Source: Periplaneta americana
Taxonomy: Eukaryota > Arthropoda > Insecta > Blattodea > Blattidae
NCBI RefSeq assembly: GCF_040183065.1
Contig: NC_091131.1
Coordinates: 15,827,800-15,891,799, forward strand
Direction: 5' to 3'
DNA length: 64,000 nucleotides
The notes under the pieces were generated by a model. The model saw nothing but the letters and a program-made list of their open reading frames with translations, did not search any database and was not told the origin of the DNA. Positions 1 through 64,000 of the stretch are shown in pieces. Each line of letters opens with the position of its first letter. Position 1 is the stretch's first letter. A program made the translations under genes and the position numbers.

Positions 1-574
1 TATAAATATGAGGAGGTTTATCTCAAGGTTTAATGGGTTTAATTTTCATAGGCTTCATGTAGGCTCCAAAACCAAACATTCGTAAATGACTGGTTCCCAT
101 CTCATGTTGACAGCAGTATTCACTATCAGAATTTTAGGTAATATGAAATGAAAACATCAAATATTAGGAAAGTGCGTAAAAGTTTTATTCATTATAATTT
201 GAAATAATACGTTACTACAATATTTGACAATGATTCACAACAGCATACTGCAAAGAGATGCAATACAGAGATGAAATAATACGCCTCCAGATGTAGTCGT
301 CTGTTGTGGCAACTACAAACACTCCATTTCCGAAAGTGGGCACCTGTAAGACAGAATTATTCATCATTTCTTATACCAGGAATATTACTAGAATATTATT
401 GAATTTGGTTCAGGAGAGCAGTGGGTACAATATTGTACATTGACCTCTCAGAAGGAAATAAAATTATTTTACATTAGCATCGGGCAAAATGGAAAGAATG
501 GCAAGGATATTACCTAACTTGCAATCACGGCTTTCAGCTCCTATATTGATATTATGTATTTTCTTTACATGTAA
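1..574. other. No gene recognised
   Basis: AT-rich DNA with stops in all frames and no family, repeat or splice structure I recognise. An open frame that starts near its right edge runs into the element that follows and has no coding character. Confidence 0.4.
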
Positions 575-736
575 TACAGGGTTTCCGAGAATGAATGGTG
601 GGGTTTACCGAGTTCACTGTCAAACATGTATTATGTGTAATGGACTGAAGATGCTTGTACTTAGTTCAGTAACTCAAACATTGTTGCGTCCTGTGTTCAG
701 AGTCCTCAGAAGTCCGTTCCATGCTGTAGTCTACAC

Positions 737-1941
737 CAGCGTTTCTCAAACTTTTTTGAAGTGGGGACCACTTTTTTAAGTTAGAACAGTTCCGCGGACC
801 ACCTTACTCTTGTTCCATTCGAAAGCAAATTTAGGCTATAATTTTTGTAGCATATTTTAATACCAGTTTATTTATATTTTAAAATAAAATTAATTAATTA
901 ATTATAATACTTTGTAATTATATTTTTTTTGTAGCCAATCACAAGTAACTTATAACAGATTCTGTGCATTGTTGATTCATCGCTTGCCTGTTAGCAGTTG
1001 GTTGTTTGAAATCCTTTTTATGTGGTACACGCAGTAGTTGTCCATGTCTCTGTTAAATAGTGTCCATTATAAATAATGGAAAATGCCTTCGATCCTGATT
1101 TTTCATAAGAAAGTAACATGATAATACGCTTCATTTAGGCAGTGATAATAGTTCTGAAGCTGTGTGTGAAGAAATATATTAATTATAGTGCCATTGAATC
1201 CTAGTGGTAGCTATTTAAAGAAAAAATACTTTCGTAAATATGACAAGAGTTATTTGGAACTTGGATTTACTTGGTGTGGCAATGAGAGTGAACCAAAACC
1301 TCGGTGCGTTGTTGGTTACGAAGTGCTTTCAAACGAGTGTATGAAACCCGCGAAATTGAAACGGCACTTAGAGACGAAACACGCAAGTGTACAAAGAAAC
1401 CTGTCGGATTTTAAAATAGATGGAATCTAAAATTTCCTATCGTCATCTGAAAAAGCAAATAAAAATATTAATAATAAACATGACCGATTTTCAACAAGTA
1501 AAGATGCAATTTGTCACGTTCTATTATTGGTGTACGACGTACAGTACGTGCCCATTTCAATGTGCAGACTGGGTGTCGGTACTTTGGTCCTCTGTTATAC
1601 ATTCGGGTGGTCCCTGGCTGGGTTACAGGCTCGGCGCCAGATATGCAGGGAAAACATGGCGAGAAACGCCACGTTCATAGTGCTTCAAATCCCTCTTTTG
1701 TTGCTGAGAGGAGTGGGGAAGTGTGTAGACGGGTAGGGTAGGAAATTTCATAAAATATTAGTACTGAGAGAAAAAGTGAAAGGCGATTGCTATGTGTCAT
1801 TTCAAAACTCTGAGATTTTCAGCTATAGTGTGTTACGCAATTCGTTTGAATTTTATTTTTTCTTCTGTCAATTTTTAAGGACCACAAGGGCAGAACTCGA
1901 GGACCACAGGTGGTCCGCGGATCATAGTTTGAGAAACGCTG
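737..1941 (+). mobile_element. hAT-family DNA transposon relic
   Basis: The ends are CAGCGTTTCTCAAAC and its inverse, the classic hAT form (CAG...CTG). They are flanked by 8-bp duplications GTCTACAC (729-736) and GTCTAGAC (1942-1949), one mismatch apart. The 1.2-kb interior holds a BED-finger fragment and no complete transposase. It is inserted in the older inverted-repeat element at 575-2146. Confidence 0.85.
1188..1430 (+). pseudogene. BED zinc-finger fragment of a hAT transposase
   Basis: An 80-codon open stretch inside the hAT relic. It shows the N-terminal BED-like pattern of ZBED/hAT transposases: K.YF.KYD.SYL.LGFTW, then CVVGYEVLSNE, MKP.KLKRHLETKH and a basic linker. The usual C-x-x-C pair reads CVVG, so the second zinc ligand is lost, while the histidine pair RHLETKH is kept. 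The catalytic region is missing; reading continues only in broken frames. This is a dead fragment, not a host gene. Confidence 0.75.
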
Positions 1942-2146
1942 GTCTAGACACTTAGGTATTCCTGTGGGCTGAAATTGAATTTCGCGTAAACGTCTGTCGT
2001 ACTGGTAATGATAATCATATTGGCATTTACTAACGTTATTTGAAAACTGTTTGAGTTACTGAACTAATCACAAGGATCTTCAAAACAAAATACATGCTTC
2101 ACAGTGAACTCATAAAACCCCACCATTGTTTCTTGGAAACCCTGTG

Positions 2147-2885
2147 TATTCTTTACCTGCCTCTTTCTTTTTTCCATCAGGCTACATAAAAGGGGGAACT
2201 TATTTATCACTAGTAGCTTGTGCACCGGTAGCTAGTAGGCCTAACTGATTTCCCTACTTGAAATTCTTGTTGGATATCGACGATTTTCTACTAATAGAGA
2301 TTAGCTACTTTTCGATACAATATCGATGCAATTTGCATAGTTGTTGAGTTAGTTACTAATTTCGTTAAAATAGTTTCGTTGTCCTCGTTAGTGTTGCGGC
2401 TATCATGTTGGACGTTGGAGCCATTGTTCACGGGTCCAAATCCCGCCGATTGCAAGGATTTCTTTCTTCGAGAGATAATCAAAGCTACGGGTAACGTGTC
2501 GTAGATTGACGCAGCGTAAAAGAATTCTATCCTCTTAAGTTGCTTCCAGGAAAAACTTGTCGACTATTTCTCTTCCACTGTGAAATTTGGGGTAGCATAG
2601 TGACCTCATAGCAGTGTGGTCTAATTGGGGATGAGTTTGCCGCAGTGCTCACTACCTCCCGCCTCATTCTAGCCATGTATCAGTTTGATAATGAAATAAA
2701 GATCACTAGACAAATATCTTTTCATCATTTGTTGCCTCCATCAACCAATCAGTGAGTCAGTCATTCAAATGAATGAATGAATGATTGAATGAATGAATGA
2801 ATGAATGATTGAATGATTGAATGAATGAATGAATCAGTCCAGTCAGTCAGTGAAGGTAGATAGATGAATTTATTCAGCAATATTA
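2147..2885. other. No gene; contains a (GAAT)n microsatellite
   Basis: No coding region recognised. An imperfect GAAT/GATT tetranucleotide array occupies about 2768-2835. Confidence 0.5.
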
Positions 2886-2887
2886 TA

Positions 2888-3864
2888 CAGGGACATCACT
2901 TTATTTTTACCAACATTTTTAACATTAACCTGGCTATACTCGGAAACACTGTTGCCCCCTTCCATTACAGGAGTTTGATGTTACTAGTGCAATATGTAAA
3001 CAAATCATTTTACTAGGTATAGGAGGAGAGAAAAGTAGTGTATCCATTTATGTTGTAGGGAAATACGATATTACGATTTTCAGTTTGACCAACACTTTTA
3101 CGGAATTTATCAAAATACAGTAGAGTAGTAACATTTTTTTTTTCAAAAACTCAACTTTTTAGGCGGCTATGTTCGTTATGTAATGTCTACTTTATTTAGC
3201 ATATTAATTATTGATGTTAACATACAATATAGAGAGTGCATTTAAATTGAGGGGGTCATAAGTAAAGGGCTGTAAGTGCACTTAAGTTACTTTTGAGAAA
3301 ATGGGGTTTACATATTTAAGCTTTCGTAAAACGGGTGAAATTTTTATTTAAATTTTAATGTGTGATGCGATTAAAATATCCCTTTGCCACTAAAATTTTA
3401 GATACTTTAGCTTACACTGGATGCACTTAACTCATGTTATTACAAATGTCACTAGCATTCCTTTGCTTCTAGCCACCTCAATTCAAAAAAAGCTAATCTG
3501 AATTTTTAAACAAGTTGCTGAAAATGGTTGCCGTTCATTACTATGCAGGCTTCAATTCTTTACGCATATTATTAAAAACATTTTGAAGCATATTCTCTGA
3601 AATTGAATTTATCGTTTCTTGAATATAATTTTTAGTACGATTTTATTAATATAGGTTCTTTCTTCTATAGAAAACGCAACCATATTTCTGAAACACACTA
3701 TACACTGCAGTGTTTACTTCACTGCTTGAAGACTTCGAATGCAACAGCGGCCGTAAGTTTGTGTGTCTGACGGGAGCAAGGACATTAGTGAAGGGGTGAG
3801 AGTGAAGTACATTCAGAAATGCAGATACAATAAAAATGCAAGTAAAAATAAAATGATGTCCCTG
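2888..3864. mobile_element. Non-autonomous TA-target DNA transposon, copy 1
   Basis: Inverted ends CAGGGACATCA(C/T)TTTATTTTTAC at both borders, flanked by TA. The left subterminal block (AACATTAACCTGGCTATAC) recurs at the right end of the copy at 23017-24122, so the two copies lie in opposite orientation. No transposase. The TA target suggests Tc1/mariner kinship, which is inference. Confidence 0.75.
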
Positions 3865-3992
3865 TACATACCGATGCACTACAATATCAGAATTTGCCCT
3901 TATATCCAGTGCACGGGTCTTTTGACCGTACGTGCTAGTGCCAGTGAAGATGAAGGTGAATGGAGGGGAAATAAACTGAAATGTATACGAAT

Positions 3993-5086
3993 AGGGATAT
4001 CCTGAACTACCACCAACAGATAGCGCACGTGTACTTTGAGGGATGCGCTTTGCGTGTGCGTTTGTTTTTCGGTATGTAAACATTGAGGATATACGTAGTG
4101 TATTAGTATATTAAACACTCTTGAAAAAACTCAAAATGCCAAATTTTTGTTATATTCCTACATGTAAAACCAGGGAAAGCTTTTTGTCTACATTCAGGTC
4201 CCGAAATATTCTGAATATATGCTTTAAACCTTAAAAAAAAAAAAAATAACGAATTAAATTGCACCTCGAAAGTGCTAGCTATTAAATAAAAGTAACTATT
4301 TCAAGTAAGGAATTGCTGGCAACAGTTTAATTTTGGAGAAGGGAAAAGAAAAATTAATAAAAACATATGCAACCTCGACAGCGAGCTACGTTAGCTTAGT
4401 TGTAGCAGTAGTTGTAGGAGTCTCCGAAGTTTATGCCTGCAGTAAACTCTCTATTAACTGGGATGTTCATTGTCCAGGGCGATCCGTAGTGAAATCCATT
4501 TCGTGAATGTTTTTAATGTACTGTAGACTGTTTTAAATTCAAATTTTCAAAATCATCCTACATAGTATTCAAAATTGCATGTCCTTAATATACAAAATAG
4601 ACTAATAATCATGATACTACTGCGATCATATTACATCAACCTATCGAACCTAACTACGGTACTTAAATACCAATGATTAAAGAGGGCAATATTCACCTTC
4701 GACATAGTTCCTTTTTTTTTATTCGTGCACCTCGTTCTCAAAGTTCTCGTTTAGGTTCATGAACATTCAATTTACTCGTACCAATATTCTGCATACTGCA
4801 GATTTCCCCACCCATCTCGGGGAATCGCTCAATATTATACAGATTTAGGCCTATGCTATTATTTATTGTAAATGAAATTAAATTATGAGGTAAGAAAATA
4901 CTGAATTATATTAAATTATACTAGGTTATACAAAATAATTGTAAATATAATTTTGACACGCACAGGAAACCAACAAATGGGAAACATAATCAATTATAGC
5001 ATATGGCATAATATACCCTACAACATGTTGCGCCGCATGGAACGCTCCTGCCATCTAACGGTAAAGCTTCGCTTAAGATATCCCTG
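3993..5086 (+). mobile_element. P-like DNA transposon relic
   Basis: The ends form short inverted repeats AGGGATATC...GATATCCCT, resembling the CA(G)GGATATC type seen in P-element kin. A short THAP-like N-terminus lies inside on the same strand. Target duplications are unclear and the body carries no further transposase. Confidence 0.45.
4136..4234 (+). pseudogene. THAP-like N-terminal fragment
   Basis: A short frame starts MPNFCYIPTCKTRESFLSTF, matching the start of a THAP zinc finger (M-P-x-x-C-x(4)-C, then F/FP). It ends after 32 residues, before the second C..H pair. THAP domains sit at the N-terminus of P-element transposases, which agrees with the surrounding ends. Only the first fifth of a domain is visible. 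Confidence 0.4.
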
Positions 5087-5128
5087 TACATTTCCTTGCA
5101 AGAATTCTGGGAGTCAATGAGTTCTTAC

Positions 5129-5357
5129 CTGTACTATTACCAATGGAAATACTTTTGAGGCATGGACTTGATGAAAGTCGCGTGTGCATTGGTTAAGTGG
5201 ACCGAGACGTGCGCTAGTTGGGCCGCGGGAAAGGCGGTCTCGGCCGGGGACACGGCCACGGTGGGTGGGCCGGTCTCTTGCGCGGGAAGGGAACCTCGCG
5301 CTTCTGTGGGATTGTCGCCTGCTGCACTGCCGCGGCCCTCTTTCTGCGTACCGCCCA
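5129..5357 (-). CDS. Exon 2 of a cationic proline-rich secreted peptide gene (locus B, distal mature exon)
   Basis: Coding part 5357-5214, 47 residues then TAG. The acceptor is strong (gtcgtttttgttacag) and phase 0 gives an open frame starting WAVRRKRAAAVQQAT and ending PCPRPRPPFPRPN. RRKR is a perfect furin motif (R-x-K/R-R) at residues 4-7. The roughly 40 residues after it hold about 13 prolines and many Arg/Lys, with one Trp and one Cys. The exon is much richer in G+C than its surroundings. Eighty-odd bases after the stop is a strong donor (ACAG/GTAAGA at 5129), so the transcript may continue into a 3' untranslated exon. The exon has no signal peptide; the nearest upstream minus-strand signal exon is 17422-17541, whose phase-0 donor fits. 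It resembles proline-rich antimicrobial peptides such as bactenecin or PR-39 in composition only. Longer frames through the island in other phases lack the splice fit. Confidence 0.6.
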
Positions 5358-5593
5358 CTGTAACAAAAACGACTTCTATCATTTCGAGTCTGCCACACAA
5401 CATTACAGAATAGGTATTTAAAATATCGTGCCCGTCAAGTTTTATGCAAGTTTTTGAGCATTAGTTTCTGAACCGATTTTTGTGTACGTGATGCATATTT
5501 CTCAACGTCTGAAGGTCCTTTTTGGTCTTTAAATGAATACTTCGATACGGGAACTGTCGTTTTTCAATTTTTTCTCTCTAAAATCTACATTAA

Positions 5594-6774
5594 GGTATAT
5601 GTACACCTTTACATACAGAAAATTTTGTTTTGTATAATTTTGCTCTGTAAAATTTTTATACAATTAAGAATGGTACCAGAAAGAGAATGAAGTGAACAGA
5701 TCGCTTAAAATTATGTCTAAATTGTTTATAAAAATTATTTTGTTTATAATTTTGACATACAACTTCAAACATGATAGCTCATGCAGTTTTTAAGTTAGAC
5801 CCACAGTTTTTTCACTGTTTTATAGCTAAAACTATTCTTTAGTGCCTGACATAGAGCTATTTTTTTATTTTTATTTACATTAATTAAATATTACCATATA
5901 TGTAACTTACAATAATATTTTATGTTGCATAAATCGTGTAAAAAGTCCATAGATAATTATTAATTATATTAATGTTATTTTACTCATTGTCAGGCACTGG
6001 GCGACATTTCAAGCTTCAAAATGACACCAATATCTTCTTGGTATCACCATATTTAGCTGAGATATCATATTTGAAAGAATTAAATATTCTAAAATTACTA
6101 TTTACAGGAAATGAGCCACAAACTTTCAGAGCCTAGAAGACTGCATCATCATATGTCACCCCTTAAGCAGCTTCATGTCTGTCCAGTTTCAGCTTCTTTC
6201 TGCCTCTCAAATACCTCTTCCTTGTTTTAACTTCAGGTGTTGAATGCTTTTTTTTTTTTTTTTGGCATTTTTGTCCCTATTTCCATTGATGCAACAAATC
6301 CTGCGATGGTGCTTGTCCCAGGGTTTATTCCCATCCTCCTCAGAATTTTAATTTATACTTTTGGACTCTTATTAAAATGACGTACATCACTGACACACAA
6401 ATTTACAGTTTTATGACTAACAGTAAAAGATTATAAATTACTTCATTATGTAAAAAAGTTTTTTCAATCTAATGATCATGTCCAGATATCTATGCATCTA
6501 TTTTGGGACTAGAAAGAAGTTTATTTTATAAGAAATTCTGGACGAGGGGATTGACTGCTACGAAGATCACTCCAAAAGTAATGCACTCCAAAAGTAAGTG
6601 ACTGTGGCTGATGGCGCAGCATTTTGGAAAATGGGACTTATCTGAAAAACCATAAGGCATAAATCGAAAATTTTTTATATCAAATTAAAGGGGAGAAAAT
6701 TCTCTATTAAAATAGTTACATTTTGAAAATTCTAATTTTTCATCTTTTTTGCGTTTTGTGGGTGTACATATACC
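5594..6774. mobile_element. Non-autonomous TTAA-target transposon (Kolobok/piggyBac-type)
   Basis: Inverted ends GGTATATGTACACC...GGTGTACATATACC sit exactly between two TTAA tetranucleotides (5590-5593 and 6775-6778). TTAA duplication with G-initial ends favours Kolobok over piggyBac. The interior is AT-rich and noncoding. Around 6570-6600 it holds a mariner-end-like CACTCCAAAAGTAATGCA duplicated in part. It lies in the putative intron of peptide locus B. Confidence 0.75.
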
Positions 6775-6835
6775 TTAATTGACCATAAAAGTAGAAAATA
6801 TACTATTGTTTTTAAGCTATGCGAAATGATGTTGA

Positions 6836-6837
6836 TG

Positions 6838-6878
<41 letters not shown>

Positions 6879-6955
6879 TTAAAAATAATTTATTTATTTA
6901 TACTGGCAGAGTTAAGGCCATAGGGCCTTCTCTTACACTCTGCCACGTGACAAAT
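6836..6955 (-). repeat. (AAT)n microsatellite joined to a LINE 3' tail
   Basis: An AAT trinucleotide run is followed by GGCAGAGTTAAGGCCATAG and GGCCTTCTCTTACACTCTGCC. This is the reverse complement of the LINE 3' tail also seen at 18.8, 33.3, 36.7 and 58.9 kb. Confidence 0.7.
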
Positions 6956-7319
6956 TATACAAGGAGTGAAAATTTAACAAAAAGTTAAAGAATAGTATAC
7001 TAACATATTGCAAAAAATAATAGCATAACAAAATCGATACTAAACAATATGAAAATAATACCATAATAGGAAAAAGAAAGTAAAATACAGATCTATAGAT
7101 TGGAATATAATAAAAGCAAATCAGTTTGTAGGGGTCTACAGATAGTTAACAGGGAAGCACGTAAGGAAGGATGCAACAAATAGAATGTAATAAAATATAA
7201 TTTAAAAAATGCAAAATTTAAATAGAATCAACAATAAAAAGGACACGATGATAAATTCATCTCGCGATCAAGAGAACAAAAAGAAAAAAAAGTAATAGAA
7301 GAAAATATATATTTTTACA
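6956..7319. other. No gene recognised
   Basis: A/T-rich sequence, probably the decayed 3' region of the LINE at 6.84-6.95 kb. No open frame or recognisable domain. Confidence 0.4.
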
Positions 7320-7936
7320 AAACTATCATAGAAAAAAGGGCTTATAAGGGAAAGGAATCTGAATTGACCACACACATACAACACTACCGAAAATGTCGAA
7401 AAAATTCCACAAATTGTGCATGATCATCGATGCATCACGATCAGAGAAATTGCTGACATCGTCAACATGTAATTTGGAGAGGTACAAATGATCCTCATGT
7501 CCACATCCAAATGGATGTTCTGTAAGGACAATGCGCCAACCCACAGCAACACGCCACAACACCCGTAACAAGATGGTCGTCGTTCCTTACCCCCTCCACC
7601 TGATTTGGCCGCCTGCTACTCCTTTTTGTTTCCGAAGATAAAATTCAAGCTAAAGGGTCGCCGTTTTGGCACTACGGAAGAGATTCAACACGAATAACAG
7701 AAGGTGCTTGACAGGCTTCAAGAACGTGACTTCCAGGAGGGATTCCAAAAATGACAGACGCGCTGGGATCAGTGTATAGCTGCCCAAGGGGACTACTTTG
7801 ACAGCCAAATTTAAATCGGGTAATTTTATTTCCATTTATGAGACAGGTCTCAGAATTTAATGATCACATCTGGTAATTATACCTAGTCCCCTCTACAAAT
7901 CCTAAGAGTTTGTACAGGGAATTTCGAAACACCCAG
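7320..7936 (+). pseudogene. mariner transposase relic with large internal deletion
   Basis: Plus-strand translation gives mariner pieces: IVHDHRCITIREIADIVNM (helix-turn-helix), DNAPTHSNTPQ (catalytic HDNA-PAH region), then RWDQCIAAQGDYFDS near the C-terminus. Most of the catalytic core between the HTH and DNAP is deleted, and several stops interrupt the frames. The right end (tttcgaaacaccc) is interrupted by the element starting at 7937. Confidence 0.75.
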
Positions 7937-8727
7937 CATGGATAAATATATAATAGGATGCGAAACTGCGGTCAGCACCATCTGGCGGCGGGGGGCTGAA
8001 ATAAGATGATCAGCGCCCAACGTCATAGGTGGTGAACATTAGAACTACATGTTGGGTACATTACCCAGAGTTCTGTATTTATCCGTTCGAGATATTGCTC
8101 GAGGAAACGAGATGGCAGACAGAAACTTGCTAATAAGTGAACATAAAGTGATACGTGTGTGTATAAGCAGTGTATGTTAAACAGTGATGTTTATGGACGT
8201 TGTAAAAATAGTGTTGTTGAATGTAGTGTAAAGTAATAGTAATATAATAAATTGAACTATCTAAGTAGTTCTTGCAGACTTTTCCATTGTGCTGTACAAT
8301 AAATACCCAAAGAATACAATCCCAATTATCTAACCTTTTGCTTTATTTTTTGTCTCTGTCTGGTTATATTTTAATTGGATAGTGTAAAATAGATCGTCTC
8401 TTTTATCTTCCTGTTGGCTCCGGTAAGAATTTTCAGTAGAAGATGCTGTGAGGAATAAAAATGTAAATGTTTTATTTTAAATTGGGTTAGTTTTGTATAT
8501 CGATGAGGGTGGGAGGGAACACTTTCTGCACAGTTTAATATTTTCGTCACCAGATGCTCTGCTAAATGCATGGAGTAATTACTCTTTTCGCTGCTTGGTG
8601 CGCTGCTAGATGTAATAACGCCCCTCCCCCCAACAGGTGGCAGCAAGATCAATTTCTACAACAGCGCCTATAGTATGTGTTACGGGAAACTCAATAAGTT
8701 TCGCATCCTATTATATATTCATCCATG
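7937..8727. mobile_element. 791-bp non-autonomous transposon with 7-bp target duplication
   Basis: Ends CATGGAT(A/G)AATATATAATAGG and inverse, about 30 bp, extending through GATGCGAAACT. Flanked by perfect CACCCAG (7930-7936 and 8728-8734). It is inserted in the mariner relic's right end and is itself bordered by a LINE. No coding sequence. Confidence 0.85.
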
Positions 8728-8740
8728 CACCCAGTATGTA

Positions 8741-9723
8741 CTTACTTACTTACTTATTGGCTTTTAAGGAACTCGGAGGTTCATTGCCGCCCTCACATAA
8801 GCCCGCCATTGATCCCTATCCTGAGCAAGATCAATCCAGTCTCTACCATCATATCCCACCTCCCTCAAATCCATTTTAATATTATCTTCCCATCTACGTC
8901 TCGGCCTCCCCAAAGGTCTTTTTCCCGCCAGCCTCCCAACTAACACTCTATATGCATTTCTGGATTCGCCCATACGTGCTACATGCCCTGCCCATCTCAA
9001 GCGTCTCGATTTAATGTTCCTAATTATGTCAGGTGAAGAATACAATGCGTGCAGCTCTGCGTTGTGTAACTTTCTCCATGCAAATATAACTTCATCCCTC
9101 TTAGCCCCAAACATTTTCCTAAGAACCTTATTCTCAAACATTCTTAATCTCTGTTCCTTTCTCAAAGTGAGAGTCCAAGCTTCACAAACATATAGAACAA
9201 CCGGTAATATAACTGTTTTTTAAATTCTAACTTTCAGATTTTTTGACAGCAGACTAGATGACAAAAGCTTCTCAACCGAATAATAACAGGCATTTCCCAT
9301 ATTTATTCTGCGTTTAATTGCCTCCTGAGTGTCATTTATATTTGTTACTGTTGCTCCAAGATATTTGAATTTTTGCACCTCTTCGAAAGATAAATCTCCA
9401 ATTTTTATATTTCCATTTCGTACAATATTCTCGTCACGAGACATAATTATATACTTAGTCTTTTCGGGATTTACTTCCAACCCTATCGCTTTACTTGCTT
9501 CAAGTAAAATTTCCGTGTTTTCCCTAATCATTTGTGGATTTTCTCCTAACATATTCACGTCATCCGCATAGACAAGAAACTGATGTAACCCGTTCAATTC
9601 CAAACCCTCTGTGTTATCCTGAACTTTCCTAATGGCATATCTAGAGCGAAGTTAAAAAGTAGAGGTGACAATGCATCTCCCTGCTCCAGCCCGCAGTGAA
9701 TTGGAAAAGCATCAGGTAGAAAC
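8741..9723 (-). mobile_element. 5'-truncated LINE with reverse transcriptase 3' half
   Basis: Flanked by a 14-bp duplication GCACCCAGTATGTA (8727-8740 and 9724-9737). Minus-strand translation runs from [18 protein letters not shown] (the YADD catalytic motif of RT motif C) through [12 protein letters not shown] and [14 protein letters not shown] to the C-terminal RRLRWAGHVARMGESRNAYR and MNLRVP. It ends in an AAGT repeat tail at 8741-8758. Only the 3' part of an endonuclease/RT open frame remains, broken by frameshifts. Same family as 13392, 25885, 39475 and 53012. Confidence 0.9.
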
Positions 9724-9867
9724 GCACCCAGTATGTATTAGAACTAAATTAATTTGTAGTTTTGAAAACGAAAGCCCCGAGAGAATGAACTTGAGTGATT
9801 CTGACAAGGCTGGAGCCTCTGCTACACTCCGGACAGCGTGTAGTAATGGGTATACGAGGGAACTCAC

Positions 9868-10165
9868 CAACTCGTCACGACATCACCCTGGGTCTAAACC
9901 GCGGCCGCTGCGGCAGGGGGGGCAGGGGACGCGACGGCTTCCGCCTCGGAAAGTCCGGGTAGGGCAGCGGAGGCTGGAACGGCTGCGGCTCCTCTGGCTC
10001 GGGCAGGGGCTTCCCTGGCCTCGAGGGCGGCGTCTTCTTAGGCGGTGGCCTTCGCTTGGGCTTGGGCGACAGCAGCACTCTGCGCAGTTTGGTCGCCGAG
10101 CGCTTTAGAGCTCCCCCCAGTGTCCTGAACCACCTGGCGGCGCGCGTGAAACGACGCTGCTGGCC
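9868..10165 (-). CDS. Exon 2 of a cationic proline-rich secreted peptide gene (locus B, proximal mature exon)
   Basis: Coding part 10165-9875, 96 residues then TGA. The phase-0 acceptor (gagcgtcaacttccag) opens with GQQRRFTRAARWFRTLGGAL. A minimal furin site RFTR precedes AARWFRT. Next comes a basic amphipathic segment to about residue 35 (LKRSATKLRRVLL), then a Pro-rich tail (KPKRRPPPKKTPPSRP ... PQRPRFRPRVMS) with about 25 prolines in all. It is a clear paralogue of 60750-60986: ARW[FM]RT, then RS..KLR at like spacing, then an Arg/Pro tail. Both other frames stop within the exon. The nearest signal exon is 17422-17541, phase-compatible across a 7.3-kb intron. A good donor (TTG/GTGAGT, 9868) lies just past the stop. 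GC-rich, unlike its surroundings. A role as antimicrobial or other extracellular cationic peptide is inference from composition and precursor layout. Confidence 0.7.
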
Positions 10166-10194
10166 CTGGAAGTTGACGCTCACATTGAGAATAA

Positions 10195-11993
10195 AGGAAC
10201 GGTTACACGTCGCTACTTTTGCTGCGCAACTTTTCTACTGTTCACACGTAAGCCAAAACTAGCGCACTGCACGCTACTTTTCGTGCTGCGCAACCCGAGT
10301 GCTGCAAAAGTTGCAACTGGAGGTTGCGAGTCTGTTCACACACAAGGCGCTACTTTTGCAGCCGCAGTCATGCTGCAGGTTTCCATCTCCGTGTTGACTT
10401 CTCAATATACATTTTGTGGTTATGTTCGCATTATTAAGGCCCGATTGTATAAACCATTTAATCTTAGATCAGAGGTTAAATTGATCCTTGTTTCAGCTGA
10501 ACTTGGAATTTTGTGTTGTATAAAGTCTAATCTGAGATTAATTTGCCTCAAACTAAAGTCAACTTTGACTGAAGAAATTTCTCCGATTAAGTTAGATGAT
10601 CCAAGTTCAGTTATTTCTTTTCTGTTTGAAATATACGAGTGACAGATTGTGCAAATAAAATATCCATTATTATTAATATCAATAGATATGATAAGTACAT
10701 TTATATATATTTCTTTCAATTTCTTGCCTTAATACACAAACAATCTTATATTTTATAAGGCTCTATCGTGTTCAGCAGTATCAAATAACATAACCTATAA
10801 TTATATTATTTTTATAACAACCATTAATTATTAATGGATATGATAGGTACATTCATAAATTTTCAATTTACTGTATTACTAAACGAAAATTGTCGTTTTA
10901 TAAAGCTTTATTACGTTTAGCAGTATCAAACACCATAACATGTTAACAACTCGGAGAACAGTCAACCTTCTTCTTATTGTCCGCCATTATTTACATTGCA
11001 CAAAAAACCAGTGTCTCCAACAGAGTATACGGAAAGTCGCCAAAAAGTAGTTGTAAAGTCGCTAGATTTCTCATTATCAACAAAGAAAGAATAAATTTTG
11101 TCACTATTGGGGTGCTAAAAAGGTCACTAAATCCCTATTTAAGCAATATAAAAGTTAAAAAAGAAATTGTTGTTGAAAGAGAGTTAAAGTCGCTAGATTG
11201 GCAACACTGAACAAACCTGTATAACATGGTCCGCGCATCTCGTATTTCACCTGTTTATGCGATGTTGCCAGATCCTTTTCACGTGAACTTAGATTGCATT
11301 TGAACCAAGGTAATTTGATCGCAGAAAAGTTTTATACAATAGAAGAAGTGTCTGAACTCGGTTCACTTTTCGATCTACGATCAAAGTTGATCTTTAGTCA
11401 GGGAGTTTTATACAATTGGGCCTAAGAAACTCATGCGAAAGCTTACTTATATATTATTTTCTTTTCTGTCCTAACTAGTATTCAGAAATTGACATATTTT
11501 TACTATAAAGCTTTTAAAAACGCCTATATACTTAAATGATAACCAACAGCATATTCACATAATCAATGTTGGCAACCCTCCCGTTTGAAACTACGCTACA
11601 GAAAATTAAAAAAAGTGAATTATATCGTCAGCAAATATGCTCAGACTGTGTTGTGCATTTAATAACTGTTACAAATAATTTATTTTCACCAAATCTAACA
11701 TTAAAATACATCCAAACAATAAAAGTATCATTGGCACATTTGGGTGGTAACACTGGTTGCAACCGCAGCAAAAGTTTCAACAAAACCGATATCAAAAATG
11801 CTGCGGCTGCAACCCTGAGAACCCTGTACACACGTCGCTACTTTTAAGCTGCGCGCAGCATGGAAAAGTAGCGGGCAGCAGGTTCGGCAGCCTCTACTTT
11901 TCGGGTTGCACCGTTGTTCACACGTCGCAGTACTAGAGTTGCGCAGTTTTTTGTACTACAGCGCTGCAAAAGTAGCGACGTGTGACCGTACCT
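10195..11993. mobile_element. PIF/Harbinger-like transposon with subterminal repeats
   Basis: Ends AGG(A/T)ACGGT(T/C)ACACGTCGCTAC and inverse, flanked by TAA (10192-10194 and 11994-11996), the TWA target of PIF/Harbinger. Many subterminal copies of CGTCGCTACTTTTGCTGCGC occur in both orientations. No transposase. Its left edge is only about 30 bp upstream of the splice acceptor of the exon at 9868-10165. It contains a second element at 10438-11422. Confidence 0.8.
10438..11422. mobile_element. Nested TAA-target MITE
   Basis: Ends GGCCC(G/A)ATTGTATAAA and inverse, flanked by TAA (10435-10437 and 11423-11425). The ends differ from those of the host element, but the target is the same. The interior holds a degenerate tandem duplication of roughly 165 bp (about 10660-10950; ATAT.ATA(A/G)GTACATT and AGCAGTATCAAA recur). 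Noncoding. Confidence 0.75.
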
Positions 11994-11996
11994 TAA

Positions 11997-13304
11997 TTCT
12001 TGTGTGATGTAATGAGCAGGACACACTTGCTAAGGAGGTGAATGAGTGTTACAATTAGACTTCGAGTTTTTAGGTCCCAAAAATCTTACTTCAGGTTCTA
12101 GATTCTAAAATGACAAACCAGGTTTTTGAAAATTCTGATTACTGCACATTAATAAATTATCATCAGGACAACCCGTTTCCGACCCACAACAGAGCAGTAA
12201 GTTAAGAGCACGCGACCTCCGGGCAGAAGGGCAGGCAGTCGCGCTATGTACTGTACATTCACTGTGTAATAGCAATTATAGATTGACAAATCGAACTGAA
12301 ATCCTGACCGAGTTACTACGTGAGCGCTGGCTGTCTTGGGAAGGAGCAAGTGAGAAAGCACGGGGGGGAAGGGAGAGAGCACTATGCACTATGCACTTGC
12401 AGGTCCACTCACAGTTTGTCAAACCTGCTAACAAAAGCATTAAAAGGTTGACTAGTTGCCTGCAATGCTAGCATAATGGAACCTTCCTAGCCGACAGTCG
12501 AGGCAAAAATAAAGAATCCGTTATTGTGGTAAGACTGGAGAGTGGTTCTTCTATTGGTCGCAATGCCCACACACACCCTCTCAGATATTTACGTGGTGAT
12601 TGGTGACTGAATGACGAGCGGGGGAGAGAGAAAAGAAAGAGAGAGATTCCAGAAGTTGGCGTGTTTTACGGGGTTTCACTTGAAGTTGTCGAACTATACG
12701 TAGTTAATGGGTGATTGACACTGTGTAGGCACATGTTTAATGTTCGGTATGTTAATTGTGGAGTTATTGTGCTGTTGAAATAAATCTGTAAACACGTCAC
12801 AAATGGAGGCTTCTTCTAATACACTATTGCATGAAATAAATTGCGAAACGAGTTGCGTTCTAAGCATCGTATGTGGTACCTAAGAGGTTACGTCCCATTT
12901 CGGCTTCCCCTTAAAAATTTTCTAGAGCTCCTTCAGTGGAGCAGCGTAACCCGGAGTGAGATTAGTGGCCAACAGGCTTGGGGCTCACATATTTAGTTTT
13001 GTACAGCCCCCAACCCCTTGCAAGGACGCGTTTTGCGTACCTTTTAAATTTGTCCTCCCAATTCTCTTTCGATTTTTCGATTTTTTTCGATTCGTTCTAA
13101 GCACTTTTCAACAGATGGAGAAACCATTGTGTGTAAGGCATATCATACGAAAACGACGATTTGTAAAAGAACATTGCAATACCAAAAAACACAAGTCAAA
13201 TATAGATTTAATGGAATGACTACAAAAATGACTGGCCTACGTGCTAGATGCTGGCTATTGTATAATTTACTACCCTACATGCCGATTCTAACGGAAATGA
13301 AAGA
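11997..13304. other. No gene recognised (putative intron of locus B)
   Basis: Mixed composition. A moderately GC-rich patch at 12150-12420 and an open frame at 12956-13219 have no splice fit, family or codon signature. Probably intronic and repeat-derived. Confidence 0.4.
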
Positions 13305-13305
13305 A

Positions 13306-13348
<43 letters not shown>

Positions 13349-13380
13349 ATGAATGAATGAATAAATGAATAAATGAATAA
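13305..13380. repeat. (AAAT)n/(GAAT)n microsatellite
   Basis: Tetranucleotide array directly abutting the 3' tail of the LINE at 13392. Confidence 0.9.
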
Positions 13381-13391
13381 ATTTATATACT

Positions 13392-14297
13392 TTACTTACT
13401 TACTGGCTTTTAAGGAAACCGGAGGTTCATTGCCGATCTCGCATAAGTCCGCCATTGGTCCCTATCCTGAGCAAGATTAATCCAGTCTCTACCATCATAT
13501 CCCACCTCCCTCAAATACATTTTAATATTATCTTCCCACCTATGTCTCGGCCTCCCCAAAGGTCTTTTTCCCCTCCGGCCTCCCAACTAACACTCTATAT
13601 GCATTTCTGGATTCGCCCATACGTGCTACATGTCCTGCCCATCTCAAACGTCTGGATTTTATGTTCCTAATTATGTCAGGTGAAGAATACAATGCGTGCA
13701 GCTCTGCGTTGTGTAACTTTCTCCATTCTTCTGTAACTTCATCCCTCTTAGCCCCAAATATTTTCCTAAGCACCTTATTCTCAAACACCCTTAATCTCTG
13801 TTCCTCTCTCAAAGTGAGAGTCCAAATTTCACAACCATACAGAACAACCGGTAATATAACTGTTTTTTAAATTCTAACTTTCAGATTTTTTGACAGCAGA
13901 CTGGATGATAAAAGCTTCTCAACCGAATAATAACAGGCATTTCCCATATTTATTCTGCTTTTAATTTCCTCCCGAGTGTCATTTATATTTGATACTGTTG
14001 CTCCAAGATATTTGAATTTTTCCACCTCTTCGAAAGATAAATCTCCAATTTTTATAGTTCCATTTCGTACAACATTCTGGTCACGAGACATAATCATATA
14101 CTTAGTCTTTTCGGGATTTAATTCCAACCCCATCGCTTTAGTTGCTTCAACTAGAATTTCCGTGTTTTCCCTAATCGTTTGTGGATTTTCCCCTAGCATA
14201 TTCACGTCATCCGCATAGACAAGAAGCTGATGTAACCCATTCAACTCCAAACCCTGTCTATTATCCTTGAACTTTCCTAATGGCATATTCTAGAGCG
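13392..14297 (-). mobile_element. 5'-truncated LINE (same family as 8741-9723)
   Basis: Flanked by 12-bp duplications AATTTATATACT (13380-13391 and 14298-14309). It carries [25 protein letters not shown] and [13 protein letters not shown], then RRLRWAGHVARM in a second frame. The 3' end is a short AAGT tail. A frameshift separates the RT and C-terminal parts. Confidence 0.9.
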
Positions 14298-14413
14298 AAT
14301 TTATATACTGTACATATAAATTACACCGCCATTGATGGAGTATCTTAGGAGCTTTGTGATACATATTTAACGCAGCAGAAACTGATTTCTCCTTCCCTCT
14401 GGCTCCGGTATCA

Positions 14414-14415
<2 letters not shown>

Positions 14416-14453
<38 letters not shown>
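14416..14453. repeat. (TC)n microsatellite
   Basis: About 38 bases of TC dinucleotide. The overlapping minus-strand frames rich in R-E are artefacts of it. Confidence 0.95.
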
Positions 14454-14458
<5 letters not shown>

Positions 14459-15269
14459 GAGACGTCACTCTCTCGCACAAGCCATTTACATTACATCGCC
14501 GCGCCGCAGGGGATTTGCCGCGGAGAATAGTGTATAATTTGACTGGTTTAAGCATTGGTATAGTTGCAAATCAGTCTTTGAAATTGCTGTTATAGAAGAA
14601 GGGAGATACACAATACTTAGTCTTTCATAAGAACTTGATCACTGGAAAAATTCACCGACTGTAATGATTCTCAGACATATTGTATACAGAATTAACCGTA
14701 AGTAATGTCATTAATTTCAAGGGGCAATTTTTTTTAGACAAACAATTTTGCTCGTTTTTGCTTTCTTTTCGAGATAAAATTTTTTATATGAAACATTTCA
14801 TAGCGAGTTTTGGGAAAGCCAATGATTTAATTCCCAACATGCTCAGTCAATTTAAGAGAGCGGTGTATTATGATGACAAATGATTGAAAGAATTTTAATT
14901 TTGCCCTGCAAATGTGCTGAAATTTCATCCAAGCAAATGTAACTGTTTGTTCTGCAAAGGAATTTTTAATGTGACATAAAAAACAAGCAAGATTGTATTA
15001 AACTCTTTTGTTTGAAATACCTGAAAGGATAACCCCCTTAAAATTAATAACATTACGTACGCTTCATCCTATATTTATGCCAACAAAATCCTTTCCTAGT
15101 GCCGTACACCCAATGTAGTCACAAATTTTCCAGCCAGAAAGCGCCACTTTTCCATGCGTAGTGTGCATTTACAGTTAGTATACCTGAACGCTTACTGATT
15201 TTGTTCTTTTTTTCCGGGTCAATGTTGTATGCCTCTAGTCCATAGAAGTCTTCATTAGTCCTTCATTAT
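14454..15269. other. No gene recognised
   Basis: AT-rich. An open frame at 14680-14883 shows no family or splice support. Confidence 0.4.
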
Positions 15270-15665
15270 CCCGAACGATTCAGTTGTCGGCGACGATTGC
15301 CACAATATGCTGATAATGTTTGTCTTCCCGGAATCGGAGCGAACGAACCTTTTGACTCCAGACACATTTTTCCAGGAAGATAAGACTCCTCCACATTATG
15401 TGTAGGATGCTGCAGGCTTGCTTGTCGAAGTGTTTCCTAATAGGTGGATCGGATGCGCAGGTTCAATCAGTTGGCCTCCACGATCTCCAGACTTAACTCC
15501 CTAGGATTTTTATGGGGATCTGTAAAGGATCGCGTGTTTGAAACTAAACATGCATTATCTACGAATTGTTTGCAAGGATCGTGCACATGTTACAGATTAT
15601 TACTCCTGATGTGCTATCGAAAGTGCACCAGATGATCCGTGGCTTTCACTTTTACATAATTAAAG
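15270..15665 (+). pseudogene. DDE transposase C-terminal relic
   Basis: Translation across frames gives DKTPPHYV.DAAGLL, FPNRWIGCAGSISWPPRSP and DLTPLGFLWGSVKDRVFETK. This is the C-terminal D-x-A-P-P-H ... WPPRSPDLTP.DFFLWG pattern of Tc1/mariner-related transposases common in insects (DUF4817-type genes). Frameshifts and missing N-terminus; dead. Confidence 0.75.
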
Positions 15666-15724
15666 ACAGACGACTGTAGAATCAAAATTAGAGTACATAA
15701 TTTGTTTATTTTTTTTTCGTGAAC

Positions 15725-15935
15725 AATTACACTAAGTTCTATGTCTGACCGTGGAACAAGCGGGTCCGGAATCTTGGTTGGGACAAGTTACGTAATAGAG
15801 GTTTTCCCGGGACTTTCCTTCGCTGGGTCACTTTCGACACTGGATCCTGGACTCATTTCCTGACATTATCACTTTCATTTCACTGAGACACTAGATTATC
15901 ATCGCAGGTGATAAAGCGTCTAAAGGAAACCGATT
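15725..15935 (+). mobile_element. Degenerate tRNA-derived SINE
   Basis: Recognisable body: GTTGGGACAAGTTACGTAAT, GGTTTTCCCGGGA, a CTGG-TCC-GGACTCATTTCC-like block, ATTATCACTTTCATTTCA and GTGATAAAGCG. It matches the better SINE copies at 54183 and 61112 but is strongly diverged. Confidence 0.65.
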
Positions 15936-16078
15936 CAAAATTACACAGGTTCTAAATCCCATAATAATTGTTTCATTAAACACTAGGCCTACTTGTAAAA
16001 ATAACGCCTTCTGGCGGGTACACCCGTAATCGAATATACTGTGCGGCACTAGGGAAGATTCCTTCTAGCATACATGTA
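15936..16078. other. No gene recognised
   Basis: Short spacer between a SINE and a DNA transposon. Confidence 0.4.
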
Positions 16079-17226
16079 CTGGGTGTTCAGTTCAAAGTGT
16101 GTCATGGCTCGCTGTATGCCGTCGTGTGGCTAGTCGATGAGCCTAGAGAATTCAATCTTCCTACACTTCCGCAGAGGTGTATTACTTATGTGCTAGAGAA
16201 GTTGCCTAGCAAGTACGGCGTTCATTCAGAAGAGTACTTACCGATACGTACGGTAACGCCGGTAGTGGCAGAAATGTAAACTATTTCGAAACATGTACTG
16301 AGGTGAGTTTTTTCTTACTGTCGGGATATGTGGAGAGGGTTAAGACGATTACTTACGTATTTGTTGACATTAATTTCGACGGCCAACATGGATACGGAGC
16401 ATTTGATTTGTGTTGTGGAATGTTACCGTACGCAACCGATGATAACAAATACCCTGCGTACGACTTGGCCGCGCAAAACACAGTTCGAAAGAGGTTATTA
16501 TTTTTATTTTATGTATTTGGTGGTGTCAATAAAGACACATGTCATTACGAGTTCCAGGTCAGATGGACCTTTGCCTTAACCAGAATATTGCTTAGTATAA
16601 CATGAGTACGTAAATGAAGTGTGACCATATTCTATAGTGTGTAATGGCTCACTGTATGCCGTCATGTGGCTAGTCGATGAGCCTAGAGAATTCAATCTTC
16701 CTACATTTCCACAGAGGCGTATTACCTATGTGCTAGGGAAGTTGCCTGGCAAGTACGGCGTTCATTCAGAAGAGTACTTACCGATACGTAAGGTAACGCC
16801 TGTAGTGGCAAGAATGTGAACTGTTTGGATACACGTACTAAGGTGAGTTTTTTTCTTACTGTCGGGATATGGGGAGAGGGTTAAGACCATTACTTACGTA
16901 TTTGTTGGCATTAACTTCGACGGTCAACATGGACAGGGAGCATTTGATTTGTGTTGTGGAATGTTGCCGTACGCAACCAATGATAACAAATACTCTGGGT
17001 ACGACTTCCCTGCGCAAAACACAGTTCGAAAGAGGTTATGGTAGCACACAGACCGTACAGACCGCCATCTGTTGCTACGACGTTCAAGTTATACCGTACA
17101 CGTTCTCAAGTTCAGATTGAACGCCTTGATTGATAGGCAACTTCTTTGACACAAAGTCTGAAACTCGCTTCAAATCGCTGACTCATTAACAGTGACGTCA
17201 TGACACACTTTGAAATGAACACCCAG
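16079..17226. mobile_element. TA-target DNA transposon with internal tandem duplication
   Basis: Ends CTGGGTGTTCA(G/T)TTCAAAG and inverse, continuing TGTGTCATG, flanked by TA. The interior holds two near-identical units about 540 bp apart (about 16095-16496 and 16635-17037), each starting GTGT.ATGGCTC.CTGTATGC and ending CAGTTCGAAAGAGGTTAT. Parallel open frames in both copies differ in length and look noncoding. Confidence 0.8.
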
Positions 17227-17421
17227 TATAATAGGTCCAAAAGTGATCCAAATTTGTCAATTTTCCTAATGATCAGGTACCCGGTATAATCTTAGAGAGT
17301 GAGTATTCGAAGACGTTGACACACAAAATCACCAGCAACAATGCTGTGTGCATCACACCGTTAAAAATGATGTATTGTCCTACTGTTGATTCGTCACTGT
17401 AGGATTGTCGCAGTACATTAC

Positions 17422-17541
17422 CACAGATTCCAAGGCGTCGTCCTCTGTTGTTAATGAATGGTCCTTGGGCAGGTCCTCCAGAGCCCTCACGACGACAGCT
17501 AGAGCGACCACAAAAACAAGCGAAGCGACTAGGCGACCCAT
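17422..17541 (-). CDS. Exon 1, signal peptide exon of a secreted peptide gene (locus B)
   Basis: Forty codons starting MGRLVASLVFVVALAVVVRA, a textbook signal peptide with a V-x-A cleavage site, then the acidic segment LEDLPKDHSLTTEDDALESV. The frame meets a donor GTG/GTAATG in phase 0; reading through the donor reaches a stop after 13 more codons. The start is the first ATG, 35 nt downstream of a TATATATAA box. The layout matches the exon at 60355-60480 (signal, acidic stretch, ED-x-L-x-SV, phase-0 donor). Downstream on the minus strand are two phase-0 cationic exons (9868-10165 and 5129-5357), and either could be joined to it. An acidic pro-segment ahead of a cationic mature peptide is common in antimicrobial peptide precursors. 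Without splicing the product would be a 53-residue secreted peptide. Confidence 0.75.
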
Positions 17542-17575
17542 GAGTGCGATTAGCCGAGGCTCTGCATTGCGTCAG

Positions 17576-17584
17576 TATATATAA
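17576..17584 (-). promoter_or_regulatory. TATA box of locus B
   Basis: TTATATATA on the minus strand, 35 nt before the ATG at 17541. The same spacing holds at locus A. Transcription would start within about 10 nt of the ATG, giving a very short leader. Confidence 0.6.
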
Positions 17585-17989
17585 CTTTAGTAGGAATGAT
17601 GCATTTGAAAATAAATGCAGATCAAAATATTATTTAGTTAAGAGAAAGCACAAGGAAATCGCTTACTTGGATGTCACGATTTTCGAAAAGGGTCAAGCAT
17701 GTGTTTAGACGCACTGATATAAAACGCTTAGACTTTTTATCTTGGCAAATTATCTCTAATTTCTGTATATTCGTCTCTGGAGAGAACGATGACAGTTGGG
17801 AGCAGCGTAATATAAATTGTCGCGATATCTCCTCTTACAGGCATTCTTATTGACCCAATTACTCGTTTTCGAAAGTCGTTAGATTTGATTGGGCTATAAA
17901 ACCGCCTGTGCGCCAAAGCTGTGAAGATGATAGATACTGAATAAGTATTAAGTCATACCACAGGCCATGTATTATTTTACTTTCTCGTG
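17585..17989. other. Upstream region of locus B; no gene
   Basis: No further exon seen. A plus-strand TATAAAA with GC-rich leader lies near 17897 but leads only to a five-codon frame. Confidence 0.4.
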
Positions 17990-18855
17990 CCTTGACGTAT
18001 ATGTATGTATGTATGTAACAGGCTACAACGTGTGCATAATGCGTGCGTCCGTTATATTTGTAATATTCGTAAGTATGATCATGTTTCCCCGTCTTTCCAA
18101 ACTCTGTCTTGGCTAAGGCTAAGCGATCGACGAGCCCTGCATTCTCTTGTTCTCTTATTTCAAATTCTGCGCACCGCTACCCCAATCTATTTGGCATCTC
18201 GTTTTCAAAATGTATCCGCATATCATCAGCTAAGTACCAGGTCTCATCATAACAATTTGCTCATTATACCCTACCACAAGACATCTTTATATTCTTCATC
18301 TTATACAGTTTCAGTTGCTAGAAATTGGAACTCGCTTTCGAGTGATGTAAGGGGTTGTTGGACAATAACTTCATTTAGGTCAAAATTACATAAATTCTTA
18401 CTTAACAGATGAATTGCTGATTAATATTTGTTACTTATAATGAAACTAACATCTGTCCATTCTTATTATTATTATCTTTAATTTCTCTAAATAGATTTAC
18501 AAAACCTCTAATGGCAATTACATTAATATTCTCATTATAGAAATAGAAATATATATATTCTCCCTGTAACATAGTCCTAGTAAGCTTATATTAAATTAAT
18601 TTTCATCATTTTACTAGCTATCTCAAATATTAAATTAATTATAATTCATTGAATTAAATTAGCTCATAAATTAAGTTACTACTTTACCTTATAGATTTAT
18701 CTAAATTTAAATAAATGTGTAGTGAAGATTATTGCTGGAGAACCTTTTAAGTGAAGTGAAAATATTTGTAATTTAAATTTATGTATTGTATTGATTAAGG
18801 CTGGTTGAGTGGAAGAGAAGGCCTTATGGCCTTAACTCTGCCAGCGAAAATCAAA

Positions 18856-18903
<48 letters not shown>
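17990..18903 (+). mobile_element. LINE 3' end (CR1/Jockey-like C-terminus) with 3' UTR
   Basis: The 135-codon stretch 18005-18412 reads NRLQRVHNACVRYICNIRK, then HSLVLLFQIL, YLASRFQN, SVARNWNSLSSDVR and FRSKLHKFLLNR, the typical end of a CR1/Jockey-type RT protein. A roughly 400-bp 3' UTR follows, ending GGCCTTATGGCCTTAACTCTGCCAG and then a (TTA)n run. 5'-truncated copy. Relatives at 31.3-32.4 and 58.3-58.7 kb. Confidence 0.85.
18858..18903. repeat. (TTA)n microsatellite
   Basis: Trinucleotide run at the 3' end of the LINE tail. Confidence 0.95.
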
Positions 18904-18904
<1 letters not shown>

Positions 18905-18917
18905 TATGTATGTATTT

Positions 18918-19051
18918 ATTTATTTATTCACACTGCAATGGGTATATACCCGGTGGCAATGGTAACTAATTACACTCAATAATGACAATAATAAACTTAG
19001 AATTAAAAATACAATTAATAATAATACTGATAATTAATACTAACAATAATT

Positions 19052-19101
<50 letters not shown>

Positions 19102-19740
19102 CAACAGGGAATATCCTAAATTAAATGAAGCACGATCACTTAAAATAACATTTAAAATAAATCTAATTTGTATCTTAAACCTAAGTTCGAACTAAAACTC
19201 ACGAGTATGATATGTTCATATCTGCACAAGTACCTTTCAACATTACACTCATTTCGCTGTCAACTCACTCACTGCACTGGAACTACGACACATTTCACTG
19301 ATTCTATCCTGATTTCACTAACACTTCAAAAACATTTCACTGTTCAAATTCTTTGCACTGCCACTATAAACTATAAAGCTTCACTGACAGGAACACGTTT
19401 CACTTACACAGCACACTTCACTGACACGACATAATTCTTCACTGATACAACATTTCAATAACAACATATTATTTACACCCTTTAAATACTGTGTATAATT
19501 ACCGTCTATTAGTAAAGTCCTTAAGCCTATTTTTAAATACATTTTTGGTTGTTGGTAAAGCCTTTAGTAAGTCTGCAGGTAAAGCATTCCAGTCCCTGAT
19601 AGTATGATTGAGAAAAGAAAACTTTCCAGTGTCCGTCCTCTGTCTTCTTTCCCTCAATTTATATGAGTGGTCGTTCCTTGAAGAGTAATTTGGCGGCTGC
19701 AACCTATAGGAGGAAGATATGATATTGCAAAGGAATGGAT
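18918..19740 (-). mobile_element. LINE 3' end, minus strand
   Basis: The C-terminal open stretch 19702-19499 reads RRQRTDTGKFSFLNHTIRD, WNALPADLLKALPTT and FKNRLKD, a LINE-protein tail common in insects. A long A/T-rich 3' UTR follows, with CACT-rich sequence at 19200-19450 and an (AAT)n run at 19050-19097. The boundary with the LINE tail at 18.9 kb is approximate. Confidence 0.75.
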
Positions 19741-19764
19741 TTAGAAATAGTCAGTTAAATGAGT

Positions 19765-19930
19765 GATTATGTCTCGTGACCAGAACACGGTACGAAATGG
19801 AAATATAAAGATTGGAAATTTTTCCGTTGAAAAGGCGGAAAAATTCAGGTTTCTTGAAGCAACAGTAACAAATATAAATGACACTTGGAAGGAAATTAAA
19901 CGCAGAATAAATACGGGAAATTCAACAATT
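19765..19930 (+). mobile_element. LINE RT fragment
   Basis: Plus-strand translation [19 protein letters not shown] ... [18 protein letters not shown] matches the segment just after YADD in the abundant LINE. A short 5' and 3' truncated piece. Confidence 0.8.
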
Positions 19931-19934
19931 AATC

Positions 19935-20070
19935 TATAGATCTTACATGAGCAATTAAGTTTTAAGATGTGGAACAAGTCAAAATTTTACAATATTACAT
20001 TACATTTTTACAAATTTTTGCAATATTTTACAATTTTTACAGTTTTACAATGTAGTAATTTTCTACAATG
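19935..20070. repeat. Dispersed TTTTACA-rich repeat
   Basis: Shares ATAGATCTTACATGAGCAAT, AAGATGTGGAACA and a run of TTTTTACAA units with 31640-31800. Family unknown. Confidence 0.6.
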
Positions 20071-20072
20071 AT

Positions 20073-20348
20073 GAGGTGAGGTCTGAGGATTCGCCAAAAG
20101 ATTACCCGGCTTTTGCCTTTTCGTTGGGGAAAACCTCGGAAAAACCCAACCAGGTAATTCGAATCAAAGGGGGAAATGAAGTGATGCCGAGGACTCGCCA
20201 TAGACCATCCGGCTTCAGTCCCACGGCTGGAGAAAACCTCGGAAGAAACCATTCAATGAGACCAAAGGGGGATCCAACCCAAGCCCGAACGCAGCTCCGG
20301 ATCAGCAGCCCAGCGAGTCTGCCGACTGAGCTACATCGATGGCTCTAC
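20073..20348 (-). mobile_element. tRNA-derived SINE
   Basis: The minus-strand head GAGCCATCGATGTAGCTCAG carries an A box, and GATCCGGAGCTGCGTTCGGG / TTGGGTTGGATCCCC a B-box-like region. The body has two copies of the ...AAAACCTCGG(A)A... block. Sequence GAACCAATTGGTTT-type ends are not clear. The plus-strand open frames here are artefacts. Confidence 0.7.
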
Positions 20349-20354
20349 TAAAAA

Positions 20355-21110
20355 TATACAATGCCTGTTATTATTCGGTTGAGAAGCTTTTGTCATTCAG
20401 TCTGCTTTTAAAAAAAAAAGCTGAAAGTTAGGATTTATAAAATAGTTATATTACCGGTTCTGTATGGTTGTGAAACTTGGACTCTCACTTTGAGAGAGGA
20501 ACAGAGGTTAAGGTGTCCGAGAATAAGGTGCTTAGGAAAATATTTGGGGCCAAGAGGGATAAAGTCGTAGGTGAATGGAGAAAGTTACACAACACAGCAC
20601 TGCAGGCATGGTATTCTTCACCTGACATAATTAGGAACATTAAATCCAGACGTTTGAGATGGGGTCGACCTGGTTGGCGAGTTGGTATAGCGCTGGCCTT
20701 CTATGCCCAAAGTTGCGGGTTCGATCCCGGGTCAGGTCGATGGCATTTAAGTATGCTTAAATGCGACAGGCTCATGTCAGTAGATTTACTGGCATGTAAA
20801 AGAATTCCTGCGTGACAAAATTCCGGCACATCCGGCGACGCTGATATAACCTCTGCAGTTGCGAGCGTCGTTAAATAAAACATAACATTTATAACATTTT
20901 AAGATGGGCAGGGCATATAGCACGTATGAAATGCATATAGAGTGAGGGAAAAAAAACTTTTGGGGAGGCGGAGACGTAGATGGGAGGATAATATTAAAAT
21001 GGATTTGAGGGAGGTGGGATGTGATGGTATGGACTGAACAGAATAGAAACCGATGGCGGGGTTATGTGAAGGCGGCAATGAACCTCCGGGTTCCTTAAAA
21101 GCCATTTGTA
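20355..21110 (+). mobile_element. LINE 3' end split by a SINE
   Basis: Plus-strand translation gives [52 protein letters not shown] and IKSRRLRWG. It resumes after the SINE with the region RWAGHVAR to DLREVGCDG and a 3' TTAAAAGCC..TAAGT tail. Same family as 8741-9723 but opposite orientation. Confidence 0.85.
20664..20901 (+). mobile_element. tRNA-derived SINE inserted in a LINE
   Basis: Begins GTCGACCTGGTTGGCGAGTT with A box and GGTTCGATCCC B box, and ends in a TAAATAAAACATAACATTTA-type tail. Flanked by AGATGGG at both sides (20657-20663 and 20902-20908), which restores the LINE reading IKSRRLRW-AGH. Confidence 0.85.
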
Positions 21111-21239
21111 AGTAAGTTAAATGGGCTAGCTAAGGCCTAATCCACACCTGTACTCCTTTCACTCTTATAATGGGTCCCAATTTAAGAAAAACAAATTCAT
21201 CAACCAAAGAACTGTGCACACCAGATCAAAAATAATAGT

Positions 21240-21365
21240 ACATTATGCAACGAGCCTATAATGAAGGTAATTAAGTAGCGAGTGTGGATATTTATGAAAC
21301 GAGCGCAAGCGAGTTTCATAATTTTCATACGAGCTTCTTAATTACCATTATAGGCGAGTTTCATA
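21240..21365. repeat. Large imperfect palindrome
   Basis: GCCTATAATG..GGTAATTAAG..GCGAG and AAACGAGCGC/AAGCGAGTTT pair with the inverse CTTAATTACCATTATAGGC to form a hairpin centred near 21308. Probably part of a DNA transposon. Confidence 0.65.
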
Positions 21366-21370
21366 CGACT

Positions 21371-21894
21371 TTTTATGCTCGACCATATTTCTAACTTGAT
21401 ATTATTAATTTTATTTGTATCTGACCTTGGCCAATGTCCCGTATGCTGTGAGATGTGCGCAGACGCGAAAGTATTGATTTTTTCCGAGGAACAGATGTTC
21501 ACATTGACCTTGCTAGGCCATAAGAACCTACAGAGATAACACTGAAATTAAATTAGACATTGAAAAACGAGATGACAAATTGAATTTATTTGAATATTAT
21601 TTACAATTAACGCTAATTATTATAGTAACAGAACATAACCTTCTGCGACAGTATTGGGTTTCCAGCCTCCGTGACTTTTCGCTAATTCTCTTTCGTTTGC
21701 ATATTCGAGAATAATCGATACTTGCGGTTTTATAACGGTAGAAAGCTGACCTGTCATTGGCTGAACAGTTGTAACCTGAGTCGTCATTGGCTGAAAGATC
21801 TGACCTTTAATGAGTAGGTGTACTTTAATGACATGCATTAAAGGTCTGCTACCAGGTGTATAATTACTACATTTCGGCATGGTCGATCATAAAA
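21371..21894 (-). mobile_element. Transposon with TTTTATG(C/A)TCGACCAT inverted ends
   Basis: 16-bp inverted ends with about one mismatch. The minus-strand frame 21880-21620 reads MPKCSNYTPG and ends ERELAKSHGGWKPNTVAEGY. The HGGWK...VAEGY block resembles the C-terminus of Crypton-type tyrosine recombinases. That assignment is from memory and weak; the frame is too short to be active. Confidence 0.5.
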
Positions 21895-23014
21895 TAAATA
21901 ATGATATAGCTACTGTTTAACACATTATTATACACTACTCCTATATAATGACGTTTGTTGCGGATAAAGTTGCAGTTTGGGCTTTTTCTTGGGGCTTTCT
22001 CGTTTCGCCTATTAGGCATCTACATCATTCCGTCAACATTTGACTATTTCGTCATCATTATATAGCATTAACCGAACGCCGGACGACGACTCACGGAGGG
22101 GGTTGGCGTAGGGACTAGTGGGGTTACCTGCTCGAAACCTAGGTACGCAGCGAACCTTAATGTAGTCAGCCGGTGTGAATTTGGGAATGCGTCTAGCGTG
22201 AAGGTTAGCGCAATAGATCGTAAAAGGTCGCAATGCAACCGTCCATAAATTCCATTCCATGCAGTACTTCCTTGTGTATATGCATGAAATATTCTTAGTC
22301 TAAATATGCACGAACAACCATGCTAAGTTAAACATGATACATGGAGTTACTAGGTTTCACTAAGATACAAATTTGCATTTGCATGTATTTCTCATCACAT
22401 CGATCGCCAAAAAAAGTCACTATTGCTGATATTCAGTTTGAGTAAGAACCTGAGCAGTTGTTTAATTAACTCCGACCTTGTTTACAGAAGCCAGTGAAGA
22501 TTCATAATGTGAATTAGGCCTGACAAATTCAATGTGATCCGGTGCAGTCTTCCTCGAAGCAGTTTGCAGACGGATCGGAGGAGTGATGGCGTCTCAATAT
22601 GATGCAATCTTTATTCCATCTGTTGTGTATGTTCCTACATTCCATAGATTAACAGCCTGCATTCTGCAGTTGGTCTGTCGGAGGTCGTAGCGATTCAGAA
22701 GGAATTGCATGAAATGCTTTCGTTGCATAGTTACAAATAACAATCCGGAAGTTGTGAGCAATTATTGAAATTAGCCTTGCTACGGACATTCTAGTGAACA
22801 TACCGATTCGTTTGTTGTTTAGTGTGAATTTTGAAGGTATGTCTCAGTTATGAAAAAGTAATATGTGAGCAGTATGAAAGAAGAGACGAAAGGAAACTAC
22901 GTTATCACGATCTTCCAAAGCAGACCCGTGCACGCTTTGCCCGTACGAGCGTGCTCTTGCCCCTCGGATGTAAGCTCGCTACACTAGTGGAGCGTGTTGA
23001 AGTTCAAGGAGTAG
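21895..23014. other. No gene recognised
   Basis: A small hairpin (CTATATAATGACG ... TCATTATATAG) lies at about 21951-22066. The GC-richer patch 22060-22250 has no splice-consistent frame. Otherwise nothing seen. Confidence 0.4.
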
Positions 23015-23016
23015 TA

Positions 23017-24122
23017 CAGGGACATTTTATTTTTACTTCAATTTTCATTATACTTGAGTTTTTGAATGTACTTCACTCCCACCCCTTCTACTAATGAAGT
23101 TCAACCGTCCTCCACACAGATCCAAGACCGCATATACAGTCATAATAGTCATACGGTCATAGTAAACAGTACGTTCCAAAAATATGTTTGCGTTTTCCAG
23201 TGACGAAAGGGCTGTCAATATTGAATCATTTTCTCACAGGTACTGTCGTCCATTTGCCTACGTCGCATCCCTGTTTCCCCCACCTGCTTCTTCTATTCGC
23301 CTCTCTGTAAAGGCTAGTGGCTGAGTTGTCTTAGCTCTTTTCTGAGAATATTAATTTCTGTTAGGAATTGGACGTCTACGTAATATTATACCCATACAAG
23401 TGCTTAAAATAAGTTAAAAAGACCTCGTTAATTAACTGTCACGTGATTCCCCCCCCCCATTTCTACGACCCTGCGACATAACCACTTGGACGGACAGGGA
23501 TAGCATGTCTGAGTAATTTTATCTTTTCGGATCGGGCAGAAGTGGAGATTGAATTTACAATACGTAAGGTACAGAAATATTTCAACATGAGTTACAGGTG
23601 TGAAGGACGAACTGGTAATTGGAATTAAGTACAATAGTACTGTATAGAGTACAATAATATGCACATTAGAACTGAAGCCTGTATCGAAATGAACTGCTAC
23701 CATTTTAAAAAATGTGTTTAAATATCCATATTATGATTTTTTTTTTTTCAATTTAACTTCATTCTCTATAGTGTATGCTAATGTGCTGTAGACAGTATAA
23801 TATACACTGCATAATGAATACGTCCGAATGGATAGCTCAGTTCGTGAGTAAAAACACTTATTGTTAATAGAGTACTGTATTTTGAGTAAACAAAAACCTA
23901 ATGAAAATTATCAAACTCAAATGCGAGTTATTTCCTAGTTTATGTAAATGGATGAACTAGTTTTCTTCTCTTCTATACCTAGTAAAGTGATTTGTTTGTA
24001 TATTACGCCAGTATCATGGAACTCCAGTCGTGGAAGGGGGTAGCAAACGGTGTTTTCGGTTCTCAACAAGGTATAGCCAGGTTAATATTAGAAATGGTAG
24101 TAAAAATAAAATGATGTCCCTG
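23017..24122. mobile_element. Non-autonomous TA-target DNA transposon, copy 2
   Basis: Same family as 2888-3864 but reversed. CAGGGACATTTTATTTTTACTT on the left, ACTAAAAATA-type inverse ATGATGTCCCTG on the right, flanked by TA. Contains no transposase. Confidence 0.75.
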
Positions 24123-24124
24123 TA

Positions 24125-24550
24125 TAATACATAAACTACAATATTATCACTAACTTACAAATGTGATCAAACCTGTTACGCGTTTTTAATGCTAAATTCT
24201 TGATAAAAATAATATTGCAATACATTTCAAGCATATATCTGCTCATAAATCAACTTTTACATTTCTTTAGCAAAACATATTTCCCAGTCTCACAGCCCTG
24301 TATGACATAGCAACAGACTGATACATTTTCATTAGATTAGAGCAAAATTCTTCTGTAGACATTAAGCGTTCGTTAATGATATCTCCATCATGAACATTTT
24401 TGAGAGGCCTTGCTAAATGTAAACATATTCGGTACTGACAAGCAAACATTCCCATGGGTGCAGATTAAAAAAGTTATTTTTTTTTCTTCCACTATATTAA
24501 TGATGCCAGTACAAGTACTTATACAAATTCTGGCCACTCGAGCGCAATTA
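24125..24550. other. No gene recognised
   Basis: AT-rich; two overlapping minus-strand frames of about 60-74 codons have no family or splice support. Confidence 0.4.
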
Positions 24551-25632
24551 CGAGGACCGTTCAGAAAGTAAGTTTTCGTGAGACAGTTTACAGAAAGAAA
24601 ACACAATTTCATGACACGTGTTGGGCTTTTGTCGGAAAGGAGAGTTATTGCGTAACAACAGGCATCATAGAGTCCGTGGAGCTATTGCCTGTCTTCTCCG
24701 GAACAAGGGTTGGGAAGTTCATGAAGAGGTCCACTGCATTTCTGAAGACGACTCTCACAGAAGAGCGGATAGTCTATAATAGCAATAAATAGGCAACAAC
24801 AAAAGGCTATTGTCATAGATCCAACTATACGCATGGAGAGAGATCTAAACCAAGCTCATCAGGTTGATCAGGAAAAGAGGACCATTTATGAACCTTGTAT
24901 TCCCTACGTTAGTGCCAAGTATAACATCCCTCTCTTCAATTGGTCAGTGACAGGTTTATTTTTTGGTGCTCGGAGTTCTTTACCAAAATTTACATATAAT
25001 TTTTTAGAACAATTATCAATATCATCTTTTGAAATTCAAAAAATCATCTCGCAAATTCTTAAAGATTCCCTGCAGATTATACAATTTCATTTATACCACT
25101 CAGAAGGTCTTAATTAAGGATTTACTAATTTTAAATAAAATCTTTTATTTATAAGTATAATTTTATAGTCATCTTCTAAGATTTTATTTTATAATTGAGA
25201 ATCAATGGCGTTTAACTATTACATTTTATTTTTATAACAATATTCATACTTAATTAATTATGTTTTATTTGCCATTAATTTCCGGATCCTCGTGGTCATC
25301 CTTAATTAAGGCCGGATGAGTTGTTTCTATCTCTCTCTCTGAGCTATTTTTAAGGCATTCCTCACGGGAACTGAGACATTTTGCCATACCATGGGACAAA
25401 CTATTGTATCCCTGTGTCGTAGAAATCTGCCGCCTGGGATTGGAACCATTGTGTGGTAGCCGTCTGCACCTCTTTGTTGAACCCACGATATGACAAACGT
25501 CTCGATTCCGGTGGGGAATATTTTGAAAAATAGCTCAACAATTGCTGTATCTGTTCCAATAAATCTTTCCATGAATTTGTAATTTCTTTCTGTATACGGC
25601 CCCAGGGAAACTTACTTTTGGGACGGCCCTTG
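24551..25632 (-). mobile_element. mariner-like relic interrupted by LINE sequence
   Basis: Ends CGAGGACCGTTCAGAAAGTA and inverse TACTTTTGGGACGGCCCTTG, flanked by TA. Minus-strand translation at 25560-25390 gives RLSYRGFNKEVQTATTQW-like text and SQAADFYDTGIQ..VPWYGK, the C-terminus of a mariner transposase. The middle contains an unrelated LINE piece (24640-25130). Frames are broken and most of the transposase is missing. Confidence 0.7.
24640..25130 (+). mobile_element. LINE 3' end with restriction-like endonuclease motif
   Basis: Plus-strand text: RNKGWEVHEEVHCIS, HRRADIVYNSNK, AIVIDPTIRMERDLNQAHQV, EKRTIYEPCIPYVSAKYNI, VTGLFFGARSSLPKFTYNFL, then stop at 25117. HRRADIV...K..VIDPTIR.E resembles the PD-(D/E)xK endonuclease of R2/R4/NeSL-type LINEs (inference). 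One stop lies before AIVIDPTIR. A second, more decayed copy lies at 59395-59770. Confidence 0.65.
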
Positions 25633-25828
25633 TAATCGCGATCGAGTGGTTAAAATTTTATAAGCACTTGTTTTGACATTATTAGCATGGTGAAAGAAAA
25701 AAATCAACTTTTTTATTTGCCCGCATGAGAATGTTTGCTTGTGAGCCGATTTACTGGCGTGCTATGCATCTGTTCCTCGTGTCCTCTGAAAAGCATAATA
25801 TATTATAAAGATAATAGATACGCCGAGG

Positions 25829-25847
25829 AGTGATGATGATGATGATG

Positions 25848-25882
<35 letters not shown>
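25829..25882. repeat. (GAT)n(AAT)n microsatellite
   Basis: Trinucleotide array at the 3' edge of the next LINE. Confidence 0.95.
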
Positions 25883-25884
<2 letters not shown>

Positions 25885-25887
<3 letters not shown>

Positions 25888-26749
25888 CTTACTTATGGCT
25901 TTTAAGGAACCCGAAGGTTCATTGCCGCCCTCACATAAGCCCGCCATCAGTCCCTATCCTGTGCAAGATTAATCCAGTCTCTATCATCATATCCCACCTC
26001 CCTCAAATCCATTTTAATATTATCCTCCCATCTACGTCTCGGCCTCCCTAAAGCTCTTTTTCCCTCCGGTCTCCCAACTAACACTCTATATGCATTTCTT
26101 GATTCGCCCATACGTGCTACATGCCCTGCCCATCTCAAACGTCTGGATTTAATGTTCCTAATTATGTCAGGTGAAGAATACAATGCGTGCAATTCTGCGT
26201 TGTGTAACTTTCTCCATTCTCCTGTAACTTCATCCCGCTTAGCCCCAAATATTTTCCTAAGCACCTTATTCTCAAACACCCGTAACCTATGTTCCTCTCT
26301 CAGAGTGAGAGTCCAAGTTTCACAACCATGAAGAACAACCGGTAATATACCTGTTTTATAAATTCTAACTTTCAGATTTTTTGACAGCAGCCTAGATGAT
26401 AAAAGCTTCTCAACACGCATTTCCCATATTTATTCTGCGTTTAATTTCTTTCCCGAGTATCATTTATATTTGTTACTGTTGCTCCAAGATATTTGAATTT
26501 TTCCACCCCTTCGAAGGATAAATCTCCAATTTTTATATTTCCATTTCGTACAATATTCTGGTCACGAGACATAATCATATACTTTGTCTTTTCGGGATTT
26601 ACTTCCAAACCTATCTCTTTACTTGCTTCAAGTAAAATTTCCGTGTTTTCCCTAATCGTTTGTGGAATTTCTCCTAACATATTCACGTCATCCGCATAGA
26701 CAAGCAGCTGATGTAACCCGTTCAATTCCAAACCCTGCCTCTTATCCTA
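25885..26749 (-). mobile_element. LINE 3' half (abundant family)
   Basis: [25 protein letters not shown] and [10 protein letters not shown], then in a second frame [48 protein letters not shown] and RRRWEDNIKMDLREVGYDD. A frameshift near 26430 separates the two. The 3' tail is AAGT repeats against an AAT microsatellite. Confidence 0.9.
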
Positions 26750-26756
26750 TAATAAT

Positions 26757-26760
26757 AGTC

Positions 26761-26838
<78 letters not shown>
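26757..26838. repeat. (AAT)n microsatellite
   Basis: About 80 bp of AAT at the 3' end of a LINE. Confidence 0.95.
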
Positions 26839-26840
<2 letters not shown>

Positions 26841-26842
26841 GT

Positions 26843-27699
26843 CTTGGATTAGGCCTCCGGTTCCAGAACAAAGTTGATCTTTCCATCTCTTCCTTGGTCT
26901 TCCGATGTCTCGTTTTCCATGAGGTGTATAGTCCAATAGTCTCTTGGGTAACCTACTGTATTGTTGGGCATTCTTAATACATGTTCATACCAGTTGTTGC
27001 GGTAAGATTCTATAGTATCCGTAATGGCGGTGATATTCAATTCTGTTCGGATGTCAGCGTTCCTTTTATGGTCGTAAAGAGTATATCTTGCAAGAGATCT
27101 TAGCAATCGCATTTCAGCAGCTTCTATTCTTCGAAGTTGTCCTTTCGTTAATGACCATGTCTCTGATCCATATAATAATGCCTGGACTGTCATAACTTTA
27201 TAGAATTTCAAAATTGTTTCTGGTCGAACTTTCTTTAATAGAGTTGATTTGATTGTCCTTAACAGTTGCTGAAATTTGGCAAGTTTAATATCTACGTCCC
27301 TGGAGTTTATATAAGAAAGACTGCAGCCAAGATAGTTGAATGTGTTGACTTGTTCTATACAATATATTGATTGCAATTTTGGATCTTACATGATTCTTTC
27401 CTTGGAAGGCCATGATTCTGGTTTTATTTATAGAGATTTCCAAATTATGATTTTTTGCTATCTAGTATAGTGTGTGTATTGCTCTTTGAAAGTTGTCTTC
27501 AGAATTTGCTAAGATTATCTGATCATCTGCGTAAACTAATGTGTTAAGTGGGAAGTTGTCAATCATAAAATATGTGAGCAATTCGTCTTCCCAATTTTTG
27601 GTAATGTTATTTATATAAATATTAAATAAGGTGGATGACATTGGGCAGCCTTGCTTTACTCCTTGATTTATAATAATAATAATAGTAATAATAATAATG

Positions 27700-27743
<44 letters not shown>

Positions 27744-27765
27744 TCTCAATTTCACTTCTTTCATG
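26843..27765 (-). mobile_element. Second LINE family, RT region
   Basis: Minus-strand pieces NQGVKQGCPMSSTLFNIYIN and TLVYADDQIILANSEDNF (RT motifs B and C), then FNYLGCSLSYINSRDVDIKL, LLYGSETWSLTKGQLRRIEA and AEMRLLRSL. An (AAT)n run at 27670-27742 truncates the 5' side. The RT catalytic YADD is intact, but the frame is broken near 27400 and the copy is short. Confidence 0.85.
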
Positions 27766-27769
27766 AGGT

Positions 27770-28384
27770 AATTTTACTCATGATCGTTGTGACCGAATGT
27801 CCCCGCCCCCAAAGAGTTATTTTAAGTTAATATAAACCTCTTTTGACAACAGTGCTTCTTTGAGTTCATTTACTAGGCCTAATTTTATTCACTTTTCACC
27901 TACATAGTCATAATATTTGTTGGCTATGATAAAATATATGGAGTAGTGTCTCTTTTAAAGTCTTCGTATATATATTAAACGTTTTGCATTTCCTTCAAAT
28001 TGAATGAAGAACATTTCTTCCCAATCACACTTAAACGTAAGCGTGGTAGATCTCCGCTCATCGCTTGGGCTTGGTTACATTTGTAGGTTACTGTTGTATT
28101 GGTTAACGCTATGGCTATATTGAAATTTATACATTTCGAATTTTCGTTAAATTTTATGTATGAATGCGTAGAAAGTTTACCCATTTTGTCTCTTAACTAT
28201 TTATTAAACTTGTGTCGTGGGCTTCAAATTTGAGAGAAATAAATATGTAAAATCATGCTGAGTAGGCCATAAAACTTTTCTTTCTTCTTAACTTCTACAA
28301 TAAACTGTCTAGCCTTTATTAAACAGATAATCTTTCAGTACTTTGATTTTTATTGTATTTGTAAATTTAATATTAATTGTAATT
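27770..28384. other. No gene recognised
   Basis: AT-rich; a 69-codon minus-strand frame at 27975-28184 has no support. Confidence 0.4.
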
Positions 28385-28443
28385 GTATTCTTAATATTGT
28401 AGTTCTAATCCCCTGGTAGATGGGAAAAGAAGGCCTACCAGAT

Positions 28444-28499
<56 letters not shown>

Positions 28500-28528
28500 G
28501 TAAATAAGTAAATAAGTAAATAAATAAG

Positions 28529-28587
<59 letters not shown>

Positions 28588-28830
28588 GTAAATAAATAAA
28601 TAAATAACTAAATAAATAAGTAAATAAGTAAATAAGTAAATAAATAAGTAAATAAATAAATAAATAAGTAAATAAATAAATAAATAAATAAGTAAATAAG
28701 TAAATAAATAAATAAATAAATAAGTAAATAAATAAATAAGTAAATAAGTAAATAAATAAATAAGTAAATAAATAAATAAATAAGTAAATAAGTAAATAAA
28801 TAAATAAGTAAATAAATAAATAAATAAAAC
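28385..28830. repeat. LINE 3' tail expanded into a TAAA/TAAG array
   Basis: GTAGTTCTAATCCCCTGGTAG..GAAGGCCTACCAGATT, a LINE tail, is followed by about 390 bp of TAAA and TAAG tetranucleotides in irregular order. Two overlapping minus-strand frames of FIYLFTYL repeats are artefacts. Confidence 0.9.
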
Positions 28831-30302
28831 TAAACAAAACACTATGGCTAACCAAACTTTATCACAGGTACTTAAAATGAAAATCATTCACTGCTCGAAA
28901 ATATCGCAGTCTATCACGAAAATAGTCCATGTCTTCCTTACAGCTACATGACTGGTCTCTTCCATCTCATATCTACAATGAACTGTTTTCGTGATATGGG
29001 ATATTGGATTCCTTAAAAGTTGTTTGTAAGCAATTAAGTATGAAATCATACTCGGTACACAAACGCATAAAACCCTTCAAATCTTAACAAAGTCAACGAA
29101 AATAATCCGTTCATTATGACAACAGTTTTTAATTCGATAGGTAGGAAGATGTGTTTACACCATCTTTAGGCTACAGGAAATACGCAGTTTCGATGAGAGG
29201 ATAATAGGTGAACATGGTGCAGCATGGGATGAGAATGCTATGGAAAAGTTGGAGTAAGATCCGTCTCCCAGCTCTTTATTTATCAGGAAAGCATGGTGCA
29301 AGAATGCGAGAAATTTGTACATGTCTGATCATGCCAAGTGTTTTGAGTCAAAAAAATTAATTTTAGAGGTCAAAGTTAATTGCAAATGATGTTTAGGGAC
29401 GTTGACTCGAAGGGAATATTTTTAGAGATAAGATGCGAAATATTCCCCAGAAATAAATAGGAATTCAATTAAGAGCTTATCCTCGCCATTCGAGGCCACA
29501 TTTTTGCCTCCCTGATGCGCCATTAGGAGCGTGCAAGTCATCGAGGCCATCTGCAGGTCGGAATCAACCGCAAATCGAGACTCTAGCGATGTGCATCGAT
29601 CTCGGTTAAAACATAGTAATTATGGGTTACGAAACCACGATTAAAAAGTAACCGTGGTTGAGGTGTATCATTCATAGTTACCGGTTACTTACATATGATT
29701 ACACATTGAACCAGGTTAAAGCCTGTGATTGTAGGCACATCCAGAGAGACCAGATTTTGAAAGTGCAAAGCCTGAACACTTCTTAGATGAGCGATATCAA
29801 ACATACATTTTACTAACTAAAGTTTATTCGGTTTTATTACAACTGAAAATTTATGCTGCTGTGATAGAAGGAATAAGAATAAATTTGCTAATGCAACAAC
29901 AGTAAATCACATATGTACACGACTTACCAGCCTTTAAAAACAATAAGTTGATAACTCTTTAATCATGCACGTTCATGTACTTCTCAGACAAAATAATAAT
30001 AAGAATCAAAATATAAATTATCAATATTTATGTTTTACACAATATATACAAATAATTTGTTTATCAAAACCTATCCCGTTCCAGTGAACGAAAATATATA
30101 TTCTCAGGTTATGAAATGCAAATCTTTTACGAACATTACATAACATTTGTTTAAACTAAGAGAATGTTGTTTCTACGTCATATGACGTTACAGGGACATA
30201 TTTATAATACATTACATCATTATTATTTAATGGCCCCATGGTACCTGCCTGCAATTCGGCCTTGCTTACGTATCCACGTGACGTAACAGCTGTAGCTAGA
30301 GC
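28831..30302. other. No gene recognised
   Basis: A scrap of LINE 3' end (GGATTCCTTAAAAGTTGTTTGTAAG) lies at about 29005-29035. The rest holds no frame or repeat I can name. Confidence 0.4.
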
Positions 30303-31223
30303 TGAGACGAGATGTTATGGCACCAACCTGCGCTAAGTTTTAAATTGCCGGCCAGCAGGGTAGAGGAGTGGGGGTTGTTTGGGTTACAGTTCTCAAGCTC
30401 AGAGCGGCAGGCATATCCGTTTCATCTCTTTCTAAAAACATTCGCCTTAGCTCAGTATCACCACTTTCCTACTCACGAGTCCGAAGGTACCTAATGAAAT
30501 TACGCCCGCTATTCCATCTTAATATTCTTATTCTCCGTCCGAATCAGACTGATCTGTGCTGGAATCAGATGTCCCTAAGTTTATGGAAATGTTCTCCAAA
30601 ATACTGTCCATCACGTGCTCACTTCAATGTATCTGTTCTCTACTTTCTTCACATAATCATACACTGATATCCATTTTTGGAAGAAGCGATTGCAGAGTCG
30701 GTCTCTGCTTATGTGTAGCGTAGAAATTATAGATGAGACTTCTTAGGACTTCCTCATCAAAACTGTCTACAGCTGCAACAATCTTCTTCTTCGGCTGTGA
30801 TTTTTCCGGACTGGAGAAAGAATTTGCTGTTCCTGCCTCAATATTTTTCCCTTCTTTCTTGATTCTTGCCAAATTTCGCTTTGAAATACCAGTGGGAGCC
30901 AGTACTCTTGCACACCCGCTTTTCAATGGAATTGGTATTCCATTTACAATCTCTTCTGACATGAATTTCCATACATTGTATGCTATTTCATGTCCTTGAC
31001 TATGAACTACTCTATGATTTCACACCTTAGACAATGCCATAATGAGGGCGCTCAGAAGGACAATGTTTTCAGTATTAGCAATAGCGGTAGTAGCAGAACG
31101 ATCTGAACACTCGGAATGCTAGTAACCAACTAACCCAACACCCCTCCAGTTGAGTGTGAGGGCGAGTCCAAGCAAACGAACTAAAATGAGTCTCTCTCGC
31201 TGGTGCCATAACTTCTCGTCCGG
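30303..31223 (-). mobile_element. DNA transposon with partial DDE transposase
   Basis: Inverted ends GACGAGA(T/A)GTTATGGCACCA (30306 and 31220, inverse). Contains the N-terminal transposase fragment at 30657-30962. Roughly 0.9 kb, non-autonomous. Confidence 0.7.
30657..30962 (-). pseudogene. N-terminal fragment of a DDE_3-type transposase
   Basis: 101 codons: LAPTGISKRNLARIKKEGKN, SSPEKSQPKKKIVAAVDSFD, EEVLRSLIYNFYATHKQRPT. This matches the N-terminal HTH part of a transposase common in insects (ISKRTL..I.KEG, then VD.FD...R..IY.FY). The DDE catalytic domain is absent, so it is a deletion derivative of the parent element. Confidence 0.65.
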
Positions 31224-31309
31224 GCTCTACCAGACGAAACTACTCGGTCCGCTGTACGTTTGGGAACGAAAATGCGCAGCCTAGTGATGATATTTTCTGT
31301 GGAGTTCCT

Positions 31310-32400
31310 ATCCAAATGTAGAAATCAACTCAAGAGAGATTAAAATGGGTTTTAACAACTAATGTTGCTTTATCTAAATTTAGGGAAGCATTATTCTTTC
31401 CATCAGTCCAATAAACTCAGAGAAATCTCAGGCTATTATTCTAGGGAATAAGATATTATCTTTTTTTTCGAAGTACATGTACCATCGGTTGCCGTAAGAA
31501 ATATTTCTATACCTCATAACTCTACTGTTAAAAATTTAGGTGTCTATTTTGACGAAAACTAAAGTTGGAACAATGAGATTACTAATATCATTCATTCATT
31601 CATTCATTCATTCATTCATTCATTCATTTATTTTATTCCATAGATCTTACATGAGCAATGAAGCTTTAAGATGTGGAACATGTCAACATTTTACAATATT
31701 ACAATTACAATTTTTACAAATTTTTATAGTTTTACAATTTAGTAATTTTCTACAATTTTTACAATTTTGTACAATTTTTTTTACATTTTTTTTTACATTT
31801 TTTTACATTACAAAAAAGTGTTCTGAGTTTTCCACCTCCTAACCCACATAAAACATCTCCACTCCTTTTCTCTGAAATAAATCCTTATCTGGTGTCTTGT
31901 AATGCCGCTATTTGATTACTGCGATGTTCTATTAACAGATATAACTTCAAAATTATCCATAAAGCTACATAATAAATGCATTAAATTTATATGCAACATT
32001 CGGAAATACGACCATATTTCACCATACTTCGAACAGCTATCTTGACTCCGACTTGAGAAACGCAGAAAACTACATTCACTCTCGCTGCTGTATCAAATCA
32101 TGCACACTTCATCTCCATCTTACCTGTCATGTCGGTTTCAGAATCTCTCGTTCTTCACAGCTTTGCCACCCGGTCTCAACAAGAAACTATTATCCTTACA
32201 CCTAAGCACATAACATGTTGTTATTCTCAATCATTCACAATCTTCACCTCTCGAATCTGGAATCTTCTTCCCTCCGATATTAGAACCTGTCTGACGGTAT
32301 CGTCTTTCAAAACTAAAATGCACAATTACCTAATTCAACAGGCATAGTAAATTACATTCTCTCTTAAATGTAATGGGCATAAGGAATATTTAATAGTTTG
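31310..32400 (+). mobile_element. LINE (CR1/Jockey-like) RT to C-terminus, interrupted
   Basis: NPEKSQAIILGNK-like and TVKNLGVYFDEN.SWNNEITNII precede an insertion at about 31586-31835. The sequence then resumes with PLFDYCDVLLTDITSKL, KCIKFICNIRKYDHISPY and HSLSLLYQIMHTSSPSYLS, then frame-shifted RIWNLLPSDIRTCL..SSFKTKMHNYL. Same family as 17990-18903. Several stops and shifts. Confidence 0.8.
31586..31835. repeat. (ATTC)n plus TTTTACA-rich repeat inserted in a LINE
   Basis: An ATTC microsatellite, then CATAGATCTTACATGAGCAA, GAAGCTTTAAGATGTGGAAC and TTTTTACA units, as at 19935-20070. An overlapping open frame here is an artefact. Confidence 0.7.
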
Positions 32401-32506
32401 AGTTTTTCAGACTAGTTTACTGAATTGATTTTCTCTTCATACATTGAACAGTAATTCTATTTAAATACCTACATAATTGTATTTTTACTTCATAAATGAT
32501 TGTCCT

Positions 32507-32745
32507 AATTCTGCAGTGCCTGGGAAATGTGACACAAGTCAGTTTCCACAAACCTTTTTTGATAATTTATTGACAACTTACGGAACATCCGCTCACTTGG
32601 AAAAAGAGACATAAGTATTTCTCCCATTACAATAATTCATACAGAAAAACATCAAATCGACATAAACTAGTGTAGGTTGTCAATAAATTATCAATAAAGG
32701 TTTGTGGAAACTGACTTGTGTCACTTTTCCCGAGCACTGCAGAAT
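32507..32745. mobile_element. Palindromic MITE
   Basis: ATTCTGCAGTGC, GACACAAGTCAGTTTCCAC and AAACCTTT.TTGATAATTTAT on the left return inverted on the right, leaving a centre of about 100 bp. Near-complete hairpin of 239 bp. Noncoding. Confidence 0.85.
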
Positions 32746-32835
32746 TATCTTTACATTTCTAATGAATTCAGCTTCAATAGTAAATTAGATAAGTTTCAAT
32801 AATAGTATTTCTCATTATTATTGTTATTATTATTT

Positions 32836-33005
32836 ACTTACTGGCTTTTAAGGAACCCGGAGGTTCATTGCCACCCTCGCATAAGCCCGCCATAAGTCCC
32901 TATCCTGAGCAAGATTAATCCAGTCTCTATCATCATATCCCACCTCCCTCAAATCCATTTTAATATTATCCTCCCATCTATGTCTCGGCCTCCCCGATGG
33001 TCTTT
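32836..33005 (-). mobile_element. LINE 3' terminal fragment
   Basis: Last ~170 bp of the abundant LINE (CTGGCTTTTAAGGAACCCGG ... CATCTATGTCTCGGCCTCCC), 5'-truncated. Confidence 0.9.
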
Positions 33006-33248
33006 GCTGTGGTCCTGCCAGAGAATCAGTCCCATTCCGAGGCTTATTGTAAGGTTTCGTAACAAGCTGTTTTTTTTACGGTGATGGTTGTTAGCCTTTC
33101 GCCCACCCCCAAGCTGGAGGACCACCCCTTATCGGCTGTCCACGACTGCTTATTCAATATATTCGCAGCTACCCTCCATATCTGGACGCCGTCTTCTCTA
33201 TCCGCAACCTGAGGACGCGCCATGCCGTGGTGATAGGGACCCACAATA

Positions 33249-33312
<64 letters not shown>
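33006..33312. repeat. Dispersed repeat 3' end with (TTA)n
   Basis: Block with CTTTCGCCCACCCCCAAGCT, GGACCACCCCTTATCGGCTG and CGCCATGCCGTGGTGATAGG ends in a (TTA)n run at 33250-33312. It resembles a dispersed insect retroelement tail; family not assigned. Confidence 0.6.
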
Positions 33313-33493
33313 TATGCACTTGTATGAATTTTGTAATCTGGCTGAGTGTAAGAGAAGGCCTTAAAGCCTTAACTCTGCAGAAAATAAATAAATAAGTGAA
33401 TGAATGAATGAATGAATGAATGAATGAATGAATGAATGAATAAATGAATGAATGAATGAATGAATGAATGAATGAATGAATGAATGAATGAAT
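33313..33493 (+). repeat. LINE 3' tail with (GAAT)n array
   Basis: AAGAGAAGGCCTTAAAGCCT TAACTCTGCAG, the CR1-like LINE tail, is followed by a GAAT/AAAT tetranucleotide array (33383-33493). Minus-strand FIHSFIHS frames here are artefacts. Confidence 0.85.
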
Positions 33494-34297
33494 GGGTGTT
33501 GGTAAGGCTGAACGTACTGTGCGTTCCAAACTTGCTTTGGTTCAGGGAAGACACAACAAAAACTCAGCAAATAGTAAAATTTTGTACGGAGTAACATAGT
33601 TTTCTTTATGTTTTTATAAACACAATTCCACCTATCAGTCACATTAATTTTTTTTTTACATTCCATTCACTCAAATTAATATCTACAATTTCTCCTAATT
33701 GAGTGAACTTAACAAACAACATATTTTTATTGACATTTTCTGATAAAATGCTTTGTACTTCACCGACAAAATGCTTATACTCTTCTCTCCCTTATCCCAT
33801 ACTAATTTCTTCTTGAGTGCGATCCATTCAAATAATTTGAATTCTTCATCATGTTAGGTCCATCCCTTGATGTAGGTACCCCACACAAGTAATTATAAAA
33901 GATCACTAAAAGTTCCATCAAATTGTTATAATGGACCCCTCTTCTTCTAATTTATGAAGTAAATTTTTCACAGCAGAGGTGTAAAGCTCAGAATTTCTGA
34001 AAGTTTGCGTCAGTGCAAGGAAACCAGGACATTTTCACTTCCCGAGAAAACTTTTCGGGACACCGGAACTGTCCCGCTTTCATCAGAATATCAGGTTATC
34101 CTGGCACACTTTTTCTACAAGGTGATAAAAGGAAAGCATCCGCACTTCAAATCATATAGTCAACGACTTCTGTTACTCCGTTCTGCATCGAAACAATCGG
34201 ATCATAATTATTATACATAGGGAAGTGAAATAATCTTGCAGGCTGAAAGGGATCCGTGTTACATTTTGAGACTAAATACACAGTTAATTAGAAAACT
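33494..34297. other. No gene recognised
   Basis: AT-rich with one short plus-strand frame (34005-34220) without support. Confidence 0.4.
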
Positions 34298-34385
34298 AAG
34301 CCACCGGCGTAGCTCGGGTGGTTAAGGCGCTTGCCCGCTTGGACTGATTACCTGGTTGGATTTTTTCCGATGGAACAACTGGATA
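34298..34385 (+). mobile_element. SINE 5' head fragment
   Basis: CCACCGGCGTAGCTCGGGTGGTTAAGG (A box) and GATTACCTGGTTGGATTTTT match the SINE at 52752. Confidence 0.7.
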
Positions 34386-34904
34386 ATACGCACGGCAGAC
34401 CAATATCGATAGTCGACTCTACTCGCTGGCCACTAGTCACCGGGCCGTACCGAGCCGTATCAAACAAAATATAATCGAAATGGTGGTAGTCAAATTCGCG
34501 ACTATATTCTTAAATAATTCACTCCATTATTCAAGTTCAAGGTTTTATGTAGTACAACGGCGGTTTTTTGAATGCATTAAATGAAAATGAAGATGTAATA
34601 ATATAATAAACTAGGTTATCACAAGGAAATTAACAGGAAAAAAGATGTGTTTCACGGAATACAATTAAAATGACGGAAAGTAAATTTCCGGTTAATGTTC
34701 GCCAAAGCGTAAAGTACGTAATTATGACGGCGTTGCTGTTTTATTTCTAGCCTATAGAAAAATACCTAGCCTTTTACGAAAAAAAAATTTAAGGACCATG
34801 AAATTATTCACCGCTTTCATTATAGGTCTATTATTTTTTAACAATATTACGAATCAAAAACTGTCATATTATATAATTTTAACTACTACATGGACGAACC
34901 AAAT
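34386..34904. other. No gene recognised
   Basis: AT-rich, nothing identified. Confidence 0.4.
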
Positions 34905-35265
34905 CAAGCTAACCTAACCAAAGCTAACCTAACCTAACCTAACCAAAGCTAAGCTAACCTAACCAAAACTAATCTAACCTAACCAAAGCTAATTTAACCT
35001 AACCTAAGCTAACCTAACCAAAGCTAACCTAACCTAACCAAAGCTAAGCTAACCTAACCAAAACTAATCTAACCTAACCAAAGCTAATTTAACCTAACCT
35101 AAGCTAAGCTAACCTAACCTAATCTAAGCTAAGCTAACATAACATAACATAACATAACATAACATAACATAACATAACATAACATAACATAACATAACAT
35201 AACATAACATAACATAACATAACATAACATAACATAACATAACATAACATAACATAACATAACCT
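34905..35265. repeat. Interstitial telomere-like repeat block plus (AACAT)n
   Basis: About 34905-35135 consists of CCTAA units, the C-strand of the insect telomeric TTAGG repeat, mixed with variants CTAAGCTAA and CCAAAGCTAA. A higher-order motif (AACCTAACCAAAGCTAA) recurs. It passes directly into a homogeneous pentamer array (AACAT)n, about 25 copies, to 35262. Confidence 0.85.
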
Positions 35266-35624
35266 TCGTAAATGCAAGGCCTGTAACCGGAGAAAGAAGG
35301 GATCTCAATCATTTAATCTGCAAGTACACGCAAAAATAAATTCAAGTAAGGATCACGCTCCCACTGCATGAGAGGTCCGCGCATGCGCTACAGCAAAACT
35401 GTTTCTGTCCCGAGCCTCTCATCTAAGGCACTCGTCATAATTTACTCGCAATATTTAAGCAAATACACATTGTCGCTAACAGTGGTGCTATCTCTCATTA
35501 ATGTTCAGAACGAAGGAGGTAGACAGAGAGAGAAAAAATTTCTCCCGCCAACTACGCCACACACCAACGTCATGTTCTTATGTTGGTGACATTGTGTATT
35601 TACTTAAATTTGGTGCTAAACGTA
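35266..35624. other. No gene recognised
   Basis: No family recognised; a 73-codon plus-strand frame (35368-35589) has no support. Confidence 0.4.
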
Positions 35625-35818
35625 ACGGCACGGTTCAAAGTGACCGTGCTAATTCTCCAGTATAGCGCCGAGGTTTTCCCCAACCGTAAGGCAAATGCTA
35701 GGTAATCTATGACGAATCCTCGGTCTCATCTTGCTAAATATCATCTCGCTACCACCAATCCCATCGACACTAAATAAGCTCGTAGTTGATATAGCGTCAT
35801 TAAATAACCAAGTCAAAA
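35625..35818 (+). mobile_element. SINE 3' part
   Basis: GGTTTTCCCCAACCGTAAGG, TGGGTAATCTATGACGAATC-like and GCGTCATTAAATAACCAA match the 3' half of the SINE at 52752. Confidence 0.75.
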
Positions 35819-35832
35819 AATTAGAAAATTGA

Positions 35833-36080
35833 TTTTATTTTATTGGGTTATTTTACGACGCTTTATCAACATCTAGGTTATTTAGCGTCTGAATGAAATG
35901 AAGGTGATAATGCCGGTGAAATGAGTCCAGCACCGAAAGTTAGCCACCATTTGCTCGTATTGGGTTGAGGGAAAACCACGGAAAAAACCTCAACCAGGTA
36001 ACTTGCCCCGACCGGGATTCGAACCCGGGCCACCTGGTTTCGAGGCCAGACGCGCTGACCGTTATTCCACAGGTGTGGAC
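35833..36080 (-). mobile_element. tRNA-derived SINE (full-length-like)
   Basis: Minus strand: GTCCACACCTGTGGAATAAC, GCGTCTGGCCTCGAAACCAG, GGTTCGAATCCCGGTCGGGG (B box), ACCTGGTTGAGG, then ATTATCACCTTCATTTCATT and TAAATAACCTAG with a GTAAAATAACCCAATAAAAT tail. Same family as 54183 and 61112, inserted next to another SINE tail. Confidence 0.9.
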
Positions 36081-36689
36081 TATAAAACTAAGTTTGAAGT
36101 TTCAGCAGTCCGGAAACATCGTCGCTAACACACTCGTCTCGTGATACAGATGTAAGAGATCAACGAACTCGGTGTGTCCGCTAGACGAGCTGTTCTCTGG
36201 CGCTGTATTGCAGTAAACTCGCACTCTGCTGTGGCTTGAATTTAGTGATTTTTAAAATTAAATTTACACGAAAACCGTTCACGCTACTGAAATACGCCAG
36301 AGGGATAAATTATCCTTTATTGGTATACCTATCGATATGGACAAAAATGACGATCCTATTCGCAATAGTTAGCGAATAAGAGGTTGTTAAATATATCAGA
36401 AAAAACATTTTTATGAAGAAATTATTAGCTTTCCACCAATATGATACTATAGTTTTTTGTTACATATAAAATGAGCTATTCGCTCTGAAGATCTGCAAGG
36501 CTATTTCAGTTCCACCCTGTATATTCGTGTTACTCTTTTGCGTGCTGTTGTGTTCCGGATTGCATTTCTTTATTTTTCGGGAAATATATTTTACTTAATA
36601 CTTAATACTCAATATTGAAGGTAACGATTAAGGGAAAAAAAAAATATTTCTTGAAGGAATAGGTAAAAGATCCTAGACTATGTTGTTGA
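36081..36689. other. No gene recognised
   Basis: Nothing identified. Confidence 0.4.
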
Positions 36690-36798
36690 TGTAGGTCTTT
36701 AAAACATTCCAGTACTAATTGTAATTTTATTCTTAATATTATAGTTGGAATCTCCTGGTAGAGGGGCAGAGAAGGCCTGACGGCCTTATCTCTACCAG

Positions 36799-36867
<69 letters not shown>

Positions 36868-36869
36868 AT
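36690..36869 (+). repeat. LINE 3' tail with (AAAT)n
   Basis: AGAGAAGGCCTGACGGCCTT ATCTCTACCAGG, then about 75 bp of AAAT repeats. Confidence 0.9.
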
Positions 36870-37022
36870 ACTAAAAGAATCATGCAGATATTTAATTAAT
36901 TGTATGTTTTATTATGTAAATACTTTACGGTTGTAAAATTATGCATATTTGATATTACTTTTCAGGTAATTATTAACTATTTTAATATTCTGAATAGTGT
37001 TTTTTAAAGTGTGATGCATGTA

Positions 37023-38794
37023 GGGTAAACGTTGGTAATTTCGTGGCAGTGGTTATTTCGTGATACTTTTTCTTTGCTCCTTCATGAACTAACCAATGGT
37101 GTTACGAGATTCAAATTTCCTCCAAGGGACTGCATTTGTTGTCCGGTTTCCAGAAACGTACAGCTACGCTTTGTGTGACTATTGTAGCTGCTTCAATGAG
37201 CTTTTATGTTTGGAGAGAGCAAGTTAGCGTCGATTTCTCAGGCGTACAAATGTTGTGGATGTTTGTAATTACATTACAGGCTTATTACTAAAGGTAAACA
37301 TATGATATTGGTACAATGATTTATTATATCTTAACGACATTTTAGGAAATGTTTTTGGAATTTTAGATACAGCTGTAGTCGCCATATAGGCTTAGATTTA
37401 CTGGTAGAAATCTTAGCTGTTTGAGGCGAAATTTTGTTGAGCATTAAGCGTTACTGTTTTAAGCGGAACTATTTTAAAAATTGTATTACAATACGAATTT
37501 TAGAAATCTGAAGATAAGATGTGATAACAAAAAAGAAAAGGGGGACGCAATGGGTTCAGTGTAGCTTCTGTTTGATCTGTTATCATGCTAAGTACCAATG
37601 ATAAGTGCTAGATGACTTACTTGCAAAAATTGTGAAAGAAGATGAAACATGACTCCACCATTTTGGACCAGAGACAGAGGCAGACAATGGAGTGGCAGCA
37701 TGCAAATTCACCAAAGAAATAGAAATTCAAAAGTACACCTTCGGCAGGAAAAGTTATGGCTATTGTGTTTTTCGATTCAGAAGGACTCTTGCTTGCGGAC
37801 ATCATGCCACACGGAACCACCATTAATTCTGATGCGTATGTGGCAACTCTCAAGAAACTTCAAGCTCGACTGAGTCGTGTTCGACGACATCGGGAGAAGC
37901 AGGATGTTCTGCTATTGCACGACAACGCACAGCAATGTCAGTCACAAGACTACAGACAAGATCAGAAAATTCGGATAGACAACACTGAAATATCCGCCTT
38001 ACAGTCCTGAACTGGAACCATGCGATTACCATCTCTCTGGTAAACTGAAGGATCCCTTCGCGCAACGAGGTTAGAAGATGACTCCCTTGTGCACGCTGCT
38101 AAAGAGTGGCTCAGACGTGTTGGTCCAGACTTTTACCGTGCTGGTCTACTGACCCTCGTTCCTAGGTTACGTAAAGCAGTTGAAAGGGACGGGGATTATG
38201 TGGAAAAGTGACGTTTTGTTCTTAAGGGATGTATCTACATTCTGTGAAAATAGCAAAGCTGTAGGATAAAAATATAATTTTTAAACAAATGTTATGCATT
38301 ACTTTTGGAGTTACCCTAGTAATATAGGCTATAGTAAAGTCCGTAATAAAAGTGTTCACCCTTTCAGGGCAAAGAAAATCCCTTTTCAATTTCAATTTTT
38401 ACTTTGATTTCATTCTTATTATGTGTTGATATGTATTTCTATGTTTTCTTGCTATGAATATTAGACGGAATTACTATGTTTGAAGTCTTGTAACAATAAA
38501 TGAGAATTTAATTTGACTTTAATGAATTTTTCCACAATTCTTCTACCTCTCACGAAAATATCAATGTAATATCACGAAATTACCAAGGCTATCACGAAAT
38601 AACCAACGTTTTAGCTTAAGTTGTAAAAGTGGTGTTTGGCACTTGTTCAAGAACGTGTACAATCTTTTATGTTTCCAGATTTGTACAGCAAATTATCGTC
38701 TTTTAGATGAAAAGATCGGAATAAGGATATATTTACACATTTGCATTTTAAATTAATTTTCATGAAATTATCACGAAATTACCAATGTTTACCC
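37023..38794. mobile_element. TA-target transposon hosting a mariner insertion
   Basis: Ends GGGTAAACGTTGGTAATTTC and inverse (GAAATTACCAATGTTTACCC), flanked by TA. Subterminal TATTTCGTGATA-type repeats recur near 38560-38610. Most of the middle is a mariner relic. No transposase of its own. Confidence 0.75.
37625..38320 (+). pseudogene. mariner transposase relic
   Basis: Across frames: GRKSYG-like start, MAIVFFDSEGLLLADIMPHG, TTINSDAYVATLKKLQARLS, DVLLLHDNA (catalytic D), YSPELEPCDYHL (third acidic region), LRRVGPDFYRAG and VERDGDYVEK with a stop. 5'-truncated, so the first catalytic D is lost or displaced, and shifts occur around 37755 and 37950. The 3' end matches the mariner terminus GCATTACTTTTGGAGT (about 38297-38312). 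Confidence 0.85.
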
Positions 38795-38796
38795 TA

Positions 38797-39474
38797 TATT
38801 AAGCGTGAAAAGTTTTGTTCATTTAGCTTTTATAGTAGCTGAGATATAAAAAAATTTAATTCATTAAATTTTTCCAGGCCCCTCTTCAGTTGACCGCCAC
38901 AGTGGCTCCGTGCTAGTGTTATAAGATTTTAAACCAGGAGACCCTGGCTCTGAACTCTCGAACCTGGAATCCAGTATTTGTATGATAACCTATGCCTATG
39001 CGATGAAAATTGGATTTATTTTGTTTTGACATTGAAGAATATCTTCATTATACGCGCCAGTTATTCCTTCATTGGCAGGCATAATTCACCGACTCTGATT
39101 TTCGCTTCCTTTAGTAGAGCATATGAATTCTTCATTGGCAGGTCCAATTTGTGACTTGTTATGCTACATGAATATTGACAGATGTTCCATACGATGCACA
39201 TTAACATTCGATGAATATACACAGAAAAAAAAATGAATGTCTCAGTGCTGTTAAGGTTGATGTCAATATCTAATTCAATGCTTTGCTACAAATTTTAGTG
39301 TTGTTTTTATCAAACCTGGTAAAAATAAGAATTGTCACCATGTATACAGTCATTCTTTCCTTAATTTTTAATAATAATACAAATAAACTAGTGGCTTGTG
39401 CAGCAAATGCTACAAACTAAGTTCATTACAATTCAAATTAAAATTTTTCAAATTTATTTCCAATGAATACCAGA
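38797..39474. other. No gene; dispersed repeat
   Basis: 39215-39375 shares TTAAGGTTGATGTCA, TATCTAATTCA and AAAATTATCACCA-like text with 61835-61960. Otherwise nothing. Confidence 0.45.
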
Positions 39475-39905
39475 CATTTTGGAAGTCCCTATCCCAAGCA
39501 AGATTGATCCAGTCTCTACCATCATATCCCACCTTTCTCAAATCGATTTTAATACTATCCTCCCATCTACGTCTGCCTCCCTCAAGGTCTTTTCCCTTCA
39601 GGTCTTTCAACTAACACTCTATACCATTTCTAGATTAACCCATACGTGCTACATGCGCTGCCATCTCAAATGTCTGGATGTAATATTCCTAATTATGTTA
39701 GGTGAAGAATACAATGCGTGTAGTTCTGCGTTGTGTAACTTTCTCCATTCTCCTATGACTTCATCCCTCTTAGCCCCAAATATTTTCCTAAGCATCTTAT
39801 TTTCCAACACCCTTACACCCTTAATCTCTGTTCCTCTCTCAAAGTTTCCAACCATAAAGAACAACCGGTAGCGTAACTGTTTTATAAATTCTAACTTTCA
39901 GCTTT
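39475..39905 (-). mobile_element. LINE fragment (abundant family)
   Basis: Minus-strand text RLRVLENKMLRKIFGAKRDE-like, WRKLHNAELHALYSSPNIIR and RRRWEDSIKIDLRKVGYDGR. More diverged, with deletions inside AGHVARMG. Confidence 0.85.
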
Positions 39906-41386
39906 AAATATCTATACGATACCGCCATTAAATATATGGAAAAGACCCATACCACTTGACTAAGAACTATAAAAATATTTCACTTTAATAACAATATTGT
40001 TATCTTACGTAAGTTTTGTATAGACTACTAAATAGCCGTTACTCAGTAAATATTATAGAAATGAAGATGTAACTTCAGATATTCTTTATGCCTACTTATA
40101 TAACCCCAGAAGGTTTCACTTTAATATCATCAATAAAGCATTAATCTGTATAATTGGTGACAAATACATCATGGTATTCACTATAATAATATTTCATTTT
40201 AATGGTAATAATGTCATCAAACATTCTTAAGTTTTGTAGTTTTTAATATCCAATACACAGACAGCTGTACTCAGAAAATTACACATCAGAGAATCTTCTT
40301 TTTTAGTAAGTCTTGAAGTTTTTAATAATCAATATTACAGAAACGTTCAGAAAAGTTACACAAATGAAGCTCGACATAATGGCATTATGTCAGCCACCTG
40401 AACTCTAAATATGTTAGCAAACCTGCAAGTCATAGCCTTCTTGTGATATTGTTTATTGTAGTGTGTTTGTGTTTTGTTTTGTTTTTTTCTGAAAGGGCCA
40501 TTACCTATATCTCAAAACTGACGACAGATGGATTTTGGAAAATAGGAAAATGATGTAGAAAAGTTGACATTACACTAAAAATTACTATTTATCTAAAAAA
40601 ACTTTGGGTTCCAAGCTTCAAAATGAGGGGTCATTTATTAAAATCCGTTCACCCGTTTTCCCGTAATTTCCATTACCAGTTCAAATTATAGATTTTGTAT
40701 TAAAATACTGAAATAGATCGTTCTCTCACTCTTAACAGCAATGCGACATTCATATTTTTTTCTTTATTATTCATTTGTAATTTTATACATACTTGACTGT
40801 TTATTAGGTGGTAAGAAGGATCTAGACAATATAATAGAGCTGAACTTCACAGTTACAGCACGAGATACAGGGTTTATCAAGTACGACGCAATGGCCTACC
40901 CACACTCCCACGCAGGTCTACCGCATACTTCTATCACAGTTGCCGTGTCATGGCCCGGCTTGTCTCCCCTGCGTAAACTAAGAAGTACTGTGACTAGATT
41001 AAACTTACCTTCAAGATACACTGGAGGCTTTTCACTCAGGGGATGTGTTTTGTTTGAATATTTGCATTGTTGCAAATATGTGCGAAGAAAGGACTTGAAA
41101 GGGATTGGATATTTATTATCTTCTGCATGCTGGAGTTTTAAAGGCAGGGAACAATGGTGATTTCTTACTTGAAAGACACTTTTTTATTTTCTTGTGAACC
41201 AATGTTGTAAGGTTGTAAGGTTGATTCTGTCTCCGTTATACATAACAGAAAATGGGATAGCTTGTTACTCTAAAAGGAATTTTCTTTGAACATTTTCCGT
41301 TTCCAATATTCAATTCAATGGTTCCAATGCAGGAGCACCTCTGTCTCACCTGATGCCTAAGACACCTTCGACTTCTGACTATTATG
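39906..41386. other. No gene; degenerate repeats
   Basis: 39950-40370 holds repeats about 250 bp apart (AATATTTCA(C/T)TTTAAT, TTAAGTTTTGTA). 40380-40740 resembles a dispersed repeat. The frame 40741-41160 has a hydrophobic N-terminus, but no family and no TATA or splice support. Confidence 0.4.
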
Positions 41387-41690
41387 CCAGGTGCACACAC
41401 AATCAGACGCGGCGCAGAGCGACGCGACATTTTGTCTGTTGGTACTTGTCTCCCATTGATTTCTTATGATGCGGTGCGACGGTCACGAACATACACGAAG
41501 AGACACGTAGAGACAACATCGAATGACTGCTTGAAGTTCGTCGCCAGGAGACTGTCCGATATGTGCAGTGTACTGCGCATCGTTAGTAGTGACTATGATT
41601 GCACGCTTTCACTAATCTACAAATAATATTGTTGTGTAGTGCACATTATTCATAATGGAGCTCGACGCGGATAAATTAGATACGTTTTGT

Positions 41691-41944
41691 CCTAGATCAT
41701 ATGTGTAACAGATATGTCGGGCTTATAGGCTTTGAGGTTAACAACTCTTGTCAGGTTTACTACGCTGCCATCTAGTTGTTACATAAGGAGCCACGTCATA
41801 ATTCCCATTTGAATTGCATTAGCGACTGTGCTGCCATCTCGTGTTCGTTTACGGCGGACGGGTGGCGATCCTGGCGGTTGTTCTCTTCAAAGTGTTGCCG
41901 ATTTTAACGTAGCGAAGAGTTATCTGTTACATATATGATCTAGG
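41691..41944. mobile_element. 254-bp MITE with 7-bp target duplication
   Basis: Ends CCTAGATCATAT(G/A)TGTAACA and inverse, continuing GATA, flanked by perfect GTTTTGT (41684-41690 and 41945-41951). Noncoding. Confidence 0.9.
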
Positions 41945-42032
41945 GTTTTGTACAATCTTTGAAACAATATCACCATAATAATGTGGTTTCTAAAAATATG
42001 TGAGAAATTGCAAATGAGATGAAAGCACCAGG

Positions 42033-42083
<51 letters not shown>

Positions 42084-42089
42084 GGCTTA

Positions 42090-42309
42090 GGGGAGAGTCT
42101 GGTAGTATCGGATATCGGGTAATATCGGACAGTGCGTTTCTTTCATCTACCACCATATGGTAGTACCTGAATGACATGGTTACGTTTCTCTATGCGACAT
42201 CACAGAAACGTAACCATGTCAATCAGGTAGGCCTACTATCATCGTGTGGTAGATGAAAGAAACTCACTGTCCGATATTACCCGATGTCCGATACTACCCG
42301 ACTCTCCCC
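42090..42309. mobile_element. 220-bp palindromic MITE, TA target
   Basis: GGGGAGAGTC, TAATATCGGACAGTG, TTTCTTTCATCTACCAC and ACATGGTTACGTTTCT on the left return inverted on the right. Flanked by TA (42088-42089, 42310-42311). Near-perfect hairpin. Confidence 0.9.
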
Positions 42310-43293
42310 TACTTCTCTGCTCTATACAATCACTCATTATTGATTCTGCACTACATTAGTATTATTCAATTTTAAGGGGAGAGGATGGAATTTTTTGGTG
42401 AAAAATGAGCAAATTTTCAGAAAAAAAATTCTTTAAAAAACCCTGTGATATGTGTGGAATGCATAGCATAACATTTTGTGGGTATTTGTGCCCTTATCGG
42501 ATGTTGAGTCGCCATTTTTAAGCTTCCTACGTTATGGATTTTTAAATCGCACGCCCGCTTTTATCGGTTTCCAGTAACTTCAGTTTTTTGATACATTGCC
42601 AGACAAAATGGATATAATTTCTGAACTATTAAAGATACATGCAAGAAATTTAGAACACACATTCTTTAGACTATTAGGAAACTTTTCTCTGTAACAGAAT
42701 TTTGTTAATTGATTTCATTTTGAAAATACGTCCGTTTGTTTGCAAGAAAGGAAATCAGAAAACTGTTATTAAATTTTAATTGTTTATTTTACAAACGCAG
42801 GGAATAATATCAAAATTCTGTTACAGATAGTTTGTATAACATGCTTTCGCAAATACATTGCAAAAAACTGTTTGAATCTATCTTTAAAAACGGTTTAGAT
42901 ATATATCGGTTTTAGTACAATCCTGCATTGGGTATATTTTTTTCAAATTTAGGCCCACAAATATTTTTTTTTTTTCAAAATATTTTTATTTGGTTGAGTT
43001 GTCACAGCTATGAGCTCTCTACATACAAAAATTAATATTTTACACCAAGTAGGAAAAAAATTTAAAAAATACCATCTCTCTTTCAGTCCTATAGAGTTTT
43101 AGGCGTAGTCGTCCTTAGAAAATGATAACCAAATACAATAGAATTTCTGATATAGACAGTCCTCTTTCATTGACGCCATTTTTCCAAATCCACACAGCCA
43201 GCAAATCAGTTGTCTCGGGCAGACCGTGTGAAGCTGTCTCGAGGCGTTTTAAAACAAAACTTCGCGTCTGATTCTGTGTGCACCGGCCTTATG

Positions 43294-43980
43294 TTCTACA
43301 GGTGTTTCTATTGTACTTGAAATAGTCCAAAAAACATATTTTGTTTAAAATGGAGTGTATTCATTTACATACTTCGGCATCATTCAGTAGATTCTCTGAA
43401 TTCTGTAGACTGGACATGGCGATTAGGATTGGTTGATGAAACTATACTGCGGATATTAAAGTAATACAAAATATTGTTGTAAAAAATAAGTACATTATAA
43501 TTGAAATACATTCGTATGGCATTGCATTGGTAGTTGTAAATGTTATTACATACAACATATTTGTGGAATGTTGCATAAAGGACGGGCTGTAGCCTAAAAG
43601 TTTCTACATGGCATGCCCTCGGTTTTATGAAAGCTTCCAATTCGTGATTTAGTCTGTTCTGTGTTAATCGAAGCAGGCGTCGTTCCACACGATATACACA
43701 AGAAGATGCGCTTAGCGTCTTGTTTGCTCCTGAAGTGCGGTGAATCAAATCGTTGTCACTGTTAGAGCATTCTGACAATATTTTCTCGTTACGCACGTGT
43801 TTATGTGGCTAAGCTCGGAGTATGGATTAAGTGTTAAAACAGCTGTTGTGTTCATTCGGCACTAAATGATTTTCGAATATACAGTACATAGGACTTTTGA
43901 AACTTGGCGCAAATATATTGAACATAACCTATCAAAAAAAGAAAAAGGAAGTAAGGCATGTGACAAAATAAAACTATTAG
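43294..43980. other. No gene recognised
   Basis: The frame at 43380-43796 on the minus strand has a fairly complex N-terminal half (ASSCVYRVERRLLRLTQNRL) but no family, start context or splice sites I could confirm. Confidence 0.35.
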
Positions 43981-44796
43981 CAAATACCTTATTGTAATAA
44001 TACCGGACAGCTGTATACTAGCAGGATTGGCGTGAGTGCGAAATATCACGGACCTGACATCTAGCGGAGAGGGATGGAATTACGTCCACATATACAAATA
44101 TTAACATGGCGAGATTCGGACTATTGTTTAAAACATGAGTTACTAATGTGGAATTATATCACTTAAGAAATGTTGAATAATATTTAATGTAAAATTATTA
44201 TCTTATATCAAAGCTGCATATTATGAGAAATATTTCATACTTCATATTACTTTCCGTAATTAATCGTTACATATTTTTTCTTTGGTTTACCGAGACAAAA
44301 TCAATCTGATATTAGGAATGAATTTACAGTAATGTTTAATATACGCATTGCTGACAACTGCAAAAATAAAATTGATAGTAATCTGATGCTTGTAATAATT
44401 AGTAAAGGCATGTGGACAACAATAAAACTTAATTTGATGAAACCTTAAAATTTTCAATACATTTTGAATTCTATTCATTTATTAAGTCTAAATAAAAAAG
44501 CTAATTTGTATTTTCTTATCAACACAAAGACGAAGGAATTAGGCCTACTAAAGAATGTTGTTGACTCACGATTTATGAACTGTCGGAGCAATTTGTAATG
44601 CTGCAATTGTCACAATAATTGACATTTTAACACAGCACTAATTAATAAAACTATTAGCTAGCCCAGCAACAATATACATTGCAGTTGATTAAAGAATGTT
44701 TCGCGAGTATCTCCACACCGGCAGGTAGGTAGCAGCACCATCGTCGTTCGCACGGAAAACTACTAGCTGTCCGGTATTATTATAGTAAGGTATTTG
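43981..44796. mobile_element. 816-bp non-autonomous transposon with CTATTAG flanks
   Basis: Ends CAAATACCTTA(T/C)T(G/A)TAAT and inverse, continuing AATACCGGACAGCT, flanked by CTATTAG on both sides (43974-43980 and 44797-44803), either a 7-bp duplication or an imperfect extension of the ends. Noncoding. Confidence 0.8.
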
Positions 44797-44870
44797 CTAT
44801 TAGTGGTAACGATTTCAGATTTTGCGTGACTCACTGTACATTGAACCTAATCATATCTACATGGTTGAAT

Positions 44871-45762
44871 GTATTTTTTTGCACGATAGTGTGTTTTTTC
44901 GACGTTACAGCAAACGGCCGCCACGAGGGAAGTTGATTTTACTGAATTCAGAATTGCGAACCTAGATAAGTTTGTTGAAATATTACAAATAACTGCTCTA
45001 TACTTGGTTTTTTGAAAGATGGGACATGACAGTTAAGCGGCCGAGCTTGGAACTACAGTGCTATGTTGACAATATGGACTACCATGCTGCCAGCTGATGG
45101 AAGCTAGCAATTGTCGTTAAGATGGCTGACGTTAAAACATTCATTGACAATTGACGTGAAGGTAAGAAAACAATACAAAAATCGACAGAGAATCAAACAC
45201 GAAACATATCAATGCTAACACTGCGTGCATAATAAATGTCGCTAAGAGAGCTATTAAGCACTCGCCACGTGAGAATGGTAAATTTGGCAACTCAACCGTT
45301 GTTACCATAGCAACAGGCCTATCAATCTATGTGATATTCAGTTGTTTTTCCGATCGCAACACTCCTGTCATGTCCCATCTTTAAAAAAAACAAGTATAGA
45401 GTTGAAATGAAAACCACTGCCTTCTATATATGGTGAAATCCTACAATACATGTAAAATTCATACGCAAAAGGCAGTGTTAATTAATATACATTATACGAA
45501 ACAAATAGCTGCATTTGAAACGTACTGGGAACTTTATTTAAAAAATTCAAACTTTACTTAACAAAAATAAATAAAACTAATTTCAATTGAACACGAAATA
45601 TTACAAGTACCTGAATCATTTTTACTCCATATTGAAGTTGATGGTGAAGTTTGTGCGTTGGCCAGACTGCTAACATGAGTCGGCTGTTCATAGTGTAACG
45701 TAGGTACTAAGATTTAAAAAAAATATTATTTTCAAAATAGAGCTACTATCGTGCAAAAAATA
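44871..45762. mobile_element. Inverted-end element hosting a nested MITE
   Basis: GTATTTTTTTGCACGATAGT at the left is inverted at the right. Contains the element at 44996-45403. Noncoding. Confidence 0.65.
44996..45403. mobile_element. Nested MITE
   Basis: About 37-bp inverted ends CTATACTTGGTTTTTT / AAAGATGGGACATGACAG with few mismatches. About 0.4 kb, noncoding; target duplication not resolved. Confidence 0.75.
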
Positions 45763-46805
45763 CTGTACGATACACGTTTGGGAAGTGCATTACAAAATCT
45801 CTGAAATTGAAAAACTCGGTTTGCTCGTTTTTCAAACTTTTCCCCGATTTTGTGAAAAGTCTTCCCAACCTTGTATTGTAATATAGGCCTACTATTGTGA
45901 GAAGTCTGTAATGATTTTGTTAATAAAATTTATTATTCTATTATGTTGATAGCTATCCTTTCTTTTTTGGTCCCATAATTCCGTTTTCTTTACTGTAATT
46001 TTTTTTTCAAAAGAATATTTTAGTGTCAAAATTATCTTCCGAGATTGTATTAGTTGCCTGAATCTTTTTGGTTACGCAGTGAAGAGGAGCTATAATTTTA
46101 TGGAATGATCTCTCTTTTATTACACGCATTGTACAGACCGATTATTTAGTCTTGACAGCTCAGCGACGCAAAGAGGGGAAGTAATAGCCTAGGAGGAGTG
46201 GGGAGAGTTCCGGAGTAGAGATAGGGCAAGCAGTCGGTAAAGGCAAGCGAGTGAATAACCCAATCACCCCTTGGCGTAACTAAATGGACTCGTCTGTCCC
46301 ACGCGCACATCTCCGGCGACTGTCAGGATTAAATAATAGTACTGTAACTGAATGGACAATGGTTAAATTTGTATATCAAATCAACAGCGCTGCATATTTC
46401 AGTGTTGAGTACTTGTTACTGTTCAAGAACTCGGAACTTATTTCTAGAACAATATACAATATTCACATTTGTATGATTCTAGAAAGGTAATTAGAAATTG
46501 AAGACTTTGGGGGTAAACAATGATAACCCGCGTATACAAATTGCATACATTTTAATTTTTACTGCAAGAACAAGAGAATTTCCATATTTTTCAAGCAGCA
46601 TAATCCAATCATTTTGTTAACATATTTACACAATTATTTAACCAAAACAAAGATAATGTGACTTATAGGCTGGTAACAACCAGAAAATCTCAATTTTGAG
46701 GGTTATCACTATTTACTCCCGATGTCTTCAACTATGTTTGTCATTAAAATTCTTCATTTTAATTACGCTGGAAATTTTCTTTGTTAACGCAAGATGTCCT
46801 AAGTA
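45763..46805. other. No gene recognised
   Basis: A slightly GC-richer patch at 46150-46330 has no supported frame. Confidence 0.4.
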
Positions 46806-47388
46806 CAGACGTGGACAAATTGTTAGCAAAATTTAAGATTTTTATTATATATTTTTACAAAATATGATTCTTCAATTTAGACTACAGTTGACATTTTTGT
46901 GCATTTCCAAATTATTAGCAAAATTGAAGATTTGTATTGTATATTTTTTAAAATTTAACTCCTCAATTTGGACTACATTTGATATTTTTCCATATTTACA
47001 AATTATTAGCAAAACTGAAGGTTTTTATTATATATTTTTACAAAATTCGATTCTTCAATTTGGACCACAGTTGACATTTTGGATATTTCCAAATTATTAG
47101 CAAAATTGAAGATTTTTGTTTTATATTTTTACAAAATTTGACTCTTCAATGCAGTTAACATTTTTGCTAATTTACAAATTATTAGCAAAATTGAAGATTT
47201 TTTATTATATATTTTTACAAAACCTGACTCTTCAATTTAAACTACAGTTGACTTTTTGCATATTTCTGTCTTCTATAATGAAGGAAATATGCAAAATTGT
47301 CAACTGTAGTCTAAATTGAAAAGTCAAATTTTGTAAATAGAATTATCATAAAAAATCGTCAATTTTGTTAATAATTTGTCCACGTCTG
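46806..47388. mobile_element. TA-target MITE containing a ~90-bp tandem repeat
   Basis: Ends CAGACGTGGACAAATT and inverse, flanked by TA. Inside, a unit containing TTAGCAAAATTGAAGATTTT and CTTCAATTT..ACTACAGTTG recurs at spacings of about 92, 91, 91 and 85 bp, with a final inverted copy. Overlapping plus-strand frames are artefacts. Confidence 0.85.
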
Positions 47389-47390
47389 TA

Positions 47391-48097
47391 TAGGTCACGA
47401 AGATCCGAAGGTGACAGGCAGGTAGAGTTCCTGTGCTTTCGTGATCTACACTCTTCCTAATTTCAGCTACTCGTTGGATGAGGGTGAATTAACGCTTGTT
47501 TTAAGGGTACTTTGCTAGCTCCGGATACATACAACCTACTGATTTTTTACACCTGCTCTCAAGTTTTCTACGTTGTTTGTCTGAAGTTTCTGCAGTCATT
47601 TACAAGTATGTTATTAAAGTTTCAGTTATAGATATTGGTATTCAATCATAATTAAATATTTAATTATAATAAATATGCCATTTCTTTCTTAACTGTTTTC
47701 GCTGTAAGAAAAATCCTTATGTAAACATAAGCACGTTACTGTCATAACCGTGATTGGCTCCCAGTCGAAACACTCACATGACGCAGGAAAATATAGTTCG
47801 TATTTGGAAACCACAATCCTGTATTATTTGAAAGTAAAACATTGCATTCTAGTTGTTAAATACAATGAAACATTTAACTTCACTCATATGTAAAACGCTA
47901 TGTAAAAGAAAAGCTACTTTTATATTTTGTTATGTACTATGAACGCGGATGAATACAAACAGTAATACCGAGGTAGTCTGTTCTTGTAACAAGCTGGCGT
48001 CACTTGAGCTTGTAGTTGTTCACGTAAGCACGTGGTACTGTAGTATGGCTTTTGCATCCTCAACTGTTCATTGTGAAGACATAAGACTTAATAGTTA
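47391..48097. other. No gene recognised
   Basis: Nothing identified. Confidence 0.4.
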
Positions 48098-49034
48098 TTT
48101 ATGGTACTTGTGAGGTAAGTGCATCTTTATTGCACTCGTGTAATTTAAGCACTCGGCTGACGCCTCGTGCTTAAATCTTTCCACACGCGCAATAACGATC
48201 ACGCTCACAAGTACCATACGTAATTTTATCCATGACCATAACGAAAAATTCTGTTTTATAAAAGAAAATATCTTGAAAATAAGTCCTCATATGATCACAT
48301 ATCATCGCATGGATTTTAGAATCGATACGTGTACTAGGTAGGTTATGATGTAGGAGGCCATGATTATTGAAGAATGGTATCTAAGGCGTTGGATAAATAA
48401 CAAATTATAATTAATTATATAATTTTAATATACATATTTTTTCATTTTAAACGTGTATTTTCGTCTTTTTGAAGTTTCAGGGATTATGTAGAAGTGTTCA
48501 CGGGACTAATGTGATTAAAATAATTTCACATTTCACTTCTGTAAACTTAAGAGGCATATTAAAACATAACTTATCATCGTGTCTGTTTAGCTCAGTTGAC
48601 TAACGCGTGTTGTTTTAAAATCCTATAAACCCAACTTGGCAGATTCAAGTCTCCTCGCATCCCAAAAAGTAAATCATTGCAAAATTAAAAAAAATACTTA
48701 TTAGCTATGGATGCAATGCACAAATTACGACGTAGTAGATAGAGAAAAGAGAAGGAGATTGAGTGTATGTATGTTTAAGAAATGGTAATAAAGAAGTAGA
48801 GGTAGTGACATCTAGTAACTAATATATTAACTTCTTGAGTAACAGTTGAATGGAAAAGTATACGTGTGTGCCCGGGTACTAGGAAAATACTAATGAACTG
48901 TGAGATAAAGTTCAAACTGTGAGGTAAAGTCTTTATCTCACTAGTGAAATAAAGTAATGTTGAATAAAAGCCTACTTTACAAACGCAAAAGTATTTAGTA
49001 AAGGCATGTTTTTCGTTATGGTCATGGATAAAAA
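48098..49034. mobile_element. Palindrome and inverted-end element
   Basis: 48098-48221 is an imperfect hairpin (TATGGTACTTGTGAG ... CTCACAAGTACCATA). TTTATCCATGACCATAACGA at 48226 returns inverted at about 49012-49031. Probably one decayed transposon. A tRNA-like stretch (TTAGCTCAGTTGACTAAC, GATTCAAGTCT) at 48587-48655 looks like a SINE head. Confidence 0.55.
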
Positions 49035-49648
49035 TAATTTAATTACAGTAATTATAAAATAAATGTTTCCTAAGCAAACGAATGCATAGTGTGAGGTTAG
49101 GTCTACTTGACGAGTAACGGGAAATGTTTAACATGAAACAGAATGTACAACAGTAGGCGGGAACACGTACTGAGAATCTATGGCGCCAAACAGCGGCCAA
49201 TGAAGCCTCACTTCAGTCACATGCTATTGTTTACATTAGGATTTTTCTTACAGCGAAAAGGTTATAAATATGACTTTGACCTGCAGAGTCAGGTACCTGG
49301 TAATACAATACAACTTGAGAGTGGGAAAGAAATGAATCCTCTCGTTTAGGAACAGATTTCTTTTACGCTGCGTAAATCTCACAGACCTCATTTTTATATT
49401 TTAAGGAAGACATACTGAGACCATCGGCCGTATTTTAACACGCAAACGTTGGATCTTATGCCAAACATGGCAGATGCTAGCCTACCGAAGACGACTGGGC
49501 TCCAGAATACTTCGCGACGAGAAGGCAAACTGCTTGCCATTGCCTGGAGTTGAACCCGCGCCCTTTCTATGCGTATTCAGCCACTGTTCGGAGATCTAGC
49601 GTAACACGGGGCGTATTTCTCCGGCTTAGCTGGTGGTGAACGCGCGCT
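49035..49648. other. Downstream flank of the exon at 49649; SINE-like scrap
   Basis: A minus-strand GCGGGTTCAACTCC (B-box-like) at 49548-49562 suggests a decayed tRNA-derived element. A plus-strand frame at 49143-49349 has no support. No polyadenylation signal assigned. Confidence 0.4.
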
Positions 49649-50020
49649 TCACTTGCTCCTGCGCCCCGCGGGCCGCCTCCTCGGCGCCGGTGCCTCGTCC
49701 TCTTCGTCGTCGAAAGCGCCGAGGATGAAGTCGAAGACGCCGAGCGAGTCGAGTATGTCCAGGATGGTGGAGGGCGGCCGGTTCTGGTCCTTGGACGCTA
49801 TGATCTTGTCGCGCTTGCGGGCGGCGTGCAGTTTACTCTTAAACTTGCTGTTCTTGTGGTACTTGAGGGTGATCCCGTTCTTCGCCAGCGGCTTGGCCAG
49901 CTCCATCACCTTCTTGCGCACGTTGGGGCCCCCTCTCTTCATGAGCATTATCAAGTACTTGATCAGGCGACCCGCGGACCGTGGGTGGCGTTGCAGCTGC
50001 TCCACCTCGCCCTCCACTCC
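49649..50020 (-). CDS. Exon 2 of a secreted cationic protein gene (locus A, distal mature exon)
   Basis: 123 residues then TGA, phase 0 from a good acceptor (attggtactgttgcag). Starts GVEGEVEQLQRHPRSAGRLI; RHPR is a minimal furin site before SAGR. Next is a hydrophobic and basic helix (LIKYLIMLMKRGGP), a very basic middle (KYHKNSKFKSKLHAARKRDK), NRPPSTILDILDSLGVFDFI, an acidic patch DDEEDE and a basic end APAPRRRPAGRRSK. It is GC-rich with GC-ending codons and lies in an AT-rich setting. Unlike the other mature exons it is not proline-rich along its length. The nearest upstream minus-strand signal exon with a phase-0 donor is 60355-60480, 10.3 kb away. If joined, the precursor would be about 165 residues with an acidic pro-region. 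Function unknown; the frame and composition argue for a real exon. Confidence 0.6.
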   Translation of the reverse strand, partial: GVEGEVEQLQRHPRSAGRLIKYLIMLMKRGGPNVRKKVMELAKPLAKNGITLKYHKNSKFKSKLHAARKRDKIIASKDQNRPPSTILDILDSLGVFDFILGAFDDEEDEAPAPRRRPAGRRSK

Positions 50021-50575
50021 CTGCAACAGTACCAATAGTGCTGCTTATGATTAGGTTTTCTCCGGAGCGGTTGTTTGCGCGCTTTCAGTCGGAGACCTCC
50101 GGTTACCTCCGATTGATGCCGCGCAGGTTGTATATGTACTGTGGCGCAGACATACACTTTCCGCTGAGCATTCCTTTAATCGGATCAGGTAGTGATTCGA
50201 GTCCGCTGACGTCCGCGTATCTTTTAAAATAAGTTCTAATTTGTTGTTGTTCAATCTCTCTTTTATGTTAATCTCTCTCTCTTTCTTCGGCTCTTTTTTT
50301 GTGTTGCTTAAAGCGCTACGTTAGCTGACAGATTTTTTTTCTAGTTCTGAAATTCATAGTATATGTGGAAAGCCGTATTAGTTTTATGTCATTGATCAAA
50401 TTAATAACATTCAATCTAACTGCAAAACTAACGCAGAAGTAAAGCTTTTCAGTAGCTAATGTAAACATTTATACTTTAATTCTCCTAGAAACTCGTTTAA
50501 TCGCAAACAGGGTTTGTCAATTATTATTCTAATCGGTTTAGTTAACGTAAAATATATTAAGGGAGCTTCAGAACG
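50021..50575. other. Putative intron next to the exon at 49649
   Basis: 50105-50265 is open in more than one minus-strand frame and ends at a plausible donor (CGGAG/GTAACC), but its phase does not join the long frame of the next exon. I do not call it. Confidence 0.35.
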
Positions 50576-50599
50576 AAAAAAAAAAAAAAAAAAAAAAAA
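50576..50599. repeat. Poly(A) run
   Basis: Twenty-four A residues. Confidence 0.95.
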
Positions 50600-50634
50600 C
50601 GTGGGCTATCAATGGGATAAAGGACCAACATAAT

Positions 50635-51243
50635 TTATTCAGGTTCTTCACCGGACAGGATTGTGATTATTGTGTTAAAGGGTGTCAGTATTTGAACTGC
50701 CTCTTCTAAAACGCGCCACTCTTGCTCTGTAATAAAAATATAAGTGGATATCAACTTAAGGATAATTGTAATTATATTAATACCAGATGTTTCTTTAGTT
50801 TCATTCAGAAATATTTTAATCCAAACAGTAAAATATAACTCAAGTTGTCTAAACAGTAAAATATAACTCAAGTTGTCTAAACAGCAAAATATAACTCAAG
50901 TTGTCTAAACAGCAAAATATAACTCAAGTCATCTTGTAAATATTTCATATGTTTTTATTGCCTCGAAAGTTACGTTTTAGAGAAATTTCAAGACTTTTTC
51001 ATAAACTGTGGGCCTTTGGGAACAATAGCACTAAAACAATTTAAAAAGAAATCGTATCAAATGTTTTGCGTAATTTTTTTCATCAAGTTCGCGATTGTGC
51101 GATCGCTTCAAATGGTCTAACAAATTCGAAGTTCCACCGCCCTTAGAGTAAATTCGAACACAAAGTTTACAGTGTGCGACTTTATTATTACCTTCAACTA
51201 AATTAAAGAATTTCCATGCGACGGATATCCGATTTGGTGCCAT
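50635..51243 (-). pseudogene. hAT (ZBED-type) transposase relic
   Basis: 51243-51031 reads MAPNRISVAWKFFNL, then CKLCVRIYSKGGGTSNLLDH and LKRSHNRELD, an intact BED finger (C-x-x-C, H-x4-H). 50871-50635 reads YIFITEQEWRVLEEAVQILT and PFNTIITILSGEEPE, the W.vL.....L.PF..iT..lSge segment of hAT transposases. The parts are out of frame with the middle missing. The 3' hATC region is not present here on this strand. Confidence 0.8.
50823..50934. repeat. 28-bp tandem repeat, four copies
   Basis: Unit AAACAG(T/C)AAAATATAACT + CAAGTTGTCT repeated four times, last copy diverged. Lies inside the hAT relic. Confidence 0.95.
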
Positions 51244-51642
51244 TTTATTCCCCTCACAACTACCGTCAGTCCGTACGCGCCGGTCGTCCTTGAGCTAACT
51301 GTCGCTTCGCTCCGAACCCCCGCATCCCTCCGTATGTCCCCTATTCCACCTACGGTAGTACCGGAGATCACCGGTGGAGAGCTTTATTCGTAATCTCCGA
51401 TTCCTCTGTGGTAGTAGTCACTCCGACGAGCAGCACTGAGTACCAATCTCGTGGCAGCAATCTGTCTAGAAATCCACCATAGCGTTAGGCCCTTCACCAT
51501 TTATATGGCATAGATTTTTTGGCGTAGTATTCATCTTTCTTTGTTCACAAGTATTACGAGGAAAACGATTGTATAACATAAAACGGCATTATACTACACG
51601 TCACATGAAACATTAAAAAGGTTGTGTTATTATTATTATTAC

Positions 51643-51684
<42 letters not shown>

Positions 51685-51812
51685 CATCATCATCATCATC
51701 TGTGTACGTCGATCCTTTTTCAGCAGATGTACGACTAATGCGGTTAGATTTTCAATTTAAACTCACAGATTTACAATGTGATGTTAAATGAAAGCTAGAT
51801 GTAGGTAAGGAC
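51244..51812. other. No gene; (TTA)n(ATC)n microsatellite
   Basis: Trinucleotide array at about 51628-51701. The GC-richer patch at 51270-51400 is probably the 5' region of the hAT relic. Confidence 0.5.
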
Positions 51813-52073
51813 TTGAGAAATGTTGAACTTTTCAAATCTTTGCCAAAAAAAAATAAATATCCGAAGCTTCGTTTTTTTTTCCTTTGCTCTTTTGAAGCCA
51901 TGTTCGCTACAACTTACGTTTATGAAAAATTATTTTTAACAATGAAAATAGTAAAAACCAAATTTAGATCACGACTGACAGACAAATACCTTCGTGATCA
52001 ACTACTACCGGCAGTAAGTGACACAATTCCTGATTTTGAAACTCTGTCGCAGAGACATTCTGAAGACAGTTAA
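51813..52073 (+). pseudogene. hAT transposase C-terminal (hATC) fragment
   Basis: Contains FATTYVYEKLFLTMKIVKTK, FRSRLTDKYLRDQLLPAVSD and IPDFETLSQ, matching the hAT dimerisation region (F.tty.cE..FS.m..iKt..RsrL.d..L...l). The usual E-S-x-F reads EKLF. The preceding transposase is absent. Opposite strand to the BED relic next to it, so a separate insertion. Confidence 0.75.
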
Positions 52074-52751
52074 TAGGTTGTGATAATGTGTCCTATGTTT
52101 TCTTATTCATTTCTTTCTTCGTTACACGTACTACACATTAGTTTGTAACCTTATACCGTATAAAATTATATGTAAGTGCTTGACGTAAGGGAAATGAAAA
52201 TCCGTTAATAAGTCAGACAGTTGCTTCACTTCCCCTTCGGGTGTCCGCCTCCCTCCATAGGTGCTATGCACGTTGCGGGTTACGCAGTGGCTCGGCTGAC
52301 ATAAGTAAACGAAATAAATCTACGACGAATTGGTTGTGTGAAAAATATTGCAGTGTAAAATATAGAGGAAGAATTACAACAAATTAAAATCACCAAGTGG
52401 TATCTGTTGGTAATGAACACAGCTGTATTGCAGATGTAGCAAGATGTGAAATAGAAAATTTCACGAAGTTTCGAGTTTAGGTTACGAGTTTGTGTTGGAA
52501 ATTTCCCAGTTCAATTCTCTAGTAGTCTACAATTCTGGCTTTGTTCTAGATTAGCTATGTTGTAATTATTATTTACTATTTATGACATATGTATCAAAAT
52601 ATACGGTCATTGTGATAAACAGTATTGGAAATAGCTAGCTTTTAAGTAGTGTTAGAAATGTAAGTATTGGAACTAACATATATTCAATATTTTCTTGAAC
52701 TATAGTATGTAAAATGTCCTTCACCTTAATTACGTAGCGTAAGGCGTCACA
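52074..52751. other. No gene recognised
   Basis: Nothing identified. Confidence 0.4.
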
Positions 52752-52998
52752 GCCATTGGCGTAGCTCAATCGGAGAAGGGGCTTGCCTTCTGATACGGAC
52801 CAGCGCTCGGCCTTGGATTTGATTCCCTCTTGAGGTGATTACCTGGTTGGTTTTTCGAAGGTTTTCTCCAACCGGCGAATGTCAGATAATCTATGGCGAA
52901 TCCTTGGCCTCATCTCGCCAAATACCATCTCGCTATCACCAATTCCATCGGTGCTAAATAGCTTAGTAGTTAATGCAGTGTCGTTAAGTGACCAATTA
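52752..52998 (+). mobile_element. tRNA-derived SINE, second subfamily
   Basis: Head CCATTGGCGTAGCTCAATCG (A box) and GGATTTGATTCCC (B box), then GGTGATTACCTGGTTGGTTTT, CCTCATCTCGCCAAATACC and a GTCGTTAAGTGACCAATTAAAA tail. Confidence 0.85.
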
Positions 52999-53011
52999 AA
53001 ATATATGTATA

Positions 53012-54562
53012 CTTACTTACTGGCTTTTAAAGAACCCGGAGGTTCATTGCCGCCCTCACATAAGCCTGCCATTGGTCCCTATCCTGAGCAAAATTAATCC
53101 ATTCTCTATCATCATATCCCACCTCCCTCAAATCCATTTTAATATTATCTTCCTATCTACGTCTCGGCCACCCTAAAGTCTTTTTCCCTCCGAACTCCCA
53201 ACTAACATTCTATATGCATTTCTGGAATCGCCCATGCGTGCTACATGCCCTGCCCATCTCAAACGTCTGGATTTAATGTTCCTAATTATGTCAGACACGA
53301 AGAATACAATGCGTGCAGTTCTGTGTTGTGTAACTTTCTCCATTCTCCTGTAACTTCATCCCTCTTAGCCTCAAATATTTTCCTAAGCACCTTATTCTCA
53401 AACACCCTTAATCTCTGTTCCTCTCTCAACGTGAGAGTCCAAGTTTCACAACCGTACAGAAAAACCGGTAATATAACTGTTTTATAAACTCTTTCAGATT
53501 TTTCGACAGCAGACTGGATGATAAAAGTTTCTCAACCGAATAATAACAGGGATTGCCCATATTTATTCTGTGTTTAATTTCCTCCCGAGTATCATTTATA
53601 TTTGTTACTGTTGCTCCCAGATATTTGAACTTCTCCACCTCTTCAAAAGATAAATTTCCAATTTTTATATTTCCATTTCGTACAATATTCTGGTCACGAG
53701 ACATAATCATATACTTAGTCTTTTCGAGATTTACTTTCAAACCTATCTCTTTACTTGCTTCCTGTAAAATTCCCGTGTTTTCCCTAATCGTTTGTGGATT
53801 TTCTCCTAACATATTCACGTCATCCGCATAGACAAGCAGCTGATGTAACCCGTTCAATTCCAAACCCTCTCTGTTATCCTGAACTTTCCTAATGGCATAC
53901 TCTAGAGCAAAGTTAAAAAGTAAAGGTGATAGTGCATCTCCTTGCTTTAGCCCGCAGTGAATTGGAAACGCATCTGACAGAAACTGACCTATACGAACTC
54001 TGCTGTACGTTTCACTGAAACACATTTTAATTAATCGAACTAGTTTCTTGGGAATACCAAATTCAATAAGAATATCATATAAAACTTCTCTCTTAACCGA
54101 GTCATATGCCTTTTTGAAATCTATGAATAACTGATGCACTGTACCCTTATACTCCCATTTTTTCTCCATTATCTGTCGAATAGTCCACACCTGTGGAGTA
54201 ACGGTCAGCGGGTCTGGCTGCGAAACCAGGTGGCCCGGGTTCGAATCCCGGTTGGGGCAAGTTACCTGGTTGAGGTTCTTTCCGGGGTATTCCCTCAACC
54301 CAATACGAGCAAATGCTGGGTAACTTTCGGTGCTGGACCCCGAACTCACTTCCGGCATTATCACCTTCATATCATTCAGACGCTAAATAACCTAGATGTT
54401 GATACAGCGTCGTAAAATAGCCCAATAAAATAAAAAAAATCTGTCGAATACAAAATATCTGGTCAATAGTTGATCTATTACGCCTAAAACCACATTGATG
54501 ATCCCCAATAATTTCATCCACACATGGAGTTAATCTTCTCAAAAGAATATTTAGTCGTTAAA
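53012..54562 (-). mobile_element. LINE, longest copy in the window, with SINE insertion
   Basis: From the 5' side: a short RT stretch around 54550-54440, a SINE, then [20 protein letters not shown] (RT motif A with F.DF.KAYDS), [40 protein letters not shown] (motif B), [19 protein letters not shown] (motif C YADD) and [12 protein letters not shown], down to the RT C-terminus in other frames and an AAGT tail at 53012. About 1.3 kb of LINE. RT motifs A to C are intact in one frame, but the endonuclease and 5' half are missing and a frameshift follows FKYLGATVT. Confidence 0.9.
54183..54438 (+). mobile_element. tRNA-derived SINE inserted in a LINE
   Basis: Starts GTCCACACCTGTGGAGTAAC, with B box GGTTCGAATCCC and CACCTTCATATCATTCAGAC, and ends CCCAATAAAATAAAAAAA. 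Flanked by perfect ATCTGTCGAATA (54171-54182 and 54439-54450). Best-preserved SINE copy here, hence probably recent. Confidence 0.95.
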
Positions 54563-54741
54563 GGTGGTATTCATAGACATTTCGCAGCACGCGCTACGAG
54601 CGTACTAAGCTAGCCCCGGCTATCCACTGGTTACTAGTACAGAATTTAAATCATATCCTATCGCTAACACTGGTTTATGAATACGAAAAACGCTGATAAT
54701 CCACCGAAAGCTCGCGCTAAAAATGTCTATGAATACGGCCC
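54563..54741. mobile_element. 179-bp MITE with TAAA target duplication
   Basis: GG(T/C)GGTATTCATAGACATTT and the inverse AAATGTCTATGAATACGGCC, flanked by TAAA (54559-54562 and 54742-54745). Noncoding. Confidence 0.8.
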
Positions 54742-54745
54742 TAAA

Positions 54746-55355
54746 TGACCAGATAAAAAATATATATATATATTTTTTTTTGCTTACTCTCAAAAGTCAT
54801 ACAGTGTTTACTCAAAGCAATGAATTTCAAGTTTACAGACAAAAGATATTTTAATATCAAAATCAATCAATCGATTGATCAATCAGTCAATCAACCATAA
54901 ATAAAATAAATATTCAAAGATATTGTTTCAGTCCATAGCGTTGTGACTTTACTTCCTTTGGTGATATCTGGTAACAGTTGGCGACATTGAAAAGATGGTC
55001 ATAATAGCTTTTTAGGAAATAATCTTACGTGAGGCTTACTTGTTTTCGGAGGGGGGCCGTAGACAAGCACAGCAGTCGTAGGCTTATTGCGCAGTCTCCT
55101 TTATTGGAATTATTTTTTTAAGATCCTTGGAACCGCTCATCATCAACGTGTTTCACTGCTTGGTGCCATTTTACCGATTCAGCCACAGCATGCAGGTCTG
55201 ACGGAGTCCGCGTGAACAGGGACGCTCCTCCGCCTCCCCGTGATGTTCCTCTACAGCAGCGGTCATCAGCACAGAGCACCCTGGGGCTAGCGTCTCTTAC
55301 CCGCGAAGAACACACTGCACTATAGTGCACTCGTAGCTGCTAGCGGGTATGCTCT
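54746..55355. other. No exon called; GC-rich part 55130-55355
   Basis: The GC-rich stretch continues from the exon at 55356 and is open for 70 codons on the minus strand (55118-55330), but I see no matching splice sites. It may be its 3' untranslated region. Confidence 0.35.
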
Positions 55356-55667
55356 CTACCTCTTCCTGCACACAGGTCGTCTCCGCTTACCCTTTACCCA
55401 TTTCAGCGAGTGCTGACGACCACTGCTCTGCAGCCTCTTAAGTTCGATGACATCGGTTCGTAATTCACCTGCATGAATCTGCTGCATTCTTAACCAAAGG
55501 GACATGCCGCCGTCGATTCCACCAAGGCGCCATCTATCCGAGGGAGCTCCACTCCCCCTGTCTACTGCAGTACGCTGGTTAAAGCCCCTACAGCTTCTCT
55601 GGAATATGTGTAGCTCCCGCAGACAGATGTCACCTTTAGGCGAATCTCTGAACCACCTCCGCAATGC
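55356..55667 (-). CDS. Possible mature exon of the cationic peptide family (locus A, proximal), maybe a pseudo-exon
   Basis: The open frame ends with TAG at 55356. Its N-terminal part reads RLSRKALRRWFRDSPKGDIC, matching RFTRAARWFRT of the exon at 9868; eleven bases (AGGTGGTTCAG) are identical there. It goes on to a long basic domain ending SLKWVKGKRRRPVCRKR. The clear acceptor (caatagttgcag at 55681) is in the wrong phase: from it, phase 0 stops after 14 codons. A weaker AG at 55668 gives phase 0 starting ALRRWF. It lacks the proline-rich tail. A SINE lies some 50 bp upstream of the acceptor, inside the putative intron. It is either a working exon with another phase or first exon, or a decayed copy. 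Its composition (many Arg/Lys) and homology support membership of the family. Confidence 0.45.
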   Translation of the reverse strand, partial: ALRRWFRDSPKGDICLRELHIFQRSCRGFNQRTAVDRGSGAPSDRWRLGGIDGGMSLWLRMQQIHAGELRTDVIELKRLQSSGRQHSLKWVKGKRRRPVCRKR

Positions 55668-55714
55668 CTTTCTGCTCAACCTGCAACTATTGAAAATGAT
55701 TAATAAAATAATGC

Positions 55715-55893
55715 TAATGAAGGCAAAATGAGTCCGAGGTCCTACGCCGAAAATTACCCAGCATTTCTTCTTCAAGTGGTTCAGGGAAAACCTCGGAAAA
55801 ACCCTAACCAAGTAACTTGTCCCAACCAGGATTTGAACCCGGGCCCGTTCGTCCACGATCAGGCAGGCTAACCGTTACTCCACAGCGGTGGAC
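55715..55893 (-). mobile_element. tRNA-derived SINE
   Basis: Minus strand GTCCACCGCTGTGGAGTAAC, GGTTCAAATCCTGGTTGGGA (B box), TACTTGGTTAGGGTTTTTCC and ATTTTGCCTTCATTAGCATT. Diverged; lies about 50 bp upstream of the possible acceptor at 55681. Confidence 0.8.
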
Positions 55894-56194
55894 TAGTTCC
55901 TCACTTGCTGGGGGAAATCAGTTTATTCATGTTTACGCGCAATTCGTCATCTAACTTTAGTTATGGAGAGTGAACCAACAATCACAACTATCAGGTACTG
56001 TGCAACATTATGTGACGATTAAAGGGGACAATGTGCAGGAAATGGCGTGGTTTTCTATCCTCAGATGTTAAACTTGTTTACGATAATACCAGACCTCACA
56101 TTGCACAGCGACACTTGAACTTTTGCTGTCATTTCATTGGAACATTATGGAACATCCTCCTTACAGCTCAGACTTAGTTCTATCCGATTTTCAC
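55894..56194. other. No gene recognised
   Basis: A scrap reading like a mariner C-terminus (HIAQRHLNFCCHFIGTLWNI, PPYSSDLVLSDFH) on the plus strand lies at about 56095-56190, so probably transposon-derived. Confidence 0.45.
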
Positions 56195-57572
56195 TAAACA
56201 GCTAAATAAATAAATGAATTAATGAACGAATGAATGAATAAATAATAAATGAATAAATAAATGAGTAAATAGATGAATGGATGGGTGAGTGGATGAATAC
56301 GTAAATAAGTAAATGAGTGAGTGAATGAGTAAATGAATAAATAAATAAGTAAATATGAAAATAAATAAATAAATAAATAAATAAATTAAATAAATAAATA
56401 AATAAATGAGTAAATATATGAATGAGTGGATGAGTGAAGGAATAAGTAAATAATTAAATGAGTGAGTGAATGAGTAAATGAATGAATAAATAAATAAATA
56501 AATAAATACATACATAAATGAGTAAATATATGAATGAGTGGATGAGTGAAGGAATAAGTAAATAATTAAATGAGTGAGTGAATGAGTAAATGAATAAATA
56601 AATAAATGAGTGAATAAATAAACAAATAAATACATAAATAAATAAGTAAATAAATAAATATATACATAAATGAGTAAATGAGTAAATGTATGAATGGGTG
56701 GGTGAGTGAAGGAATAATTAAATAAGTAAATGAATGAGTGAATGAGTAAATGAATAAATAAATAAATAAATACATAAATGAGTAAATATATGAATGGGTG
56801 GGTGAGTGAAGGAATAAGTAAATAATTAAATAAGTGAATGAGTAAATAATTAAATAAATAAGTAAATAAATAAATAAATAGATGAGTAAATGAGTAAATA
56901 TATGAATGAGTGGGTGAGTGAAGGAATAAGTCAATAATTAAATGAGTGAGTGAATGAGTAAATGAATAAATAAATAAATAAGTACATAAATGAGTAAATG
57001 AGTAAATATATGAATGAGTGGGTGAGTGAAGGAATAAGTAAATAATTAAATGAGTGAGTGAATGAGTAAATGAATAAATAAATAAATAAATAAATCAGTA
57101 AATATATGAATGGGTGGGTGAGTGACGGAATAAGTAAATAATTAAATGAGTGAGTGAATGAATAAATGAATGAATAAATAAGTAAATAAATAAATAAATA
57201 CATAAATGAATAAATGAGTAAATATATGAATGAGTGGGTGAGTGAAGGAATAAGTAAATAATTAAATGAGTGAGTGAATGAATAAATGAATGAATACATA
57301 AGTAAATAAATAAATAAATAAATACATAAATGAATAAATGAGTAAATATATGAATGAGTGGGTGAGTGAAGGAATAAGTAAATAATTAAATGAGTGAGTG
57401 AATGAGTAAATGAATGAATAAATAAATAAATACATAAATAAATAAATACATAAATGAGTAAATATATGAATGGGTGGGTGAGTGACGGAATAAGTAAATA
57501 ATTAAATGAGTGAGTGAATGAGTAAATGAATGAATAAATAAGTAAATAAATAAATAAATAAATAAATAGACG
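56195..57572. repeat. Higher-order tetranucleotide minisatellite, 1.4 kb
   Basis: AATA, AATG, AGTA and AGTG tetramers arranged in a longer unit that recurs about ten times with spacing of roughly 97-124 bp (anchor TAATTAAATGAGTGAGTG at 56451, 56563, 56937, 57041, 57138, 57258, 57382, 57500; partial near 56720 and 56822). Minus-strand YLFIYSFTHS frames are artefacts. Confidence 0.95.
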
Positions 57573-58324
57573 TGGCAGACACGACTGTTAATAATTAAAT
57601 CGTCTAAATGAATTGCGTTAAGCTGCTTGTTCACGATCAAATTTTTTTTAAAATTTATAATTCACAAGATAACATGTCTACATACTGACCAATATTGGAA
57701 AAAGATCTGTCAAATACTGTTTAATATTGCTAAAGATTTGGGAAGATTTTAAAACATGTGCTGCAAGTTTATAGTAACCTATATAGACCTAGCTACCAAA
57801 TATTACGATATAAATATATAAATCCTTTGGAAAATAACTAGGCGATACAAAAAACATTTAATAAAGAATATTGCTTTCAAATTAAATGTTTATGATTAGT
57901 ATTCGCCTAGATTGTAGGTTATAATCTTCGACATTCTATAACACAATATATTGTTAAGTTAATTACTCGAGAAGATCTGCTTTGGAATTTCCTCATACGC
58001 ACTGTTCCTCATCGTTTTATTGTGGTATTGCGTACTGGCATGGGTATAATTTATATAATTGAATTAACTCGGAAGTATTTCTTTCTCGGCCAGGACAACA
58101 TGTTTGTTCTTAAAGTCATATTTTCGAATCCAACTTGACAATTCTTTCAAAGCGTTGTCCAGTATTTGGGCATAACTACTCGTTTAAAGCACATAATTAA
58201 TATTGGTCCTCGGTTGCATAATTTTGTAACTACATTCATAACTTTTAATATGCAACCCATTGAAATATAATAAGACAACTAAAAAGTGTTCATGTCTACA
58301 AATTTGTTGAAGTAAGTTTATATT
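57573..58324. other. No gene recognised
   Basis: AT-rich; nothing identified. Confidence 0.4.
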
Positions 58325-59046
58325 TGTATAAGTAAATTAGCCTACATTACAACGTGTTCATAATTCTTGTCTTCTCTTCGTCTGCGATGTCCGTCGCGCT
58401 GACCACATTACCCCATCCTTCCAAACTCTAAACTGGCTACGGCTTAACGAACGTAGAAATTTTCATTCTCTTGTTCTCCTTTTCCAAGTCCTTCACACTT
58501 CTACACCTACCTACCTTGCCTCCCGTTTCAGTTACCTGTGATCATATCATAATCTCTTCACACGCACGCAAAATAGCCGCATACTAGCCATACCAACACA
58601 TAAGACATCATCGTATTCATCATCATACACAATCTCGCTCTCGCGCTTGTGGAATACCCTACCCAGTGACATCAGAGACTGTAGGAATTTAGTAGCGTTC
58701 AAAAGCAAACTTATTAAGCATTTTCTTACTGCGTAGAGTATGTTTAAATTTTACTTAATCAATAAAAGAAATGATTCTCTCTTCTTAGCTTTTACAATGA
58801 ACTGTCTAGCTTTTATTAATCAGTTAATCTTTTAGTACTTTGATTTTTAGTGTATCTGTAAATTTAATATTAATTGTAATTATAATTGTAATTGTATTCT
58901 TAATATTGTAGTTGTAATCCCCTGTTAGAGGGGAAGAGAAGGCCTGATGGCCTTACCTCTACCAGGTTAAATAAATAAATAAATAAACAAATAAATAAAT
59001 AAATAAATACATAAATAAATAAATAAATAAATAAGTAAATAAATAT
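58325..59046 (+). mobile_element. LINE (CR1/Jockey-like) 3' end with tail array
   Basis: Translation across frames: VHNSCLLFVCDVRRADHITP, SFQTLNWLRLNERRNFHSLV, LLFQVLHTSTPTYLASRFSY, SLSRLWNTLPSDIRDCRN and FKSKLIKHFLTA, then the tail AGAGAAGGCCTGATGGCCTT ACCTCTACCAGG and an AAAT array (58967-59046). One stop after SRFSYL. Confidence 0.85.
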
Positions 59047-59394
59047 ATTATAGTAATTGTATAATCTAATTTCGGAATCTAGTTACGAGTACAAACGCAT
59101 AGTTTCTACTTCATAAATAATTGTTTCAGCTGATTAGCGTATAAAATTACATAAATCCTCCTATACCATAATATTAGGTATAGTTTGTAGTTGATTTCTG
59201 AATTCATATTGTAATTAATAACATTTTTTAACTGCTAGCGAAACATAATCACTGCTCATTCGGTCCTAGAATTTATTAAACATTATTATATCCTCTGGTT
59301 TTTCTACTATATGTATTATTTTATTCTATTTGTATTATATTTAAATAATTAACAATTATAAAACACTATAACCTTATTTTCAAGACAGTGAAAG
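59047..59394. other. No gene recognised
   Basis: AT-rich, nothing identified. Confidence 0.4.
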
Positions 59395-59770
59395 ACTCTT
59401 GTAAGATGCAAAATTGCTACCGCATTAAGAAATAAGGGCTGGATAGTAGAATGGGTCAACGATACGAGTAGATATTTTAGCGTATAATGCTGACACTAAA
59501 CAGGGCATCATTGTGGATCCCACGATACGTTTTGAAGTAGAATGTCATCAGTCAGCCGAGGTCCACCTTGAGAAGAAGTCGATCTATGAGCCTACAGTCA
59601 ACTATTTCAAGCTGAAATATGCCTTAATTCGGCTTGCTCGTAGGTGCTCGAGGGACTATACAAGCTTTTTTAGAAGAATTTCGACGGCAGTTTGCTTTGC
59701 CAACATCTCTGAGGGATGAAATTGTAATAATTGTGTTAAAAAAATCCTGTCAAATCCTAATTAATCATTT
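59395..59770 (+). mobile_element. LINE 3' end with restriction-like endonuclease, decayed
   Basis: IATALRNKGWIVEWVNDT, then GIIVDPTIRFEVECHQSAEV, HLEKKSIYEPTVNYFKLKYA and, in another frame, a region reading REEIVIIVLKKSCQILINHF-like. Same family as 24640-25130. Several frame breaks. Confidence 0.7.
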
Positions 59771-59912
59771 CGTGTCACATTAATAGCAATTGTAATTTTT
59801 GACGCCCTTTTCTTTGTTTCCCTTCTTTAAAATCTATGTTTACATACGTATAATATTTTTTTTGAGGATGTACTGAGTCCGTAAGGGATACCCTCAATGG
59901 GGGGCAGTTTAC

Positions 59913-59916
<4 letters not shown>

Positions 59917-59961
<45 letters not shown>
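59917..59961. repeat. (TTA)n microsatellite
   Basis: Trinucleotide run. The minus-strand poly-N frame is an artefact. Confidence 0.95.
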
Positions 59962-59963
<2 letters not shown>

Positions 59964-60354
59964 GTGATTTCACAATGAAAGTTGTAAAGAATTGGTAGGT
60001 CTTGAAAAGTCTTGTGTTGAAATGTTGAATTTGACGATAATTTGATCGTGTACAAGCGCCTTTATTTAACCAAACAACAACCACTTACCAATGGCCATAT
60101 AATCATGCCAATAAAACTTTTAACTAAACAATATGCAATTTGAAATATTAGATTGTATGGTAGTTTCTTTTTGTCGCATTTCTTTTATTGAGACACATTT
60201 TCACCTCACAGCTGAAACTGATATGTATATCACACTGTACTGTAAACTATTATGCATATGTCACAAGCGAAATAAAGTTGTAGACATTCCCTGAAGGGGT
60301 TATCGCTGCACCGGTGATAGCGGATGGTAGAAATCTGTGAAAACCGATGTTTAC

Positions 60355-60480
60355 CACTGACTTGAGGACGTCTTCTCCGACGTCCAGCGACGCCGGGCTG
60401 ATGGCATCTTCCCTGAGGGAAGAAGCACCAGTGGCAGCCAGGACTGCGAGGAACACGGCGACAACGTAGAGCGCCTTCAT
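60355..60480 (-). CDS. Exon 1, signal peptide exon of a secreted peptide gene (locus A)
   Basis: Forty-two codons starting MKALYVVAVFLAVLAATGAS, a strong signal peptide (cleavage likely after TGA or GAS), then the acidic segment SLREDAISPASLDVGEDVLK SV. The phase-0 donor GTG/GTAAAC follows immediately. The structure is the same as in exon 17422-17541: both end with an acidic -ED-x-L-x-SV and a donor after GTG. The first ATG is used, about 32 nt from a TATA box. If unspliced, the frame runs 76 codons to a stop and gives a complete small secreted protein (SVVNIGFHRFLPSAITGAAI in the read-through); that alternative cannot be excluded. Downstream phase-0 mature exon: 49649-50020; nearer but doubtful: 55356-55667. 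It starts only 270 bp downstream of the stop of a neighbouring family member. Confidence 0.75.
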
Positions 60481-60511
60481 GCCGACTGCCTGCTCTGCGG
60501 CCGCTCAATTC

Positions 60512-60520
60512 TATATAATA
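60512..60520 (-). promoter_or_regulatory. TATA box of locus A with GATA site upstream
   Basis: TATTATATA on the minus strand, about 32 nt before the ATG, as at locus B. Upstream on the minus strand lie CTTATCA (TGATAAG on plus, a perfect GATA-factor site, 60552-60558) and GGGTCACTCCC right beside it, a loose half-resemblance to an NF-kB site. Confidence 0.6.
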
Positions 60521-60612
60521 CGAACAGCGGGAGAGGGTATCGGGAGTGACCCTGATAAGTGTTGGCTAGGAAGAATTCAGTTCAGCTGCAAATATTTGTG
60601 ATATATATTGTG

Positions 60613-60618
60613 TTTATT
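60613..60618 (-). terminator. Polyadenylation signal of the upstream peptide gene
   Basis: AATAAA on the minus strand about 130 nt after the TGA at 60750. It lies only about 95 bp upstream of the TATA box of locus A. Confidence 0.55.
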
Positions 60619-60749
60619 TGTGATAGCGACTAGTACATGAAACACTACAAATATTTTACCCTTGTAAATAACTTGATTGGACAATTAATTTGCAATTTAT
60701 CGTGTTTACGAAATGCTGTAACTGGCATTCCGGAAATTATTTCGTCGCG

Positions 60750-60986
60750 TCACTGCTTCCCATTTTTTTGTGGAGGTGGTTGTGGAGGTACTTTGGGCTT
60801 TTTTGGTATCAATGGTTTGGGCCGAAGAGGTCTCCGTGGCGGGGCAGGTCTTCGGCGATTTGGCCCTGGGCGCCGGGGTAGGACCCGCAGTTTAGGGAGG
60901 CTCCGAGTGAATTGTCGATACACGGTCCTCATCCACCGAGCCCCCAGCAGCGAGCGCCGCACACGGTGTAATTCGGTGTCATTCTT
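60750..60986 (-). CDS. Last coding exon of a cationic proline-rich secreted peptide gene; first exon outside the window or unseen
   Basis: 78 residues then TGA. Phase-0 acceptor (gtctatttttgtccag). Starts KNDTELHRVRRSLLGARWMR; RVRR is a perfect furin motif followed by SLLGARWMRT. A basic amphipathic stretch (VYRQFTRSLPKLRVL) leads into an Arg/Pro tail (PRRPGPNRRRPAPPRRP ... PQPPPQKNGKQ) with about 17 prolines. Paralogue of 9868-10165: ARW[FM]RT, RS..KLR and the Pro/Arg tail align in order. I found no signal exon between 60987 and 64000, so it probably lies beyond the window. GC-rich within AT-rich DNA. It is expected to be secreted and processed. A role as antimicrobial or other cationic effector is inference. 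Confidence 0.7.
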   Translation of the reverse strand, partial: KNDTELHRVRRSLLGARWMRTVYRQFTRSLPKLRVLPRRPGPNRRRPAPPRRPLRPKPLIPKKPKVPPQPPPQKNGKQ

Positions 60987-61111
60987 CTGGACAAAAATAG
61001 ACAAATGCAGGCACATTAATTACTGTAGCTCTTAATTGACTCTTAGGTTTTCTTTCTTTAAAGTCTTGACTAATTTCACCTTTGACCATGAACGCTACTA
61101 CCTTTGAAACA

Positions 61112-61353
61112 GTCCACACCTGTGGAGTAACGGTCAGCGCGTCTGACCGCGAAACCAGGTGGCCCGGGTCGGGGCAAGTTACCTGGTTGAGGTTTTTCCG
61201 GGGTTTTCCCTCAACCCAATACGAGAAAATGCGGGGTAACTTTCAGTGCTGGTCCCCGGACTCATTTCACCGGCATTATCACCTTCATTTCATTCAGACT
61301 CTAAATAACCTGAGATGTTGATAAAGCGTCGTAAAATAACCCAATAAAATAAC
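61112..61353 (+). mobile_element. tRNA-derived SINE
   Basis: GTCCACACCTGTGGAGTAAC, GAAACCAGGTGGCCCGGGTC (B box partly deleted), ACCTGGTTGAGGTTTTTCC and GTAAAATAACCCAATAAAAT. Flanked by perfect CCTTTGAAACA (61101-61111 and 61354-61364). Lies in the putative intron of the peptide gene ending at 60750. Confidence 0.95.
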
Positions 61354-61364
61354 CCTTTGAAACA

Positions 61365-61796
61365 CTAGGCTTGTTCCTACATTTGCATATGGGATAATTA
61401 TACACAAAATCTTAGGCAGAGAGAGAACCATTTCCTTGGGGGAGGGCAAAGCAAAACCATAGAATCCCCATATAACGGGGTTATGGGAAACATCATTTAC
61501 CTCCTCCCCCCATTATAGCTTGACCGTGGTACAGTGTATCGGAATATGATCATTTAATGAAGGTATTTTCGGGGTGCATGCTTCTTACAGTGTTACATCT
61601 ATATTCATGATGTTTCGAACCGAGTTGTATAGGGCTTGAACTGTAGGTCTACTACAAATTATTTTAGGGCATAACTTAAAACAATCTCTCTCTTTTTCTC
61701 TCTCGTACAGAAACACGTGCATACATCAATAAAACTACGTAGCAGTGCTAACAGAAACTTTTTATAAGAATCTTACCTTCCTGAAGATATATGAAA
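61365..61796. other. No gene recognised
   Basis: Nothing identified. Confidence 0.4.
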
Positions 61797-62052
61797 TGAA
61801 GAGTTTGCGGCAAAAACGATGAATGTCACAGTATTCTTAAGGTTGATGTCATTATCTAATTCAGTGGATCACTGCGAAATTTAATGTTGTTCTTATGAAA
61901 AATGGTAAAAAGGAGAATTATCACCACGAATACAGAAATCCTTTCCTTTATTTTCTATAGAAACAGCACCACATCTTGCAGTTACAGACTCAGATCATTA
62001 TGTAATCCTTAATAGAAATTTGATATTCATCGTTTTTCCCGCAAGCTCTTCA
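61797..62052. mobile_element. 256-bp MITE
   Basis: TGAAGAG(T/C)TTGCGG and AAAAACGATGAAT on the left are inverted on the right, ends about 27 bp. The interior shares a block with 39215-39375. Target duplication not resolved. Confidence 0.7.
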
Positions 62053-62769
62053 AATGTAAATTCTAATTATTTTATTTAGTCTCGTCTATAAGTTTACACA
62101 TTATACCGGGATCACTTTTCTTTTTTCTGCATTGTTGTGCAGTATGTTGTTCATATTTCTCCAAGTGGCGGCTTGAACAGCTGCAGACTTCGAACACATG
62201 AGTACAGGCTGTTACAAAATAAACATTACAGTGCTTCCATTCCTCATATGAGGTATAGGATTCTTATACATTCAGAAATTTAAAATAAATATTATAGTCC
62301 AGACACATGACCTGAAGACATTACTTCATCAATTTAAACACAGAAACTTACTCATAAACAAAAGCAAAAAAGATCTTTTGAATTCAATATAATAATAGAG
62401 AAAAAAGAAGTCAGACAAGTTTGGGGGGGGCAGTGCCCCCCTACCCCCCCATAACTCCGCCGATGCACAAAATAGTGAAAAAACAAAAATCGTATTCGAA
62501 TTAAAGTAGGCTACATGCTATAGGAATTTTGATTACAGTTTGTGTAAAAAGACATTATCAATCAAAATGTATCGAATTCTACAAATCGCCGTTAAAAAGT
62601 AAGAATCTCGAATATTTTAAGTTAATTATTCGACTTATTTGAACGCAATCCTAATTCTAACAGATGTATCTTGTTACATCTCATACTCTTTTGATATCTA
62701 TTTTTCTCCTCTTTCCTTTAATTAATTAATTCCTCTTCGTCTCGTATTTTATATTCATTTCACTAGTTC
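62053..62769. other. No gene recognised
   Basis: AT-rich with a G-run and C-run patch (62425-62450). Nothing identified. Confidence 0.4.
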
Positions 62770-63965
62770 ATCCCACTGTTATTTGTCTTTTTTTCTCTTA
62801 CTTTTCCCGGCTTTTTTTTATATTTTCCACACCTCTTGTTTTCTGGGCATCTTCTTGTATCCATGTGTTGCCTTTTTATATTTCTTGCACAGCCACATCT
62901 TTCTCTCTCTTTCTTTTGTTCTCACTTGTTACGTCTTTCTTTTGTTCTCTTTCTCTTTCCCTCTTGTTTCTTCTATCTCTTGTTCTCTCTTTATTTTTTG
63001 CTTCCTTTTACCTTGTTTTTCCTTATTTTCTTTCGTTCTCTCTTTTTTCTCATTTGCTTTCTTTTGTCCTCTCTGGTTTTCTATGGAGTTCTCCATTGTT
63101 TTCTTTTTTATTGTTCCTTGCTTTCTTTTGTTCACTCTGGATTCCTTTCCAATTGTTCTCCTTTATTTTCTTATATTCTCTCCTGCTTCTTCTTCATTTG
63201 TGTTTTCTTGCTTTGTTTTCTCTCTTAATTCCTTTTTATTTTGTTCTCCCTTCTTTTGTTTTGTTTTCTTTTTATTTATTTTTTCCCGTTCTCCCTTGCT
63301 TTCTTTTGTTACCGTTTGGTTTCTATTTCTCTTATTTCCTTTGCTTTCTTTTGTTATCGTTTACTTTCTCTTTTGTTCTTTCTTACTTTTTCTTCTCTTG
63401 TTCTCCCTTACTTTCATTCGTTCTCCCTTTCTTTCTTTTGCTATGTTCTTCATTTTGTTTTGTTCTCCCTTTCTCCCTTTTCTCTTCTCCTTTGCTTTAT
63501 TTTTATCCCTCTTGCTTTCTTTTTATATTGTTCTCCATTGCTTTCTTTTTATCTCATTCTCCTTTGCTTTCTTTTGTTCTCTTTTGCTTTCTCTTTCTTT
63601 TGATATTCGTAGCTCTCTTTTTTTCTCTCTTACCTGATCTTCCTTTTCTTCTCTTTTGCCTATCTTTTGTTCTCTTTTCCTTTTTTTATTCTTCCTTGTT
63701 TTCTATTGTTCTCTCTTGTTTCCACCTTCTTTTGATTTCTTTTGCTCTCTCGTGTTCTCTCTTGCTTGCTTTTTATTCTCTCTTGCTTTCTTTTTCTTTT
63801 GTTTTTGCTTGTTTTTTGTTCTCTCTTGCTTTCTCTTTCTCTTGTTCTTCCTTGCTTTCTTTTGTTCTTCATTTCTTTTTTCTTGTCTTTTCATCGCTTT
63901 GTTCTTCTTCCTTTACTTTTCTTTTGTTATTCTTTTGTTTCAGCTTCAATCGTCTTTGTGCATAA
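62770..63965. repeat. 1.2-kb pyrimidine-rich low-complexity block
   Basis: Almost wholly T, C and scattered G on the plus strand, built from degenerate CTTGCTTTCTTTTGTTCTCT units of about 20-24 bases. Long open frames of F, L and S (plus) and K, R, E (minus) are artefacts: all three plus frames are open and there is no coding bias. Confidence 0.9.
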
Positions 63966-64000
63966 TTACAGTTAAAACAATTCTGCATCTGGGGATGTAC

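Follow-up and report, generated by a model that had tools for sequence, protein, structure and literature searches.

What do the GC-rich, cationic open frames strung along the minus strand of this Periplaneta americana DNA encode, and do they belong together? In the window, the whole 64,000-nucleotide stretch that was analysed, an earlier note had read two signal exons and five mature exons, one of them doubtful, as a cluster of secreted peptide genes. We conclude, with a probability of roughly 0.7, that the locus holds at least six paralogous genes in tandem, coding for secreted cationic peptides of host defence. Reading the sequence, we recovered both signal exons and four of the mature exons; the doubtful fifth, at 55.7 kb, was rejected because its phase-0 frame from the acceptor stops after 14 residues. 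The features of the array in or next to the window are as follows, E1 to E4 being our labels for its members and for one orphan exon.

G000:C15:15912142-15912014, outside the window: candidate signal exon of E1
60750..60986, minus strand: exon 2 of E1, 78 aa, with an acidic start, an RVRR site, a predicted amphipathic helix, a Pro/Arg tail and a stop
60510..60517, minus strand: TATA box of E2, TATATAGA, 37 bases before the ATG
60355..60480, minus strand: exon 1 of E2, 42 aa, predicted signal peptide plus acidic pro-segment; donor GTAAAC, phase 0
49649..50020, minus strand: exon 2 of E2, 123 aa, with an RHPR site and a helix block related to that of E6; Pro-rich tail absent
17576..17583, minus strand: TATA box of E3, TATATATA, 42 bases before the ATG
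17422..17541, minus strand: exon 1 of E3, 40 aa, predicted signal peptide plus acidic pro-segment; donor GTAATG, phase 0
9875..10165, minus strand: exon 2 of E3, 96 aa, with an RR site, a predicted amphipathic helix and a long Pro/Arg tail
5214..5357, minus strand: E4, a doubtful orphan phase-0 exon of 47 aa, Pro/Arg-rich, with an RRKR site

The four GC-rich cationic exons among these (60986-60750, 50020-49649, 10165-9875 and 5357-5214) each follow a CAG acceptor and are open in phase 0. The cluster first described proved to lie inside a larger array but to be just part of it: six predicted two-exon genes follow one another head to tail, all on the same strand, over about 181 kb of one scaffold. 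Two of them (E2 and E3) are complete in the window, E1 is present there by its second exon alone, and three others, E0, E5 and E6, lie outside. Along the whole 181 kb, signal and second exons take turns on one strand, and for all six helix exons a candidate signal exon sits before the next second exon upstream. That of E1, with donor GTACGT, was picked up by the relaxed scan only. Two signal exons to five mature ones is thus not the true ratio, as there are six helix exons and six candidate signal exons; the imbalance arose from the window edges, one false exon (that at 55.7 kb) and one orphan (E4).

The genes share a design. Predicted introns of 7-23 kb are entered by a phase-0 GTA donor in each gene model, and such donors, read in the sequence, bear out the proposed phase-0 two-exon structure with an acidic pro-segment. 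Exon 1 comprises a hydrophobic signal segment, called by a hydropathy rule in 6/6 candidates, and a net-acidic remainder. Exon 2 runs from a few pro residues through a basic processing site (R-X-X-R in five members, RR in one) to a cationic amphipathic helix, after which all but one of the six have a Pro-rich tail. Beyond the processing site, the six predicted mature parts have net charges of +14 to +67 and contain no cysteine. The best 18-residue stretch of each member carries a net +5 or +6, and between 1 and 38 of 2000 permutations reached as good a hydrophobic moment, a test of the best stretch only that is biased towards significance. Proline makes up 25-31% of E1, E3, E5 and E6, and the tails of E0, E1, E3, E5 and E6 stay basic to the C-terminal end. 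For E3, structure prediction gave a helix at 4-32 followed by an unstructured tail. TATA-type boxes lie 37-44 bases before the ATG in 5/6 genes, including those that the earlier note had placed at both signal exons of the window. In the 600 bases that follow E2 and E6, neither AATAAA nor ATTAAA was found.

To measure kinship, we compared second exons with composition-preserving shuffles and expressed their similarity as z; E0 entered these comparisons as a 50-residue short form, from an acceptor internal to it, and not as its full exon. Whole second exons gave z values of 12.3 (E3-E6), 10.4 (E3-E5), 9.9 (E5-E6), 6.8 (E1-E5) and 5.3 (E1-E3), and helix parts gave 9.9 (E1-E5), 7.9 (E5-E6), 6.7 (E1-E3) and 6.2 (E2-E6). 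The paralogy reported from the motif ARW[FM]RT...RS..KLR is that of E1 and E3, and it held up well: their helix score was reached by 0 of 1000 shuffles. E2 is a member through its helix, by the similarity to E6, despite the missing tail; it has an acidic stretch near the C-terminus, yet is basic at the very end. In five of five pairs the coding frame scored best among the six frames; some antisense frames scored too, up to z 8.6. By blastn, DNA likeness around the exons was almost nil.

When each member in turn was left out of a helix profile, it ranked first among other ORFs in four of six cases, and E1 ranked second. The helix profile recognised no further member in the 138 kb above E0 or the 23 kb below E6. 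Protein-guided alignments made third codon positions the most divergent in five of six pairs, with E2-E6 as the exception; in frame-blind DNA alignments four pairs showed a small third-position excess and E1-E5 showed none. Because protein-guided alignments favour such a result, we prefer the six-frame comparison to codon positions.

E0 is the outlying member. Its second exon has 469 residues, 455 of them downstream of the processing site, and contains 30-base repeats, so that Lys/Pro repeats of 10 residues stand between helix and tail. The leave-one-out helix profile did not recover its helix, its candidate signal exon scored no higher than z 2.0 against any other, and it alone among the six genes showed no TATA box. 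We assign E0 to the array mainly by the shared design and a weak helix match, as judged from sequence.

What would such precursors do? An antimicrobial role is our best reading. Signal exons would be spliced to second exons as paired, and the acidic pro-segment may hold the precursor harmless until a furin-type protease cleaves the basic site within the secretory pathway. The released helix would then bind and disturb the membranes of bacteria; the Pro/Arg tail, in extended form, would add charge and may reach intracellular targets such as the ribosome. Classical proline-rich antimicrobial peptides act on targets inside the cell, for example the ribosome. Insect antimicrobial peptides are usually classed as helical, proline-rich, glycine-rich or Cys-stabilised; the array appears to join two of these kinds, helical and proline-rich, within one precursor. 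The earlier picture of bipartite precursors, amphipathic and then Pro/Arg-rich, is supported for a paralogous cluster but does not fit E2, which is tail-less, or E4, which has neither helix nor signal exon. Within 181 kb there are members with both parts, without the tail or expanded by repeats, which would make a natural series on the job of each part. If our reading is true, the series would show how helix and proline-rich tail share bacterial killing. The peptides look like natural antibiotics of a family that has been little explored, and the array would widen the immune repertoire beyond the 11 antimicrobial peptides given in the 2018 genome paper (PMC5861062).

Is the family a known one? 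With E values up to 1 allowed, none of the seven exons matched a Pfam family, and Attacin_C (PF03769) was not found in them. NCBIfam, a prokaryote library, gave nothing close to cut-offs for five precursors, and a search of solved structures with the E5 mature part, the only member searched, returned a single irrelevant match (E 0.16). Among the matches listed by searches of open-access article text, no named insect family had such a layout. Apidaecin, abaecin, drosocin, pyrrhocoricin and lebocin are secreted, cationic, Pro/Arg-rich and processed from precursors. The array shares all four features with these classical peptides, but differs in the long amphipathic helix before the Pro-rich tail and in its lack of a Pfam match. 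Spinigerin, from a fungus-growing termite (Blattodea), is a linear cationic helix of some 25 residues that has no cysteine; we know of no Pro-rich tail in it. The array helix may resemble it, and the tail is on the array side.

Mussel myticalins are fast-diverging, linear, Cys-free cationic antimicrobial peptides with a strong composition bias and predicted amphipathic models; their mature peptide follows the signal and their acidic extension is C-terminal (PMC12294457). The acidic part of the array precursors is instead N-terminal and in another exon, the phylum differs, and no anionic extension follows a dibasic site at the C-terminus of any of the six members. Nearer at hand, Blattella attacins and blattellicins are tandem-expanded cockroach families of antimicrobial peptides, the latter with a low-complexity insertion; they are defined by the Attacin_C domain (PMC7712779), which was not found in the array exons. 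We put at about even odds that the array is a cockroach lineage-specific, unnamed two-part antimicrobial family in which the helix module was kept and the tail was lost, varied or repeat-expanded.

Does Paprp-1 come from this array, so that at least one member is an antimicrobial peptide already known to be induced by E. coli and the others are unreported paralogues? We think this less likely than not. Paprp-1, a 'Pro-rich peptide', is listed among 11 P. americana antimicrobial peptides and as strongly induced by E. coli (Li et al. 2018, PMC5861062). Such an origin agrees with the host-defence reading and would strengthen the function. Paprp-1 is from the same species and is described as Pro-rich and antimicrobial; against such an origin, a search for its name found no second cockroach paper among the matches listed.

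Instead of antimicrobial peptides, the genes might make secreted, basic, proline-rich proteins of a structural or glandular kind (for saliva, cuticle, egg case or adhesion), which we consider unlikely. E0, with its long repeat-bearing exon, is unlike a classical small antimicrobial peptide, and NF-kB-type sites, our proxy for immune induction, were not enriched upstream of the genes (ten motifs, three upstream lengths). GGGRNNYYCC occurred within 500 bases of one of six genes, and there inside the E1 coding exon; GGGNNNNNCCC occurred twice before E2 (as many in 5/300 random sets), one of the two again inside the E1 coding exon. Against such products stand the cationic amphipathic helix conserved right behind the processing site, the acidic pro-segments and the cysteine-free mature parts. 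WGATAR stood before 6/6 genes, with 12 sites within 500 bases versus 7.8 in random sets, a count equalled in 34/300 sets and too weak to use.

E4 bears on whether signal exons are common to several second exons by alternative splicing, with that of E3 perhaps also joining E4. E4, which has no helix, sits downstream of E3 and is open in phase 0 behind a good acceptor; the signal-exon scan, relaxed version included, gave it no signal exon. But each of the six helix exons has its own candidate signal exon upstream, and the resemblance of E4 to other members is slight (z was 4.2 against E2, 1.6 or less against the remaining second exons and 1.2 or less against tails), so we regard shared signal exons as quite improbable. 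Membership of E4 in the array is unproven, and it may be a relic or a chance frame. The 55.7-kb candidate was akin to no member (z at most 1.9).

That all the islands are chance frames is hardly credible: several frames are open in GC-rich DNA, as in the candidate at 55.7 kb and perhaps in E4, but strand asymmetry, alternation with signal exons, and coding-frame protein paralogy beyond composition with little DNA likeness around the exons argue otherwise. A scan of 321 kb on both strands for cationic, Pro/Lys/Arg-rich, GC-rich phase-0 exons returned 11 rows on the minus strand versus 2 on the plus. Five of the 11 were pieces of E0, E1, E4, E5 and E6; the remainder were two wrong-frame pieces of E3 and four background rows at three places, and neither E2 nor the true E3 exon was picked up by the scan. 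A DNA profile built from four signal exons recovered those four only in the 321 kb (next match E 6.9), leaving the E0 and E1 signal exons undetected. For signal exons combining an acidic tail with a GT[AG]A phase-0 donor, the count of distinct ATGs was five on the minus strand and one on the plus. With a cut, chosen post hoc, of charge at least +10 and proline at least 20%, the exon scan left five rows on the minus strand and zero on the plus.

The earlier note had described, within the window, two signal-type exons and five mature candidates, one of them doubtful, as a cluster of secreted cationic and proline-rich peptide genes. The cluster is real, and it is larger and better ordered than was seen there; one candidate, near 55.7 kb, is a false exon, and the orphan exon E4 has been set aside. 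We analysed the window, C15:15827800-15891799, plus 260 kb adjoining (321 kb, C15:15768400-16089800) of Periplaneta americana assembly PAMFEO1_priV1 (GCF_040183065.1), reported as 3.23 Gb in 91 scaffolds (PMC12774602); another 20 kb below was also inspected. Across the 321 kb, all array genes share the minus strand, and signal exons and helix exons take turns. Exons were paired from their order and phase rather than from transcripts, to give six predicted genes, numbered from high to low coordinate, with introns of 7.3 to 23.2 kb.

Predicted exons of the array
C15:15951962-15951843, minus, E0 exon 1
C15:15935124-15933715, minus, E0 exon 2, 469 aa, outside the window
C15:15912142-15912014, minus, E1 exon 1, outside the window
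C15:15888785-15888549 (window 60986-60750), minus, E1 exon 2, 78 aa
C15:15888279-15888154 (window 60480-60355), minus, E2 exon 1
C15:15877819-15877448 (window 50020-49649), minus, E2 exon 2, 123 aa
C15:15845340-15845221 (window 17541-17422), minus, E3 exon 1
C15:15837964-15837674 (window 10165-9875), minus, E3 exon 2, 96 aa
window 5357-5214, minus, E4, between E3 and E5, no signal exon found
C15:15819730-15819605, minus, E5 exon 1, outside the window
C15:15809913-15809590, minus, E5 exon 2, 107 aa, outside the window
C15:15786078-15785950, minus, E6 exon 1, outside the window
C15:15771692-15771366, minus, E6 exon 2, 108 aa, outside the window

Only 269 bases separate the E1 stop codon from the E2 ATG (window 60480-60750); hence, the E2 promoter would lie within the 3' end region of E1.

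A strict scan found mutually supporting signal exons for E2, E3, E5 and E6. It also found that of E0, but this exon has no TATA box, and it showed no similarity to the signal exons of other array members. The E1 signal exon was picked among nine candidates from a relaxed scan; it carries a variant TATA box, TATTAAAA, and is similar to the E3 signal exon (z 3.9). In all six genes, exon 1 beyond residue 18 carries a net charge of -2 to -7. Exon 1 ends in phase 0, followed by GTA.

Exon 2 opens in each gene with 5 to 14 residues closing in a basic processing site: RARR (E0), RVRR (E1), RHPR (E2), RMKR (E5), RDKR (E6) or, in E3, plain RR. A helix block follows directly, its best 18 residues having a hydrophobic moment of 0.56-0.75 and a net charge of +5 or +6. 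For E3, AlphaFold2 with an alignment of four window exons predicted a helix at 4-32 and nothing structured beyond (mean pLDDT 73.6); for E2, run as a single sequence, it predicted helices at 3-11, 16-29, 32-47, 86-93 and 95-102 (mean pLDDT 65.5). Proline accounts for 25-31% of mature-part residues in E1, E3, E5 and E6, 19% in E0 and 6% in E2. Cysteine is absent from all six mature parts and occurs once in E4. In E0, the helix block is followed by 30-base (10-residue) Lys/Pro-rich repeats and a Pro/Arg/Lys-rich end; at 469 residues, this exon is unusually long for an antimicrobial precursor.

Are the second exons one family? Pairs were scored against shuffles with composition kept, expressed as z. 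Whole second exons gave 12.3 (E3-E6), 10.4 (E3-E5), 9.9 (E5-E6), 6.8 (E1-E5), 5.3 (E1-E3), 3.7 (E2-E6) and 3.0 (E1-E6), with E2 at 0.9 to 1.3 against E1, E3 and E5. Helix parts gave 9.9 (E1-E5), 7.9 (E5-E6), 6.7 (E1-E3), 6.2 (E2-E6), 5.6 (E3-E5), 4.2 (E1-E6), 3.3 (E2-E5), 2.8 (E3-E6), 2.3 (E2-E3) and -0.6 (E1-E2). The E0 helix scored 5.1 against E2 and 3.4 against E6, and showed no similarity to the E1, E3 and E5 helices in this test. E4 reached 4.2 against E2, at most 1.6 against other members and at most 1.2 against tails. When a helix profile built with one member left out was searched against 10,257 ORFs, the omitted member ranked first among non-training ORFs for E2 (E 0.041), E3 (0.0065), E5 (0.0049) and E6 (0.0031); E1 ranked second (E 1.4), and E0 was not recovered. 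Around the second exons, blastn gave three matches in all: one of 78 bases lies inside the exons of E3 and E6, one of 40 bases lies upstream of those of E1 and E5, and the third is a 982-base repeat flanking E0 and E4. Frame +0 was the best of six in all five pairs. The second-exon proteins are similar while the DNA around them is dissimilar.

With E values up to 1 allowed, none of the seven exons matched a Pfam family. A German cockroach survey reports 39 genes in five classes (defensins, termicins, drosomycins, attacin-like and blattellicins), none described there as having the array's design (PMC7712779). The 11 peptides that Li et al. 2018 give for P. americana include the Pro-rich peptide Paprp-1, which is highly induced by E. 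coli (PMC5861062). A genome search with the E2 signal peptide found only itself; it missed even its own array paralogues and thus carries little weight. With 472 bases including E4, the only match was itself.

The array is likely an antimicrobial family of uncommon two-part layout. Its products are best read as host-defence peptides, given the signal peptide, acidic pro-part, basic processing site, cationic amphipathic helix, Pro/Arg tail and diverging tandem array; killing we infer from this architecture. Promoter motifs of the array genes were of no help to this reading. The products might instead be structural or glandular basic proline-rich proteins, an explanation most plausible for E0, the member it fits best.

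Elsewhere in the window, long AT-rich simple repeats (28350-28887 and 56194-57661) hold minus-strand open frames of FIYLFIYL type, which we read as not being genes. Among six other window ORFs scanned, one matches a reverse transcriptase (PF00078, window 53426-54382) and one a transposase fragment (PF01359, window 37723-38010), both remains of mobile elements.
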